From positions 1 to 43,252 of the forward strand of contig DYLN01000016.1 in the NCBI GenBank assembly GCA_020722085.1: a stretch of DNA of 43,252 nucleotides. Direction: 5' to 3'. Numbering within the stretch: the first letter of the stretch is position 1; the number at the start of each line of letters is the position of its first letter. The notes below the pieces were generated by a model. The model was not told the DNA's origin and ran no database searches. It saw nothing but the letters and a program-made list of their open reading frames with translations. This DNA comes from Melioribacter roseus (GTDB lineage: Bacteria; Bacteroidota; Ignavibacteria; Ignavibacteriales; Melioribacteraceae). Made by a program: the position numbers and the translations under genes. This document shows positions 1 through 43,252 of this stretch, in pieces.

Positions 1-224
1 AGAAAGTAATTTTCAATTTTAAAATCCTCCGCAAGCCGGGCAAGCTGTGGAAATTTCCACCTGCCTTCACGTTGTTTAGCGAAGCGAGGCGAGCACCCGA
101 CACTTGCGTCGGAACGAGCCCCGACTCAAGTGTCGGGACGAGCCCCGACATTTATGTCAGGACAAGCGTTCAAATCAGTGTCATCCGTGTTCTACTTCTT
201 AAGAAAATATTACTTTTTAGTCAG
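1..224. repeat. Dispersed intergenic repeat, copy A
   Basis: This stretch is closely similar, in the same orientation, to 11023-11188. Both begin agaaagtaattttcaatttt, share gcaag.cgggcaagctgtgg, then agcgaagcgaggcgag, then cgttcaaatcag.gtcat, and end near aagaaaatattacttttt. Copy A is longer because it holds three 24-base palindromic units where copy B holds one. It may extend left of the window. No convincing ORF is present; the short open frames across it are chance readings of repeat DNA. Confidence 0.85.
95..166. repeat. Three tandem 24-base palindromic units
   Basis: Units lie at 95-118, 119-142 and 143-166. Each reads roughly CCCGACnnnnnGTCGGGACGAG, so each contains an inverted repeat (CCGAC/GTCGG or a decayed version) able to form a small hairpin. 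The third unit has drifted most (gtcag for gtcgg). The single unit in copy B at 11107-11130 is the cleanest version, with an 8-base arm CCCGACAC/GTGTCGGG. Confidence 0.8.
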
Positions 225-240
225 CCCCCTATCACATTTA

Positions 241-489
241 TCATTTCGCAGGCTGATAAACTATTTTTCTTATTGTATCGAATTGAAGATAAGGATACTC
301 GTCACGAAGTTTATCGATAGCATCACTAGCACTTACTTTTTGTGATCTCAGGGATTTATACTTTTTCCTGATAATATAATCCCTGACGGATTTCTCATCG
401 ATAAGTCCACGTGTATGTAAAATTTCATATACTTCATCACTAACCAGATCGGAAAGCGGATTGGAGAGAGAGTTTTGAATTGTTTCCAT
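241..489 (-). CDS. Small helical hypothetical protein (82 aa)
   Basis: I do not recognise a family. The protein is mostly charged and helical, with no signal peptide or membrane segment, so it is probably cytoplasmic. The C-terminal half (IDKLRDEYPYLQFDTIRKIV) could be a small helix-turn-helix-like bundle, but that is only an impression. The start is well supported: a GGAGG Shine-Dalgarno sequence (496-500 on the complementary strand) sits six bases upstream of the ATG. It is on the same strand as the response regulator but 143 bases beyond its end, so co-transcription is possible but not shown. Confidence 0.65.
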   Translation of the reverse strand: METIQNSLSNPLSDLVSDEVYEILHTRGLIDEKSVRDYIIRKKYKSLRSQKVSASDAIDKLRDEYPYLQFDTIRKIVYQPAK

Positions 490-632
490 TTCATGCCTCC
501 ACTTACTTGTTAAGCTAAATTACAGTTACTATTTAACGATTAACTGGCAGGCAAACAACCGCACAGATGTGTAATTTTTCATTATTTGTAGTGAAAAAAA
601 TTCACACTACTGCATGAATATGCGGGTGAAAT

Positions 633-1271
633 TCATATAATCCCCTTCCTAATTGCCTTTGCAACTGCTTCGGATTGTGAATGCACGTGGAGCTTTTTGT
701 AAATATTTCTTATGTGATGCCTTACGGTATCCACACTGATAATTAATCTATCGGCAATTTCCTGATAATTATTACCTTCGGCAAGCAGGGTGAGTACTTC
801 CTTTTCGCGCTGGGATAATTCAAATTCGGATGAGCTGGCAGAGTCACTTTTTATTTTTTGAAAGACATTTATTACCTGTCTGGCAATTAAAGAACTCATC
901 GGAGAACCGCCTTCGTAAGCATCTTTTATTGCTTCAAGTAATCTGGCAGGCGGTGTTTTTTTCACTAGGTAACCGCACGCCCCGGCACACAATGCATTAA
1001 ATACAGTATTGCTGTCCTCATAAATTGTCAGCATTAAAATATTCAGTTCCGGTTTCTTCTGCTTTGCTTTGGTTATACCGTCTATTCCGCTCATTCCCGG
1101 AAGTCCAATATCCATTAAAACAACATCAACATCAAGTGAATCGAGCTTATTCAAAAAAGTTTCGCAGTCAGAAAAAGAACCTACGCAGCTATAACCGTTA
1201 GTTGAATTGATCAATACTGCCAATCCTTCGCGTATTGTGCTGTTATCCTCTATGATTGCTGTTTTTATCAC
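633..1271 (-). CDS. NarL/FixJ-family response regulator
   Basis: A 212-residue DNA-binding response regulator. The receiver domain (about 1-120) has the acidic pair E8/D9, the phosphorylation site D54 in LMDIGLPG, T82 and the conserved K104. The C-terminal LuxR-type helix-turn-helix (about 148-210) carries LSQREKEVLTLLAEG and DTVRHHIRNIYKKLHVHSQSEAV, typical of the family. The start codon is GTG, with no obvious Shine-Dalgarno sequence. It lies 38 bases downstream of the sensor kinase on the same strand, so the two almost certainly form a phosphorelay pair. The kinase has the matching NarL-partner H-box. Target genes are unknown; the neighbouring TonB receptor or the carbohydrate locus are possibilities. 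Confidence 0.93.
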   Translation of the reverse strand: MIKTAIIEDNSTIREGLAVLINSTNGYSCVGSFSDCETFLNKLDSLDVDVVLMDIGLPGMSGIDGITKAKQKKPELNILMLTIYEDSNTVFNALCAGACGYLVKKTPPARLLEAIKDAYEGGSPMSSLIARQVINVFQKIKSDSASSSEFELSQREKEVLTLLAEGNNYQEIADRLIISVDTVRHHIRNIYKKLHVHSQSEAVAKAIRKGII

Positions 1272-1309
1272 TTAAAATAAATTGTTGGATTCTGATACGG
1301 GAAAGATAA

Positions 1310-4300
1310 TTATTTCGAAAGCAAATTTTTCAGTTTATTTATAAAACTGACTTTACCTGCAAATTTAATTGTAGTTCCGCCGCCCGGCAGGGAAGTAATT
1401 ACAAGATTGCCGTGCAATTTCCTAGCTCTTTCAATCATGTTGGTAATGCCGTTTCCTTTTTTCACTTTATTCAAATCCATGCCAATACCGTCGTCGCTTA
1501 AAATCAGACATAGTTCATCGCCGTTTATCTTTGCCTCTAATGAAATTTTTTTGCATCTGCTGTACTTAATAGAATTGTTAACAGCTTCCTTAAATATTAA
1601 AAACAAATTTTGTTTATACTCCACAGGCAGTTTCAGATCGGCAAATTTTTCAATATTTATTGTACCGAATGAAATACCCATCGCACTTAAAAAATCACCG
1701 TACGTATCTTTCAGTCTTAAAATCAAATCATATAAAGAATCTTTCTTTGGATTAATCATCCAGACAATATCGCTCATGTTATCAATTAATTGACGGGATT
1801 TTTCGCTCACCATTCTTAATTCCAATGTACCATCAGAAGATGAATGTTCTATTTTCGACCCAGCTATTTCACTTAGTATGGAAATTTCCGTCAGACCCGA
1901 ACCTATGTTATCATGTAGATCGGCTGCCAGTTTCCCTTTTAATTTTTCTATTGCAAGCAGACTCCTGAATCGGATTGTACTTAAATAGTAAATAATAAAT
2001 CCGAGAACAATTACCAAAACCGTTATAAACCACCATCTCTGCCAAAATGGGGGCAAAATTACAAGGTAAAGTTTTGCACCTTCAGTATTCCAGACGCCAT
2101 CGTTGTTGGAACCCCGCACTCTAAAAATATATTTCCCGGGTGATAAATTTGTATAGCTCGCCATTCTTCTTGAGGCATCCACATAATGCCACTCAGAATC
2201 AACACCTTCCAAATTGTACGCGTACTGATTATCTGCCGGATGTGTAAAATCCAGAGCGGAAAACTCAAATGAAAAGAAATTTTGATTGAATGCAAGTATC
2301 AGTGTATCCGGTTCGCCGGTAATCGGTTCGTTAAATATTCTTATTCTGCTTATTACTACAGGAGGAACAAACGGATTATCTTTTATGCTGTCGGGATAAA
2401 AATAATTAAGTCCGTTTATACCGCCGAAAAACATTTCCCCGCTTTTGGATTTTGCATATGCCCCGCCGCTGAATTCCATGCTTTGAATGCCGTCATGAAG
2501 ATCGTACTGCATAAAATTATTTGTTTTGGTATTTAATTTGAAAATTCCTCTATCGCTGCTGAGCCATAAATTGTGGTGCTTATCTTCAAGAATTCCGTAA
2601 ACAACCGAACAGTTTATTCTGTTTTTCTGGTTGTAGCTGATAAATTTTTCCGTGCGTTTATCAAACTTATGCAAACCGCCGCCGTAGGTTCCAACCCAAA
2701 GAAATTTTTTCCCGTCCTCATAAATTGAAATTACTCTGTTATCGCTTATGCTCATTATATCGCCCTGAATATTTCTGTAAGAAATAAATCTGCCAGTTTT
2801 TCTGTCAAACTTATCAAGACCGCCGCCGAAAGTGCCAATCCAAAGAATTCCTTCCCTGTCTTCATAAATACAATAAACTCTGTTATCGCTGAGACTGAAA
2901 GGATCATCCGGATTGTTAACATATTTTTTGAATACTATTTTTCTTTTATCGTTCGGGTCATACTTAAAATAATTCAAACCGCCGCCAAATGTACCGATCC
3001 AGAAAGTTTTTGTTGAGTCGATGTAAATCGCCTGGATTTGATTTGAACTAATCGAAGACGAATCAGCATTTGAATGCCGGTAGTGTTCGAAGCGCATTGT
3101 CTTTTTATTAAACCTGTTGAGTCCGCCGCTGTAAGTTCCAATCCATAAATTCCCCATACCGTCATCGGCAATAGCTCTTATATGATTGTCGCTTATGCTG
3201 TTTATGTCGCCCGCCTCATTTTTAAAATACGTGAACTTATAAGTTTTTCTATCGAGCCTGTTCAGTCCTCCTTTATATGTACCGACCCAAAGAACGGAGT
3301 CTTCATCTGGATAAATTGACCATACCACGTCATCACTTAATCCGGGAATGTCTCTGCGGGCTTTATTGATCTGGTCGAACTTAATAGAGGTTCGTTCAAT
3401 TTTATTGATACCTTTTCCGAGATGGCTTCCTACCCAGACATTTCCTGATCTGTCTTCATAAATAGAAAGAACATCATTTTTGGAAAGTGTATTAAGTGTT
3501 GAAGGATCGTTTTTGTAATTAGTATACGTTTTCGAGTTTAAATCTAGCCGGTCAAGTCCGCCGCCGAGTGTACCTATCCAGTAATAGCCGAGATGATCCT
3601 GCATAATTGCCATAACCAAATTATTTGATAAGGAATTTCGGTTCCCCGGTTCATTTGCAAAATTTATAAAATGAGTATTCTTCTCATCTTTGTTTAGATC
3701 CGATTTCGGTAAAATATCAAAACCGCTGCCCCACGTGCCTATCAACAGATTTCCCTTTTTGTCTAAAGAAAGAGATGTAATGTAATCACTTCTTAAACCT
3801 TTTTTATTTTGTGATGAATTGTGAAATATTGTAATATCATAACCTCCGAACTCTTGGGGAATAATTTTTATCAATCCGCCTCCGAGAGAGCCGACCCAGA
3901 TATTTCCATATTCGTCTTCCGTAACTGCCTTAATTCTGTCGCTGCCGATATTATTTAAACCGTCAGGATTTTTGTAGAAAAAAAGTTTTTCGTTTTTTCT
4001 TCTATCGTATCTAATCAGACCTTTTCCCCAGCTTGCTATCCACAAATATCCTTCTTTATCTTCGGTAATTGCTGTAATCGAACGATCAATATTTCTTGAA
4101 AATGGAAGAGGAAATTCGTACGAATTTTTTTCGGGTTTCAGATTAACTGGCAGATTATCAAATAACTTTACCTTTTCAAATATCTCTTTCTTTCTGTCAA
4201 ATTTATTTAAGCAGCCTTCGACCGTTCCGATCCAGATGATACCGTCACTATCTTCGAACAAAGAAAAAATACCGTTATCCGAAATCGAATTTGAATCGGA

Positions 4301-4531
4301 AGGATCCGAATAATAAACCTTAAATGAATAGCCGTCATATCTGTTTAGACCGTTTGCCGTACCAACCCACAAATATCCTTTCTTATCCTGCATCATACAA
4401 AAAACCGTACTCTGGGAAAGTCCGTCTTCCATCCTCAACTGCCGGAAAATATATTCTTGATCTGCGTTCTGAGCAGTGTAACAGATATTCAGCAGAAAAA
4501 ACAGCAGCAAAATTTTATTATAGATTTTCAT
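1310..4531 (-). CDS. Two-component sensor histidine kinase with beta-propeller sensor domain
   Basis: A 1073-residue membrane sensor. After a signal peptide (about 1-20), residues 25-720 hold many propeller blades of the Reg_prop type, each with a motif like LWIGTxGGGLxxFDRKTxxFxxY followed by SISDNxVxxIYED. A Y_Y_Y domain follows (about 760-826), then one membrane helix (about 830-853). The cytoplasmic part has a HisKA_3 H-box (LAADLHDNIGSGL, phospho-accepting H873), the N-box (EAVNNSIKYS near 985) and an ATP-binding DDGIGMD near 1015. This periplasmic architecture is the one used by Bacteroidota hybrid regulators of polysaccharide loci, but here the regulator is a separate protein encoded 38 bases downstream rather than fused. 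The ligand is unknown; a glycan fragment is plausible. Confidence 0.93.
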   Translation of the reverse strand: MKIYNKILLLFFLLNICYTAQNADQEYIFRQLRMEDGLSQSTVFCMMQDKKGYLWVGTANGLNRYDGYSFKVYYSDPSDSNSISDNGIFSLFEDSDGIIWIGTVEGCLNKFDRKKEIFEKVKLFDNLPVNLKPEKNSYEFPLPFSRNIDRSITAITEDKEGYLWIASWGKGLIRYDRRKNEKLFFYKNPDGLNNIGSDRIKAVTEDEYGNIWVGSLGGGLIKIIPQEFGGYDITIFHNSSQNKKGLRSDYITSLSLDKKGNLLIGTWGSGFDILPKSDLNKDEKNTHFINFANEPGNRNSLSNNLVMAIMQDHLGYYWIGTLGGGLDRLDLNSKTYTNYKNDPSTLNTLSKNDVLSIYEDRSGNVWVGSHLGKGINKIERTSIKFDQINKARRDIPGLSDDVVWSIYPDEDSVLWVGTYKGGLNRLDRKTYKFTYFKNEAGDINSISDNHIRAIADDGMGNLWIGTYSGGLNRFNKKTMRFEHYRHSNADSSSISSNQIQAIYIDSTKTFWIGTFGGGLNYFKYDPNDKRKIVFKKYVNNPDDPFSLSDNRVYCIYEDREGILWIGTFGGGLDKFDRKTGRFISYRNIQGDIMSISDNRVISIYEDGKKFLWVGTYGGGLHKFDKRTEKFISYNQKNRINCSVVYGILEDKHHNLWLSSDRGIFKLNTKTNNFMQYDLHDGIQSMEFSGGAYAKSKSGEMFFGGINGLNYFYPDSIKDNPFVPPVVISRIRIFNEPITGEPDTLILAFNQNFFSFEFSALDFTHPADNQYAYNLEGVDSEWHYVDASRRMASYTNLSPGKYIFRVRGSNNDGVWNTEGAKLYLVILPPFWQRWWFITVLVIVLGFIIYYLSTIRFRSLLAIEKLKGKLAADLHDNIGSGLTEISILSEIAGSKIEHSSSDGTLELRMVSEKSRQLIDNMSDIVWMINPKKDSLYDLILRLKDTYGDFLSAMGISFGTINIEKFADLKLPVEYKQNLFLIFKEAVNNSIKYSRCKKISLEAKINGDELCLILSDDGIGMDLNKVKKGNGITNMIERARKLHGNLVITSLPGGGTTIKFAGKVSFINKLKNLLSK

Positions 4532-4679
4532 TTGAGTGAAAATTAATCAATAATAAATAATTATGATATTACAATAAAAATACTGTACATAAAATCCACT
4601 AATTTAGGGAGTGAATCAAAACTTTATCTAACATCAGTTTAATTTCGAATTCGAATTAAAGTAAAATTTATTTTAGTGC

Positions 4680-4719
4680 TTGATACTCATAGTTATTATC
4701 TGTACATTTAAATTGTACA
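4680..4719 (+). promoter_or_regulatory. Toxin-antitoxin promoter with overlapping inverted-repeat operator
   Basis: TTG at 4680-4682 and TACATTTA at 4703-4710, separated by 20 bases, fit the Bacteroidetes -33/-7 promoter pattern (TTG, TAnnTTTG). The 19-base near-palindrome TGTACATTTAAATTGTACA (4701-4719, eight of nine arm pairs match) covers the -7 box and ends 18 bases before the antitoxin ATG. This is the expected place for autoregulation by the antitoxin or the toxin-antitoxin complex. Binding is inferred, not shown. Confidence 0.6.
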
Positions 4720-4737
4720 ATAAGATTAAGGTAAAAA

Positions 4738-4968
4738 ATGGATACAATCGCAATAAGCGACCTACGGGCAAATTTAAAGAAGGTCATCAAAGAGATTGAA
4801 CACGGCTCTACGATTAACATAACATCCCGTGGTAAAATAGTTGCTAAACTTGTACCGCCTAAGTACAGCAAAGAGAAAGCAAAAAATAAATTAAAAGAAA
4901 TAGGCAAGGGCGCTGTTTTGGGTGATATAATTTCTCCTATTGACACTAAATGGGAAGCTGCCCGCTAA
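4738..4968 (+). CDS. Phd/YefM-family antitoxin
   Basis: A 76-residue antitoxin. The N-terminal part (MDTIAISDLRANLKKVIKEI, then GSTINITSRGKIVAKLVPP) matches the Phd/YefM fold, which dimerises and binds operator DNA. The charged C-terminal tail (about 43-76) would wrap around and neutralise the toxin. Its stop codon overlaps the toxin start in the sequence TAATG, indicating translational coupling. A near-palindromic operator candidate sits just upstream, so negative autoregulation is likely. The small acidic/basic tail length is normal for the family. Confidence 0.9.
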   Translation: MDTIAISDLRANLKKVIKEIEHGSTINITSRGKIVAKLVPPKYSKEKAKNKLKEIGKGAVLGDIISPIDTKWEAAR

Positions 4969-5363
4969 TGATAGTATTAGATACTCATGTTATAATTTGG
5001 GATGCACTAAAGCCAGAATTGCTTAGTAAAAAAGCTAAGAAAGCTATTGACAAAGCAAATGAAACAGATGGTATCATTTTTTGTGAAATATCCTTATGGG
5101 AAATTGCTATGTTAATTAAAAAGAAAAGAATTGTTATAGATACCACATATCTCGAGTTTATAAATTTGCTGAAAGCCGCAAACAATTACATCTTTAAGGG
5201 ATTAACTCCAGAGATAGCAGAATTATCCACAAATCTATCTTCCGAAATAAATCAAGATCCTGCCGATAGAATCATTTGCGCAACTTCCATAATAAATAAC
5301 CTTAAATTAGTGACTGCCGACAAAAATTTGAGGAAAGCAGCAGGCGTAAAAACCATCTGGTAA
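4968..5363 (+). CDS. VapC-type PIN-domain ribonuclease toxin
   Basis: A 131-residue PIN-domain protein, the toxin half of a VapBC-like pair. Expected acidic metal ligands are visible: D5 in MIVLDTHVIIWD, E45 in ISLWEIAML, D97/D100 in QDPADRIICA and D118 in VTADKNL. Members of the family cut tRNA or other RNA using Mg2+ or Mn2+. I start the gene at the ATG at 4968, which overlaps the antitoxin stop, because the protein then begins directly with the first beta strand. An upstream ATG at 4950 would add six residues (MGSCPL) that lie inside the antitoxin gene. All catalytic positions are intact, so it is probably active. Confidence 0.92.
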   Translation: MIVLDTHVIIWDALKPELLSKKAKKAIDKANETDGIIFCEISLWEIAMLIKKKRIVIDTTYLEFINLLKAANNYIFKGLTPEIAELSTNLSSEINQDPADRIICATSIINNLKLVTADKNLRKAAGVKTIW

Positions 5364-5448
5364 CTGCAATAAATGCTGCTTTGCCGAATAAATTTCTTCT
5401 TAAATATTTTATCGATTCTTATCTGTGGGAAATTTATTTTTCTTCTGC

Positions 5449-5456
5449 TATATTTG
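5449..5456 (+). promoter_or_regulatory. Candidate -7 promoter box before lipoprotein/TonB receptor pair
   Basis: TATATTTG matches the Bacteroidetes -7 consensus TAnnTTTG exactly and lies 16 bases upstream of the first ATG of the lipoprotein gene. No clear TTTG is present about 20 bases further upstream, so the call is weak. Confidence 0.35.
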
Positions 5457-5472
5457 GAATAAACATCATTAA

Positions 5473-6000
5473 ATGATGCAAATGAAAAGACTTTTCCTAA
5501 TCTTGTTGTTACTTACACTTACAATTTTAACAAGCAGATGCGACAAAGGAATTGAACCTAATCCGATTCATGTATCAAAACCCGGTTTTGAAGGTACTGT
5601 TACTTTTACGGGAAACTGGCCCGACAGTGTAAAATTAACTTTGCTTGTCGTGTTTAAAAACCGGCTCGTAACCGATCAGGATTTTTTTCCGCCCAATTTA
5701 AGTTTTGCAATTGGACCGATACCAAACGGGACCGCAGATTACCCCTACAACTCGGATGATAACAGCTACTCGACACTATTTACACTTGCGCCGGGACAGT
5801 ACAATTATGTCGTTGCAGCGCAGTCAACGAAAGAAGAAATTTCACTCGACAGAAAAGACTGGTTCATCGTAGGAGTTTATTGTGTAAACGGCGATCAATC
5901 ACAGCCAAAGACTTTAATAATTAAAGACGGCAAAAGGACACAGAATGTAAACATAAATGTTGATTTCAATAATCCTCCGCCGCAGCCGCCTGGCGGATAA
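5473..6000 (+). CDS. Exported lipoprotein of unknown function, partner of TonB receptor
   Basis: A 175-residue protein with a lipoprotein signal: basic start, hydrophobic LFLILLLLTLTILTS, then Cys23 (SRCDKG) as the probable lipidation site. The mature part has beta-rich sequence (FEGTVTFTGNWPDSVKL, YSTLFTLAPGQYNYVVAAQS) resembling small immunoglobulin-like or carbohydrate-binding lipoproteins, and ends in a proline-rich PPPQPPGG. No family was recognised. Alternative ATGs are at 5476 and 5482. It ends 10 bases before the TonB receptor gene on the same strand, so the two are very likely co-transcribed and may act together at the outer membrane. Confidence 0.8.
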   Translation: MMQMKRLFLILLLLTLTILTSRCDKGIEPNPIHVSKPGFEGTVTFTGNWPDSVKLTLLVVFKNRLVTDQDFFPPNLSFAIGPIPNGTADYPYNSDDNSYSTLFTLAPGQYNYVVAAQSTKEEISLDRKDWFIVGVYCVNGDQSQPKTLIIKDGKRTQNVNINVDFNNPPPQPPGG

Positions 6001-6010
6001 TTAATTTTTT

Positions 6011-8179
6011 ATGAAAAATTTTTTGTTGGCGATATTATTACTTGCATCATCTGCTGCAGCTCAAACTGGTTTATTGACCGGCAGAGTTGTGGGTACAGAC
6101 GGACTTCCGATTGGAGGCGCAAATATAGTTTTAACAGGAACACTATTCGGTGCGGCTTCCAACGATAGAGGATACTTTGAGATAAAAGATATTCCTCTAG
6201 GAAAATATACAATTCAATTTTCAGCTATCGGATATCAAAAAAAAATCCTCGAAAATTATCTCGTCAATCCGTCAAATCCACCCCTTAAAATTGTTTTACA
6301 GCAGCAAGCCGTTGAAACCGAACAAATTGTTGTAAGCGCAACAAAGTACGAACAGAAACAGGAAAACCTAACTGTCAGCACGTCTGTAATTCAGCCAGAT
6401 TTTATAGCCAGAAAAAATTTCACCTCTTTCGATGATGTGCTGCGTTACGTACCGGGTGTACAAATGACTTTAGATCAGGTAAGCATTCGTGGTTCCAGCG
6501 GATATAGCAAAGGCGCAGGCACAAGAGTTCTGGTCGCAATTGACGGCGTACCGCTTTATTCAGGCGACACCGGCGATATTGTTTGGGAAATGATTCCTCT
6601 TGCAGATATCGAGCGCGTTGAAGTGATTAAAGGTCCTGCAAGTTCTTTGTACGGCTCGACAGCAATCGGCGGAGTCATAAATATCATAACAAAAAAATCC
6701 ACTTCAAGTCCAGTTACACAAATTATGAGTTACGCCGGCGCTTACGATAAATCCAAATATGATTCGTGGAACTGGAATTCTGGTTACAGAACTTTTTACG
6801 GACTTGGAATTTCACATTCAAACTCATTAGGCAGTTTTGACTATACAGTCTCTGTTAAAAGACTTGAAGATTCCGGTTACAGGGAAAACGATTTCAGCAG
6901 CAGATACTTATCCTATGCCAAATTAAATTTCAATCCGGATTCAATGAACTCTTTTTCTCTGTTAGTTAACAACTTAATTATGAATCGGGGTAATTTTCTT
7001 TATTGGAAAGATTCCCGCAATGCTCTGGTTCCTAAAGATGAAGATAACGGCAACACAATCAGGTCAAATAGATGGTTCTTAAGTTTGATTTACAATCATA
7101 CTTTCAGCGAGAAATTCACGACGCAGCTTAAATCGAGTTATTACAGAACATACTTCGAAGGAAGAGGAATTGAAATTACTACTTCGACAGCAAACCTTTT
7201 CAGAAACGAACTAATCGGAAACTGGAAAACCTCCGATGATTTCATTTTAACAACCGGAGGAGAAGTTTCTTATGCTTACGTTAAATCAAATATTTTCGCA
7301 AACCCCAATTTTTTAAGCGGCGGCGCATATTTACAAACCGAGTACAAAGGAATAGAAAAACTGATTGCCACTGCTGGCGTAAGATACGATTACATAAAAC
7401 TCGATACATTGAGCGGTGCAAATGCTATTACACCCAAGTTTGGATTGAACTACAGATTAAAGGATAATTTGATTTTACGTGCATCGATCGGGACAGGGTT
7501 TAGAGCACCGACACCTGCCGAGGTTTTTACAACTGCCGGAGTTGGCGGCGGCGTTAATGTAGTTCAGAATCCCGACTTAAGATCGGAAAAGAGTTTATCT
7601 TTTGAAATCGGTTCACTCATTAAATATTCAACCGATCTCACTTTCGATATGGCTTTTTTTCAAACCGATTATGAAAATTTTATCGAACCGAATCTGCTTA
7701 AAACCGGCGATATAAAGTTCATCAACCTGCCAAAAGCAAGAATACAGGGTTTTGAGCTTGTTACAGATTGGAATTTAATTCCTCAACTGCTAACTCTTAA
7801 AGCCGGATACGATTATTTGTGGGCAAGAGATCTTGAAAAGCAAAAAGCAATGAAATATCGCCCGAGAAATATTCTATACACAAATCTTCGCTGCGCACCG
7901 TACCCTTTCGATTTCGGATTGGATTTCAGATACTGGAGTAAAGTTGAAGAGATTGATGATCTTCTTGTCGAACCTCCGCTTGCTCTTGTTGTAGACGGCA
8001 ATAAACGTGTCTCTGTTTACGTAGTAGATTTAACCGCCGGATATAATTTTTTCATCTCTACTGCTCCAGCAAAAATTTATCTGAACATAAAAAACCTTTT
8101 CAACTATTACTACGTTGAGTTTATCGGAAATATTGCCCCGCTTAGAAATGTCTCTCTAAACATTGATTTGTATTTTTAA
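6011..8179 (+). CDS. TonB-dependent outer membrane receptor (722 aa)
   Basis: A complete TonB-dependent receptor. It has a signal peptide (about 1-18, ending SSAAAQT), a carboxypeptidase-D-like regulatory domain (about 20-100, GRVVGTDGLPIGGANIVLTG ... GKYTIQFSAIGYQ), a plug domain (about 118-232, with VSIRGSSGYSKG, VLVAIDGVPLYSG and IERVEVIKGPASSLYG) and a beta-barrel ending in aromatic F722 (NVSLNIDLYF). The plug style is of the BtuB/CirA siderophore-vitamin kind rather than SusC, and no SusD is adjacent. It follows a lipoprotein gene by 10 bases. The substrate cannot be deduced; iron chelate, cobalamin or a small glycan are all possible. Confidence 0.93.
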   Translation: MKNFLLAILLLASSAAAQTGLLTGRVVGTDGLPIGGANIVLTGTLFGAASNDRGYFEIKDIPLGKYTIQFSAIGYQKKILENYLVNPSNPPLKIVLQQQAVETEQIVVSATKYEQKQENLTVSTSVIQPDFIARKNFTSFDDVLRYVPGVQMTLDQVSIRGSSGYSKGAGTRVLVAIDGVPLYSGDTGDIVWEMIPLADIERVEVIKGPASSLYGSTAIGGVINIITKKSTSSPVTQIMSYAGAYDKSKYDSWNWNSGYRTFYGLGISHSNSLGSFDYTVSVKRLEDSGYRENDFSSRYLSYAKLNFNPDSMNSFSLLVNNLIMNRGNFLYWKDSRNALVPKDEDNGNTIRSNRWFLSLIYNHTFSEKFTTQLKSSYYRTYFEGRGIEITTSTANLFRNELIGNWKTSDDFILTTGGEVSYAYVKSNIFANPNFLSGGAYLQTEYKGIEKLIATAGVRYDYIKLDTLSGANAITPKFGLNYRLKDNLILRASIGTGFRAPTPAEVFTTAGVGGGVNVVQNPDLRSEKSLSFEIGSLIKYSTDLTFDMAFFQTDYENFIEPNLLKTGDIKFINLPKARIQGFELVTDWNLIPQLLTLKAGYDYLWARDLEKQKAMKYRPRNILYTNLRCAPYPFDFGLDFRYWSKVEEIDDLLVEPPLALVVDGNKRVSVYVVDLTAGYNFFISTAPAKIYLNIKNLFNYYYVEFIGNIAPLRNVSLNIDLYF

Positions 8180-8572
8180 TGTTTTAGTGGTTTGGTCAAG
8201 TCGTCAGACTTCGCTCGTTAGAGTCCGTGGACTCCAATCCGTGACCTCGTCCGTGACGAAGTCACGAGACGGGCGGAGTCTTCGACCAAAGTCTGGCGAC
8301 CGGACTCCCGACAGGGTCCGTCGAGGTCTGACGACTGGCGAGGAAACATTGACCCTACAACTTTTCATAACAAATTGCTGGGCTGTAGGGGCGGTCGGCA
8401 GACTAAGCCAGACTTCAGCATAGCCTAACAACCGTACCTTCTCAGTGAAACTTCATGTAACATTTAAGTGAGCTAAAAAACTTTTATTCTTTACCCCCTT
8501 CTCTTCGCATAACTTCCAGTGTAAAATGTTATTCCAAATAAAAAAGAAAAAAAATACTGTGGTTTTTCTTCT
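8180..8572. other. Intergenic region between convergent genes, with GC-rich structured element
   Basis: This 393-base gap separates the convergent TonB receptor and galT genes. Bases 8200-8335 are GC-rich and full of inverted repeats (described separately). Bases 8340-8572 are A+T-rich with no convincing gene. I see no classical hairpin-plus-T-run terminator for either gene, so the structured element may end transcription of the receptor gene. Confidence 0.6.
8200..8335. repeat. GC-rich element bounded by 10-base inverted repeats
   Basis: GTCGTCAGAC at 8200-8209 pairs perfectly with GTCTGACGAC at 8326-8335. Inside are further small hairpins: GAGTCC/GGACTC around 8221-8235, CGTGAC GAA GTCACG around 8251-8265, and a CGGAC/GTCCG arm around 8301-8320. 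The composition is much richer in G+C than the flanking genes. It does not resemble the repeat at 1-224 and no second copy is in the window. It could be a small non-autonomous mobile element, a REP-like sequence or a terminator. Confidence 0.65.
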
Positions 8573-9631
8573 TCATTGTTTTCTATGCTTATAATGAACA
8601 TCGGACAAACCATATAATATGCTGGCACAATATTCGGGTGTGAGGTCTCTTTGAGGTTCTGCAAGCATTTCATAGCCGACCATAAATTTTTTTATGGCTG
8701 CCGATCTTAACAGCGGAGGATAAAAATGCATGTGCAGATGCCATTCCTTATGTTCTTTTCCGTCTGTAGGAGCCTGATGTATTCCGGATGAATATGGAAA
8801 CGACGTTGAAAACAAATTGTCGTATTTAGTTGTAATCACTCTAAGTACGTTCGAAAAATCTTTTTTTTCATTTTCTTTAAGTTGAAGGATATCTGCAATT
8901 TTTCTTTTGGGAATGATTAAAGTCTCGAAAGGCCAGACAGCCCAGTAAGGCACAACAACAGCAAAAGAAGAATTTTCGTAAACAAGTCTCTCTTTAAGCC
9001 TCAATTCTAGTTTCAAATAGTCCGAAAGAAGACTCCGTTTATTTTTTCGAAAATATTGCTTGAAATTTTTCAGTTCCTTTCCCGGTTCCATCGGGATGCT
9101 TTCCTGAGCCCAAATCTGACAATGTGGATGAGGGTTGCTGTTTCCCATCATCGAACCTTTGTTCTCAAAAATCTGAACGTGATTTATATGCGGGTGTCTG
9201 CCCAAATTTTCAAATTCTTCCTGCCAAGCAAGAATTACTTTTTCTATATCTCCTTCGTCCATTTCGGCAAGCGTCAAATCATGGCGCGGGGAAAAGTTCA
9301 CCACCTTGCAGATTCCTTTTTCGCTTCTGGCGACGAGTAGATTTTTTTTATTAAAAACTGCCTTGGGTGAATCCTCTATTAATGCAGAAAAGTCATTGGT
9401 AAAAACAAATGTATTTTTATAATCCGGATTGAATTCACCGTTAGCACGTTTATTGCCGGGACACAAATAACAACCCGGGTCATATTGTGGTATTGTTTCC
9501 AAATCCGACTTTGATACTTCACCGAGCCATGGTCTTTGTGTCCGATGAGGAGAAACTAAGACCCATTCCCCTGTTAAAATATTTTTTCGTCTATGAGGAA
9601 AATTATTTAGATCATCTTTCAGCATTTTCAT
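8573..9631 (-). CDS. galT: Galactose-1-phosphate uridylyltransferase
   Basis: A 352-residue cytoplasmic enzyme that exchanges UDP-glucose and galactose-1-phosphate for glucose-1-phosphate and UDP-galactose (Leloir pathway). The signature SNPHPHCQIWA is at about 165-175, with the nucleophilic histidine H170. Zinc ligands are probably C54 and C57 (CYLC), H117 and H168. Cys after HPH is the form seen in the human enzyme; E. coli has Gly. Length matches the family. The start codon lies inside the end of galK (20-base overlap; a second in-frame ATG six bases later is possible), so the two are translationally coupled. It is the last gene of the 32-kb unidirectional cluster. Confidence 0.97.
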   Translation of the reverse strand: MKMLKDDLNNFPHRRKNILTGEWVLVSPHRTQRPWLGEVSKSDLETIPQYDPGCYLCPGNKRANGEFNPDYKNTFVFTNDFSALIEDSPKAVFNKKNLLVARSEKGICKVVNFSPRHDLTLAEMDEGDIEKVILAWQEEFENLGRHPHINHVQIFENKGSMMGNSNPHPHCQIWAQESIPMEPGKELKNFKQYFRKNKRSLLSDYLKLELRLKERLVYENSSFAVVVPYWAVWPFETLIIPKRKIADILQLKENEKKDFSNVLRVITTKYDNLFSTSFPYSSGIHQAPTDGKEHKEWHLHMHFYPPLLRSAAIKKFMVGYEMLAEPQRDLTPEYCASILYGLSDVHYKHRKQ

Positions 9632-10793
9632 TTACTGGGATAATATTTGTGCCGCCGCTAATTTTTGTTACGTAAATTTCCGGATCGATATTGAATTTAT
9701 CTTTATAACTTTTTAAAACGAACAGGGTTATTTCATCAATCGAATCATTTTCAATTATGTTAATCGTACAGCCGCCGAAACCGCCGCCCATCATTCTTGA
9801 GCCGTAAACGCCGGGTTTATCTTTCAAAATGTCAACCAAAAAATTCAGTTTTGCGCAGCTCACTTCATACTCGCTTCTTAATCCTTCGTGAGTCAGATAC
9901 ATTAATGAGCCAAAAGTTATTAAATCCCCTTTTTCAAGCGACGAGCAGGCATTGAGCACTCTTTGATTTTCTTCGACAACATATTTACATCGTTTAAATA
10001 TCACAGAGTTCATCCGGAATTTAAATTCATCCAACATTTCAACGGAAACATCCCTCAAACTCCCTACATGATTATATTTTTTCCGAATTATCTCCACACC
10101 TTCGCCGCATTCTTTCTTTCTCTGATTATATTCGGATGAAGCGAGAGAATGTGAAACGCCGCTGTTAAACAAAACGATGGAAGCATTTTCGAATTTAAAA
10201 GGAAAATACTCATACTCAAGCGACCTGCAATCAATCTTCAGAACTTTTTCTTCTTCACCGAAGATGTTTATATACTGATCCATTATTCCGCACTTAACAC
10301 CTACAAATTCGTTCTCGGCTTTTTGAGCCAATTTAACAAGTGTAAGTTTATCGATTCCCAGATTAAAAATATAATTTAGAGCATAGGCTAATCCGGCTTC
10401 AATTGCTGCAGAAGATGAAAGTCCAGCGCCTATTGGGATATCGCCACCGAAGACACAATTAAACCCGTTTAATTTGTAGCCGGCTTTTACAAGCTGGTCA
10501 ACTACTCCCATTAAATAATTAGCCCAGTTTTTTTCTGAAAACTTTAAATCGGAAACCCGGAATTTGTAACTATCGTCCATATCATAAGAGTACAAACTGC
10601 ATTCGTTGTCGCTGCGGGGTGTTATTGCAAAATAAATTGCTCTGTCAATTGCTGCCGGCAACACGAATCCCATGTTATAATCCGTATGCTCGCCGATTAA
10701 ATTCACCCTTCCCGGCGAACGAAAGAGAACGGGTTTTTCATTAAAAAGTTCTTCAAACTTTCTTTCTATGGCTGAAGAAATGTTAATAGTCAA
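9612..10793 (-). CDS. galK: Galactokinase
   Basis: A 393-residue GHMP-family kinase that phosphorylates galactose at C1 with ATP. Visible motifs are the galactokinase signature GRVNLIGEHTDYNMGFVLP (28-46), catalytic R25, the glycine/serine-rich ATP loop IGAGLSSSAA (121-130), the catalytic base D172 in CGIMDQYINIFG, and the C-terminal GSRMMGGGFGGCT motif. The start codon appears to be TTG, two bases after the stop of the preceding small membrane protein. No in-frame ATG occurs before residue 41, which is already inside the signature. No Shine-Dalgarno sequence is evident, suggesting translational coupling. Confidence 0.97.
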   Translation of the reverse strand: MTINISSAIERKFEELFNEKPVLFRSPGRVNLIGEHTDYNMGFVLPAAIDRAIYFAITPRSDNECSLYSYDMDDSYKFRVSDLKFSEKNWANYLMGVVDQLVKAGYKLNGFNCVFGGDIPIGAGLSSSAAIEAGLAYALNYIFNLGIDKLTLVKLAQKAENEFVGVKCGIMDQYINIFGEEEKVLKIDCRSLEYEYFPFKFENASIVLFNSGVSHSLASSEYNQRKKECGEGVEIIRKKYNHVGSLRDVSVEMLDEFKFRMNSVIFKRCKYVVEENQRVLNACSSLEKGDLITFGSLMYLTHEGLRSEYEVSCAKLNFLVDILKDKPGVYGSRMMGGGFGGCTINIIENDSIDEITLFVLKSYKDKFNIDPEIYVTKISGGTNIIPVNENAER

Positions 10794-10794
10794 G

Positions 10795-10995
10795 TTATAC
10801 TGTTTTATTTTTTGTTTTGAAGAACATTATTCCGCCAAAAGCAACCATAACGGCTCCCCACCAAATATTTGGATGGATGCTGCTTAACACCGTTTCGCGC
10901 AGTGATGGATTTATCAATAAATAAATGCCTGTTAGAAATATGATCCCTCCCATTACAAGAAGGATTAATCCTACAAAGTACCAGATTGGTTTCAT
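10795..10995 (-). CDS. Small two-helix membrane protein
   Basis: A 66-residue protein with two hydrophobic helices: about 4-28 (IWYFVGLILLVMGGIIFLTGIY) and about 44-61 (IWWGAVMVAFGGIMFF), then a basic tail KTKNKTV. No known family was recognised. It ends two bases before the galK start codon, so it is co-translated with galK and galT. Its inner-membrane location fits a minor accessory of the sugar uptake system, but that is only position-based inference. Confidence 0.7.
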   Translation of the reverse strand: MKPIWYFVGLILLVMGGIIFLTGIYLLINPSLRETVLSSIHPNIWWGAVMVAFGGIMFFKTKNKTV

Positions 10996-11022
10996 AAAAG
11001 GCCTACTCCCAAGAGGGTGACC

Positions 11023-11188
11023 AGAAAGTAATTTTCAATTTTAAAATCCCCCGCAAGCGGGGCAAGCTGTGGAAACCCCCGCTCTGCCAAAGCGAAGCGA
11101 GGCGAGCCCCGACACAAGTGTCGGGACGAGCGTTCAAATCAGCGTCATTTGTGTTCTATTTTTTAAGAAAATATTACTTTTTGGTCAA
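11023..11188. repeat. Dispersed intergenic repeat, copy B
   Basis: Second copy of the repeat at 1-224, same orientation. It holds one 24-base palindromic unit (11107-11130, CCCGACAC-AA-GTGTCGGG core) where copy A has three. It fills most of the 234-base gap between the symporter gene and the small membrane protein, splitting the galactose end of the cluster. The perfect hairpin could act as a terminator or RNA-processing point here. Confidence 0.85.
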
Positions 11189-11229
11189 CCTCAATTTTTT
11201 TAAAGTGGTTTTGTGATTATTTACTCTAA

Positions 11230-12900
11230 TTACCAAAATAAAATATTAAGAATAACAAGAACAATAATTGAAATTATAGCTGCGAAAGCCGGACGTTTGA
11301 TAAACGGAAGATGTGCATCATGTTTTTCCTCCGTTAAACCTTTTACAAGTCCGATCAACTCTTCTTTCGGTTTCTTCTTAGTAAACAGGCTTATTATAAT
11401 TGTCAGCATAAAACAGATCAGCCAAGCCCACCATGCGCGCCAAAAATTTGCAGCCATATCACTTTGAACGCTCGACATAGTAATAATACTTTCGCTGAAC
11501 CAATGAAATTTTACACCCATCCACATAAAAAATGAAGAAAGCATTCCGGTAACTAACCCCCAGAACGCTCCGTTGGGAGTAATCCACCAGACAAACATCC
11601 CAAGCAGCATAGTTGCAAATAATGGTGCATTAACCCACGAAAAAATTGCCTGCATATAATCCATTATACTTGGAAAACTTTTTGCCCAGTATGCCGTGCC
11701 AAGCGAAATGATAACGCCTACAATTGTAGAAACTCTCCCCATCCAAAGTAAATGAGTCTCGGAAGCATTTCTGTTTAAAACAGATTTATAAATATCATAA
11801 GTCCAAACGGTATTAAATGCGCTGATATTGCCCGCCTGACCTGCCATAAATCCGGCAAGAAGCGCTGTTACACCTAATCCAACCAAGCCTGTTGGGTAAT
11901 ACCTTTTAATTAATAACGGAAGAGCTGAATCGTAGTTAACCTGTCCGCCGTCCTGCAAAAGTTTAAATCCACTGTTGGGATCGCTGGAAAGCGCAATTGC
12001 AATTAAGCCGGCAAGAATAACAATAAAAGGCAAAGCCATTTTAAAAAATGATGCAAGGATCGGAGTCATTCTCGCAGAGCGAAGGTCTTTTGCAGAAAAT
12101 GCACGCTGAACAACAAGAAAATCGGTAGTCCAGTATCCGAATGATAGAACAAATCCAAGTCCCAAAACAATACCCGCCCAGTGAACCAGCATCCCGTTTT
12201 GTGAAGGATCGCCGGAAGTTGACCACAAAGTATTCATTGTCTCCGGCAGTCTGTTTAATATTTGGTCAACACTCCCTATTTCAATAATTCCTAAAATTGA
12301 AACAAGAAATAATCCGAACCAGATTAAGAAGAACTGAATTATCTCAGTAAATATTGCCGACATTAATCCGCTCAAGCCAACATAAACAGCAATAGTAACC
12401 GCAGAAATCCACATGCTTATATCCCAGTTCCATCCTAAAAATGTATGAAGCACGAGAGCCATTGCATAAAGATTAATTCCTGAAACAAGCAATGTCATAA
12501 TTGCAAAAGCAATTCCGTTTAGTACGCGGGTTTTTTCATCGTATCTTAACTTGAGATATCCAGGAATTGATTTGATTTTACTGCTGTAATAAAAAGGCAT
12601 CATATAAATGCCGAGAAAAAGCATGGCGGGAATTGCCCCAATCCAGTAAAAGTGGGCAACATACATTCCGTATTTGAAAGTATTGCCAGTCATTCCAAGA
12701 AGTTCAAGAGCACCGAGGTTTGCCGAAAGAAAAGCAAGTCCGGCAACCCATGAAGAGTTTTTTCGTCCGGCAAGAAAAAAGTCTTCCTCGCTAGTTGTAA
12801 ACTTGCGAAGGTAAACACCGATGCCTAAAACAAAAGCAAAGTAGATAGCAATTATAAGCCAGTCCACGAAAGAAAGACCAATAGCAATGTTGTTTTCCAT
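11230..12900 (-). CDS. Sodium:solute symporter, SGLT-type sugar transporter
   Basis: A 556-residue SSS-family (LeuT-fold) inner-membrane transporter. Hydrophobic segments are distributed as in a 14-helix SGLT protein. Typical motifs are the first helix VDWLIIAIYFAFVLGIGVYL, DFFLAGRKNSSWVAGLAFLSANLGALELLGMTG in helices 1-2, and SFGYWTTDFLVVQRAFSAKDLRSAR in the middle. It would couple Na+ to monosaccharide uptake, with galactose or glucose the natural guess given galK and galT downstream. It sits 307 bases below the LacI gene, so it may have its own promoter; TAGTTTTG (complement of 12974-12981) fits a -7 box. Confidence 0.92.
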   Translation of the reverse strand: MENNIAIGLSFVDWLIIAIYFAFVLGIGVYLRKFTTSEEDFFLAGRKNSSWVAGLAFLSANLGALELLGMTGNTFKYGMYVAHFYWIGAIPAMLFLGIYMMPFYYSSKIKSIPGYLKLRYDEKTRVLNGIAFAIMTLLVSGINLYAMALVLHTFLGWNWDISMWISAVTIAVYVGLSGLMSAIFTEIIQFFLIWFGLFLVSILGIIEIGSVDQILNRLPETMNTLWSTSGDPSQNGMLVHWAGIVLGLGFVLSFGYWTTDFLVVQRAFSAKDLRSARMTPILASFFKMALPFIVILAGLIAIALSSDPNSGFKLLQDGGQVNYDSALPLLIKRYYPTGLVGLGVTALLAGFMAGQAGNISAFNTVWTYDIYKSVLNRNASETHLLWMGRVSTIVGVIISLGTAYWAKSFPSIMDYMQAIFSWVNAPLFATMLLGMFVWWITPNGAFWGLVTGMLSSFFMWMGVKFHWFSESIITMSSVQSDMAANFWRAWWAWLICFMLTIIISLFTKKKPKEELIGLVKGLTEEKHDAHLPFIKRPAFAAIISIIVLVILNILFW

Positions 12901-13207
12901 ACTAATCCCTATAATTATTGAGAGTAATTAGTAATCTGCACACACATTTATTTACTATCAAATAAACAATTTTCAAAACTAAAATTTCGGCAGCACAAAG
13001 AAAATTATTATTAAAAAAATTTATTTATTTAACAGAAAAGTTTCGATGCATGAATAGACAAAAAATTATTTATGGGCAAACCCCAAAATCATGTCCGCTG
13101 TTTCAATTTGATTCAGTTGACATTTCTTACTTGTGTGAAAAGTATTATAGAATTGTACAACAAAAGCAATTAACAATAAATTTGATTTTTTCACTTTAAT
13201 TTCTCCA
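12901..13207. other. A+T-rich gap between lacI-family gene and symporter gene
   Basis: This is the longest break inside the minus-strand cluster. It contains a possible 42-codon reading frame (13066-13194, described separately) and a candidate -7 box TAGTTTTG on the minus strand (12974-12981), without a well-placed TTG partner. No copy of the 18-bp palindrome found at 40661-40678 is present. No hairpin terminator was seen. Confidence 0.5.
13066..13194 (-). pseudogene. Possible 42-residue signal-peptide-like remnant
   Basis: A GTG-started frame directly after the lacI-family gene, with GGAG (13203-13206, complement) eight bases upstream. It begins (M)KKSNLLLIAFVVQFYNTF, which looks like a Sec signal peptide, then HTSKKCQLNQIETADMILG and stops. 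It could be the surviving 5' end of a deleted exported-protein gene, a tiny real peptide, or chance. Confidence is low. Confidence 0.25.
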
Positions 13208-14269
13208 TTAAAATTTATTAAATGAAGATTCATAAAGGTTATTTTTATAATCATTGCAGCCGCACGAATTCCGAATCACTAATTCTGATTTAACGATTAA
13301 ATTCTCTACCGATTCTTTTTTGTTTTGAATATGAGCAATTAATTTCTGTGCTGCGGCTTTGCCTACTTCGTATGCGTGCTGCTTAACCGTTGTTAAAGGA
13401 ATAGGCATAAGTTCAGCGCGTATATCATCAGAAAATCCAACAAGAGCAATATCTTCCGGAATACGCAGTCCCTTTTCCAAAATAGCCTTCATCGCTCCGA
13501 AAGCCGCAGGGTCATTTACCGCAACAACAGCTCTCGGCCAATCTTTTTTAGGTAATTCCAAAAGTTTATTCATAGCATTATACCCGCCTGTTTCATGAAA
13601 TCCTGCTTCTATAATCAATCTGTTATCATAAACTATTTTATATTTTTTTAAGGCTTTCAAGAATCCTTTTAATCTCTCTTTCGCAATTGAAATAGATTTA
13701 GGACCGCTAAGATGGGCAATTCTTTTGTATTTGTGATTAATCAAGTGTTCTGTAATTTTAAAAGCACTTTCTTCATCGTTTATACTTACACAGCTAGCAC
13801 CTATATTATAAACGCAGCGGTCAAAAAATACTACGTGTAATCCCATATTAATTACTTGTTTGTAAATTTTATACTCAGTATCAGATTCTGCAACAGAGGC
13901 GAGGATTCCATCTACACGACGGGATGCAAGTGTTTCAATTGCTGATATTTCTCTCTTAGCATCTTCAGCTGAATGTGTAAGTATAATATTATAACCCTCT
14001 TTATAAACTACTTCTTCAATCCCTTTAATTGCCTCTGGAAAGAAAGAATGCGTAATTTCCGGAACCATTACACCTATAGTATGCGTTTTTGCAATAACAA
14101 GACTTTTTGCAATTTGGTTTGGGAAATATCCAAGTTCACGAGCAGTCCTTACAACTTTTTCTTTGGTTTCCTCATCAACGTTGGGCTTGTTATTTAATGC
14201 TCTGGAAACAGTCATCATTGAAAGATTCAACGTGTCTGCAATGTTTTTTAACGTTACTCTTTTTACCAT
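13208..14269 (-). CDS. LacI-family transcriptional regulator
   Basis: A 353-residue regulator. The N-terminal helix-turn-helix and hinge (about 3-60: VTLKNIADTLNLSMMTVSRALNN, then ELGYFPNQIAKSL) are canonical, followed by a periplasmic-binding-protein-like sugar-sensing domain (about 62-340) with IGVMVPEITHSFFPEAIKGIE, RRVDGILAS, VVFFDRC and IALVGFSDD. It probably binds the 18-bp palindrome at 40661-40678 at the head of the cluster and is released by a sugar or its phosphate. The gene begins four bases after the upstream glycosidase, so it lies inside the operon and would control its own synthesis. Confidence 0.95.
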   Translation of the reverse strand: MVKRVTLKNIADTLNLSMMTVSRALNNKPNVDEETKEKVVRTARELGYFPNQIAKSLVIAKTHTIGVMVPEITHSFFPEAIKGIEEVVYKEGYNIILTHSAEDAKREISAIETLASRRVDGILASVAESDTEYKIYKQVINMGLHVVFFDRCVYNIGASCVSINDEESAFKITEHLINHKYKRIAHLSGPKSISIAKERLKGFLKALKKYKIVYDNRLIIEAGFHETGGYNAMNKLLELPKKDWPRAVVAVNDPAAFGAMKAILEKGLRIPEDIALVGFSDDIRAELMPIPLTTVKQHAYEVGKAAAQKLIAHIQNKKESVENLIVKSELVIRNSCGCNDYKNNLYESSFNKF

Positions 14270-14273
14270 TTTT

Positions 14274-16889
14274 TTATTTCTTAATTATCGTAATTATCTT
14301 TTCTCGAACAAATTCGTCATTAGAGCGATTCTGCAATCTTATTTTAATATGCCCGTTTAACAATTCTCCCCCTATTACATTTTTTACTAATTCCTGATTA
14401 CGAATTCCAAGCATATATTGCTTTTCTGCTTTTCCTTCGACATAAGTAATAATGCTATCAGCTTTCAGTTCTTGATACAGAATTTTTAAAGAACCGTTAA
14501 TTCCACCTATATTTGATTTTGATGGCAGTAAATAAAGCTCAGGAACAGGGTCAATATCAAGTTTCAAGGCTGCAGTTTTTCTAAATTCAAATTCTATCTC
14601 TACTAAAAACGCTTGTTCGGAGTTAAGTACTTTATAAGCAATAGGTTTATTGTTCATAATTACAGATTTTGCACTTGTTCCAAGTCCAAGAGCAGGTGTG
14701 AAAATAAACTTAATTTGGTTAGAACCGGTATTCACAATATTAAGTTTAATCTCGTCTCTTTTTCTTTGCATATATATATTTAGAACATCATTACCAACTT
14801 TCACATTGTTCACCGCAAGACTATCCCAATTTGACGGGAGGTGGGGAGAAAAGCGAATAATTTTCTGAGGTGCATTAACATCTAAACCTATTAAACCCCT
14901 CATAAAAGGCTCAACAAAACCAGAGGCTGAAAAGCCCTGGTCATGATAGCCTTCGGCTAATTTAGTGTTAAAATTCCCGGAAAAAACTTCCCCGACTACG
15001 CCGAGTCCATTATCGAAAAAGTGATTTGCATTAGCCTGTATTAATCCAAAGGCAGAAAGACTATAATCATAATTGTACAAAGCACGTGCCATCAAAGTAG
15101 AAATAAACGGCCAAACTGCACCGTAATTATAATTTGCCGGGTCATAAAGTTCCGATTTATTTGAAAGGGACCGTACACCCCAGTCGGTTATCAGATCAGA
15201 AGTATTCATCCTTTTGAGCGCTTCAACCGCACGGATGTTATTTAATACTTTGAATTTCATTCCCGTTGCTGGCCATGGTGTAATTTCATCTACTTGTTCC
15301 CCTTTTTCAGTAGCGCCATAACTATACATATTTTTCGCAGGTATCCAAAATTTATCTTCCATTGCTTTTAATGCTTTTTTCAATTCCGATTCTGCATCTG
15401 CCTTTAATTTTAAATCCCCAACCGCATCAGACATTTCAATTACTGCTTCAATCCCTTTTGTCCAAATTGCAGAAGTGTAAAAGTCAGCATAAATATTTAC
15501 ATATTTTCCAAATTCAAGCACTCCCAAGCCTGCGCCTTTCAAATCCATCAACCCATCGCCGTCACTATCCTTTGTTAAACACCAATTATAAGCCTGTTTA
15601 ATTGAATTCCAGCTTTCCTTAATAAATTCTAAGTCACCGCTTTGATGATAATAATCACCGGCTGCAACCAAATACCATGGTGTCGTATCCGCATGGTTAT
15701 ACCCAAAGTGATAATCATTCCACCAATCAATAAGTCCTTCACTTTGCGAAAGTTCGTGAGCCATTTTACCGATATCTTTATTTATTTCATTCGGGCTTTT
15801 CTTTCTGATAGGGAAGTTATTCTCGCGCTGCCATTTTTGTGTAAATTTTAATGCGTCCTTTTCCGTTATAAAATCTTGAAAGCTGTTAAAAGATAAAGAA
15901 TTGATAAAGCAATCACCGCCAAAGAACCAGGCAAAGCCGGGTCGACCGCCGCCTCCAGACAAGCCATAACCCGCGACCATCCCGTAACCCAAATTAGGAT
16001 TGTCTACCATTAAATTATGAAGTGCAACTTTTCCCCATTCATAAGCAAGATTCAACTTTCTATCCGGAGTTATTACTTCAATTGTTGAGTTCCTCAAATT
16101 TTTGTAGTACACATAATTTTCATCATACAGCTTTTCAATATGTGCTAAAACATTTTTATACAAAGCTCTCACAGAATCGTATTTCGTTTTAACGGGACTT
16201 CCGGCAATTATAATCGGGATGAATTTATCATCATTTTCGCCGGGATTAATTTCCAGCTTAAATTGAATCGGGTTATCTGCAAACATGTGAGCAGGCGGCG
16301 CAGCCATCTGTTTCGCAACGGGCGAGCCGCATAAAAATAATCCCCGCTGCTGCGATTCGGAAATTACATAAGCGTTTATTTGGTCATCCCAATAACTGTA
16401 TTGTCCGCCGATTCCGGCAGGCCATTGCGGCTGCATAACAGGCATAAAACCAGGCACAATTGTAAGCGGTGTTGTTGTGTAAACATCAAGTAAAATTACA
16501 GCGGCGGTTTGTTCAACGGGAATAAACATAATTTCTTTTATAGTGAACGATTCGTAAACAAAAGTAATTGTAGTTGCTTCGGGAGCTACAGATATATCGT
16601 GGACAATATCTTTGGAAGAAATTGGCTGGGTAGTTGTTCCGACAAAAAACTGCAAATCGAAATTGCGTAAAACTTTCCACGGCCAGACCCAAAATTCAAA
16701 CGAACCGTTTTGCCAGCCCATTAATGCTGCTTTACGTCCAATTTTATCCATATATTGGTTCGGCTGCGCATGCTCCGAAAGAGTAAGGCCGTTTTCTTTT
16801 AATGCAAATTTATCGATTAATCCGTTCTGTGCGGAAACAGTAGTAGTTATTATAATAGCTAGTGCAAAAATTATTTTAAATTGTTTCAT
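14274..16889 (-). CDS. Exported six-hairpin glycosidase, amylo-alpha-1,6-glucosidase-like (871 aa)
   Basis: A secreted (alpha/alpha)6-barrel glycosidase. The signal peptide is about 1-20 (ending TTTVSAQ). Residues about 20-260 form a beta-rich N-terminal domain; the catalytic region (about 270-690) has GGGRPGFAWFFGGDCF, DTTPWYLVAAGDYY, TKDSDGDGLMD and TDWGVRSLSN ... YNYGAVWPF, typical of GDE_C-like enzymes; a beta-rich C-terminal domain follows. It has no T9SS tail and no lipobox, so it is probably periplasmic. It is paralogous to the 1145-residue protein at 21244-24681. Specificity is unknown; alpha-linked oligosaccharide is the family-based guess. There is no Shine-Dalgarno sequence. Confidence 0.8.
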   Translation of the reverse strand: MKQFKIIFALAIIITTTVSAQNGLIDKFALKENGLTLSEHAQPNQYMDKIGRKAALMGWQNGSFEFWVWPWKVLRNFDLQFFVGTTTQPISSKDIVHDISVAPEATTITFVYESFTIKEIMFIPVEQTAAVILLDVYTTTPLTIVPGFMPVMQPQWPAGIGGQYSYWDDQINAYVISESQQRGLFLCGSPVAKQMAAPPAHMFADNPIQFKLEINPGENDDKFIPIIIAGSPVKTKYDSVRALYKNVLAHIEKLYDENYVYYKNLRNSTIEVITPDRKLNLAYEWGKVALHNLMVDNPNLGYGMVAGYGLSGGGGRPGFAWFFGGDCFINSLSFNSFQDFITEKDALKFTQKWQRENNFPIRKKSPNEINKDIGKMAHELSQSEGLIDWWNDYHFGYNHADTTPWYLVAAGDYYHQSGDLEFIKESWNSIKQAYNWCLTKDSDGDGLMDLKGAGLGVLEFGKYVNIYADFYTSAIWTKGIEAVIEMSDAVGDLKLKADAESELKKALKAMEDKFWIPAKNMYSYGATEKGEQVDEITPWPATGMKFKVLNNIRAVEALKRMNTSDLITDWGVRSLSNKSELYDPANYNYGAVWPFISTLMARALYNYDYSLSAFGLIQANANHFFDNGLGVVGEVFSGNFNTKLAEGYHDQGFSASGFVEPFMRGLIGLDVNAPQKIIRFSPHLPSNWDSLAVNNVKVGNDVLNIYMQRKRDEIKLNIVNTGSNQIKFIFTPALGLGTSAKSVIMNNKPIAYKVLNSEQAFLVEIEFEFRKTAALKLDIDPVPELYLLPSKSNIGGINGSLKILYQELKADSIITYVEGKAEKQYMLGIRNQELVKNVIGGELLNGHIKIRLQNRSNDEFVREKIITIIKK

Positions 16890-16900
16890 TGTTGTATGCT

Positions 16901-19072
16901 CTATTGTTGTATTATTATATTGTTATATCTTTCAATCAACACTCTTGCCATTATTGAATCCCAGATGTAATTCGAAGGAGAGTTGAGAACCTCGTTATCC
17001 GGACTATAAGATTCCCAGAAGTTATGATTCTTTTTTAATTGTGTTGTAACAGCCAGCATCATTTTATCGGTAAGTTCATTTGCAATTTTTGTATAGCCGT
17101 AATTTTTTAATCCTTCTAAAACCATATAATTCCACAGAAGCCACACAGGACCATTCCATTTACAGCAGTAATCAACATAAGGCGTGTACCACGGATCGTC
17201 GGCAGCAAGTGTTGGAATTCCGTACCGCCTCCAGAACTTTTTCGGATCAGTAAGTTTTTCAACCAGCTTAGCAGCTCTGTCTTTGGAAGCTGCTTCAGCC
17301 CACAGCGGCAGGAAACCAATAATTTCTTCTCTTCTCAAATCGCGTGTAAGAAATTTAAACGAGTGATCTTTTTTATTGATTGAAAAATAAAATTCTTTTT
17401 CTTTATCCCACATAAATTTGTTGACAAGCTCAGCAGTTCTATCGGCTTTTTCTTTCCACATTTTTGATTCATCAGGTTTACCAAGCTCTTCTGCCATTTT
17501 TGAAAGAGATTTCATCTCTTTAATCATCATCAAAGTAAGGTCAAGACAATCAAGTTCATCGGAGATGTCTTCTTTATCTATATCAAGATATCTTTCTGCA
17601 GAAACCTGAAATACGGCATTGTACCAATCACGAACGTTCTCTATAATTCCATAAGGTCCCCACTCAAACATGCCGTCTTTGTTTACATCACGATTATCGA
17701 TGAGCCAGTTTGTATACCTTACTCCGGATTTATAGGCATCCTCTAAAAATTTTTTGTCTTTGCTTACTTTGTAAATCTCCCAGTTTATCCAGCTAAAAAA
17801 AGGCGCGGAGGTTGTAGACATTTCTTTGTTTAATTCTTTGCTGAAGTGAGGATAATCCTGCAATCCTCTCGGACCATGCCTATAGGCGATTAAGCCGTCA
17901 TCACGCTGCTGCTCGATGTAAACATATTGTGATCCTTCAGCAGATTTTGGATCGAGATAAGCATAAGCAAGCATACTTAATGATTCGTGAAGCACCTGAT
18001 GTCCGTGTCCCCATCCCCAAAGCGGCTGACGCGAGAAAACATAAAAATTGTGAGTTGTTTTTCCTGAGGGCGGAAGCATACAGCCGCGCACAAGATTAAA
18101 GGCACCCAAATAAACAAGTTTTTCATCAGTGGATTTAAAACTTATCCGCGGAATTTTTGAAAAGAGACTGATATTATTATCAACATATTTTTGAAGCGAT
18201 TCGGTCTTTAATTTTTTTATTTCGTCAGCAAGTTTTTGAAGGTTGTCACTTTGATCGATCCAGCCGCGAAAATACCTTGTGTTGATTTCTTCCCCGGGTT
18301 TAAGTGAAAACTTATTTTGCAAAACGATAAGATTCACCAAACCGCTCTTTATTTCATTTAGAGTATCTTTTCTGTTTGCAGCATAATAATCTGTTTTTAT
18401 TGTGTTATACAATTGGTCAATACTTTCCGGATACCCTCCATAACTGTTCGGTATAAAATTTCCTGTAAAGTAATCTTTTGTATCGGTAGGATAAGGTGCA
18501 TTCTTGTACAAACTGCTTATCAATCTGTACTTACTTTCATGATGGTATGTGATATATCCGTTATTAACCGAATCATAATCCAAAATTTTTAACGAATCGT
18601 TACCGAGTTCGAGAATGGGGTATAAATCTATTTGATGTTCGGTTGTATCGATATTCTTAATTTGTAAATTGACCAAAGCTATTGAAGAAGAATAAACAAA
18701 AAAAGTTTCCTGAACATCAATTCCTCTGAAAGGCTGATACTGCAGAATTGCCATATCCGGGAAAGATGAAGTAACAACTGGTTTCTTAAAATATTCACCG
18801 ATATTTTTTACAACAACCTGGTCAACTTTCCATAAGCAATAAAATTTACCGGCTTGGTCGCCGGAATAATTAACCGGCATACAATCGGAATAATAATCCA
18901 TTTTGTAGCCTTTATCACTGTAAAGCCGCGATCTCTCCATTGCTGCAGTGTAAGTTGTGTAAAGTGGGTCATTTGCCGATGCATTTATTTTCAAGAAAGA
19001 ATCACTTACATACAATGTTTGAGAAAAAAGATTTACAGAGAACAAGAAGATAAAAGCAAAAGTTAGTTTCAT
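16901..19072 (-). CDS. Exported GH63-like glycoside hydrolase (723 aa), paralog 1
   Basis: A secreted (alpha/alpha)6 glycosidase of the GH63/trehalase-like type. The signal peptide is about 1-18 (LFSVNLFSQ). A beta-sandwich N-terminal half (to about 310) precedes the barrel, which has WGWGHGHQVLHESLSMLAY, NRDVNKDGMFEWGPYG, FWRRYGIPTLAADDPWY, KWNGPVWLLWNYMVLEGL and NFWESYSPD near the C-terminus. E687 in the last motif is a candidate catalytic base and the acidic DVNKDGMFEW segment may supply the acid; both are by analogy with clan GH-G. It is adjacent and paralogous to the 698-residue enzyme upstream. No surface-anchoring tail is present, so it is probably periplasmic. Confidence 0.82.
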   Translation of the reverse strand: MKLTFAFIFLFSVNLFSQTLYVSDSFLKINASANDPLYTTYTAAMERSRLYSDKGYKMDYYSDCMPVNYSGDQAGKFYCLWKVDQVVVKNIGEYFKKPVVTSSFPDMAILQYQPFRGIDVQETFFVYSSSIALVNLQIKNIDTTEHQIDLYPILELGNDSLKILDYDSVNNGYITYHHESKYRLISSLYKNAPYPTDTKDYFTGNFIPNSYGGYPESIDQLYNTIKTDYYAANRKDTLNEIKSGLVNLIVLQNKFSLKPGEEINTRYFRGWIDQSDNLQKLADEIKKLKTESLQKYVDNNISLFSKIPRISFKSTDEKLVYLGAFNLVRGCMLPPSGKTTHNFYVFSRQPLWGWGHGHQVLHESLSMLAYAYLDPKSAEGSQYVYIEQQRDDGLIAYRHGPRGLQDYPHFSKELNKEMSTTSAPFFSWINWEIYKVSKDKKFLEDAYKSGVRYTNWLIDNRDVNKDGMFEWGPYGIIENVRDWYNAVFQVSAERYLDIDKEDISDELDCLDLTLMMIKEMKSLSKMAEELGKPDESKMWKEKADRTAELVNKFMWDKEKEFYFSINKKDHSFKFLTRDLRREEIIGFLPLWAEAASKDRAAKLVEKLTDPKKFWRRYGIPTLAADDPWYTPYVDYCCKWNGPVWLLWNYMVLEGLKNYGYTKIANELTDKMMLAVTTQLKKNHNFWESYSPDNEVLNSPSNYIWDSIMARVLIERYNNIIIQQ

Positions 19073-19116
19073 TTCAGTTTCCCCTGCAGTTTTCGTTTTA
19101 ATTAAACGGCTTTTGT

Positions 19117-21213
19117 TTAGCCGGTAATCTTTTGTAAATCGATTATGAATCTTGCAATAATTCCTGCCCAGATATAAGTTTTATTCCATCCTGCCTGGTG
19201 ATCATCGGGACTATAAAATTCCCAGAACCAATGGTCCGTTTTTAATTGGTTGGTCATATTGCTCATTACTTTTTCTGCTAGTTCCCTTGCTTCTTTTTTG
19301 TATCCATAATACAACAAACCTCTAAAAACAAGATAATCCCATTGAATCCAAACAGGTCCATTCCAATAACCCATCGGGTTATAATACTTATCATCTGCCG
19401 ATAAAGTCGGGATTCCGTACTTTCTCCAAAATTCATTTGGATTTATTAAATGTCTAATTAATTGCTTCGCTTGATTTTTATCTGCAACCTTTGCCCATAA
19501 AGCAAGGAATGCAATTATTTCTTTTCGCTTCAAGTCATTTTCTTTTTTGAAAGTAAAGCTATGATCTTTTTTATTAACATTATAATAAAAGCCGGTATCA
19601 GGATCCCACATATATTTATTTATTAACTCTGTTCTGTGCTCAGCGTCTTTTACCCAATTACCTGCTTCTCCTTTTAATCCAAGTTCATTTGCCATTGATG
19701 CAAGTGATTTAGCCTCGTTGACAAGCATAATATTGCAATCGAGTGCCTCAAAATTTGAAGGGTCACCTACTTCATCCCAAACTGCCACTCTCGCATCTCG
19801 GACAGATTCTAATACAGCATTTCCACCCCATTCACAAAGTCCGTCTTTATCTTGATCACGATTTCTTGTGTAATAGTTATAAAACTTTTTCCCTGAGCTA
19901 TATGCTTCTTCTAAAAAATTTTTATCCTTTGTAATGGTATAAATTTCCCAATTTTCCCAGTTAAACCACGGTGCAGATGTAGTCAATTGCCCATTTTCCG
20001 GTATAGTTTCATTAAGGTAAGGACCCGTTCTATAATTTATGTAACCATCGGGATGCTGCCTTTCTATAAAAACCCTTTGCGAATTCATTGCGCCTTCGGG
20101 ATCCATAAAAACATAAGCCAGCATAGTTAAACTTTCATGGAAAACTTGTCCACCATAACCCCAGCCCCATTTTGGTTCACGAGAAAAAACATAATAATTA
20201 TAATGGCACTCTCCTTCAGGGGGAAGCATACACTGTCTAATTAATGTAAATGCATTCCAATAGAGTAATTCTTGATTTTTATTTGTAAACTTAATTTGAG
20301 GAATTCGGGAATATAACTTTTCATCTTCTTCATTATATTTATCCAAATTCTCTTTCATTAATAAATTGCAATCATAAATTAAATCCGTTAAATCTTTCTC
20401 AGCTTCCTTTACTCCCCGTATTAGTTTTAAGATTTTTGTTTGACCGGCAGGAATAATCAACTGCTTTTGCATAGCAATTATTCTTGCTTTATCAATTGAA
20501 AAATTTCTATTTAAGAAATTTCTGACAACAGCATTGAGGAAGTTATCTGAAGATGTATCTCTGTTTTTTCTAAAGATATTGTATGTTCCCCACGAATCTA
20601 ATTTATCGCTAATTAATATTACGTCTTTCAAATTCGACTGAAAAGGTATGTTATGCTCGGTCATCCAACTGTCAGGTAATTCCGTATGCTGAAATTCAAA
20701 ACCTGCTGTATCATTTGTTAAATTTATGTCTGAATAAAGCCTGTTGTCGTTATTTTGAATGAAGGGATAAATATCCAATTTTATATTAAAGGAGCTTTCA
20801 TTTGTAATTTTGATCTCACGAATTGCAATCCTTGAGTTATATACAAGAAAAAATTCCTCCACTTTTATATTTCTAAAAGGATAATAATAGAATTTCACAA
20901 GGTCACTATACGAAGCAGTAATAACGGGTTTCTTATAATATTGCTGCAGTTTGTATAAAACAATGTCATTCATTTTAAAAATCAAGCCAATCTCGCCAGC
21001 TTGCTTAGTTTCAAAGCTTAATCCCTTAGCCGGATCATACCACACAAACTGGTAACCTTCGTTTATAATATATTCCGATCTATTCATTGCAGCGTTATAC
21101 GTTGTGTAAATGGGACCATTTTCTGTAGCAGAAAGATTGGATAAAAAATTCTGAGCAGCGGTATTGACTGCCGATAATACAACTAACAAGATGAGTTTCC
21201 GAATTTTAGTCAT
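19117..21213 (-). CDS. Exported GH63-like glycoside hydrolase (698 aa), paralog 2
   Basis: Closest relative in the window is the 723-residue enzyme just downstream; the two align along their whole lengths. Shared motifs include QCMLPPEGECHYNYYVFSRE, GWGYGGQVFHESLTMLAY, NRDQDKDGLCEWGG, FWRKYGIPTLSADD, YWNGPVWIQWDYLVFRGL and WFWEFYSPDD (candidate base E665). The signal peptide is about 1-20 (VVLSAVNTAAQN). It should be a periplasmic exo- or oligo-glycosidase. Retention of both copies with intact motifs but different loops suggests they act on different linkages or chain lengths. Confidence 0.82.
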   Translation of the reverse strand: MTKIRKLILLVVLSAVNTAAQNFLSNLSATENGPIYTTYNAAMNRSEYIINEGYQFVWYDPAKGLSFETKQAGEIGLIFKMNDIVLYKLQQYYKKPVITASYSDLVKFYYYPFRNIKVEEFFLVYNSRIAIREIKITNESSFNIKLDIYPFIQNNDNRLYSDINLTNDTAGFEFQHTELPDSWMTEHNIPFQSNLKDVILISDKLDSWGTYNIFRKNRDTSSDNFLNAVVRNFLNRNFSIDKARIIAMQKQLIIPAGQTKILKLIRGVKEAEKDLTDLIYDCNLLMKENLDKYNEEDEKLYSRIPQIKFTNKNQELLYWNAFTLIRQCMLPPEGECHYNYYVFSREPKWGWGYGGQVFHESLTMLAYVFMDPEGAMNSQRVFIERQHPDGYINYRTGPYLNETIPENGQLTTSAPWFNWENWEIYTITKDKNFLEEAYSSGKKFYNYYTRNRDQDKDGLCEWGGNAVLESVRDARVAVWDEVGDPSNFEALDCNIMLVNEAKSLASMANELGLKGEAGNWVKDAEHRTELINKYMWDPDTGFYYNVNKKDHSFTFKKENDLKRKEIIAFLALWAKVADKNQAKQLIRHLINPNEFWRKYGIPTLSADDKYYNPMGYWNGPVWIQWDYLVFRGLLYYGYKKEARELAEKVMSNMTNQLKTDHWFWEFYSPDDHQAGWNKTYIWAGIIARFIIDLQKITG

Positions 21214-21243
21214 ATTTTTTTGTTAACAGAGTTATGGTACTTT

Positions 21244-24200
21244 TTATTTAAGATTCATTTTTATTTTTTTCTCGAGGTATTTATCAGAACTTTCCTCAAA
21301 TACTACCCGTATGCTGTAAACATGATTTTCATAACCGGTCAGATTTCCGTTTTCAACCGATTCGATATTTTGTTCCGGCAAATAGACTTTAAGAACTTCT
21401 TCATGTCCGGATTTACCCTGAACCCTGACATTGTATTCATTTCCCTTAAACTCGCTTGACAAAATCCTAAAACCTTCGGAAAATTCACCGACCTTCGGTT
21501 CGGTTATTACAGGAAGGACACAAATACCACCTGAATAATAAATTTCAACCTGAGAATTTTTACCTGCTTCAAAGCTCAGCTTAACACAATCTTGCTGTCT
21601 TCCTTCCTCTTTTTCAAATTTAATTTCCTTTCCGTCAACCAAAACTCTGGTAACTTTTGCACCTTTTGGCAGATAAGGATTAAATTCCAGGTTTAAATTC
21701 CCAATTCCTTCATGCCTAAAGAAGAATGCTGTCTTACCGGGTGTTCTTGTCATTCTGAAACTAAGTGAATGACTTCCTATTTTTACATTATCAACTTTGA
21801 TAAAATCCCAGTTGGCAGGAAGTCTTGGCGAGATAAACAATTTATTTTTGAGTGCATCTGCTTTTAATCCAAGCATTCCTTCAATAGCAGGCTGCAGAAC
21901 CATTGTTTCCGACCAGCACTGATGAGAACAAACGCCTGAGGGTAAATATTGTTCACCATTCAAAACTTCTTCTATATATCCCAATGAAAAATCTTTATAT
22001 ATATTAAGATTATTCATTATATGAGTAAATCCTTGAAGAAAATTTCCGTACTTATATTCTGCCAAAGAAATCCAACCTGTAAACAATGGCCAGATGCTTC
22101 CGTAATGATAGCCCCGCGGATTAAATAATGGGTTATCTTCTCCAATTATGCGAACTCCCCAGTCCGCTGTAAAATTATTTTTAGCATAAGTATCAATAAC
22201 TTTATAAGCTTTTGAGCTATCAATAATTTCAAAATAAATTGGTACAGAAGGTAAAGCAGTTTTTTGAGTGTTGTAGGTATTGTCTTGCAATAATCCGTAA
22301 TTGAAGAAATTTGTTTCCGCATTCCAAAAACTATTATTAATAATCTGTTGAACTATTTGATGCTCTTGTTCATACTTTTTAGCATCTTTTGAGTATCCAA
22401 GAGTTACGGCTATATATTTAGCAGCACCAAGAGCCGCCGACCAGCATCCTGCCAAATAAAAAGTAGTTTTAGCACCATAAAGCTCTCCGCCTTCAACCCA
22501 CCCGTGACCTACATTGGTATTCTCAATCAGATGGTCTCCGTCAGTATCGGTTGAAAAGAGAAAATCCATTGCACTTTTTATATGATGCCAGCTTGATTTA
22601 ATAAAATCGACATCACCTGACCATTTTAAATATTTTCCTGCGAGTATTATATAAAGCGGTGTTGCATCAGCCGCATCGTAATGAACAACTCCGCTTGTCG
22701 TCAGCTCGTGAAAGATTTTGCCGTTTATGTCCTGATATTTCTGATAGGTTTGCAGAACCTGTCTAACTTTTGGGAAATCTCCATAATCTAGAACCGCCAT
22801 TCCGCTCCATTGAGCGTCACGACCAAAATACCATGCATATCCCGGGCGTCCGCTTACTTCTTGGTTTCCATTCCACCCATGTGCAGTAGTGGAATATCCT
22901 GCAACAAATGATTTTCCTATACCAGGAGTATTAACAAAAAATCTGTCGGTTCCTACCAATGCCCATTTGTACCCTGTGTTAAAATTTCCGTCGGGTGTAG
23001 TAATTGTTAATGTATTGCTTAAAAGATCTTTATAATACTTTGCAGTATTTTCATAAATAGTATTTGCCGAAGCAGCGGTTTTTTTATAATAGTCTACTGC
23101 ATTAGACAATCCTTCATTTGTTCCGGCAATTGTCACATTGAGATTATCATTCATTTTCAACTCGAACTGCAGCAGACACGCTACCTGCAATTTATCAGTT
23201 TCGATACCCTTAAATTCTTTGTCCTTTTTTTCAAAACCATCGTATCTTCCATAAAGTTTGTATTGAGGAATTTTGCTTGCCCCAAGAATCGAATAAAATT
23301 CATCGCTTTCATTTTTTACGACGAATGCATTTAGTCCTGCATCCCATGCATACAGCAGTGAGCCAAGAGCTTTATGAGAATAAGGCCACATAAACCTTAA
23401 ATTGCTTTTAAAAGTAATTATTAATTTAGCAGGATAAACTCCTTTGTACTCATAATGAACAACTCCCGCAGGATTGTTAACATCAGAAGTAATAACTTCT
23501 GTAATATATGCTCTTGGAAATTTATAGATTCTTGAAAACGATTCCGGTCTAACCTCAATTTGGGGTATTTGATCATTCAGCCAGTAAATTGAATCACGAT
23601 AAGAAAACTGAACCCCGACTTCATAATCTCTTAAAGCCATAAACGGATGCGTCCAGATTTCTTCAATTCCGCCCTTTTCTCTGCCCATAATTAAAATTCT
23701 CTCGCCGCCGGTATCCCATTCATTCTCAGAAGCAAACCTTGACGAGATAATGAGACCACCGTTGCTTTGTATCCATGCACGTGCAGAATCAATTCTTACC
23801 GAAGAAGAAGTTTGCGTGAATTCTTTAACTATCAAAGGCGCATATTTCCAGTAGCGTGCAGGAACCCGGCTGTTTGATCCTGCCAGATATTTCAGACAAT
23901 TTTTAGTAAATGCCTCAAGCTGAAGTCTATTTTGATTAGGAGGGTTAAAAAAAGTGTAAGTACCGACGCTCAATATTTTCCCTTTACCCAACTTATGCTC
24001 AAGCATTAATTTTGAATCTTCTTTCAGGGTTATATAAGCCCAATCCACAGCGACAGCCTTGCCCTCCGGAACAGAATTTCCAAAATATCCCAATTGTCTT
24101 ACTTTCCCATCGCTTAACGGTGCCCATATATAAGCGCCGCCATTTAATCCTTCAAAAACCGGATGAGAACGGAAAGAATGAAGACCCAATTTTCTGCCGT

Positions 24201-24681
24201 AACCCTCATCAATTGCCTGCACATATTTTACCTCTGGCTCTTGTTTTTCCAAACCCAACGGGACTAATAATTTCACTGCATCAAGAGTTAAAAGTAAGCT
24301 GCCTCCGTGCTCAACATAATTTTTCAGGTTTCTTAGAAAATCCGCATCTGTTTCACTGTTTGTTAATGCTGAGGAATCGGGTCGATGATACCATAATACA
24401 TTAAATGTTTTTAAAATCTGTGAATTATTTTTTAGTTGATTGAACGTAACTTTAATAGGGTGCAGATTTTTTTCATTTAAAAGAAAATTATAGGCAGCTT
24501 GTGTTTCTTCAGAATTAATTAAATCCGAAAGGAACCCAACTTTTAGAACGGCATGTGAAGAGTTTATTCTTTTTTTTGAAATATCATAAGAAGATTGTTC
24601 AGCTAAAATTTGATTTTCGACAAAAAGTAAAGTAAGCAAGTATACAATTATTAAACTATGTAAACGAAATATTGCTTTCAT
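21244..24681 (-). CDS. Exported glycosidase with N-terminal amidotransferase-like domain (1145 aa)
   Basis: A large secreted protein. After a signal peptide (about 1-27), residues about 45-275 form a class I glutamine-amidotransferase-like (ThuA/GATase1-like) fold: VLKVGFLSDLINSEETQAAY, NVLWYHRPDSS, LKNYVEHGGSLLLTLDAV and GKGKILSVGTYTFFNPP. A beta-rich linker precedes the six-hairpin catalytic region (about 590-960) with GRPGYAWYFGRDAQW, DAADATPLYIILAGKYLKWSG, STDTDGDHLIENTNVGHGW, TADWGVRIIGEDNPLF and YHYGSIWPLF. It is paralogous to the 871-residue enzyme. There is no T9SS tail. Similar GATase-like domains occur in beta-galactosidases, usually for oligomerisation. Specificity is unknown. Confidence 0.78.
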   Translation of the reverse strand: MKAIFRLHSLIIVYLLTLLFVENQILAEQSSYDISKKRINSSHAVLKVGFLSDLINSEETQAAYNFLLNEKNLHPIKVTFNQLKNNSQILKTFNVLWYHRPDSSALTNSETDADFLRNLKNYVEHGGSLLLTLDAVKLLVPLGLEKQEPEVKYVQAIDEGYGRKLGLHSFRSHPVFEGLNGGAYIWAPLSDGKVRQLGYFGNSVPEGKAVAVDWAYITLKEDSKLMLEHKLGKGKILSVGTYTFFNPPNQNRLQLEAFTKNCLKYLAGSNSRVPARYWKYAPLIVKEFTQTSSSVRIDSARAWIQSNGGLIISSRFASENEWDTGGERILIMGREKGGIEEIWTHPFMALRDYEVGVQFSYRDSIYWLNDQIPQIEVRPESFSRIYKFPRAYITEVITSDVNNPAGVVHYEYKGVYPAKLIITFKSNLRFMWPYSHKALGSLLYAWDAGLNAFVVKNESDEFYSILGASKIPQYKLYGRYDGFEKKDKEFKGIETDKLQVACLLQFELKMNDNLNVTIAGTNEGLSNAVDYYKKTAASANTIYENTAKYYKDLLSNTLTITTPDGNFNTGYKWALVGTDRFFVNTPGIGKSFVAGYSTTAHGWNGNQEVSGRPGYAWYFGRDAQWSGMAVLDYGDFPKVRQVLQTYQKYQDINGKIFHELTTSGVVHYDAADATPLYIILAGKYLKWSGDVDFIKSSWHHIKSAMDFLFSTDTDGDHLIENTNVGHGWVEGGELYGAKTTFYLAGCWSAALGAAKYIAVTLGYSKDAKKYEQEHQIVQQIINNSFWNAETNFFNYGLLQDNTYNTQKTALPSVPIYFEIIDSSKAYKVIDTYAKNNFTADWGVRIIGEDNPLFNPRGYHYGSIWPLFTGWISLAEYKYGNFLQGFTHIMNNLNIYKDFSLGYIEEVLNGEQYLPSGVCSHQCWSETMVLQPAIEGMLGLKADALKNKLFISPRLPANWDFIKVDNVKIGSHSLSFRMTRTPGKTAFFFRHEGIGNLNLEFNPYLPKGAKVTRVLVDGKEIKFEKEEGRQQDCVKLSFEAGKNSQVEIYYSGGICVLPVITEPKVGEFSEGFRILSSEFKGNEYNVRVQGKSGHEEVLKVYLPEQNIESVENGNLTGYENHVYSIRVVFEESSDKYLEKKIKMNLK

Positions 24682-24711
24682 TTATTAACGGATTTTATTT
24701 GCAATATAAAT

Positions 24712-26775
24712 TTATCTCAACAAAACCAACTTTTTTGTCTCGATAAAATTTTTTGTAATTATACGATAAAAATAAACGCCGCTGACAACTTTTTGATCAT
24801 ACGAATTTTTCCCATCCCAAATTACATTATAAATCCCGGGCACCCTTTCTTCATCCAACAAAACCTTAACCATTCTTCCTAAAATATCGTAAATAACAAT
24901 TTTAACTTTTGTTTGAATTGGAATCCGGAAACGAATAGTAGTAGTTGGATTGAACGGGTTAGGATAATTTTGATACAGTTCGTAATTCTTCGGTATTTTT
25001 CGAATATCATTTTCTCCGACACTAACAATTGGTGTATTTTGAGCAAGATCTACGGCAGCATAATAATCAATTGCGTAGTACCACCAATCATTTAAAACAC
25101 CATTTGTAACACCGGAATATCGCGGAAGATGGCTAAACCACCATCTCATATAACCCAACTGCGTGCAGTCCCATTCACTGCAATCAACCTTTCTATATTG
25201 ATTAAGTAAATACGGATACCTTTTCCAATTATCTGCATAAGTTACTACAACTTTAAGATTGCCATAATCGTAATCCGATTGCCCATTTGGCGGGAAGTGA
25301 ATATTACCAACATTAGCTTTTCCCGGAATATCTTTATCAATTCTGGTAAACAACTCCCACATATTTGGGTTAGCTGCTTTATTATCCCAGCGCCCAAATG
25401 CATGCCACATAGCACTTTCAACACGGTGACCAACACTGTGCATAGCTTCGGCAACACCTCGTTCATAGTTCCAGCCCATAATGGATAAGGTTTTCTGTAA
25501 CCCGGGATGAGACAACGGGGGTGCATTCCACCAGAATGCACCAGGTCCAGCTAATATCGACTCGTACATTCCGCTAAAAGGGAAAGCATAAACCCAGACT
25601 TCATCAATTTCACCATTATTTCTTTTTGTATCGAGATTATAAAAGCTGATCATTCCATTGTAATCGTAATGTATCCTTCTTTGGGTTTCAGCAATATTTT
25701 TCAACTCTGTGTATAAGTGGTAGTTATCCTGGAAATAGTAAGCTACATCACTTATAGTCATATAACTGCTGTCAATCATCGTAAAAATATTTTGATCTTT
25801 GTAGGTTTCAGCTATTTGAAAAATGACTGTACTATCACTCGCCTTTTTAAATTCATTCTGAAGCTGTGATACCATAATATTCGGATCTGTCCAATTCCAC
25901 TTTTCGTGAACTCTTTTGTTCCCAAATTGGGGTATAATAGGATCCTGGATTATCAAAGCAACTTTAACAACCTTGGTTTTAGCTCGCTGAGATGTGAAAT
26001 CGGATAAAACCTGAACATTTGCTCTACCGCTAAGAGCACCATCTTCAGTTGCTGCAGTAATTGTGCAATTACCTATTGATACACCAGTAATATTACCGCT
26101 GCCATCTACAGTTGCTATTGATTCGTCACTGGAGTGATATACTACGGGATAATTCAGATTATAATCCGTGAAATTACCATCTTCGTCTTCAACTTTTAAA
26201 TACGTCTTCAATGTTGTGCCAGGAATTACTTTTGGCGGTGATGGAGTGATAACGAAGTTTGTTAATTTCAAATCTCGTTCTAAAGTTAATTCTCCTATGT
26301 GAATAGTAGTGTCGGTCGGATTTTTAATGGAAAGACGTAAATACGTTATTGTTACAGAATTAAATTCCAACGAATCCCAGAGCAGAGCCGAAAACTGTTT
26401 TCCATTTACATACGAATGATAAGACCCTGTTTTGTTATTTAAATCGGTTAGGCTTCTTGCAGATTCAAGCGAATATTGCCCATCATTTAAAAAGAATACC
26501 TTGACCTTTGAAAAACTAGCAGTGTTCAAAAAATTTAATGTAATTGTTAATGTGTCACTATTGGTAATCCCAGCTTCTGTAAAAGGATTGCCGTCAAAAA
26601 TTTCGTCAATTGAATTCCAATTAATTGCAGGATATGAGGTCCATTCAATTGTACTGTCCTTAAGCCCACTTGCTATATTTATTCTTTGATGAACAACAAT
26701 TTGTGCTTTAGCACTAATGCCGAGCAAAAAGATAACGGCAAAAATTTTATAAATACGTTTCAAATAATGTCCCAT
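24712..26775 (-). CDS. T9SS-secreted protein with Ig-like domain and unrecognised core (687 aa)
   Basis: Signal peptide about 1-24 (VIFLLGISAKAQ). An N-terminal discoidin-like beta domain (about 25-170) is followed by a Big_2 immunoglobulin-like domain (about 172-260; SSDESIATVDGSGNITGVSIG). The core (about 268-590) is not one I recognise: it contains VKVALIIQDPIIPQFG, EVWVYAFPFSGMYES and AMHSVGHRVESAMWHAFG, where HSVGHRVE gives an HxxxHxxE pattern. The final 90 residues are a T9SS sorting domain (YQNYPNPFNPTT ... VYFYRIITKNF ... KKLVLLR), so the protein is exported and probably surface-attached. It may be a hydrolase or a glycan-binding protein. A strong AAAGGAGA lies before the ATG. Confidence 0.75.
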   Translation of the reverse strand: MGHYLKRIYKIFAVIFLLGISAKAQIVVHQRINIASGLKDSTIEWTSYPAINWNSIDEIFDGNPFTEAGITNSDTLTITLNFLNTASFSKVKVFFLNDGQYSLESARSLTDLNNKTGSYHSYVNGKQFSALLWDSLEFNSVTITYLRLSIKNPTDTTIHIGELTLERDLKLTNFVITPSPPKVIPGTTLKTYLKVEDEDGNFTDYNLNYPVVYHSSDESIATVDGSGNITGVSIGNCTITAATEDGALSGRANVQVLSDFTSQRAKTKVVKVALIIQDPIIPQFGNKRVHEKWNWTDPNIMVSQLQNEFKKASDSTVIFQIAETYKDQNIFTMIDSSYMTISDVAYYFQDNYHLYTELKNIAETQRRIHYDYNGMISFYNLDTKRNNGEIDEVWVYAFPFSGMYESILAGPGAFWWNAPPLSHPGLQKTLSIMGWNYERGVAEAMHSVGHRVESAMWHAFGRWDNKAANPNMWELFTRIDKDIPGKANVGNIHFPPNGQSDYDYGNLKVVVTYADNWKRYPYLLNQYRKVDCSEWDCTQLGYMRWWFSHLPRYSGVTNGVLNDWWYYAIDYYAAVDLAQNTPIVSVGENDIRKIPKNYELYQNYPNPFNPTTTIRFRIPIQTKVKIVIYDILGRMVKVLLDEERVPGIYNVIWDGKNSYDQKVVSGVYFYRIITKNFIETKKLVLLR

Positions 26776-26847
26776 TTCAAAAATCTCCTTTGCTTACTGC
26801 GGGGCAGTTCAACTGCTTCTCTAAGCCGCTTCCAACTTTTTAATTTC

Positions 26848-28842
26848 TCACTTCATGTTATTCTCTTTAAAGGAATTAAAAACAAGAGTATTATCTAAAT
26901 CTAAAATTCGGGCATAAAAACCATAACCGCCAAGGTTATTCTCTATTTTTAATTCGAGTTTATTCCAGCCTTTTTTTAAATGAAGCGGAATCTTAAATTG
27001 GTCGGGTTGAGCAATATTTATTTTAAGAAATCTAAAAATCATTTCATCGTTCAAAAAAACTTTACTTCCATCATCGCTGCTAAATAATAAGGGAAGGGTT
27101 TGTTCTTTTGGTGAATAAACAAAAGTTAGGGCATAAGTAACAACAAGTTCATTCGGATCAATTAAGCCGTATAATGAAAAATATCCACTTTTCGGTGTCT
27201 CAACCAATTTCCACCTTATTTGTTGATTGTTTTGTCCATAATAAGTTTTAGTAGTATCAAATTCTTTTTCGGGTAAGAATATTTCATCTAGTCCTAATCT
27301 TTTCCCTGTTGAATCTTGTTTATTCGGGAAAGGTCCTAAAACGTACCATTGAGGAATAAAAGTTCTGTTTGGTTCCAGATTAAACGCATCCAAGCCGATC
27401 AAAAAACCATTTGACCTGGTATTCCGTCCGGTAACAACAAACTCAAGAATAATTTTACTATTTACGGATCTTACTCCCTTCAAAGTAATCTTACCTGCTG
27501 GATATACTTCGGAATTATAGCCGTAAATTTCGCCGATTTTTTCCCCCTCATAAAAAATATCAGCATTGCAATAATTTGGTGCTTTTGTGTAATACACGTC
27601 GACATCATACTCATCGTCTTGGGGAGTTGGAATTGTAATTGAACATTTATTAAAATTTTTTTTCAAATCAATTTGTAGTTGCTTTGAATTACTCCAATCC
27701 GGTCCATAATTATCCATATTCTCAATTGCACTGTTAACATTAATTCCCTCAGCACTTAATGATTCAGCTTCTATTACGCCTTCCGGCACAGTTACTCTTA
27801 AAGGTATTCGTAATGAAGGTTTCAACAAAGGGGGGAATTTCCTGTGAGGTTCCTTTTGATACCAGTAGGCTGTGCTGCTATAATCAGCGATTTCAGAATT
27901 TTCTGCACCGTGTTCGATAGTGAACTTTAACGACTTGGCAAACGGAATTTGGTCTCCGACCATAAATCTATAGGCTGCAATTCTGGCAGCCGAATCATCT
28001 TTAATAATAAGTCCATGATAAGGAGCAAAAAATTCTCCATGGTTAAAATACCAACCACTTGTAAAGAAGTCCTCGGTGCCTGTGCCATTTAAAGATGGTT
28101 TTTCTTCACCATCAACATAAACCATTTCATCTCCTTCAAGATACCACAATTGTCCATTGTAACTTTGCATACTCATATTAACACCAACAAATTGACCTTC
28201 CCCTTCGGCGTCAAGTACTAAATAATTTTCTTTACTTTTTGTTCTCAAATCTCTATGCCACCAGGCATGAAAATAAGCAACGTCATCTGCGAGACGACTC
28301 GAAAGTTTTTGATACTGTATTTGGTAATAAAAAGCATATACCTCCAGGTTTGTTTGATTAACTATTTCGATCTTTGCCGATTTTTGAAACGGCATCGGGA
28401 AATAACAATAATAACCGCCACTTGTCATGCCGGTAAACGATGAAACGTATTGTTGATATTTAAAGCCGGTACCAAAAAAATCACCTATGGGCGCTTCGAC
28501 TGAGGGTTCTTTTTCATCATCCCAATACATTTTTATTAATATTTTTCTTAAGAAATAAGGGTCACGCGAATCTATGGTTACCCAAATTCTGGTAATAATC
28601 CCGGGTCCTTTAATATATGCTATGGTAGCAGTTTCTCCTTTTTTTATAGAAATTCGATCGTTATTACCCCCTGTTGTATCATGGCTGGAAATTTCTATCA
28701 GCTTGCTGTTCTTTAAGAATGGTAAAGCTGCAGGTGATAAAAGATTTTCTATTTGAGATTGTGCCTTAGAAAGCATATTTAATAAAAACATTGGAAAAAT
28801 TATTATTGCTAGTTTATTGATTAAGATTTTTTTAGAGATCAT
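26848..28842 (-). CDS. GH172 (DUF2961) family glycoside hydrolase
   Basis: A 664-residue exported enzyme with signal peptide about 1-27. The DUF2961/GH172 core (about 35-350) has DDEKEPSVEAPIGDFFGTGF, SGGYYCYFPMPF, LEGDEMVYVDGEEKPS and GTGTEDFFTSGWYF. E239 and E257 in the last two motifs correspond to the conserved acidic region that holds the catalytic pair in the family. The C-terminal third contains a beta-sandwich (about 355-490) and a PA14-like or lectin-like domain (about 495-655). Known GH172 members act on alpha-D-fructofuranosides or D-arabinofuranosides, so a furanose-containing glycan is a reasonable but unproved substrate. No T9SS tail; probably periplasmic. Confidence 0.88.
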   Translation of the reverse strand: MISKKILINKLAIIIFPMFLLNMLSKAQSQIENLLSPAALPFLKNSKLIEISSHDTTGGNNDRISIKKGETATIAYIKGPGIITRIWVTIDSRDPYFLRKILIKMYWDDEKEPSVEAPIGDFFGTGFKYQQYVSSFTGMTSGGYYCYFPMPFQKSAKIEIVNQTNLEVYAFYYQIQYQKLSSRLADDVAYFHAWWHRDLRTKSKENYLVLDAEGEGQFVGVNMSMQSYNGQLWYLEGDEMVYVDGEEKPSLNGTGTEDFFTSGWYFNHGEFFAPYHGLIIKDDSAARIAAYRFMVGDQIPFAKSLKFTIEHGAENSEIADYSSTAYWYQKEPHRKFPPLLKPSLRIPLRVTVPEGVIEAESLSAEGINVNSAIENMDNYGPDWSNSKQLQIDLKKNFNKCSITIPTPQDDEYDVDVYYTKAPNYCNADIFYEGEKIGEIYGYNSEVYPAGKITLKGVRSVNSKIILEFVVTGRNTRSNGFLIGLDAFNLEPNRTFIPQWYVLGPFPNKQDSTGKRLGLDEIFLPEKEFDTTKTYYGQNNQQIRWKLVETPKSGYFSLYGLIDPNELVVTYALTFVYSPKEQTLPLLFSSDDGSKVFLNDEMIFRFLKINIAQPDQFKIPLHLKKGWNKLELKIENNLGGYGFYARILDLDNTLVFNSFKENNMK

Positions 28843-28871
28843 ATTTTATCAAGAATTATTTTTTATAGATT

Positions 28872-29795
28872 TTATTCGAAGCTGATTCCAATTCCTATTC
28901 TATGTGCAGCGCCAAGAAGTCCAAAACTGCTATAAGAATAATCGACCCTAGTATTCACCTTTGATATATTAAACTTTACCCCGCCGCCAAAGGAAAAAGT
29001 TGCAACATCGTAATTCAGTTTATAACCGCCCCTGGCAAAAAATTCATCTAAGAAATTCCATTCCAAGCCAAATTGCGATAAAGGTTTACCATCATTAGGT
29101 TTCAAAGCAGAAAAACTAAGAATAACTTTTTGGCTTTCATTTTCAATTGCATTGATTGAGGCACCAAAGGTAAATGCAGTAGGAAGTGGATAGGATTCAT
29201 TCACAAATTTCACATTTGAACCGAAGTGAGAGATTGCCATAGCAAACTTAAAACCACGAAAATCGGAGTTATACATCGTAGCAATATCAACCGAAACTGC
29301 GTCTGCTTTAAAATCCTTATACAAAGCAAGGTTGATATAACTAACTGTTACGCCAATTGTAACACGGTCGGTAAAAAATCTTGCATAGCTAAATCCAAAT
29401 CGATAGTTGCCAGCGTAAAAAGTTTCTCCTGTTCCATCTGGCTGAAGTGGTGTTCTCACCTTCATTTCATCGGTATACAGTGCGGTTACAGATAATCCTA
29501 TTGTTCCAAGTTCATCAAATGAATGTGCAGCAGCTACAAAGTCGTGATTTATACCAGCAAACCAAAAATTATGGTTAAAAACAATGTCGGTTCCTTTTAT
29601 CCAGGGTAATTCTGCTGCATTGTAGTAAGTTGCCTCAGCTCCTTCGACAACAGAAATATAAGCGTCTCCCATAGCTGTACCTCGGGGGCTTATACCTATT
29701 TTTAAAAACTGAGCATCTGTACTACCTGGTCTTTGATATTGGGCAAGAATAAGAACAGGAATAAGAACAAAAATTATTATAAGACACCGAATCAT
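28872..29795 (-). CDS. PorV/PorQ-family outer membrane beta-barrel protein
   Basis: A 307-residue barrel with signal peptide about 1-18. The start of the mature part (STDAQFLKIGISPRGTAMGDAYISVVEGAEATYYNAAELPW) is the hallmark of the PorV/PorQ family, FadL-related barrels; PorV shuttles T9SS cargo to the attachment complex. It ends in an aromatic-acidic IGIGISFE. It lies 16 bases after the gene for one of the duplicated surface proteins, which suggests that it handles those proteins specifically. A general structural or transport role cannot be excluded. Confidence 0.85.
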   Translation of the reverse strand: MIRCLIIIFVLIPVLILAQYQRPGSTDAQFLKIGISPRGTAMGDAYISVVEGAEATYYNAAELPWIKGTDIVFNHNFWFAGINHDFVAAAHSFDELGTIGLSVTALYTDEMKVRTPLQPDGTGETFYAGNYRFGFSYARFFTDRVTIGVTVSYINLALYKDFKADAVSVDIATMYNSDFRGFKFAMAISHFGSNVKFVNESYPLPTAFTFGASINAIENESQKVILSFSALKPNDGKPLSQFGLEWNFLDEFFARGGYKLNYDVATFSFGGGVKFNISKVNTRVDYSYSSFGLLGAAHRIGIGISFE

Positions 29796-29811
29796 ATGAC
29801 AATTCCAATTT

Positions 29812-31590
29812 TTATTTTATTATTACAAACTTTCCAACTTGTACTTTTCCGTTATTTAGATCTTCAACGGTAAATAAGTATATACCGCTCGATACTGCTT
29901 GCCCCACATAGGAGGTTAAGTTCCAATCTTGATAACCTTTTTCCGCATTATTATGATTAAGAGTATTTATATAATCTCCTGCCAAAGAATAAATTTTGAT
30001 GACACAGTCCGCTGGCAAGTTGATAAACTGAATTCTTCTATCTTGCTCCATCCATGTAGCTCTAGTTGCCTGCGGTTTCTCCCACGGCGGATTATACGAG
30101 TAATAAGCGATATCACCCCTGTAAGGGTTCGGCACAACAGCCACTTCCCCTACTGTCTGCGGCGGCTCTGTGCCAGGCACTACCGTTTTAGAATTAGAGA
30201 AAATACTTGACTCTTGTGAAGGGAAATTAATCGACGTATCTTTTTTTGAAAATGCTGTAACAGAATAATAATATTCAAAATTATTTAACAATCCTTTATC
30301 TATATACTCATGTTGCAAACCTGTCTCATTACCAAATCCATCATTAGCGATATCATACTCACCAAGTAATGTCCAAGGACCAGAAGAACTTATCGTACTT
30401 TTATATAGTCTATACCCTTCAAATGGTTGTGTAATATTGTCGCCTCTATTAGGATCATAATAAGTTTCAGGATTAATATCTCCCTTTTGGGATTCCCAAT
30501 TTAGAATAACTTGATGATTCATTGTTTGTACACGAAGTGGAGGTACTGGAGGTGGTGAAGGCACTTTAAAATTCTTTTGAACAAGCCAATCTAATGTTTT
30601 TAAGTTCGCTGATAGACCATTGATCCCTTGTCCTAATATCTCTCCAACTTGAAAATGTAACGTATCGCCAACGTTTAGATCAAAAGGTCCAAAAGAAATA
30701 ATAAATTGAGAACCAATAGGATCCTGTTGATCCTCCATTATTACGCCGGCTGCCATCTGTTTGTAGCGTAAAACATCTTCTGGGGGTGGTGCACCCATTC
30801 CTTGTCCTGGATACCAATTAAACGTCCATCTTATAGAGTCTAAAGGAACATTTTTAGGTGGGAATATTTTTACACCAATAGGGCTTACAGCATTACCATC
30901 AGCACCGCCAGGATTATCAATACCCACTCCCATATGTTCTTCTTTATAATATACAGAATAATCATCCAGTGCAAAGTCCCAACTAGTTCCACGGTAACCA
31001 ACATTAGCATCCAACCAATAAGCAATGTATACTTTTTTTAGATTTACTTTTCTTGGAATCACATAAAAATTATATACGATAATTTGATCTAATGGCGGTG
31101 AAGCCCAGGCATAGCTTGTTTGTATTACTTCTACATGTAAAGGCTTGTGTGAAGGTATATTTGATAAATTATCATCGCTATATCTGCAGACAAAATCCTG
31201 ATCAGAAACACCTGCATAGTTATGCCAGTAGGGTATATTTACTGTATCATTTTTATTCACCACCCATATAGAATCCCATTGCTCGTCAGTAGGATAAAAT
31301 TCAAAATTTGAATTCCAGCTAGTAGTAACCGAAACAGCAGTGTCACCGGTACCTTCATTAATAGCCCCAATCCAAATTCCGCCTTCTCCTATATGTTCCT
31401 CAAAACTTCCTCTTGGAAATTCACTATAAATAAGCCCGGGATAATCTGTTGCGGCACGCCATAGTGTCCCCATGTTTGTAACCAATTGGCGAATTTGTCC
31501 AACATCATGAACTTTATAATCCAAGTGTGTTCTTTGTGAATAGAGCTGTGATGTAGTATATAAAATCAATATAACCGTTTTCTTTATCAT
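29812..31590 (-). CDS. T9SS-type surface protein with fibronectin-III-like domain (592 aa), paralog B
   Basis: Exported protein with signal peptide about 1-18 (ILYTTSQLYSQ). The N-terminal two thirds, beta-rich, contain EEHIGEGGIWIGAIN, WDSIWVVNKNDTVNIPYW and IEVIQ-like strands, with no recognised fold. From about 345 a fibronectin-III-like domain starts after a proline-rich hinge (KVPSPPPVPPLRV), followed by VVPNPYRGDIAYYSYNPPW and a C-terminal sorting domain (KIYSLAGDYINTL ... GIYLFTVEDL ... VGKFVIIK). It is a tandem duplicate of the 642-residue protein upstream. Likely surface-exposed; glycan binding is plausible because of its position beside the TonB receptor and the PorV-like barrel. 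Confidence 0.8.
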   Translation of the reverse strand: MIKKTVILILYTTSQLYSQRTHLDYKVHDVGQIRQLVTNMGTLWRAATDYPGLIYSEFPRGSFEEHIGEGGIWIGAINEGTGDTAVSVTTSWNSNFEFYPTDEQWDSIWVVNKNDTVNIPYWHNYAGVSDQDFVCRYSDDNLSNIPSHKPLHVEVIQTSYAWASPPLDQIIVYNFYVIPRKVNLKKVYIAYWLDANVGYRGTSWDFALDDYSVYYKEEHMGVGIDNPGGADGNAVSPIGVKIFPPKNVPLDSIRWTFNWYPGQGMGAPPPEDVLRYKQMAAGVIMEDQQDPIGSQFIISFGPFDLNVGDTLHFQVGEILGQGINGLSANLKTLDWLVQKNFKVPSPPPVPPLRVQTMNHQVILNWESQKGDINPETYYDPNRGDNITQPFEGYRLYKSTISSSGPWTLLGEYDIANDGFGNETGLQHEYIDKGLLNNFEYYYSVTAFSKKDTSINFPSQESSIFSNSKTVVPGTEPPQTVGEVAVVPNPYRGDIAYYSYNPPWEKPQATRATWMEQDRRIQFINLPADCVIKIYSLAGDYINTLNHNNAEKGYQDWNLTSYVGQAVSSGIYLFTVEDLNNGKVQVGKFVIIK

Positions 31591-31605
31591 AGAAGACTTC
31601 TTTCA

Positions 31606-33450
31606 TTATTTGATAATAACGAATTTCCCAACCTGAATATTTCCTGTTACTCTGTCATGAACGGTAAATAGATACAACCCGCTGGAAACAGCTTGACCCA
31701 CACTCGAAGTTAAATTCCAATCTTCATAACCTTTTTGAATATTGTTATGCTCTAAAGTAGTAATCAAATCACCTGCCAACGTGTAAATTTTTATCTCGCA
31801 GCTTACAGGCAGATTAATAAATTGAATTCTTCTATCCTGCTCCATCCAAAGATGACGGGAACCGGTGGGTTTCTCCCACGGAGGGTTATATGAGTAGTAG
31901 GCTATATCACCTCGATATGGGTTGGGAACAACCGCCACTTTTCCAATATCGTTAGCAGGAGAGGTGCCAGGCACAGCGATTTTAGCATTTGCTGTTAAGC
32001 TAGACTCTTGACCTGGAAAATTTATTGTAATATCTGGTTTAGATAATGAGGTAACTGTATAATAATACTCAACATTGTTCAATAAACCCTGATCAACATA
32101 TTCATATGCCAACCCTGTGTTGGGTCCTACGTTATCATCGGCAATATCATACTCTGCTAATAACGTCCAGGGTCCAGATGAGCTTATTGTGCTTTTATAA
32201 ACTCTATAGCCTTCAAACGGTTTTAGAATTCCATCGGTTCTATTTGGGTCGATAAAATCTTCCGGGTTAACATCATCTGTGCGAGGTTTCCAATTAAGAA
32301 TAACTTTTCTATCTTCTGTTTTTACACGTAAAGGGGGCGAAGGTGGAGGGGAAGGAATTTTAAAATTTCTTTCTACAAGCCATTGAACAAATTTTGCATT
32401 ACTTTCCAAACCATCTTTTCCTTTACCACAAATGAAAGCAATTGTAAAATGAAGTGTATCCCCAATATTCATTTTATAAGGTCCAACAGAAACAAACCCT
32501 TTGGTACCATCCCCGGTGCTAATTTGATCCTCCATGATTGTTCCCGAAGAAATTTGACTATATCTTTGATTATCTAAGCTTGGTAGCCCTTGCTGCCTGC
32601 CATTATACCAAGTAAAAGTTGTCTTTAAACTGTCTTCGATGTTATTACTCGGCGGAAATATTTTATTTCCAATTGGGCTAACAGCTTGTCCGTCTACCCC
32701 ACCTGGCAAGTCAAGACAAACCTGCATCATTTCATTTTTCTGAAAAAATGTAATATCATCTAACGCATAGTCAGAATATATATTGTTGCCTACATTCCCG
32801 TTCATCCAGCTAGTAAGATAAACATGCTGCAAATTGTATTTTTTAGATATAATAAAGTATTCGACCACTACAAAATCACTTAATGGTTCTGAAGCCCATG
32901 CATGACTAATTTGAATTACTTCTATACCTAGCGGATGATGATTCGAAACTTTCAAACTCACTGGACCATAATCAGTATACCTGCATACAAAATCCTCATC
33001 GGCTTTACCTATGTAATTATTCCAGTAGGGTATATCCACAGTATCATTCTTATGCACTACCCATATTGTATCCCAGATCGCATCGGATGGAAAAAATTCC
33101 TTTGGAGAGCCTTCCCCTTCGGCAACAGAAACGTAATTCACAGAATCGAGGGTTGCACCGACCCATAAACCTGCATCCGCTATATGTTCTTCCGAACTAT
33201 TGGGAGGATATTCACAATTAATTAAACCCGGGTAATTAAACAAGCCATCGCCGACCGCATTAAACTCACCAGTATTTGTCTCCACAAGCCTTATCTTTCC
33301 AATGTTATGTATCTTCCAGCTAAGAGTTACATTTTGTGAAAACATATCCTTAGAAAATAAGATAACAATTATGACCACAAGGACAGCATTCCCTGTTAAA
33401 TTTATATTGCAAATAAAGTTTAGTAGTCTTTTAGTTATGCTTTCTCTCAT
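31606..33450 (-). CDS. T9SS-type surface protein with fibronectin-III-like domain (614 aa), paralog A
   Basis: Tandem paralog of the 592-residue protein, alike throughout and nearly identical in short stretches (YKSTISSSGPWTLL, NPYRGDIAYYSYNPPWEKP, MEQDRRIQFINLP). I start it at the ATG at 33450, which overlaps the TonB receptor stop codon in TGATG. The frame stays open 28 codons further upstream, but that lies inside the receptor gene. This gives an N-terminus MRESITKRLLNFIC followed by a long hydrophobic segment ending FSKDMFSQ, a plausible signal peptide. Domain order is unknown beta-rich region, fibronectin-III-like domain, then sorting domain ending VGKFVIIK. Coupled translation suggests one-to-one production with the receptor. 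Confidence 0.8.
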   Translation of the reverse strand: MRESITKRLLNFICNINLTGNAVLVVIIVILFSKDMFSQNVTLSWKIHNIGKIRLVETNTGEFNAVGDGLFNYPGLINCEYPPNSSEEHIADAGLWVGATLDSVNYVSVAEGEGSPKEFFPSDAIWDTIWVVHKNDTVDIPYWNNYIGKADEDFVCRYTDYGPVSLKVSNHHPLGIEVIQISHAWASEPLSDFVVVEYFIISKKYNLQHVYLTSWMNGNVGNNIYSDYALDDITFFQKNEMMQVCLDLPGGVDGQAVSPIGNKIFPPSNNIEDSLKTTFTWYNGRQQGLPSLDNQRYSQISSGTIMEDQISTGDGTKGFVSVGPYKMNIGDTLHFTIAFICGKGKDGLESNAKFVQWLVERNFKIPSPPPSPPLRVKTEDRKVILNWKPRTDDVNPEDFIDPNRTDGILKPFEGYRVYKSTISSSGPWTLLAEYDIADDNVGPNTGLAYEYVDQGLLNNVEYYYTVTSLSKPDITINFPGQESSLTANAKIAVPGTSPANDIGKVAVVPNPYRGDIAYYSYNPPWEKPTGSRHLWMEQDRRIQFINLPVSCEIKIYTLAGDLITTLEHNNIQKGYEDWNLTSSVGQAVSSGLYLFTVHDRVTGNIQVGKFVIIK

Positions 33451-36224
33451 CACCAATCCACTCTTATTCCCAGTCGCACATATCTGCCGGTTGAAAATTG
33501 TCTTGGGTCCATAAGTCTGTACATCGTATACCAATCGTAATAGACCTTCGTACCCGGTTGAATATCTCCATACTTATAAGGCTTACCAGTCCAGTTATTA
33601 AATCCGTAAGCAATCTGAACATTTTTCTGGTCAAACAAGTTAAACACCTCTAGTTCGAAGCCTAAAGTTATTCCGCCGATTAGCTCAAAGCTTTTTATGA
33701 ACCTAATATCAGTTTGGGTAGTTATTGGACCTGTTGCAGAGTTTGCCAACTTTTGCGCATCGGCTTGGCTAAAAGTGCCAGGTGTATAAGGCTGTCCGGA
33801 AGAAAAATTAGAAAGTACTGTCAACGACCAATCATCCGGTAATTGTATTCCAAATAATTTCATAGGTCGTTCTTTAGGAGAGCTGATCGTTCCTTGAAAA
33901 ACTATTTGATGTCTAACATCCCAGTCAAGTCTGTTTTCGCGTATTGGATTAGGGAAATCAGTTAATGAACGGATATAGTCTGCAAATGCAGAAGAAGAAT
34001 AACCATTTGCCCATTGTACTGTATAGGTGAGTTTTCCGGAAATAAAATTCGAGTAAAGTTTATTTAAGGTAAATTCTAGTCCTCGTGCTCTAGAATATCC
34101 AATATTGTCATACAAATCGACTGGAATCCCCATAGCAGCTCTAAGATGAGTTGTGCCAACTTGTTTTGATATATCCTTTGCATAGCTTTTAATATCCAAT
34201 CCCCAATTTTCACCAATCTGATATGTTAACCCAAATTCGTATTGAATCGTTTGTTCAAAGTTCAATTTTGGATTACCTGTGAACGAGCCGCTATAAGGGT
34301 CGCGGTAGTAAAATTGTAATTCGGGCAGTTGGGTAAAATGTCCATATGAAAAATAAGTAACCATTTTTTCTGATATCGGAAATGAAATTCCAAATCTCGG
34401 ACTAAACTGATATTTGAACAGATTCCAATCAGCTTTGAAGCCGGTAGCATCTTCCCATTGTTGTTTCCAGCCGGGGTCATTAACAGTCTTTCCAAGATAA
34501 AACCAATCCCAGCGAATTCCGGCATTTATTATTAAGAATTCTTTTTCAAACTTATCTTGAACATAAATACTTCCTATCCACGGATAGGTATGAAACACCC
34601 ACCGATATTGCCCAAACTCAGGGTACGGTCCTGGAGGAGGTGATACTTTAGGTCCATTATTATACAGATATTCACCATAATTCGACAGCTTTGTTCCACC
34701 ATCTTCAATATCAACATAACTTAAATCGTTGTACTTTACCGTAGCACCAATTTTAACAAGATGTTCAGAAAAAACTTGAGATGTTAAATCAGTGATAAAA
34801 GAAAAGGTAGAAGTGTTATCGTCTCTCCAAATAGCTTGAAAACTATCACCGGCATAAAAACCAGTTAAGGGATCGAAGTAAGGAGCCTTGATTTTAGAGG
34901 AATCTGTCCAGCCATTTGGAGTTTGTTTTATATCCCAATAATCTTCCGGCGTGCGATTATTCAAGTCTTCATGATATTTAACACCCAAATAACCCAATCT
35001 TACATTCATAAAAGTAGATTGAGAAAAAATATGCTTATATTGAATATTTAATTCGTTATTAAATCTGAGATAACCGGGGGTGTTATCAGGGTAATATTTC
35101 CAGAGCCAGTCAAATTGACTCCAATAATTCCACGAACCATTATAACTGATTACTAGTTGAGAATTTTTTGAAATATCCCAATTAATCTTAGTAGTTAATG
35201 TAGCAGTGTTAGTCTGTTTTTCAGTAACATTAATACCAAATAAATTTATCTTATGACGAGTACGATTGTTATTATACGGCGTATTAGTCAAATTGACTGT
35301 GGCATTCAAAAAATAGTAAAGTTGTCCAGGTACATTAATTCCTAATGCTGGCAGTATATTTCGTGTTATTGGTTCAGGACCACCTAAATAGACTGTAGCA
35401 TACTGTGTTTGGTAATCTTCACCTAAAAATCTAAAACTATCGTTTTTATATTCTACACCGCCGATAAACTTGTCGCTGCCGGTTCTTGTAGTAATATTAA
35501 CCACGCCGGACTGGGCTTCACCATATTCAGCATTAAAAGCACCTGTTAATAATTGAACTTGCTGAACTGAATTAACATCAAGATCAAGCACGCTTCTACC
35601 GCCATAAAGGGGATGTGTAACAGGCATCCCGTCAACGAGGAATAAAATCTCACCACCTCTTCCTCCTCTAATATGAATATCTTTAACACTTTGGTCCCTT
35701 ACCTGTAATTGTGTATCACCTAAAGGTACTAGTTGAGGCGCTGTACCGATGACGGTACCTCCCTGTAATTTAAAAATATCAGAGGTGGTTTGTAAACCGG
35801 GTACATTTCTAATATCTTCACGTGTAACGGTTCTTTCTGTATTGGTAACGTCTTTCTGAATTATCTTCGGCTGAGCTGTTACCACAACTGTGGGGGTCTG
35901 AATAGACGCAGGTTCTAGTTGAATATTAATCTCCGAAGTAAGATCCGCTCTAACTAAAACATTTTCTACAGAAATTGTGTGATACCCGACCATAGAAACT
36001 CTTAAAGTATATGTAGCGGGCGGAATGCCAATAATATAATATTTTCCTTCCTCATCGCTGGCAGCGCCCAGAGAGGTACCTACCAAAACAACATTAGCAC
36101 CTATAAGAGCTCCCCCAGTCTCTTTATCTATAATTTTACCTGCTATTTTCCCTGAACCAGATGCAAATATTTGAATGCTCAGCAAAAAAAGTATTAATAA
36201 AGTTTTAATTCCACTCCTTGTCAA
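33450..36224 (-). CDS. TonB-dependent receptor of the carbohydrate locus (924 aa)
   Basis: Outer membrane transporter. Signal peptide about 1-22 (ending IFASGS); carboxypeptidase-D-like domain about 24-105 (GKIAGKIIDKETGGALIGAN ... YTLRVSMVGYHTISV); plug about 120-240 (IHIRGGRGGEILFLVDGMPV, QVQLLTGAFNAEYGEAQSG); then a large barrel ending VRLGIRVDW. The translation start is TTG, supported by AAAGGAGA eight bases upstream; no ATG is close. It stands where SusC would in a polysaccharide locus, but no SusD-family lipoprotein is present; two unrelated lipoproteins precede it instead. It should import glycan fragments, energised by TonB. Confidence 0.92.
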   Translation of the reverse strand: MTRSGIKTLLILFLLSIQIFASGSGKIAGKIIDKETGGALIGANVVLVGTSLGAASDEEGKYYIIGIPPATYTLRVSMVGYHTISVENVLVRADLTSEINIQLEPASIQTPTVVVTAQPKIIQKDVTNTERTVTREDIRNVPGLQTTSDIFKLQGGTVIGTAPQLVPLGDTQLQVRDQSVKDIHIRGGRGGEILFLVDGMPVTHPLYGGRSVLDLDVNSVQQVQLLTGAFNAEYGEAQSGVVNITTRTGSDKFIGGVEYKNDSFRFLGEDYQTQYATVYLGGPEPITRNILPALGINVPGQLYYFLNATVNLTNTPYNNNRTRHKINLFGINVTEKQTNTATLTTKINWDISKNSQLVISYNGSWNYWSQFDWLWKYYPDNTPGYLRFNNELNIQYKHIFSQSTFMNVRLGYLGVKYHEDLNNRTPEDYWDIKQTPNGWTDSSKIKAPYFDPLTGFYAGDSFQAIWRDDNTSTFSFITDLTSQVFSEHLVKIGATVKYNDLSYVDIEDGGTKLSNYGEYLYNNGPKVSPPPGPYPEFGQYRWVFHTYPWIGSIYVQDKFEKEFLIINAGIRWDWFYLGKTVNDPGWKQQWEDATGFKADWNLFKYQFSPRFGISFPISEKMVTYFSYGHFTQLPELQFYYRDPYSGSFTGNPKLNFEQTIQYEFGLTYQIGENWGLDIKSYAKDISKQVGTTHLRAAMGIPVDLYDNIGYSRARGLEFTLNKLYSNFISGKLTYTVQWANGYSSSAFADYIRSLTDFPNPIRENRLDWDVRHQIVFQGTISSPKERPMKLFGIQLPDDWSLTVLSNFSSGQPYTPGTFSQADAQKLANSATGPITTQTDIRFIKSFELIGGITLGFELEVFNLFDQKNVQIAYGFNNWTGKPYKYGDIQPGTKVYYDWYTMYRLMDPRQFSTGRYVRLGIRVDW

Positions 36225-36231
36225 GGTTAAA

Positions 36232-36239
36232 TCTCCTTT
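36232..36239 (-). promoter_or_regulatory. Ribosome binding site deciding the TTG start of the TonB receptor
   Basis: AAAGGAGA on the minus strand sits eight bases before the TTG at 36224. It lies against the stop codon of the preceding lipoprotein gene. Confidence 0.65.
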
Positions 36240-37703
36240 TTACTGCAAGTTTAAGCTGTGAAGTATATCTGTTACCATCTGTTTAGCATCATCTTTTTGA
36301 ATAAAATAAATCGGGAACCCTAGAATAACGGCGTCAAAAACAGTACCATAATACCTTAGGCCAACTGCGCGTCCTCTATATTGAAAATATGGACTATCGT
36401 TTGCATTATCGTAAGAGTAGATAATGTCTGTGAACCCTGCTCTTTGTGTAACAAGATTAATTTGCCCTAACTTGCCATAGTAAGGAAACGCTTCTGCAAG
36501 TTTTGCTGAATCGACACGAATATTCGGATAACCTTTAGCGGCAATTGCTCCGGTAAAATCTGCATCCAAGACAGTTTCATCAACAGAAATAATGTGCAAA
36601 TAATCATGAACAAAAGAGCCTTTTGGAAAAGAAACAGGGAAGTTTTGATTCCATGCAAAAGATTTCAATATTCGCCAGCCGCTCATAATAAACTTGCCAC
36701 CAACATTCAAATAATCCGATAATTCTTGTTGATTTGCTAAGACTGATAATGCATGCGGCTGTGCACTAGGGCGGTCGTCTGCCACCCAGACTACTAATTT
36801 ATATTGCCCTAAGGTATCTTTAGGAGGCATGCCCTTTGATAAATAATTCCACCAATCATTGCCGGGAAACAGATCTGAATAGAAATTTCTAACATCTTGA
36901 CTACTGCTTTGCACACCAGGGGGAAAGTTATTTACATTGGTTTCGTTAATTATTAAAATCTTTTTGTTAAAAGTTGCTTGAAGCAACCTAATTGTAACTG
37001 AATCTCCGACTGGGTCGACAAGATTGGTATTATTCTTAGATGTCACTCTAAGAACATGATTTCCTACCAAAGGTGGCTTAAATAAATTGGGTGTAATATA
37101 AACAGAAGTATCTTGTGACCAATTCCAAACACCGTCGTCAACCGACCATGCATACGATACTACCTTTCCACCCTCTTCAGCATCTTCGGCAGTAAATGTT
37201 AGCTGGATTCCCTGCCACCAATCTGTTGTTTGATTTACAGCAAAAAAAATTTGCTTATTGGTTGGAGAAATAATTTTTGTCGTGGGCGGGCTGGCTTTTC
37301 GGGTAAAGAAAATTTTTGTCGCAGGCGTGGGATCTGGCGTACCATTATTATCCACTGCTCTTACTTCAAAAAACTGCTTGTTCAATATATCATCAGAAAC
37401 AAACGCAATGGTCTGACTCGTCTCTTTTGTATCTCTCCATGGTTGAATAACAGAATCACCCATAACAATATGATAGGTAGTATATCTATATTGGTAATTG
37501 GTTACATATCCATCATTGTCGTTTCCATCCCAATGTAAAGTAGCAAGGGCAAACAAAGTATCCCCTTCTTTTGGAATATTTGCAATAATAGTATTTGGCG
37601 GCTCATTTGGATTTGGCGGGGATGTTGGTCTTTCACATGAATTGCATATAAGAAATAATACTGTTAACGATATAAAAGAAAAAATAATAGACAAAATTTT
37701 CAT
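36240..37703 (-). CDS. Lipoprotein with amidotransferase-like C-terminal domain (487 aa)
   Basis: Lipoprotein signal with Cys23 (LICNSCERP; C20 is a less likely site). Residues about 35-240 contain two Ig/fibronectin-like modules (GDTLFALATLHWDGNDNDGY, FTAEDAEEGGKVVSYAWSVDDG). The C-terminal half (about 245-487) resembles a class I glutamine-amidotransferase-like fold: KKILIINETN, QYKLVVWVADD, ELSDYLNVGGKFIMSGWR and a final strand-helix DAVILGFPIYFIQKDDAKQMV. No catalytic Cys-His-Glu triad is evident, so it is probably a binding or scaffolding protein. It sits between another lipoprotein (28 bases away) and the TonB receptor (15 bases), the position normally held by SusD. Confidence 0.72.
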   Translation of the reverse strand: MKILSIIFSFISLTVLFLICNSCERPTSPPNPNEPPNTIIANIPKEGDTLFALATLHWDGNDNDGYVTNYQYRYTTYHIVMGDSVIQPWRDTKETSQTIAFVSDDILNKQFFEVRAVDNNGTPDPTPATKIFFTRKASPPTTKIISPTNKQIFFAVNQTTDWWQGIQLTFTAEDAEEGGKVVSYAWSVDDGVWNWSQDTSVYITPNLFKPPLVGNHVLRVTSKNNTNLVDPVGDSVTIRLLQATFNKKILIINETNVNNFPPGVQSSSQDVRNFYSDLFPGNDWWNYLSKGMPPKDTLGQYKLVVWVADDRPSAQPHALSVLANQQELSDYLNVGGKFIMSGWRILKSFAWNQNFPVSFPKGSFVHDYLHIISVDETVLDADFTGAIAAKGYPNIRVDSAKLAEAFPYYGKLGQINLVTQRAGFTDIIYSYDNANDSPYFQYRGRAVGLRYYGTVFDAVILGFPIYFIQKDDAKQMVTDILHSLNLQ

Positions 37704-37731
37704 CTCATAATTTCCTTTTGTCTGTTGACCC

Positions 37732-38340
37732 TTAAAAGTATTTTACGTCAACAATTTCGAGTTTACGATCAAAATAATATGTATCTCTATAACGCTGCAC
37801 CGATTTAAAAGGGCTTAATTGAACTTTAATTTCTGTTGTCGCATTCTCAGAAATTTTAAAGCCAACAGGTAAAGTAACTAACTTCGGAACATCTGGAGGT
37901 AACTCAACTGGTATATCAAATATATTTATGTGTAATAAATCGGCAGTCATGCCAAATACAATTGAAGTATAGTTCCCCGGTGGTACGTATGATTCAAAAA
38001 TAGTATGCGGTTTATAGGTATTGTTCTCTCTTTCAATTACATTAATTATTTTGTCTTCTTGCCTATAACTTTCTATAGTAGGATACAAAATGGCAAATAT
38101 TGAATCCGAATAAGCCTTCCCTTGAAAAACAGTGGTTTTAAAATAGTCACCGTTAGAAACAGTAATTGTATCTTTAATAATTATTATTGAAGTATCAGTT
38201 GGATCAGATTGTAAAATTATTTTTAATACACCGGGTTTTGGTGAACTTTGAACGCCTGTATCACAACTTGTGATAAAGACAATTGTTATCAGGATTAAGG
38301 CAAATCCGTAAAGAATATTCTTATAATATTTATTTGTCAT
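37732..38340 (-). CDS. Lipoprotein of unknown function (202 aa)
   Basis: Begins MTNKYYKN, then a hydrophobic stretch GFALILITIVFITSC with Cys26 as the lipidation site. The mature part is beta-rich (GVLKIILQSDPTDTSIIIIK, YVPPGNYTSIVFGMTADLL), resembling a small transthyretin/prealbumin-like or Ig fold, but no family was recognised. It is followed after 28 bases by the second lipoprotein. It could be an accessory subunit of the receptor complex at the outer membrane. Confidence 0.72.
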   Translation of the reverse strand: MTNKYYKNILYGFALILITIVFITSCDTGVQSSPKPGVLKIILQSDPTDTSIIIIKDTITVSNGDYFKTTVFQGKAYSDSIFAILYPTIESYRQEDKIINVIERENNTYKPHTIFESYVPPGNYTSIVFGMTADLLHINIFDIPVELPPDVPKLVTLPVGFKISENATTEIKVQLSPFKSVQRYRDTYYFDRKLEIVDVKYF

Positions 38341-38378
38341 CTTCCTAAGTATTAACTCTGTTAAATAATAGTATATAG

Positions 38379-38408
38379 GGGGAATATATATATTTCAATA
38401 CATTCCCC
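38379..38408 (-). other. Intercistronic hairpin after the first gene of the cluster
   Basis: GGGGAAT (38379-38385) pairs with ATTCCCC (38402-38408), a perfect seven-base stem with a 16-base A+T-rich loop. It lies just downstream of the 700-residue protein gene. No T-run follows, so it is more likely an RNA-stabilising or partial attenuating structure than a full terminator. Confidence 0.45.
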
Positions 38409-38428
38409 TTTCTGAATAAGCGCACACC

Positions 38429-40531
38429 TTAACGCAACAGAACCATTTTCTTCGTCTGAACAAAATCCTCTGCGACCAATCTATACATATATACACCACT
38501 AGCTACGCGCTCGCCTTTGTTATTTGTTCCATCCCACGATACTGTGTATTTTCCCGCTTGCGTAAAATCATTAATCAGCGTTTTCACATTTCTGCCTAAT
38601 ATATCATAAACAGTTAATGATATTTTCTGCGCTTTTGGAATTACAAATTTAATTATTGTTGTTGGGTTAAAAGGATTAGGATAATTTTGAGATAATTCAT
38701 AGTACGCCGGTACTAATGTGTTATCTCGATTAACACCTGTAACTGAATTTTTGGCTTGCCCATTATTATAGATTCGTACATCGTCAATTAATCCTCTAAA
38801 ACCTCGCCTACCATTTAAGTTGCTGCCGTTGCCAATCCTTAATGGAGCATTTGCTATCGCTGGTGGGTTAACAGCAACTGAGGAATCATATCCAACACTT
38901 AACATTGTATTTGTGGAATCAAACAGCATAAAGACAGCGGCGGTATCCGTTCTTTTGTAAACGACACGGTACCAACTATGCAATTTTATTGAATCAGGCA
39001 ATGTAATTTCACTGTAATCCTTTGTTCTATTAGGCGCATTGGGATCAACATAATAACGAGCTCTAATTCTAGCATTAGGTTGAAATCTTATTTCATAATT
39101 ATTCTGATACCAGTTTCCTCTCACAATTGGTCTATTTAATAGGCGTGTATATTCCAAAGTGGAATCTGCATTAAACCAAAATGAAACGTAAAAATCCTTC
39201 ATGGTAAGAAAAGGTGAAGGTACTTCTAGAAAAGCAGAATCGGCATCAGATGGCATTAATAATGAATATTTACCTTCAGCAGCATTAGTAGAATAAACTG
39301 GTGCCCTATTCCCAAAAGTAGTAACTTTATTTACAAGAGGAGAAACATCAACCGGTGTGCCAGAACCATTTTCAAAATTGAGGTGGAGTACCAATATATT
39401 AGGTTTATAAACAACAAAAGAGTAATACGGAAAATCTTGTCCGCCTATGCCTGCTATAGGCTGTTGAGCGGTCAACCCCTGATCATCGGTAGCGGTTATG
39501 TAATAACGAACCTCCGTACCAAAATTTTGTTTGGGAATTAACCCTACATAATGATCTTGAGAAACCATCATAACCATTGGTGTTGATTGCCAAGTATTTC
39601 CTTCATCTACTGAATAGTGAATTTCAGCGCTCTGAATAGAGCCAGTTGATGAAAAAGCCATTATGTCTGCTTCAACAGAATAATTATCTACGCTATCCGG
39701 CTGATTAGGAACTTGCGTCAGATTAGTTATTATTGGCGGAACAGCAAAGTTTCTTACAATATTGCTAATCCGAATTTCATCGACAAATCCATCCAACCAT
39801 CCATCCGTGCTACCTTGTCCGGCAAAGCCGATTGTTACCGGCTGCTTTGTTTGAATTGGTGGAACATCTAAGACAGGGTCATAACTTGCCGTATTGAACG
39901 AAATTAGCTGCCTTTTATCATCATGAACCATTTGAATTAGAATGTGACGGGTAGTATCGCGAATAAATGTTAAATGAAACCATTTACCTGGCATAAGTGT
40001 ATTGTTAGGAGAGTTAACCTGTGGCCATCTATCTTGCCCTTCTACATTATAACCGGTAGAGAAAAATCTATTACTCCCCCAGTTCTCAACAAAATAATTG
40101 GGGCGCCAGAAAACTTCATCGCCAGCCTTAATGACCAACCGCGGGACCCATCTCCAGTCAGATGAGCTTGTCCCATAAGTAAAAACATTCATCCAACCTT
40201 CTATTGTCCAGTTACCTTTTAGATTCAAAGCAGCAGTGTCAGCTACACTCACATAGGAGGAATCACTAATAGCATCATTATTTATACGCAAGCATTGACC
40301 AAGACCTAAGGCGGCATTGGATAGATATGTAAGTTTACCATACCCAACTCCATCTGCTGAAAATTGTGACTCATTTTGGAGATTGCCGTCAAAGTGCATT
40401 AACAGTACAGTGTTGCTATCTGGCGTGTAAGGACCTCCAATTTGTTCTTGGGCAAAAGAGGAATTACTGATACCCAGTAAAAAAAATATAACAAGAGAAA
40501 AAGGGAATGTTCTGTGTAGTATTTCTGTCAT
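38429..40531 (-). CDS. T9SS-secreted LamG-domain protein (700 aa)
   Basis: First gene of the cluster. Signal peptide about 1-28 (LGISNSSFAQE). Two concanavalin-like LamG domains are visible: about 38-265 (TVLLMHFDGNLQNESQFSADG ... GWLDGFVDEIRISNIVRNF) and about 380-600 (ILVLHLNFENGSGTPVD ... FRGLIDDVRIYNNGQAK), separated by a fibronectin-like segment. The last 90 residues are a T9SS sorting domain (LSQNYPNPFNPTTIIKFVIP, DILGRNVKTL, GVYMYRLVAEDFVQTKKMVLLR). It is probably a surface glycan-binding protein. An ideal AGGAGG (complement of 40538-40543) precedes the ATG, suggesting high expression. Confidence 0.85.
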   Translation of the reverse strand: MTEILHRTFPFSLVIFFLLGISNSSFAQEQIGGPYTPDSNTVLLMHFDGNLQNESQFSADGVGYGKLTYLSNAALGLGQCLRINNDAISDSSYVSVADTAALNLKGNWTIEGWMNVFTYGTSSSDWRWVPRLVIKAGDEVFWRPNYFVENWGSNRFFSTGYNVEGQDRWPQVNSPNNTLMPGKWFHLTFIRDTTRHILIQMVHDDKRQLISFNTASYDPVLDVPPIQTKQPVTIGFAGQGSTDGWLDGFVDEIRISNIVRNFAVPPIITNLTQVPNQPDSVDNYSVEADIMAFSSTGSIQSAEIHYSVDEGNTWQSTPMVMMVSQDHYVGLIPKQNFGTEVRYYITATDDQGLTAQQPIAGIGGQDFPYYSFVVYKPNILVLHLNFENGSGTPVDVSPLVNKVTTFGNRAPVYSTNAAEGKYSLLMPSDADSAFLEVPSPFLTMKDFYVSFWFNADSTLEYTRLLNRPIVRGNWYQNNYEIRFQPNARIRARYYVDPNAPNRTKDYSEITLPDSIKLHSWYRVVYKRTDTAAVFMLFDSTNTMLSVGYDSSVAVNPPAIANAPLRIGNGSNLNGRRGFRGLIDDVRIYNNGQAKNSVTGVNRDNTLVPAYYELSQNYPNPFNPTTIIKFVIPKAQKISLTVYDILGRNVKTLINDFTQAGKYTVSWDGTNNKGERVASGVYMYRLVAEDFVQTKKMVLLR

Positions 40532-40660
40532 AAGCAGCCTCCTAGTTATTAGTTAAATTATTGTTCGTGGCATATTAAGGTAAAATAAATCTTCATTGGC
40601 TTGTCAACCTTTTATTTATTTATCGTTGAATCCAATGATTGAACATAATTTCAAAACAAA

Positions 40661-40678
40661 AATGTTAGCGCTAACATT
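40661..40678. promoter_or_regulatory. LacI-family operator, perfect 18-bp palindrome
   Basis: AATGTTAGCGCTAACATT is perfectly self-complementary and has the central CG step and form typical of LacI/GalR-family operators. It lies immediately downstream of a promoter-like sequence for the minus-strand cluster, so a bound repressor would block transcription. The LacI-family protein at 13208-14269 is the obvious candidate. I saw no second copy in the window. Confidence 0.85.
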
Positions 40679-40684
40679 CTGAAT

Positions 40685-40715
40685 GCAATTTAACATCTAT
40701 ATTTATTAAAGTCAA
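40685..40715 (-). promoter_or_regulatory. Promoter of the carbohydrate cluster
   Basis: On the minus strand, TTGACT (complement of 40710-40715) is 17 bases from TAAATT (complement of 40687-40692). Read as a Bacteroidetes promoter, TTG and TAAATTGC are 20 bases apart, the same spacing as at the toxin-antitoxin promoter. The operator starts eight bases after the -7/-10 box, covering the probable start site. The leader would be about 150 bases. Confidence 0.6.
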
Positions 40716-40829
40716 GCATTTTTTTCGGAGGATTTTTTCCATCTTTTCTAGAAACGACATTCTAAAAAAATGCTGCTTCATATCATGTATATTTTCATTA
40801 TATTTTTACCGAGTTTTTTGAACATCTCG

Positions 40830-40965
40830 ATTTCTCAAGCGATGGAGTTCGCTTGCCTCGCATCTCCGTCACGCCTCTAGCCTCGATTGGGCGAAGCAGG
40901 TTGGCTTACTGAGATGGGCACTTCGGCGGAGCAGGCTTAATATCCCTTCTTACGGGATTAATAAC
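40830..40965. repeat. GC-rich hairpin-rich intergenic element
   Basis: Contrasts with the A+T-rich flanks. Visible stems are CAAGCG (40836-40841) with CGCTTG (40850-40855), CATCTC (40861-40866) with GAGATG (40911-40916), and a TCCC/GGGA stem around 40944-40959. It is probably a decayed repeat or mobile-element remnant. It is not obviously related to the repeat at 1-224 or the element at 8200-8335. Confidence 0.5.
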
Positions 40966-41020
40966 TCCTACTTTTAATAAACGTGGGAGAAATTAATTCT
41001 CATTTCAAACTAAATACAAA

Positions 41021-41025
41021 AAGGA
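41021..41025 (+). promoter_or_regulatory. Ribosome binding site deciding the phosphoesterase start
   Basis: AAGGA lies five bases before the ATG at 41031. It favours that start over the in-frame ATG at 40983, whose added residues are not family-like. Confidence 0.6.
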
Positions 41026-41030
41026 ATTTT

Positions 41031-41738
41031 ATGAAAGCACTAATTCTTTCGGATATTCACGCAAACTATCCGGCTCTTCAAGCCGTATTAAATAATGAAC
41101 CCCAATACGATATTCTTGTTTTTTTAGGTGATGTAGTGGATTACGGACCGCATCCCAAAGAGTGTTTATCTTTTATTAAAGAAAATGCAGATTATTATGT
41201 AAGGGGTAACCACGATAACGCACTCGGTTATAACGTTGACTGCAACTGCATGGGAACATTCCACGAATACTCTATAGAAACCCGGGATTGGCACCGTAAA
41301 CTTCTTAGTAAAGACGACATTAAATTTTTACAGGATATGCCTGTTTTAGAAACTGCTCATTTCGATGATAAAACTTTTTTCCTTGCACACGCTTCACCAA
41401 AAGGCAATATCTTTCAATATTTGAATGCTGATGAGATTGAATCTGAAATCGACAACGTAATAGCCGAGTATATTCTTGTCGGACATACTCATGTTCAGTA
41501 CAAGAAAAAGATTGAGTACAATCTGGTTGTTAATCCTGGCAGCGTGGGTTTGGCACGCGACGGCGGACAGGCATGCTACGGCATATATGAAAACGGCGTA
41601 ATAAAGCTTAAAAGAATTGACTATGATGTGAGAAAGACAATAAAAGATTTATTCAATAGTCCGATTTCCCGTTCAACCAAAGAAGGTTTAAAGAAAATTC
41701 TCTTGCATAAAAATGAAAAAGCTGTTTCCCAAAAGTAA
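41031..41738 (+). CDS. Metallophosphoesterase, YfcE/MJ0936-like
   Basis: A 235-residue calcineurin-like phosphoesterase with two-metal active site: D8 and H10 (ILSDIHAN), D34 (GDVVDYG), N60/H61/D62 (RGNHDN), a later HAS histidine, and GHTHVQ near the C-terminal third, followed by NPGSVGLARDG. Such small enzymes hydrolyse phosphodiesters or phosphomonoesters; the physiological substrate is unknown. I chose the ATG at 41031 because it follows a ribosome binding site and begins directly at the first strand. It overlaps the next gene by 26 bases, so the operon is translationally coupled. Confidence 0.9.
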   Translation: MKALILSDIHANYPALQAVLNNEPQYDILVFLGDVVDYGPHPKECLSFIKENADYYVRGNHDNALGYNVDCNCMGTFHEYSIETRDWHRKLLSKDDIKFLQDMPVLETAHFDDKTFFLAHASPKGNIFQYLNADEIESEIDNVIAEYILVGHTHVQYKKKIEYNLVVNPGSVGLARDGGQACYGIYENGVIKLKRIDYDVRKTIKDLFNSPISRSTKEGLKKILLHKNEKAVSQK

Positions 41739-42369
41739 AGATCGTGAAAAACATGTAAGTTATTTTAAGATGCTCGAATCATTTAGAGAAGACGGATGCC
41801 CACTTTGCAGCCGTAATAAAACTGCAGCAAATAATTACATCGATAATCTTCTTTATGAAAATGTTAACGATCCCGAAATCAGAAAACGGCTTAGAGAAAG
41901 CCTCGGCTTTTGCAGTGTGCACTCCCAATTATTGTTGCAGCTTAGTGACTCGTTCGGAACTGCGATTATTTACTCAGATTTGTTAAGTCAGTTTGAAAAA
42001 ATTTTAGAGCGAAATTATTCACGCTTCTTTCAGAGAAAGAAATGCCGCGTATGTGAATTGCTTGAAATAGAAGCTAAAGAAAACATTGAACTGTTAGTTC
42101 GTTACGCCGATGATCCAGAATTTAAAAAAAAATTTGAACAATCCGAAGGTTTATGCGCCGCACATTTAATAGAACTTCTCACTTCCTGCACAAACCAGAG
42201 ACAAAGAGAATATTTTCTCTCAATCCATAAGAAAAAAATAGAAGTGTTAAAAAAAGATTTAAACGAATTAATCCGTAAAAACAATTACAGGTTTCATCAA
42301 GAGAAAATTACAGAAGCAGAAAGCAAATCTTGGATAAAGGCGGTCAATTTATTAAATAGAAAGTTTTGA
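41713..42369 (+). CDS. DUF6062-like zinc-binding protein
   Basis: A 218-residue, mostly helical cytoplasmic protein with two repeated cysteine/histidine modules: CPLC followed by GFCSVHSQ (about 29-75) and CRVC followed by GLCAAHLIE (about 112-155). This CxxC plus GxCxxH pattern repeated twice is the style of the DUF6062 family, of unknown function, and probably binds two zinc ions or another metal. It starts within the end of the phosphoesterase gene and ends three bases before the next gene. A role linked to that phosphoesterase is likely from coupling, but nothing more can be said. Confidence 0.78.
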   Translation: MKKLFPKSKDREKHVSYFKMLESFREDGCPLCSRNKTAANNYIDNLLYENVNDPEIRKRLRESLGFCSVHSQLLLQLSDSFGTAIIYSDLLSQFEKILERNYSRFFQRKKCRVCELLEIEAKENIELLVRYADDPEFKKKFEQSEGLCAAHLIELLTSCTNQRQREYFLSIHKKKIEVLKKDLNELIRKNNYRFHQEKITEAESKSWIKAVNLLNRKF

Positions 42370-42372
42370 GAA

Positions 42373-42729
42373 ATGACATTCTATTGCACAAACTGCTGGA
42401 ATGAAATAGACGCACAAACGGAAATCTGTCCTTACTGCGGAACCGACCAGAATGAACTGGACAATGAAAGTTATGTTGAGAAATTGATCCGGTCGCTGAA
42501 TCATCCCGAGGCAAGTACGCCAGTTAGAGCTGCAAATATTCTCGGCAACTTAAAAGCAAAAGAAGCCGAAGCAGCTCTGCTTGCAAAGTTAAAATTTGAA
42601 AGCGATCCATTTACCACTGAAGCTGTTGTTGATGCTCTATTAAAAATTAATCCTGCATTAAAGGAAACAATTAAAAAATTAATAGGTACAGAAATCCCCA
42701 TTACAATAAAACATCTGCTGGAAGATTAA
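42373..42729 (+). CDS. Zinc-ribbon protein with HEAT-like repeats (118 aa)
   Basis: The N-terminus is a zinc ribbon (CTNC at 5-8, CPYC at 19-22). Residues about 32-115 are helical, with HEAT-repeat-like spacing (TPVRAANILGNLKAKEAEAALLAKL, TTEAVVDALLKI). It is probably a small adaptor that binds a protein partner. It is packed tightly in the operon: three bases after the previous stop, and its own stop is directly followed by the next ATG. Confidence 0.75.
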   Translation: MTFYCTNCWNEIDAQTEICPYCGTDQNELDNESYVEKLIRSLNHPEASTPVRAANILGNLKAKEAEAALLAKLKFESDPFTTEAVVDALLKINPALKETIKKLIGTEIPITIKHLLED

Positions 42730-43170
42730 ATGAAATCAGAAAATAAAATTGAAATACCGGAAAACCATAAAAGAAGTCTATCGGTTACTTCGCAGCATAT
42801 AGAAAATTCCATTGAAGAAATTGAGGAGATGCTGAATAAAAAAGATGAAAAATACCTAACTAAAAAAGTCTTCAGAAATATCGATGAAGGTACGAAACAG
42901 AAAATTCTCGAATTAACTGCTATACTCAGAGAACAAAACAAAAAAATGTTCGAGGCGCTTAATCTTTTCCCGAATGAATATTTCGAAGATAGAATTGTTC
43001 GCAGCAGAATAAGTTTTATTTGGACGATGCTTTACGACAGTATGCCCGAAAAAATGAGAGGTTACGGTAAACTTAAAGACGACGAAAAAGAAGCTATTAA
43101 AGTTCACATTGATAAACTGCTGGAGATAATAGAAGAACTAAGGGTACTGCTGGATAAGATCAAAGAGTAA
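42730..43170 (+). CDS. Helical hypothetical protein (146 aa)
   Basis: No family was recognised. The sequence is rich in Glu, Lys, Ile and Leu and predicted fully helical, with coiled-coil-like stretches at about 22-40 and 125-146 (HIDKLLEIIEELRVLLDKI). No signal peptide or membrane segment, so it is cytoplasmic. Its ATG directly follows the previous stop codon. It is the last complete gene of this operon in the window; the final 82 bases hold no gene. Confidence 0.72.
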   Translation: MKSENKIEIPENHKRSLSVTSQHIENSIEEIEEMLNKKDEKYLTKKVFRNIDEGTKQKILELTAILREQNKKMFEALNLFPNEYFEDRIVRSRISFIWTMLYDSMPEKMRGYGKLKDDEKEAIKVHIDKLLEIIEELRVLLDKIKE

Positions 43171-43252
43171 AGAACAAAGTTTTTTAGGTCCATAGGAGGA
43201 AGGTAGTTGCTGAATTGAACATTGTTTATTGAGTATTGATTATTGAGAATTT

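What the first reader, a model, noticed from the sequence alone, without database searches (positions are those of the whole stretch)
8573..40715. A 32-kb LacI-controlled, SusD-less, T9SS-linked glycan utilisation locus
Seventeen-odd consecutive minus-strand genes give a full path from surface binding to sugar phosphate: LamG surface protein, two lipoproteins, TonB receptor, duplicated surface proteins, PorV-like barrel, GH172-like enzyme, four (alpha/alpha)6 glycosidases, LacI regulator, Na+ symporter, galK, galT. Classical Bacteroidota loci have a SusC/SusD pair; here no SusD-like protein is seen and T9SS cargo and a PorV homologue take its place. This combination may define a different glycan-uptake architecture.
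Basis: partly seen in the sequence, partly recalled or inferred. Interest (0 to 1): 0.85.

Follow-up and report, generated by a model that had tools for sequence, protein, structure and literature searches.

The report
SusD-free sugar-uptake locus with PorV partner
This is a LacI-controlled bacterial gene cluster for catching and eating a sugar polymer, in which the usual lid protein SusD is missing and a secreted surface protein plus its own PorV-type outer-membrane barrel sit beside the transporter, an arrangement that recurs in many related bacterial groups and may be a second way of feeding through the outer membrane.

Summary
All 17 minus-strand genes are there and family searches confirm them. 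The two SusD families searched (PF07980, PF14322) are absent from the genome. One perfect LacI-type palindrome, unique in the genome, lies ahead of the first gene and is kept at the same place in three relatives and one further named contig. All 17 genes keep their order in a congener.

The wider point is the outer-membrane core: TonB receptor, surface protein with a distinct C-terminal tail, PorV paralogue. It recurs as a module. In five genomes, 49 of 49 such tails have a PorV paralogue within 11 kb and 41 of 49 a TonB receptor within 7 kb. The own genome's canonical PorV sits elsewhere, behind PorU. The tail occurs in 48 of 49 sampled class members (three or more copies in 31), the module in records labelled Calditrichota, KSB1, Neomarinimicrobiota, WOR-3 and Zixibacteria.

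The surface protein models as a sugar-enzyme beta-supersandwich plus Fn3 and tail; lipoprotein 1 resembles the levan utilisome's glycan-binding protein. I read it as a SusD-less utilisome whose binding protein is exported by T9SS and held by its own PorV-like barrel. That last step is inferred; coevolution distances do not single it out.

The parts
40663..40676 (.). LacI-type operator TGTTAGCGCTAACA, about 130 bp before the LamG gene
   Evidence: Only exact match in the genome; perfect palindrome at the same place in G001, G022, G030 and L114
40687..40715 (-). promoter-like site TTGACT-17-TAAATT just upstream of the operator (weak, consensus only)
   Evidence: 9 of 12 matches, one of 84 such sites in 17 kb (63.6 expected in shuffles), so a candidate only
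38429..40531 (-). LamG surface protein with T9SS type A tail
   Evidence: Laminin_G_3 4.4e-17; TIGR04183 42.8 bits over cut-off 23
37732..38340 (-). lipoprotein 2 (202 aa)
   Evidence: Lipobox-like N-terminus by eye; homologue in 34 of 40 class-I loci
36240..37703 (-). lipoprotein 1, surface glycan-binding-protein-like: two Fn3-like domains plus amidotransferase-like domain
   Evidence: C23 nearly invariant in 40 sequences; model pLDDT 93.6; Fn3 tandem match; C-terminal domain matches GH42 domains Z up to 16.3 and levan utilisome chain 8aa2_G Z 11.3
33450..36224 (-). TonB-dependent receptor (module part)
   Evidence: Plug, CarboxypepD_reg, OMP_b-brl_4, beta-barrel hits; TIGR04056 SusC 80.6 bits, cut-off 368
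31606..33450 (-). surface protein 1 with special C-terminal tail (module part)
   Evidence: 57% identical to surface protein 2; special tail class
29812..31590 (-). surface protein 2: beta-supersandwich, Fn3-like part, special C-terminal tail (module part)
   Evidence: Model pLDDT 89.9; residues from about 20 to 345-447 match front domains of glucodextranase, GH116 and GH94 enzymes at Z about 16-20
28872..29795 (-). PorV/PorQ-family paralogue (module part)
   Evidence: NF033709 168 bits over cut-off 90; PorV and PorQ equivalog cut-offs not met
26848..28842 (-). GH172-family (DUF2961) exported enzyme
   Evidence: PF11175 5.4e-85; difructose dianhydride I synthase/hydrolase 7v1v 6e-63, exo-alpha-D-arabinofuranosidase 8ic8 4e-37
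24712..26775 (-). T9SS-tailed secreted protein with Big_2 domain, function unclear
   Evidence: Big_2; TIGR04183 41.2 bits over cut-off 23
21244..24681 (-). glycosidase D: DUF4960-like front domain plus GDE_C/GH116-like catalytic domain
19117..21213 (-). glycosidase C, GH63/YgjK-like
   Evidence: PF22422 8e-42; YgjK 6e-15
16901..19072 (-). glycosidase B, GH63/YgjK-like
   Evidence: PF22422 5e-48; PRK10137 1.2e-33, below its cut-off
14274..16889 (-). glycosidase A, GDE_C/GH116-like
   Evidence: 7vma 3e-12
13208..14269 (-). LacI-family regulator, 4 bp behind glycosidase A
   Evidence: PF00356 6e-14 and Peripla_BP_1 3e-37
11230..12900 (-). sodium:solute symporter (inner-membrane sugar uptake, inferred)
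   Evidence: PF00474 8e-50; 93% identical in G001
9612..10793 (-). galactokinase galK
   Evidence: GalKase_gal_bdg 1.7e-23 and GHMP kinase domains
8573..9631 (-). galactose-1-phosphate uridylyltransferase galT
   Evidence: PF01087 1e-62, PF02744 2e-63

Best explanation
A LacI-regulated locus for use of a (probably galactose-containing) glycan by a Melioribacteraceae-like member of Ignavibacteria. Shown by sequence: 17 genes in order, a conserved operator at the head, no SusD found, and an outer-membrane module (TonB receptor, surface protein with a distinct C-terminal tail, PorV paralogue) that recurs several times per genome. Inferred mechanism: the LamG protein and lipoprotein 1 catch the glycan. 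The T9SS exports the two surface proteins, which by predicted fold are relatives of the beta-supersandwich of (alpha/alpha)6 glycosidases without the catalytic barrel. Their special tails stay uncleaved and are held by the adjacent PorV paralogue, as PorU is held by PorV and PorZ by PorQ. They thus stand over the TonB receptor and hand it oligosaccharide, the job SusD does elsewhere. The receptor imports it. The tail-less exported glycosidases A-D and GH172 cut it in the periplasm, the symporter takes up the sugar, and GalK and GalT feed it to glycolysis. Freed sugar releases LacI, which sits last in the 14-gene run and so would control its own synthesis.
For: Gene content. Synteny: all 17 genes in the same order in G001, with one extra lipoprotein gene; in G022, 16 of 17 (one surface protein instead of two), galT elsewhere in the run and extra genes between. 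Operator: unique in genome, present upstream of the LamG gene in G001, G022, G030 and L114; LacI-family homologue in 12 of 40 class-I loci and 0 of 40 others. Module: in five genomes 49 of 49 special tails have a PorV paralogue on the same strand within 11 kb and 41 of 49 a TonB plug within 7 kb; in the four single-contig ones 37 of 39 within 10 kb, mean 1.42 and maximum 17 in 1000 rotations. In the fetched loci 91 of 99 distinct special-tail proteins show both partners; of the other 8, one PorV was hidden by an antisense ORF and one is split between two fetched stretches, six run off contig ends. Tail classes in the named loci separate 68 to 106 with none ambiguous. Of 34 other tails that the PorU model finds in the own genome, 25 lie on contigs without a PorV-family gene over cut-off (short contigs weaken this). 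T9SS core genes: SprA 1012 bits, PorU 970 bits directly before canonical PorV. Folds. Distribution: special tail in 48 of 49 sampled class members (at least 288 copies) against SusD PF07980 in 10 of 49 (11 copies). Another module in this genome lies beside an ABC importer and GH130.
Against: Distance-matrix comparison of 74 modules does not single out the tail-PorV pair: partial correlation tail-PorV given receptor 0.17, against receptor-PorV given tail 0.71. A second form of the module (surface protein three to five genes before PorV) exists; 39 of the 40 named loci without lipoprotein 1 carry no homologue of the sugar genes, and two loci seen lie by 2-oxoacid oxidoreductase genes, so the module is not only for glycans. 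Of 23 LamG-gene starts in named loci only two (L110, L114) have a TGTTA-type palindrome; in G027 there is none. In 17 of the 48 class members with the tail there are only one or two copies. Many genomes outside the class have both SusD and the tail (45 of 149), so the two do not exclude each other. Seven of 53 surface proteins match the type B tail CHU_C weakly, which would point to PorP/SprF relatives. Substrate is not determined: GH172 points to fructofuranosides or D-arabinofuranosides, galK/galT to galactose. Tail cleavage, complex formation and binding were not tested.
Confidence: 0.55

Rival explanations
1. The PorV paralogue is a partner of the TonB receptor itself (a FadL-type side channel or scaffold), not a holder of the surface protein's tail. 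The surface protein is an ordinary T9SS cargo, cleaved by PorU and attached to lipopolysaccharide or released.
For: Receptor and PorV paralogue are the most tightly coupled pair after correction (partial 0.71). In the second module form PorV follows the receptor while the surface protein lies several genes upstream. A FadL-like barrel (BamG) with an extracellular partner exists in another Bacteroidota complex and its authors think a PorV-like role unlikely (PMC12578637, passages read).
Against: All 49 special tails in five genomes lie by a PorV paralogue, including 8 (in three places) with no receptor plug on the same strand within 7 kb. Most other tails in the own genome are on contigs without a PorV-family gene over cut-off (25 of 34). 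PorU-PorV and PorZ-PorQ are precedents for held, uncleaved tails (PMC10202324, passages read).
Confidence: 0.25
2. Ordinary glycan locus in a class that has few SusD proteins: the receptor works alone as in proteobacterial carbohydrate loci, and the surface proteins and PorV paralogue are accessory adhesion or enzyme-display parts not needed for uptake.
For: SusD scarcity is class-wide and printed (PMC10576277, passages read). TonB receptors without SusD import glycans in other phyla (recalled, no call).
Against: The repeated neighbourhood of all three genes across several phyla is more than accessory parts would need; the surface protein's predicted fold is a sugar-enzyme domain.
Confidence: 0.17
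3. Not a transport module: the repeated receptor/surface protein/PorV sets build a surface layer or adhesion system, and the sugar genes are chance neighbours.
For: Named loci without lipoprotein 1 seldom carry the sugar genes (1 of 40), and two loci of the second module form lie beside central-metabolism genes.
Against: 21 of 40 class-I loci carry homologues of this locus's sugar genes; the receptor has a TonB plug; operator and LacI belong to the same gene run.
Confidence: 0.03

Closest known systems
SusCD polysaccharide utilisation loci and the levan utilisome (Bacteroides thetaiotaomicron; PMC7618045, passages read)
   Same: TonB receptor with CarboxypepD domain, surface glycan-binding lipoprotein with a fold like the levan one (8aa2_G; that chain G is the binding protein is inferred from its length), exported glycosidases, linked regulator and sugar catabolism.
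   Different: No SusD found; receptor far below the SusC cut-off; surface protein with a T9SS-like tail; PorV paralogue present; LacI regulator with an operator, where SusCD loci usually have other regulators (recalled).
T9SS attachment complex PorU/PorV/PorQ/PorZ (PMC10202324, passages read)
   Same: A surface protein with a C-terminal domain beside a PorV-family barrel; PorU and PorZ keep their tails, held by PorV and PorQ.
   Different: The barrel here is a separate paralogue below the PorV and PorQ equivalog cut-offs, has a TonB receptor in its gene run, and such paralogues occur several times per genome.
Type B cargo with cognate PorP/SprF (review PMC10202324, passages read)
   Same: Cargo gene clustered with its own outer-membrane barrel; weak CHU_C matches in 7 of 53 surface proteins.
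   Different: The barrel is PorV/PorQ family by NCBIfam; PorP/SprF was not searched; TonB receptor in the set.
Single SusCDE starch locus of Melioribacter roseus (PMC3534657, passages read)
   Same: Related bacteria, glycan use through a TonB receptor.
   Different: It has SusD; the present genome and 39 of 49 sampled class members have no PF07980 hit.

Membership tests
SusCD-type polysaccharide utilisation locus | SusD-family lipoprotein beside the receptor | tested here: not met
   No SusD Pfam hit among the 17 proteins; PF07980 and PF14322 absent from the genome while the Bacteroides control rings. PF12741 and PF12771 were not searched genome-wide. Lipoprotein 1 models as beta domains plus an alpha/beta domain, not the helical SusD fold (recalled).
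SusCD-type polysaccharide utilisation locus | Receptor of the SusC/RagA family | tested here: not met
   TIGR04056 80.6 bits, cut-off 368.
SusCD-type polysaccharide utilisation locus | TonB-dependent receptor with linked glycosidases | tested here: met
   export of the enzymes is read by eye from their N-termini.
T9SS outer-membrane channel protein PorV (equivalog) | Score over NF033710 cut-off | tested here: not met
   59.1 bits, cut-off 250; canonical PorV lies on another contig behind PorU.
PorV/PorQ family (subfamily) | Score over NF033709 cut-off | tested here: met
   168.2 bits, cut-off 90.
T9SS type A cargo | TIGR04183 tail in the LamG and Big_2 proteins | tested here: met
   42.8 and 41.2 bits over cut-off 23.
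T9SS type A cargo | TIGR04183 tail in the two surface proteins | tested here: not met
   No TIGR04183 match at E 0.01 in either (they match only the tail end of the PorZ model, E 1.9e-5 and 1.1e-4, below its cut-off); distinct tail class.
T9SS type A cargo | Tail removed by PorU after export | not testable with these tools
   Needs protein data.
Glycoside hydrolase family 172 | DUF2961 domain and similarity to characterised GH172 enzymes | tested here: met
   PF11175 285 bits, cut-off 27; 7v1v 6e-63, 8ic8 4e-37. That these belong to GH172 is recalled.
LacI-family local regulator | LacI helix-turn-helix plus sugar-binding domain, palindrome with central CG near a target gene start | tested here: met
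   operator. Binding itself was not tested.
Levan-type surface glycan-binding protein | Surface lipoprotein with Ig-like stem and C-terminal glycan-binding domain | tested here: inconclusive
   Conserved lipobox cysteine; 8aa2_G Z 11.3, rmsd 3.6, 192 residues, but GH42 domains score higher; no Pfam family for the window protein, PKD in 4 of 40 members.

The most novel reading that the evidence does not exclude
A second general kind of TonB-dependent uptake machine, spread across Ignavibacteria, Calditrichota, KSB1, Neomarinimicrobiota, Zixibacteria and neighbours: a receptor whose substrate-binding partner is not a lipoprotein (SusD) but a type IX-exported protein, fixed in the outer membrane by an uncleaved specialised tail held by a dedicated PorV paralogue. 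T9SS would then be a builder of transporters and not only a secretion route; the five genomes counted here carry three to ten such sets each.
Probability: 0.35. Interest if true: 0.9.

Novelty: new variant of a known kind. Interest (0 to 1): 0.72.

Why it matters
How SusD-poor relatives of the gut Bacteroidota take up large nutrients is open: a survey reports that Ignavibacteriales gene clusters scarcely contain susCD (PMC10576277, passages read). A repeated three-gene module gives a concrete candidate, links T9SS to nutrient import, and offers a genome marker (special tail beside PorV paralogue and TonB receptor) for finding uptake loci that SusCD-based search would miss.

Tried and rejected
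Rejected: that the window's PorV-like protein is the T9SS PorV. That a lipoprotein is a hidden SusD (SusD entries also do not appear in the 50-row fold lists, which alone would be inconclusive). That SusD absence is special to this locus. That the palindrome is chance: unique in the genome and placed alike in relatives, though it is missing in most distant loci; G016 cannot be judged because its contig starts 120 bases before the LamG gene.

Led nowhere or inconclusive: distance test for tail-PorV coupling; PDB sequence search with the PorV paralogue, 0 matches at E 0.01; Pfam on the surface proteins, 0 families for the window member; promoter and terminator scans: in 8400-16000, 18 promoter-like sites against 23.7 expected and 12 terminator-like against 5.9; in 24000-41000, 84 against 63.6 and 11 against 11.3, none used beyond the one candidate named. 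Literature searches showed, among the papers listed, none that by title or abstract start describes this module; only listings were seen except for the papers whose passages I cite, and the library holds open-licence PubMed Central papers only. Passages of a review of TonB transporters (PMC11658791) name SusD but neither PorV nor type IX.

Limits of the counts. SusD counts above about ten are floor values (at most about 11 candidates scored), and tail counts too (at most 22 scored). The class size of 49 is read (48 listed with a match, one listed without; unlisted genomes are taken as outside the class, since the list goes by kinship), and searches are taken to hold the same 198 genomes. Loci were mostly chosen by similarity to the surface protein and those by similarity to the receptor, so only the remaining partners are independent evidence there. 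The tail model A1 holds 9 of 35 rows from the five census genomes. The rotation test moves the PorV set of a genome as a block, hence occasional high values (maximum 17). Distances to PorV and plug were taken on the same strand only. The first tail model, when iterated, mixed both tail classes; counts quoted use the clean model from A1, and as the fetched loci supplied the models, the separation is partly by construction. In one search the count was 94 of 103; removes four loci fetched twice. 'Class I' means the 40 of 80 named loci with a lipoprotein 1 score over 300 bits; many loci are cut by contig ends.
Full report
What is there. The window is one whole contig (C283) of a 3.64-Mb draft genome. 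Seventeen minus-strand ORFs fill 8573-40531. Family searches give galT, galK, an SSF symporter, a LacI regulator, four (alpha/alpha)6-type glycosidases (two YgjK/GH63-like, two GDE_C/GH116-like, one of these with a DUF4960-like front), a T9SS-tailed Big_2 protein, a GH172 enzyme, a PorV/PorQ-family barrel, two surface proteins, a TonB receptor, two lipoproteins and a LamG protein with a T9SS tail. So the window most likely comes from a Melioribacteraceae-like Ignavibacteria genome; this is an inference.

Unit and control. From the LamG gene to LacI the gaps are at most 88 bp and receptor and surface protein 1 overlap by one base; then come gaps of 307 and 436 bp before the symporter and galK. 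TGTTAGCGCTAACA at 40663-40676 is the only exact match in the genome and sits just downstream of a promoter-like site, where a repressor would block it. Perfect palindromes with central CG lie roughly 100-150 bp before the LamG gene in G001, G022 and G030 and in L114 (L110 in that call is G030's contig). G027, which has the outer-membrane part without the glycosidases in the stretch seen, has none; G016's contig begins too close to the gene to tell. Of 23 LamG starts in named loci, 3 have a perfect CG-centred palindrome, one of them of another sequence; among 596 control genes 6 do. LacI-family homologues occur in 12 of 40 class-I loci (those with lipoprotein 1) and 0 of 40 others. So LacI control of the 14-gene run is well supported in this genus and near relatives; control of the symporter and galKT is not shown.

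Synteny. G001 (same genus) has all 17 genes in order at 68-93% identity with one inserted lipoprotein gene. G022 has 16 of 17 over about 49 kb with extra genes and galT in another place, the symporter at 79% and LacI at 67%. G030 keeps LamG, both lipoproteins, receptor, one surface protein, PorV paralogue, GH172, Big_2 protein and glycosidases D and C.

SusD. PF07980 and PF14322 find nothing in the genome while the Bacteroides control rings. In a sample of 198 genomes of the phylum, 10 of 49 members of the window's class have PF07980, 11 copies in all, against 96 of 149 in the rest. A paddy-soil metagenome paper already says susCD is scarcely detected in Ignavibacteriales gene clusters and calls their machinery distinct (PMC10576277, passages read); Melioribacter roseus has one SusCDE locus (PMC3534657, passages read). 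The receptor here is far below the SusC cut-off.

The recurrent module. The surface protein has matches in 38 of 38 genomes searched, the own one included, many through the tail part only. Around the matches fetched, receptor, surface protein and PorV paralogue stand together again and again. The surface proteins share a tail of their own, with motifs VVPNPY and F-NLP-C-I-IYT, separate from the ordinary type A tail: 68 against 106 proteins in the named loci, none ambiguous, 103 against 158 over all fetched loci. A census in the own genome and four single-contig genomes found 49 such tails at 70 bits or more and three weaker ones that lie far from any PorV. All 49 have a PorV paralogue over cut-off on the same strand within 11 kb (39 within 1.5 kb), and 41 a TonB plug within 7 kb; in the four single-contig genomes 37 of 39 lie within 10 kb against a mean of 1.42 and a maximum of 17 in 1000 rotations. 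Forty of 62 PorV-family genes lie in sets with both partners, three to ten per genome; the 20 without a special tail nearby include one canonical PorV per genome. In the own genome the canonical PorV follows PorU directly, and SprA is present. In 80 named loci found through the receptor the module appears in records labelled Ignavibacteria, Calditrichota, KSB1, Neomarinimicrobiota, Rhodothermales, WOR-3, Fermentibacteria and Zixibacteria; some loci, such as L125 and L140, have a receptor but no PorV or special-tail gene in view. Over all fetched loci, 91 of 99 distinct special-tail proteins show both partners. One more PorV is hidden under an antisense ORF, one is split between two fetched stretches, and six genes run off contig ends. 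The special tail occurs in 48 of 49 class members (at least 288 copies; three or more in 31) and 55 of 149 others, 45 of which also have SusD. The 38 other genomes with ten or more SusD hits have at most one tail. Across all 198 the rank correlation is -0.24, p 6e-4, not corrected for kinship.

What the parts look like. The model of surface protein 2 (pLDDT 89.9) has a front part, from about residue 20 to 345-447, that matches the front domains of glucodextranase, GH116 and GH94 enzymes at Z about 16-20, without their helical catalytic barrel; then an Fn3-like part and the tail, whose start has low confidence. A shared fold shows no function, but a sugar-enzyme domain freed of its catalytic half is a plausible glycan binder. 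Lipoprotein 1 (pLDDT 93.6) has two Fn3-like domains and an amidotransferase-like domain; its matches include GH42 enzymes and chain G of the levan utilisome 8aa2, whose surface glycan-binding lipoprotein is described in PMC7618045 (passages read); that chain G is this lipoprotein is my inference. So the locus has a likely counterpart of the utilisome's binding protein but none of SusD.

Mechanism. PorU and PorZ keep their tails, held by PorV and PorQ, and a review suggests that cognate PorV-like barrels may protect tails from cleavage (PMC10202324, passages read). Applied here, the PorV paralogue would hold the surface protein beside the receptor. Shown: gene order, class of tail, family of barrel, distribution. 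Inferred: export, retention of the tail, complex, glycan hand-over. For it, 25 of 34 other tails that the PorU model finds in this genome lie on contigs without a PorV-family gene over cut-off. Against it, distance matrices of 74 modules couple receptor and PorV (partial 0.71) more than tail and PorV (0.17), so the barrel may serve the receptor instead. Glycosidases A-D and GH172 carry signal sequences by eye and no T9SS tail hit, so they are placed in the periplasm. The substrate stays open: GH172 relatives act on fructofuranosides or D-arabinofuranosides, galK and galT indicate galactose.

Not only sugars. A second module form has the surface protein three to five genes before PorV. In L057, and by similar proteins L058, it lies beside 2-oxoacid oxidoreductase genes. 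Homologues of this locus's sugar genes occur in 21 of 40 class-I loci and 1 of 40 others. Another module in this genome lies beside a solute-binding protein, two ABC permeases and GH130.

Verdict. The locus is a glycan-use cluster of a recognisable kind, with an outer-membrane module that I could not find in print (listings) and that is widespread. The general module, not this locus alone, carries the interest.

Noticed in passing
G037:C1:2536247-2548281: Four special-tail proteins in tandem beside one PorV paralogue with no TonB plug on the same strand within 100 kb (one on the other strand about 4 kb away); a second group of four lies at 1742-1755 kb behind a receptor.
   Followed up: partly
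L057, L058, L134, L151, L163 and others: Second module form (surface protein, type A-tailed protein, lipoprotein, receptor, PorV paralogue) in several phyla; in L057 and L058 beside 2-oxoacid oxidoreductase genes.
   Followed up: partly
L097: A contig filed under Archaeoglobus sp. carries this bacterial outer-membrane locus; most likely a misbinned contig.
   Followed up: no
window 24712-26775: Big_2/T9SS protein has a HSVGHRVE stretch like a zinc-binding motif (by eye); full-length homologues and shorter ones of 338 and 336 aa lie in the G022 and G030 loci.
   Followed up: no
window 633-8179: Next to the locus: LuxR response regulator, Reg_prop/Y_Y_Y sensor kinase, PIN protein and a second TonB receptor with no PorV-family or special-tail gene beside it.
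   Followed up: no
L049 (G000:C257): Another module of this genome beside a solute-binding protein, two ABC permeases and GH130.
   Followed up: partly
A3 members: Seven of 53 surface proteins match CHU_C (type B tail) weakly, best 1.6e-4; the special tail may lie between types A and B.
   Followed up: no
window 21244-24681 and 36240-37703: Glycosidase D has a DUF4960-like front domain, and lipoprotein 1 has an amidotransferase-like domain resembling GH42 and levan-utilisome domains; enzyme and binding protein of one locus may share a domain.
   Followed up: no

Follow-up and report, generated by a model that had tools for sequence, protein, structure and literature searches.

A candidate dedicated PorV-family carrier encoded with a TonB receptor and type IX surface proteins in Melioribacter roseus

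The window analysed here is a stretch of 43,252 nucleotides from Melioribacter roseus (assembly GCA_020722085.1, contig DYLN01000016.1, positions 1 to 43,252), and it contains an operon in which a barrel of the PorV/PorQ family is encoded together with a TonB receptor (TBDR) and two surface proteins. The locus raises the question of what a PorV-like protein does beside a receptor. The first-pass annotation had proposed either a cargo-specific shuttle of the type IX secretion system (T9SS), or a stable complex of receptor, barrel and surface proteins that replaces SusD. The features of the operon are listed below in the order of its genes, with sub-features after them.

38429-40531, minus: LamG-domain protein with an ordinary cargo-class T9SS C-terminal sorting domain (CTD); heads orthologous operons
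37732-38340, minus: predicted lipoprotein, 202 aa, weak DUF4382 similarity; kept in orthologous operons
36240-37703, minus: predicted lipoprotein, 487 aa; kept beside the receptor in orthologous operons
33450-36224, minus: TBDR with CarboxypepD-reg domain and plug, 924 aa (PF13715, PF07715, PF00593, PF25183)
31606-33450, minus: surface protein A, 614 aa counted from its ATG (33450); paralogous to B
29812-31590, minus: surface protein B, 592 aa, with signal peptide, beta-supersandwich N-domain, FN3-like part and triad-class CTD
28872-29795, minus: PorV/PorQ-family 14-strand outer-membrane barrel, 307 aa (NF033709 and AF2 model)
26848-28842, minus: DUF2961 protein (GH172-type; PF11175, 285 bits), next gene downstream of the barrel
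31606-31893, minus: CTD of A, triad class
30556-31533, minus: N-domain of B, residues ~20-345, a beta-supersandwich of the glycoside hydrolase/phosphorylase N-domain type
29812-30099, minus: CTD of B, triad class, with the C-terminal end GKFVIIK
29412-29474, minus: barrel residues 108-128, longest presumed extracellular loop, DEMKVRTPLQPDGTGETF

The gene order on the minus strand is TBDR, A, B and barrel, and the barrel gene starts 16 bp past the stop of B. The earlier description of a PorV/PorQ-family barrel directly behind two duplicated proteins is borne out by the coordinates, by the 57% identity between A and B, and by a score of 168.2 bits for barrel residues 26-306 with the PorV family model NF033709 (cut-off 90), which makes the barrel a member of that family. 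The duplication is old, each copy falling in its own well-supported clade common to other genera and phyla, and the number of CTD-protein copies per locus ranges from 1 to 4. Translational coupling of A to the receptor had also been claimed; the start codon of A does overlap the receptor's TGA (TGATG), but the overlap is local, as first-start ORF calls put 40 bp between the two genes in L084, an ortholog of the same genus. The receptor scores 80.6 bits with the SusC/RagA model TIGR04056, under its cut-off of 368.

Downstream of the module, at window positions 8573-24681, lies a carbohydrate locus with several (alpha/alpha)6-type hydrolases among its genes. It also encodes a LacI regulator, a sodium:solute symporter (SSF), galactokinase (GalK) and galactose-1-phosphate uridylyltransferase (GalT), a gene set that suggests a galactose-containing substrate. 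The glycan-active enzymes of the neighbourhood include GH63-like ones and the DUF2961/GH172-type protein. Receptor, glycan-active enzymes, regulator and sugar metabolism thus occur together, as in a polysaccharide utilization locus in the broad sense. The DUF2961 gene is also present at some orthologous loci, for example L129, L132, L133 and L148. A second, unrelated TBDR with a strong plug match is encoded on the plus strand at 6011-8179, outside any triad of the kind described below.

Within its family the barrel falls below each of the equivalog models: canonical PorV (NF033710; 59.1 bits, cut-off 250), PorQ (NF033711; 70.7 bits, cut-off 220) and PorV2 (NF052325; 55.8 bits, cut-off 325). 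The AF2 model (pLDDT 87.1, pTM 0.80) has the 14 strands of a FadL-type barrel, and in rankings that served to exclude no fold its top PDB matches are T9SS PorV structures (8gl6_F, Z 34.1; 6h3i_F, Z 33.7), with an rmsd of 4.0 over 285 residues for the superposition of 8gl6_F. PorV is the best PDB match by sequence profile too (1.9e-30). Weak ubiquitin matches in the same profile search look like repeat artefacts. FadL follows just behind PorV in the structural ranking, and the likeness of fold would allow the barrel to act as a channel of the FadL type that passes small compounds, hydrophobic or otherwise, with the cargo of the shared operon exported by the housekeeping PorV. We consider this quite improbable, given that PorV is the top match by both sequence and structure, that pairing with one class of CTD (see below) is not expected of a channel, and that the neighbourhood is of a carbohydrate type.

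Residues 108-128, delimited by the strand limits of the AF2 model, are among the most conserved parts of the barrel in orthologs. Strand counting in the model would place this loop on the extracellular side, where it may touch the CTD of the partner protein. An alignment of nine divergent barrels (A1) was too variable along its whole length to serve in a collection scan, and a closer set (A2) took its place.

The genome of the window comprises 3.64 Mb and is 99.9% complete, and the genome-wide counts given here derive from searches. The PorV family model returns 20 matches, and nine of these genes sit in triads of TBDR, CTD protein and PorV-like barrel, with constant order, on one strand and closely spaced. 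Plug-domain matches number 26 in all, so that nine triads among them are far beyond chance; chance proximity of the three genes is ruled out by this repetition within one genome. The canonical machinery is present as well. PorU (970 bits) is encoded directly before PorV (259.4 bits, above the equivalog cut-off of 250), and SprA scores 1012 bits. As PorU-PorV and SprA lie elsewhere in the genome, the barrel of the window is an additional and, as proposed here, a dedicated one.

Two further observations concern the same genome. At L048:7885-11374 (contig C251) the gene of a 527-aa cargo-class CTD protein stands before a pair of PorV-family genes, of 335 and 298 aa. Such pairs occur about once per genome in relatives, and the arrangement is possibly a PorQ-like attachment unit. 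Contigs C139 and C158 gave identical matches in several searches and probably represent a duplicated stretch in the assembly.

The two surface proteins had been described as carrying C-terminal sorting domains, and this holds in the broad sense of a C-terminal beta-sandwich akin to known T9SS CTDs, supported by a match to the end of PorZ, a PorU profile match and Foldseek, which returns PorU first for the model of B. By the standard models they do not count as type A domains, for neither CTD matches TIGR04183 or PF18962 at E<=0.01. A search with type B CTD models at the same threshold was likewise negative, and in both proteins the CTD has a sole model match, to the CTD end of PorZ (E 1.9e-5 and 1.1e-4).

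A KF-type terminal strand, of which GKFVIIK is an example, is shared by nearly all triad proteins; the genome's ordinary cargo mostly has a KKM-type tail instead. In leave-one-out scoring, the ten triad CTDs reached 72-121 bits with the model of their own class and 10-25 bits with the cargo model. Conversely, 26 of 26 cargo CTDs scored higher with the cargo model (23-140 bits) than with the triad model (4-38 bits), for a set that was gathered with TIGR04183 and is biased toward the cargo model. Searched genome-wide, the triad CTD profile finds exactly ten matches of at least 103 bits, namely the ten that built it, and all ten are encoded directly upstream of a PorV-like gene; this profile search found no triad-class CTD away from a barrel in the genome of the window. 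The next match comes only after a gap, with 43 bits (1e-10); it is the PorU CTD, the nearest other relative of the triad CTDs in this genome. Judged by these profiles, the triad CTDs and those of ordinary T9SS cargo in this genome fall into two distinct classes.

The pairing extends to six near-complete relatives that were left out of profile building. There, 47 triad-class CTDs score at least 64 bits, and 39 of them lie directly before a PorV-family match (78-191 bp). Two of the remaining eight lie about 1.1 kb before such a match, and six belong to tandem CTD arrays of one genome. Arrays of this kind are found on contig C1 of G037 (about 1742724-1755262 and 2537305-2548224), each with four triad-class CTDs and one PorV-family gene at its end or start.

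Homologs of the window barrel occur in all 38 same-order genomes searched, its own included, with 4-35 matches each. At 40 of 40 loci sampled from these genomes a receptor lies upstream on the same strand; the loci were picked by similarity to the window barrel, and the figure covers that branch of the PorV family. Linkage in relatives had been set beforehand as the test of the proposal, and it is found in the nine triads of the genome itself, at these 40 loci and in the CTD pairing of the six relatives. Close orthologs keep the whole operon, from the LamG-CTD protein through the 202-aa and 487-aa lipoproteins and the receptor to 1-4 CTD proteins and the barrel.

The arrangement receptor-CTD-barrel is seen at 24 of the 40 loci. 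The other 16 have a second arrangement (architecture II), usually CTD, CTD, lipoprotein, receptor and barrel; nearly all of these have a triad-class CTD in first place and an ordinary cargo-class CTD in second. Architecture II loci (L089-L103 and L121) occur about once per genome, with a triad-class CTD protein of ~700 aa, a cargo-class CTD protein of ~715 aa and a lipoprotein of ~515 aa. The presence of both CTD classes in one operon weakens the idea that the triad class is a mere effect of operon lineage.

In architecture II the lipoprotein gene overlaps the receptor gene, and in the window the 487-aa lipoprotein gene lies directly upstream of the receptor and is kept there in orthologous operons. 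Such linkage would fit a SusD-like partner of the receptor, with the CTD proteins and barrel forming an independent surface structure. Most other triads of the genome, however, have no such lipoprotein before the receptor, while the CTD protein and the barrel are constant, and we regard this explanation as very improbable. A different neighbour is found at L038:9845-11506, where the gene immediately upstream of a triad receptor encodes a SurA/PrsA-like peptidyl-prolyl isomerase. In several relatives (L104-L106, L110 and L113) the same position is taken by genes of similar length, and the isomerase is perhaps a dedicated periplasmic chaperone.

The module extends beyond the order. In a scan of named genomes, Ignavibacteria, Calditrichota, KSB1, Neomarinimicrobiota, WOR-3 and a small number of other groups together contributed 39 loci; almost all of the genomes are metagenome-assembled. 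A receptor lies upstream at 31 of these loci, and all but one of the other eight are short on the upstream side. In other classes of the phylum, receptor, CTD protein and barrel are clearly together at 12 of 19 sampled loci; those not counted as clear triads (L237, L241, L243, L247, L248, L249 and L252) are affected by contig ends or spurious ORFs. The order does change, the barrel preceding the CTD protein at L153 and L255. Operons often group functionally loose genes, and the module could in principle be a mere neighbourhood, its outer-membrane genes sharing regulation within a glycan locus but not being functionally paired. That is hardly credible where order, spacing and class pairing persist over nine paralogous loci and several phyla. 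The distance matrices of receptor, surface protein and barrel are congruent for every pair (r 0.78-0.95), which is not taken as evidence of binding because a jointly inherited operon yields the same result without contact.

The partner protein has a Sec signal peptide without a lipobox in addition to its T9SS CTD. In the AF2 model of B (pLDDT 90.5) the N-domain resembles the N-domains of GH15/65/94/116-type enzymes (VIA Z 16-20). Since a shared fold shows no function, we infer from this likeness, with the locus context as support, that the domain may bind carbohydrate. The fold would also be compatible with a surface partner that closes the receptor like a lid.

No match to SusD_RagB (PF07980), the single Pfam model on which all SusD counts here rest, was found in the genome of the window. 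Of 118 genomes sampled from the phylum, 57 have triad-class CTDs and 60 have SusD_RagB. Within the class of the window (29 genomes) triad-class CTDs are present in 24, in up to 17 copies, and SusD in five, with one match each. None of the sampled genomes with at least nine SusD matches has a triad-class CTD, and many genomes of other classes have a few of both. The proposed replacement of SusD fits this distribution but is not proven by it, as some genomes of other classes hold both and a lipoprotein gene adjoins the receptor in the window; profile counts of this kind are consistent with a functional replacement.

Several known systems share parts of the module. T9SS PorV (NF033710; 6H3I, 8GL6) has the same FadL-family fold and is the best structural and sequence-profile match, and the gene of the window barrel directly follows a CTD-protein gene as that of canonical PorV follows PorU in this genome; barrels of the window type differ in their link to a receptor and to one particular class of CTD, and in having many paralogs per genome. 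In PorU-PorV and PorZ-PorQ, which the triad CTDs recall through their next-best match to PorU and their match to the end of the PorZ model, a CTD protein is held uncleaved on a PorV-family barrel (PMC10202324). Those pairs are sortase and attachment machinery, whereas the triads comprise beta-supersandwich/FN3 proteins and a TonB receptor, and their retention would be a shared property by analogy. Type B CTD systems likewise encode a carrier with its cargo, and the carrier serves as a surface anchor (PMC10994853, PMC10202324), but it is of the PorP/SprF type rather than the PorV family, and the link is to gliding rather than to a TonB receptor. SusCD/RagAB has a CarboxypepD-reg TonB receptor and a surface partner in one glycan locus, as here; the triad has no SusD-family protein and its receptor stays under the SusC/RagA cut-off. 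Finally, in BamG-BamH of the Bacteroidota BAM a FadL-family barrel adjoins another barrel and grips a surface protein by extracellular loops (PMC12578637, PMC12611786), but BamH is a lipoprotein and the complex serves outer-membrane protein assembly, not uptake. In the open-access papers searched, no earlier description of a receptor-CTD-PorV module was found. The parts are known, namely PorV-family carriers, uncleaved CTD-carrier pairs and TonB receptors with surface partners; their fixed, repeated combination across phyla as an importer module did not turn up in those papers.

According to published work, a T9SS substrate emerges from the SprA pore with its CTD leading and bound to a carrier barrel, which grips the CTD by its extracellular loops; type B substrates remain anchored by their own carriers (PMC10994853). 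Against this background we favour, as reasonably probable, a reading in which the barrel is a dedicated carrier that stays as an anchor and presents a glycan-binding protein to the receptor in the role of SusD. The partner would be exported by Sec. At the SprA translocon the co-encoded PorV-like barrel, instead of the housekeeping PorV, would then recognise the partner's special CTD and carry the partner across the outer membrane. We propose that the triad-class CTD is not passed to PorU for removal, and that for this reason the barrel would remain the partner's membrane anchor, in the way that PorU is kept on PorV, PorZ on PorQ and gliding adhesins on their type B carriers. Held next to the receptor, the beta-supersandwich/FN3 protein could catch a glycan and hand it to the receptor, the task of SusD lipoproteins in Bacteroidia. 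A counterpoint to this reading is that one barrel is found with two cargo proteins here and with up to four elsewhere; there would not strictly be one carrier per cargo.

The barrel might instead be a transient cargo-specific shuttle only, its partner being passed to PorU, relieved of its CTD and attached to LPS, with no lasting receptor complex. PorV itself is such a shuttle for type A cargo (PMC10994853), the pairing with a cargo class suits a shuttle as well as an anchor, and several cargoes per barrel would be possible. Shuttling alone nevertheless leaves the constant receptor gene unexplained, and the PorU CTD, to which those of the triads come nearest, is described as uncleaved and PorV-bound (PMC10202324). 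A purely transient role therefore seems unlikely. The interpretation in the first-pass annotation is partly supported, and its two options, shuttle and stable complex, make better sense as consecutive stages of a single protein, because carriers are known to stay on uncleaved CTDs in PorU-PorV, PorZ-PorQ and type B adhesins (PMC10202324, PMC10994853).

A wider proposal follows the reading of the barrel as a retained carrier, and we hold it to be evenly balanced between right and wrong: that across the FCB group there is a third class of T9SS CTD-carrier pairs, in which PorV-family carriers leave the translocon with their co-encoded surface protein and stay on as a permanent part of a TonB-receptor complex, an importer equivalent to SusCD but built with type IX secretion in place of a SusD lipoprotein. 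If true, this would explain surface-assisted TonB importers in bacteria with few or no SusD proteins and would tie nutrient uptake to type IX secretion. It would also assign a role to the large numbers of genes beside receptors that now carry no label beyond 'PorV/PorQ family protein', offer a sequence-only means to tell surface subunits anchored by a carrier from ordinary T9SS cargo, and predict many carrier-cargo pairs fit for structural work.

Follow-up and report, generated by a model that had tools for sequence, protein, structure and literature searches.

Polysaccharide utilization loci of the Bacteroidetes are typically controlled by SusR or by a hybrid two-component sensor, and the O1 operator of the E. 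coli lac system is centered near +11. Among regulons of the LacI family, autoregulation is the rule (72%), 31% of 1288 regulons consist of a single operon, and 93% contain 20 genes or fewer (PMC4052901). The operators are even palindromes with a central CG and a G at NT-6 (PMC4052901, PMC2978694). In the recognition code of the family, the residues AA-15 and AA-16 set NT-5 and NT-4, Met at AA-16 corresponds to TT at these two positions and Arg at AA-20 to G at NT-6; for Met-16, one set of mutational data lacked the assigned TT and another agreed with it (PMC2978694).

The window, i.e. the whole stretch of 43,252 nt that was analyzed, contains a palindrome that is predicted to be bound, as its operator, by the LacI-family repressor whose gene lies at 13208–14269. 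The site would be located at the promoter of an operon for glycan uptake and breakdown, with negative autoregulation of the repressor. From the sequence, a probability of about 0.9 is assigned to this reading. The site, its uniqueness, its overlap with the promoter, its conservation and its ortholog-specific pairing with the regulator were computed directly.

Gene cluster and its LacI-family regulator

Fourteen genes, all on the minus strand, extend from 40531 to 13208 and are separated by −85 to 88 bp (29 bp or less among genes 2–7). Beyond lacI follow a 307-bp gap, an SSF symporter gene, a 436-bp gap, galK and galT.

40710–40715, minus strand: −35 hexamer TTGACT
40687–40692, minus strand: −10 hexamer TAAATT
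40661–40678, no strand: LacI-type operator AATGTTAGCGCTAACATT, an 18-bp perfect palindrome with central CG
38429–40531, minus strand: gene 1, LamG-like (concanavalin A-like) protein with T9SS sorting tail
38341–38428, minus strand: gap between genes 1 and 2 with hairpin GGGGAAT..ATTCCCC
28872–38340, minus strand: genes 2–7, for proteins of 202 aa and 487 aa, a TonB-dependent outer-membrane protein, two paralogous ~600-aa proteins and a PorV-family protein
33450–36224, minus strand: the TonB-dependent outer-membrane protein within genes 2–7
14274–28842, minus strand: genes 8–13, for a DUF2961/GH172-like protein, a Big_2/T9SS protein and four (alpha/alpha)6 glycoside-hydrolase-like proteins
13208–14269, minus strand: lacI, LacI/GalR-family regulator (recognition helix SMMTVSRALN), at the end of the packed run
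12901–13207, minus strand: 307-bp gap past lacI, no operator match
8573–12900, minus strand: SSF sodium/solute symporter, galactokinase (galK) and galactose-1-phosphate uridylyltransferase (galT)

The four (alpha/alpha)6 glycosidase-like proteins are of the GDE_C/DUF608 and MGH1/GH63-like types. Solved relatives of the cluster's proteins include the E. coli glucosidase YgjK, trehalase, an archaeal-type debranching enzyme, difructose dianhydride I synthase and exo-alpha-D-arabinofuranosidase.

Downstream of lacI, a second operator before the SSF symporter or galK was not found in the gaps of this genome or of the same-genus genome G001. A gene of 431–433 aa, which is missing at this place in the window, lies between lacI and the SSF symporter in G001, G079 and G087, and is preceded by an operator in the latter two. 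The gap before galK (10794–11229) contains a G+C-rich segment absent from G001; it also has a short stretch that is conserved and may code for a small membrane protein. No Rfam match to a riboswitch or other known RNA was obtained in the window.

The product of lacI belongs to the LacI/GalR family according to PF00356 (51.9 bits, cut-off 27), PF00532 and PF13377. It scored below the cut-offs of all of the NCBIfam equivalogs RbsR, PurR, CcpA and GalR, the best being RbsR with 221 vs 382 bits. The hinge Leu AA-54 (L57) and Arg AA-20 (R23, in the TVSR recognition helix) are both present, and the recognition helix carries Met at AA-16. The genome encodes six LacI-domain proteins in total, and the residues at AA-15/AA-16 of the other five are I/A, I/S, I/A, T/V and Q/V. 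Just upstream of one of these genes (L008; C81, about 1728; I/A) the perfect palindrome ATGTAAACGTTTACAT was found, and the two are predicted to form a second regulator-operator pair.

Predicted operator and promoter

A preliminary description of this DNA had reported a fully palindromic 18-bp site at the head of the cluster, and AATGTTAGCGCTAACATT was found at that position. It is intergenic, lies about 130 bp upstream of the start codon of gene 1 (40531) and is the longest perfect palindrome of the window. By itself, a perfect palindrome of 18 bp is neither rare nor striking: for a G+C content of 36.8%, a hand estimate gives about 0.3 chance occurrences per 43 kb, and matches to AATGTTAGCGCTAACATT at up to 3 mismatches arose in 8 of 100 shuffles. 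Two further perfect palindromes are present in the window, one of 16 bp (AAATTCGTACGAATTT, 4112–4127), which falls within the coding sequence 1310–4531, and one of 14 bp (GTGGAAATTTCCAC, 47–60).

The number of copies in the genome was determined by pattern searches. The 18-bp site is single-copy in the 3.64 Mb, and the only genome-wide match to its 14-bp core at one mismatch or less is the operator itself, so that the proposed scan for further copies returned none. Four matches with 2 mismatches to the core were considered as additional operators and rejected, as all of them are inside coding sequence. The exact 14-mer is present in 4 of 164 genomes of the order. One genome (G130, L122–L128) contains 32 copies of the 14-mer TGTTAGCGCTAACA. 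They are frequently located close to the ends of contigs and paired at a distance of 182 bp, and thus resemble a dispersed repeat rather than a regulon.

The site has the even palindrome, the central CG and the G at NT-6 of LacI-family operators. Its TT at NT-5/NT-4 and its G at NT-6 match the code for Met AA-16 and Arg AA-20 of the cluster's LacI.

The predicted promoter, TTGACT-N17-TAAATT on the minus strand, was called as a match to a consensus that may not suit the sigma factor preferences of this lineage. Its end, the −10 hexamer at 40692–40687, lies 8 nt before the palindrome, in full agreement with the preliminary description. Transcription would start at about 40680, approximately 7 nt past the −10 hexamer, which places the operator at roughly +3 to +20 with its center near +11. 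The spacing (17-nt spacer; 10–11 nt from the −10 region to TGTTA) recurs at six of nine sites in a scripted scan. In G030 and G023 the operator was judged by eye to be nearer to or over the likely −10 region; for these two genomes the scripted scan found no promoter better than those in shuffles.

Since the operator is centered near +11, repression is expected to act by a block of initiation; that the protein represses at all is taken from established LacI biology. In the proposed mechanism, the effector-free repressor dimer would occupy positions +3 to +20, approximately, at the glycan operon promoter and block initiation or promoter escape. A sugar from the target glycan would then bind the regulator and cause release of the operator, upon which the run from LamG via TonB and the glycoside hydrolases to lacI would be transcribed. 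As a guess from galK and galT, the inducer might be galactose or a glycan fragment.

Occurrence of the site in related genomes

In G001 an identical operator is found in the same place, within an identical block of more than 20 bp and 27 kb from lacI. The promoter and the gene order over 27 kb are kept, and the LacI proteins are 85% identical. Only the operator, CTTGACTTT at the −35 hexamer and TG-N-TA-NN-TTGCAT stand out in the intergenic alignment, the rest being diverged; the −10 region reads TG-N-TAAATTGCAT here and TG-N-TATGTTGCAT in G001.

In G079, G087, G030 and G023, sites of the TGTTARCGYTAACA type precede the head of the orthologous LamG-lipo-TonB operon (in G023 as a form with 1 mismatch), and further sites adjoin lacI or nearby operons. 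Of these sites, 3 of 3 in G079, 2 of 3 in G087 and 7 of 8 in G023 are on the contig of lacI. G025 has 1-mismatch sites only.

The half-site was examined with 34 relatives of the regulator, retrieved by protein from another collection. For 29 independent ortholog loci, none of which had been used in defining the motif, all 1024 possible half-sites were counted. TGTTA.CG.TAACA was found at 20 sites in 13 of the 29 loci, with 17 of the 20 sites within 500 bp of lacI; the remaining 16 loci have no exact TGTTA site in the DNA examined. The other 1023 half-sites reached a mean of 0.04, and the runner-up was found twice. At the loci of 22 paralogs with Ser at AA-16, TGTTA was found 0 times and TGCAA is favored instead. 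Met at AA-16 is present in 37 of 37 orthologs, which form a single clade with 100/99 support. An ortholog is also known in Gracilimonas mengyeensis (L100), a relative that can be cultivated. A correlation between NT-2 (A or G) and the hinge residue AA-55 (Ala/Thr with G) is suggestive but not claimed, because the regulator of the window itself pairs Val with G.

The LacI-type identity of the site, which had been proposed from the palindrome, is thus supported by footprinting across orthologs and by the recognition residues (PMC2978694), and its pairing with the LacI of the cluster is strongly supported by the TGTTA counts at ortholog and paralog loci together with the Met-16 code. That the palindrome arose by chance is a negligible possibility and already contradicted. 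The hand estimate of 0.3 would leave room for it, but the site is above chance, since it is the sole genome match at one mismatch or less, is conserved in position in the congener and has variants in distant genomes, and since the recognition code agrees. It is also highly improbable that another LacI-family protein of the genome or a global catabolite regulator binds here while the cluster's LacI acts elsewhere. Five other candidates exist, and the CG-centered plan is common to operators of the family; however, their recognition residues differ, no TGTTA-type site lies near their genes, and the site tracks the orthologs of the cluster's LacI across many genomes. A global regulator would not be expected to have a single-copy site.

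Extent of the regulated unit and comparison with known systems

The operator and lacI are 26.4 kb apart. The preliminary description regarded a single operator for more than 25 kb as unusual, which is overstated: single-operon LacI regulons are common, and 14 genes are within the normal range (PMC4052901), the length of the run being due to long genes. The distance is unremarkable and without mechanistic weight, because the repressor is a diffusible protein. Moreover, lacI stands at the end of a packed run of 14 genes, and in a relative the corresponding stretch measures 43 kb.

In this genome and in G001 the packed run closes with lacI. The arrangement is the same in G079, where it covers about 43 kb and has operators at both ends. 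In G023 and G030, lacI directly precedes the LamG operon and at the same time closes a unit headed by an operator; both genomes have several operators and transcription units. From these arrangements, autoregulation appears to persist while the distance varies with gene order. With lacI last in the run, its own synthesis would be inside the loop. The closed feedback loop described earlier is supported as an inference, because the run on this strand is unbroken and only 4 bp separate lacI from the gene before it; one continuous transcript would be required.

A stable RNA hairpin was found just past the stop codon of gene 1 (LamG/T9SS) in all six genomes considered (own, G001, G079, G087, G030 and G023). 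The hairpins are unrelated in sequence, with z values between −1.5 (own) and −4.7. The amount of RNA may drop at this point; the hairpin is possibly a partial terminator or an element of mRNA stability, and would then fix how strongly gene 1 is expressed relative to the later genes. On this basis the operator might control only the head of the cluster, with transcripts ended or processed at the hairpin or the later genes served by internal promoters, so that neither a 27-kb operon nor a simple closed loop would exist. The multiple units of G023 and G030 point in the same direction, as do promoter-like matches inside the run, which show no excess over shuffles in 8000–24500. Control of the head only is nevertheless rather unlikely, given that all gaps from gene 1 to lacI are 88 bp or less and that the hairpins have no clean U-tract and are not listed as terminators. 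A −35/−10-like match at 38398–38370 was rejected as an internal promoter, being not conserved in G001.

For an operon that does reach lacI, it is tentatively suggested that one operator governs a single transcript of about 27 kb (43 kb in G079) with the repressor as last cistron, and that an ancestral regulon with several operators was reduced in this genus to a single master site. In that case, new repressor would be made only after elongation through the entire transcript, so that re-repression would be slow.

Overall, this is a conventional and well-supported local LacI-family regulon, previously undescribed as far as searched. A full-text literature search for an Ignavibacter LacI regulon returned nothing relevant, and the literature on LacI-controlled Bacteroidetes loci and intercistronic hairpins contained nothing directly usable. 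For glycan degraders among the Ignavibacteriota and related phyla, from which few regulons have been described, the locus offers a concrete predicted regulator-operator pair. It also counts as a success of the LacI recognition code on a case from outside its original sample; this includes the rule linking Met-16 to TT, over which genomic data and one set of mutational data were in dispute.

Like the polysaccharide utilization loci of the Bacteroidetes, the cluster combines a TonB-dependent outer-membrane protein, glycoside hydrolases and a transporter under (here predicted) sugar control. In contrast to those loci, it has a LacI regulator and no SusR or hybrid two-component sensor. It does not qualify as a SusCD-type locus, as TIGR04056 reached 80.6 vs 368 bits and no SusD family was detected in Pfam scans of the cluster. 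The position of the operator near +11 is shared with lac O1, whereas no auxiliary operators as in E. coli lac were found here. Compared to SymL, the half-site TGT-N-AGC differs only at NT-4 (T for G), which is expected because Met replaces Gln at AA-16.

The closest resemblance is to local autoregulated LacI-family sugar regulons, with which the locus shares the even 18-bp palindrome with central CG, the site 130 bp before the start codon, the one target operon and the regulator inside the regulated cluster. It differs from them in that its phylum is apparently outside the seven surveyed, lacI is the last gene and not next to the operator, and the operon owes its length to that of its genes (PMC4052901).
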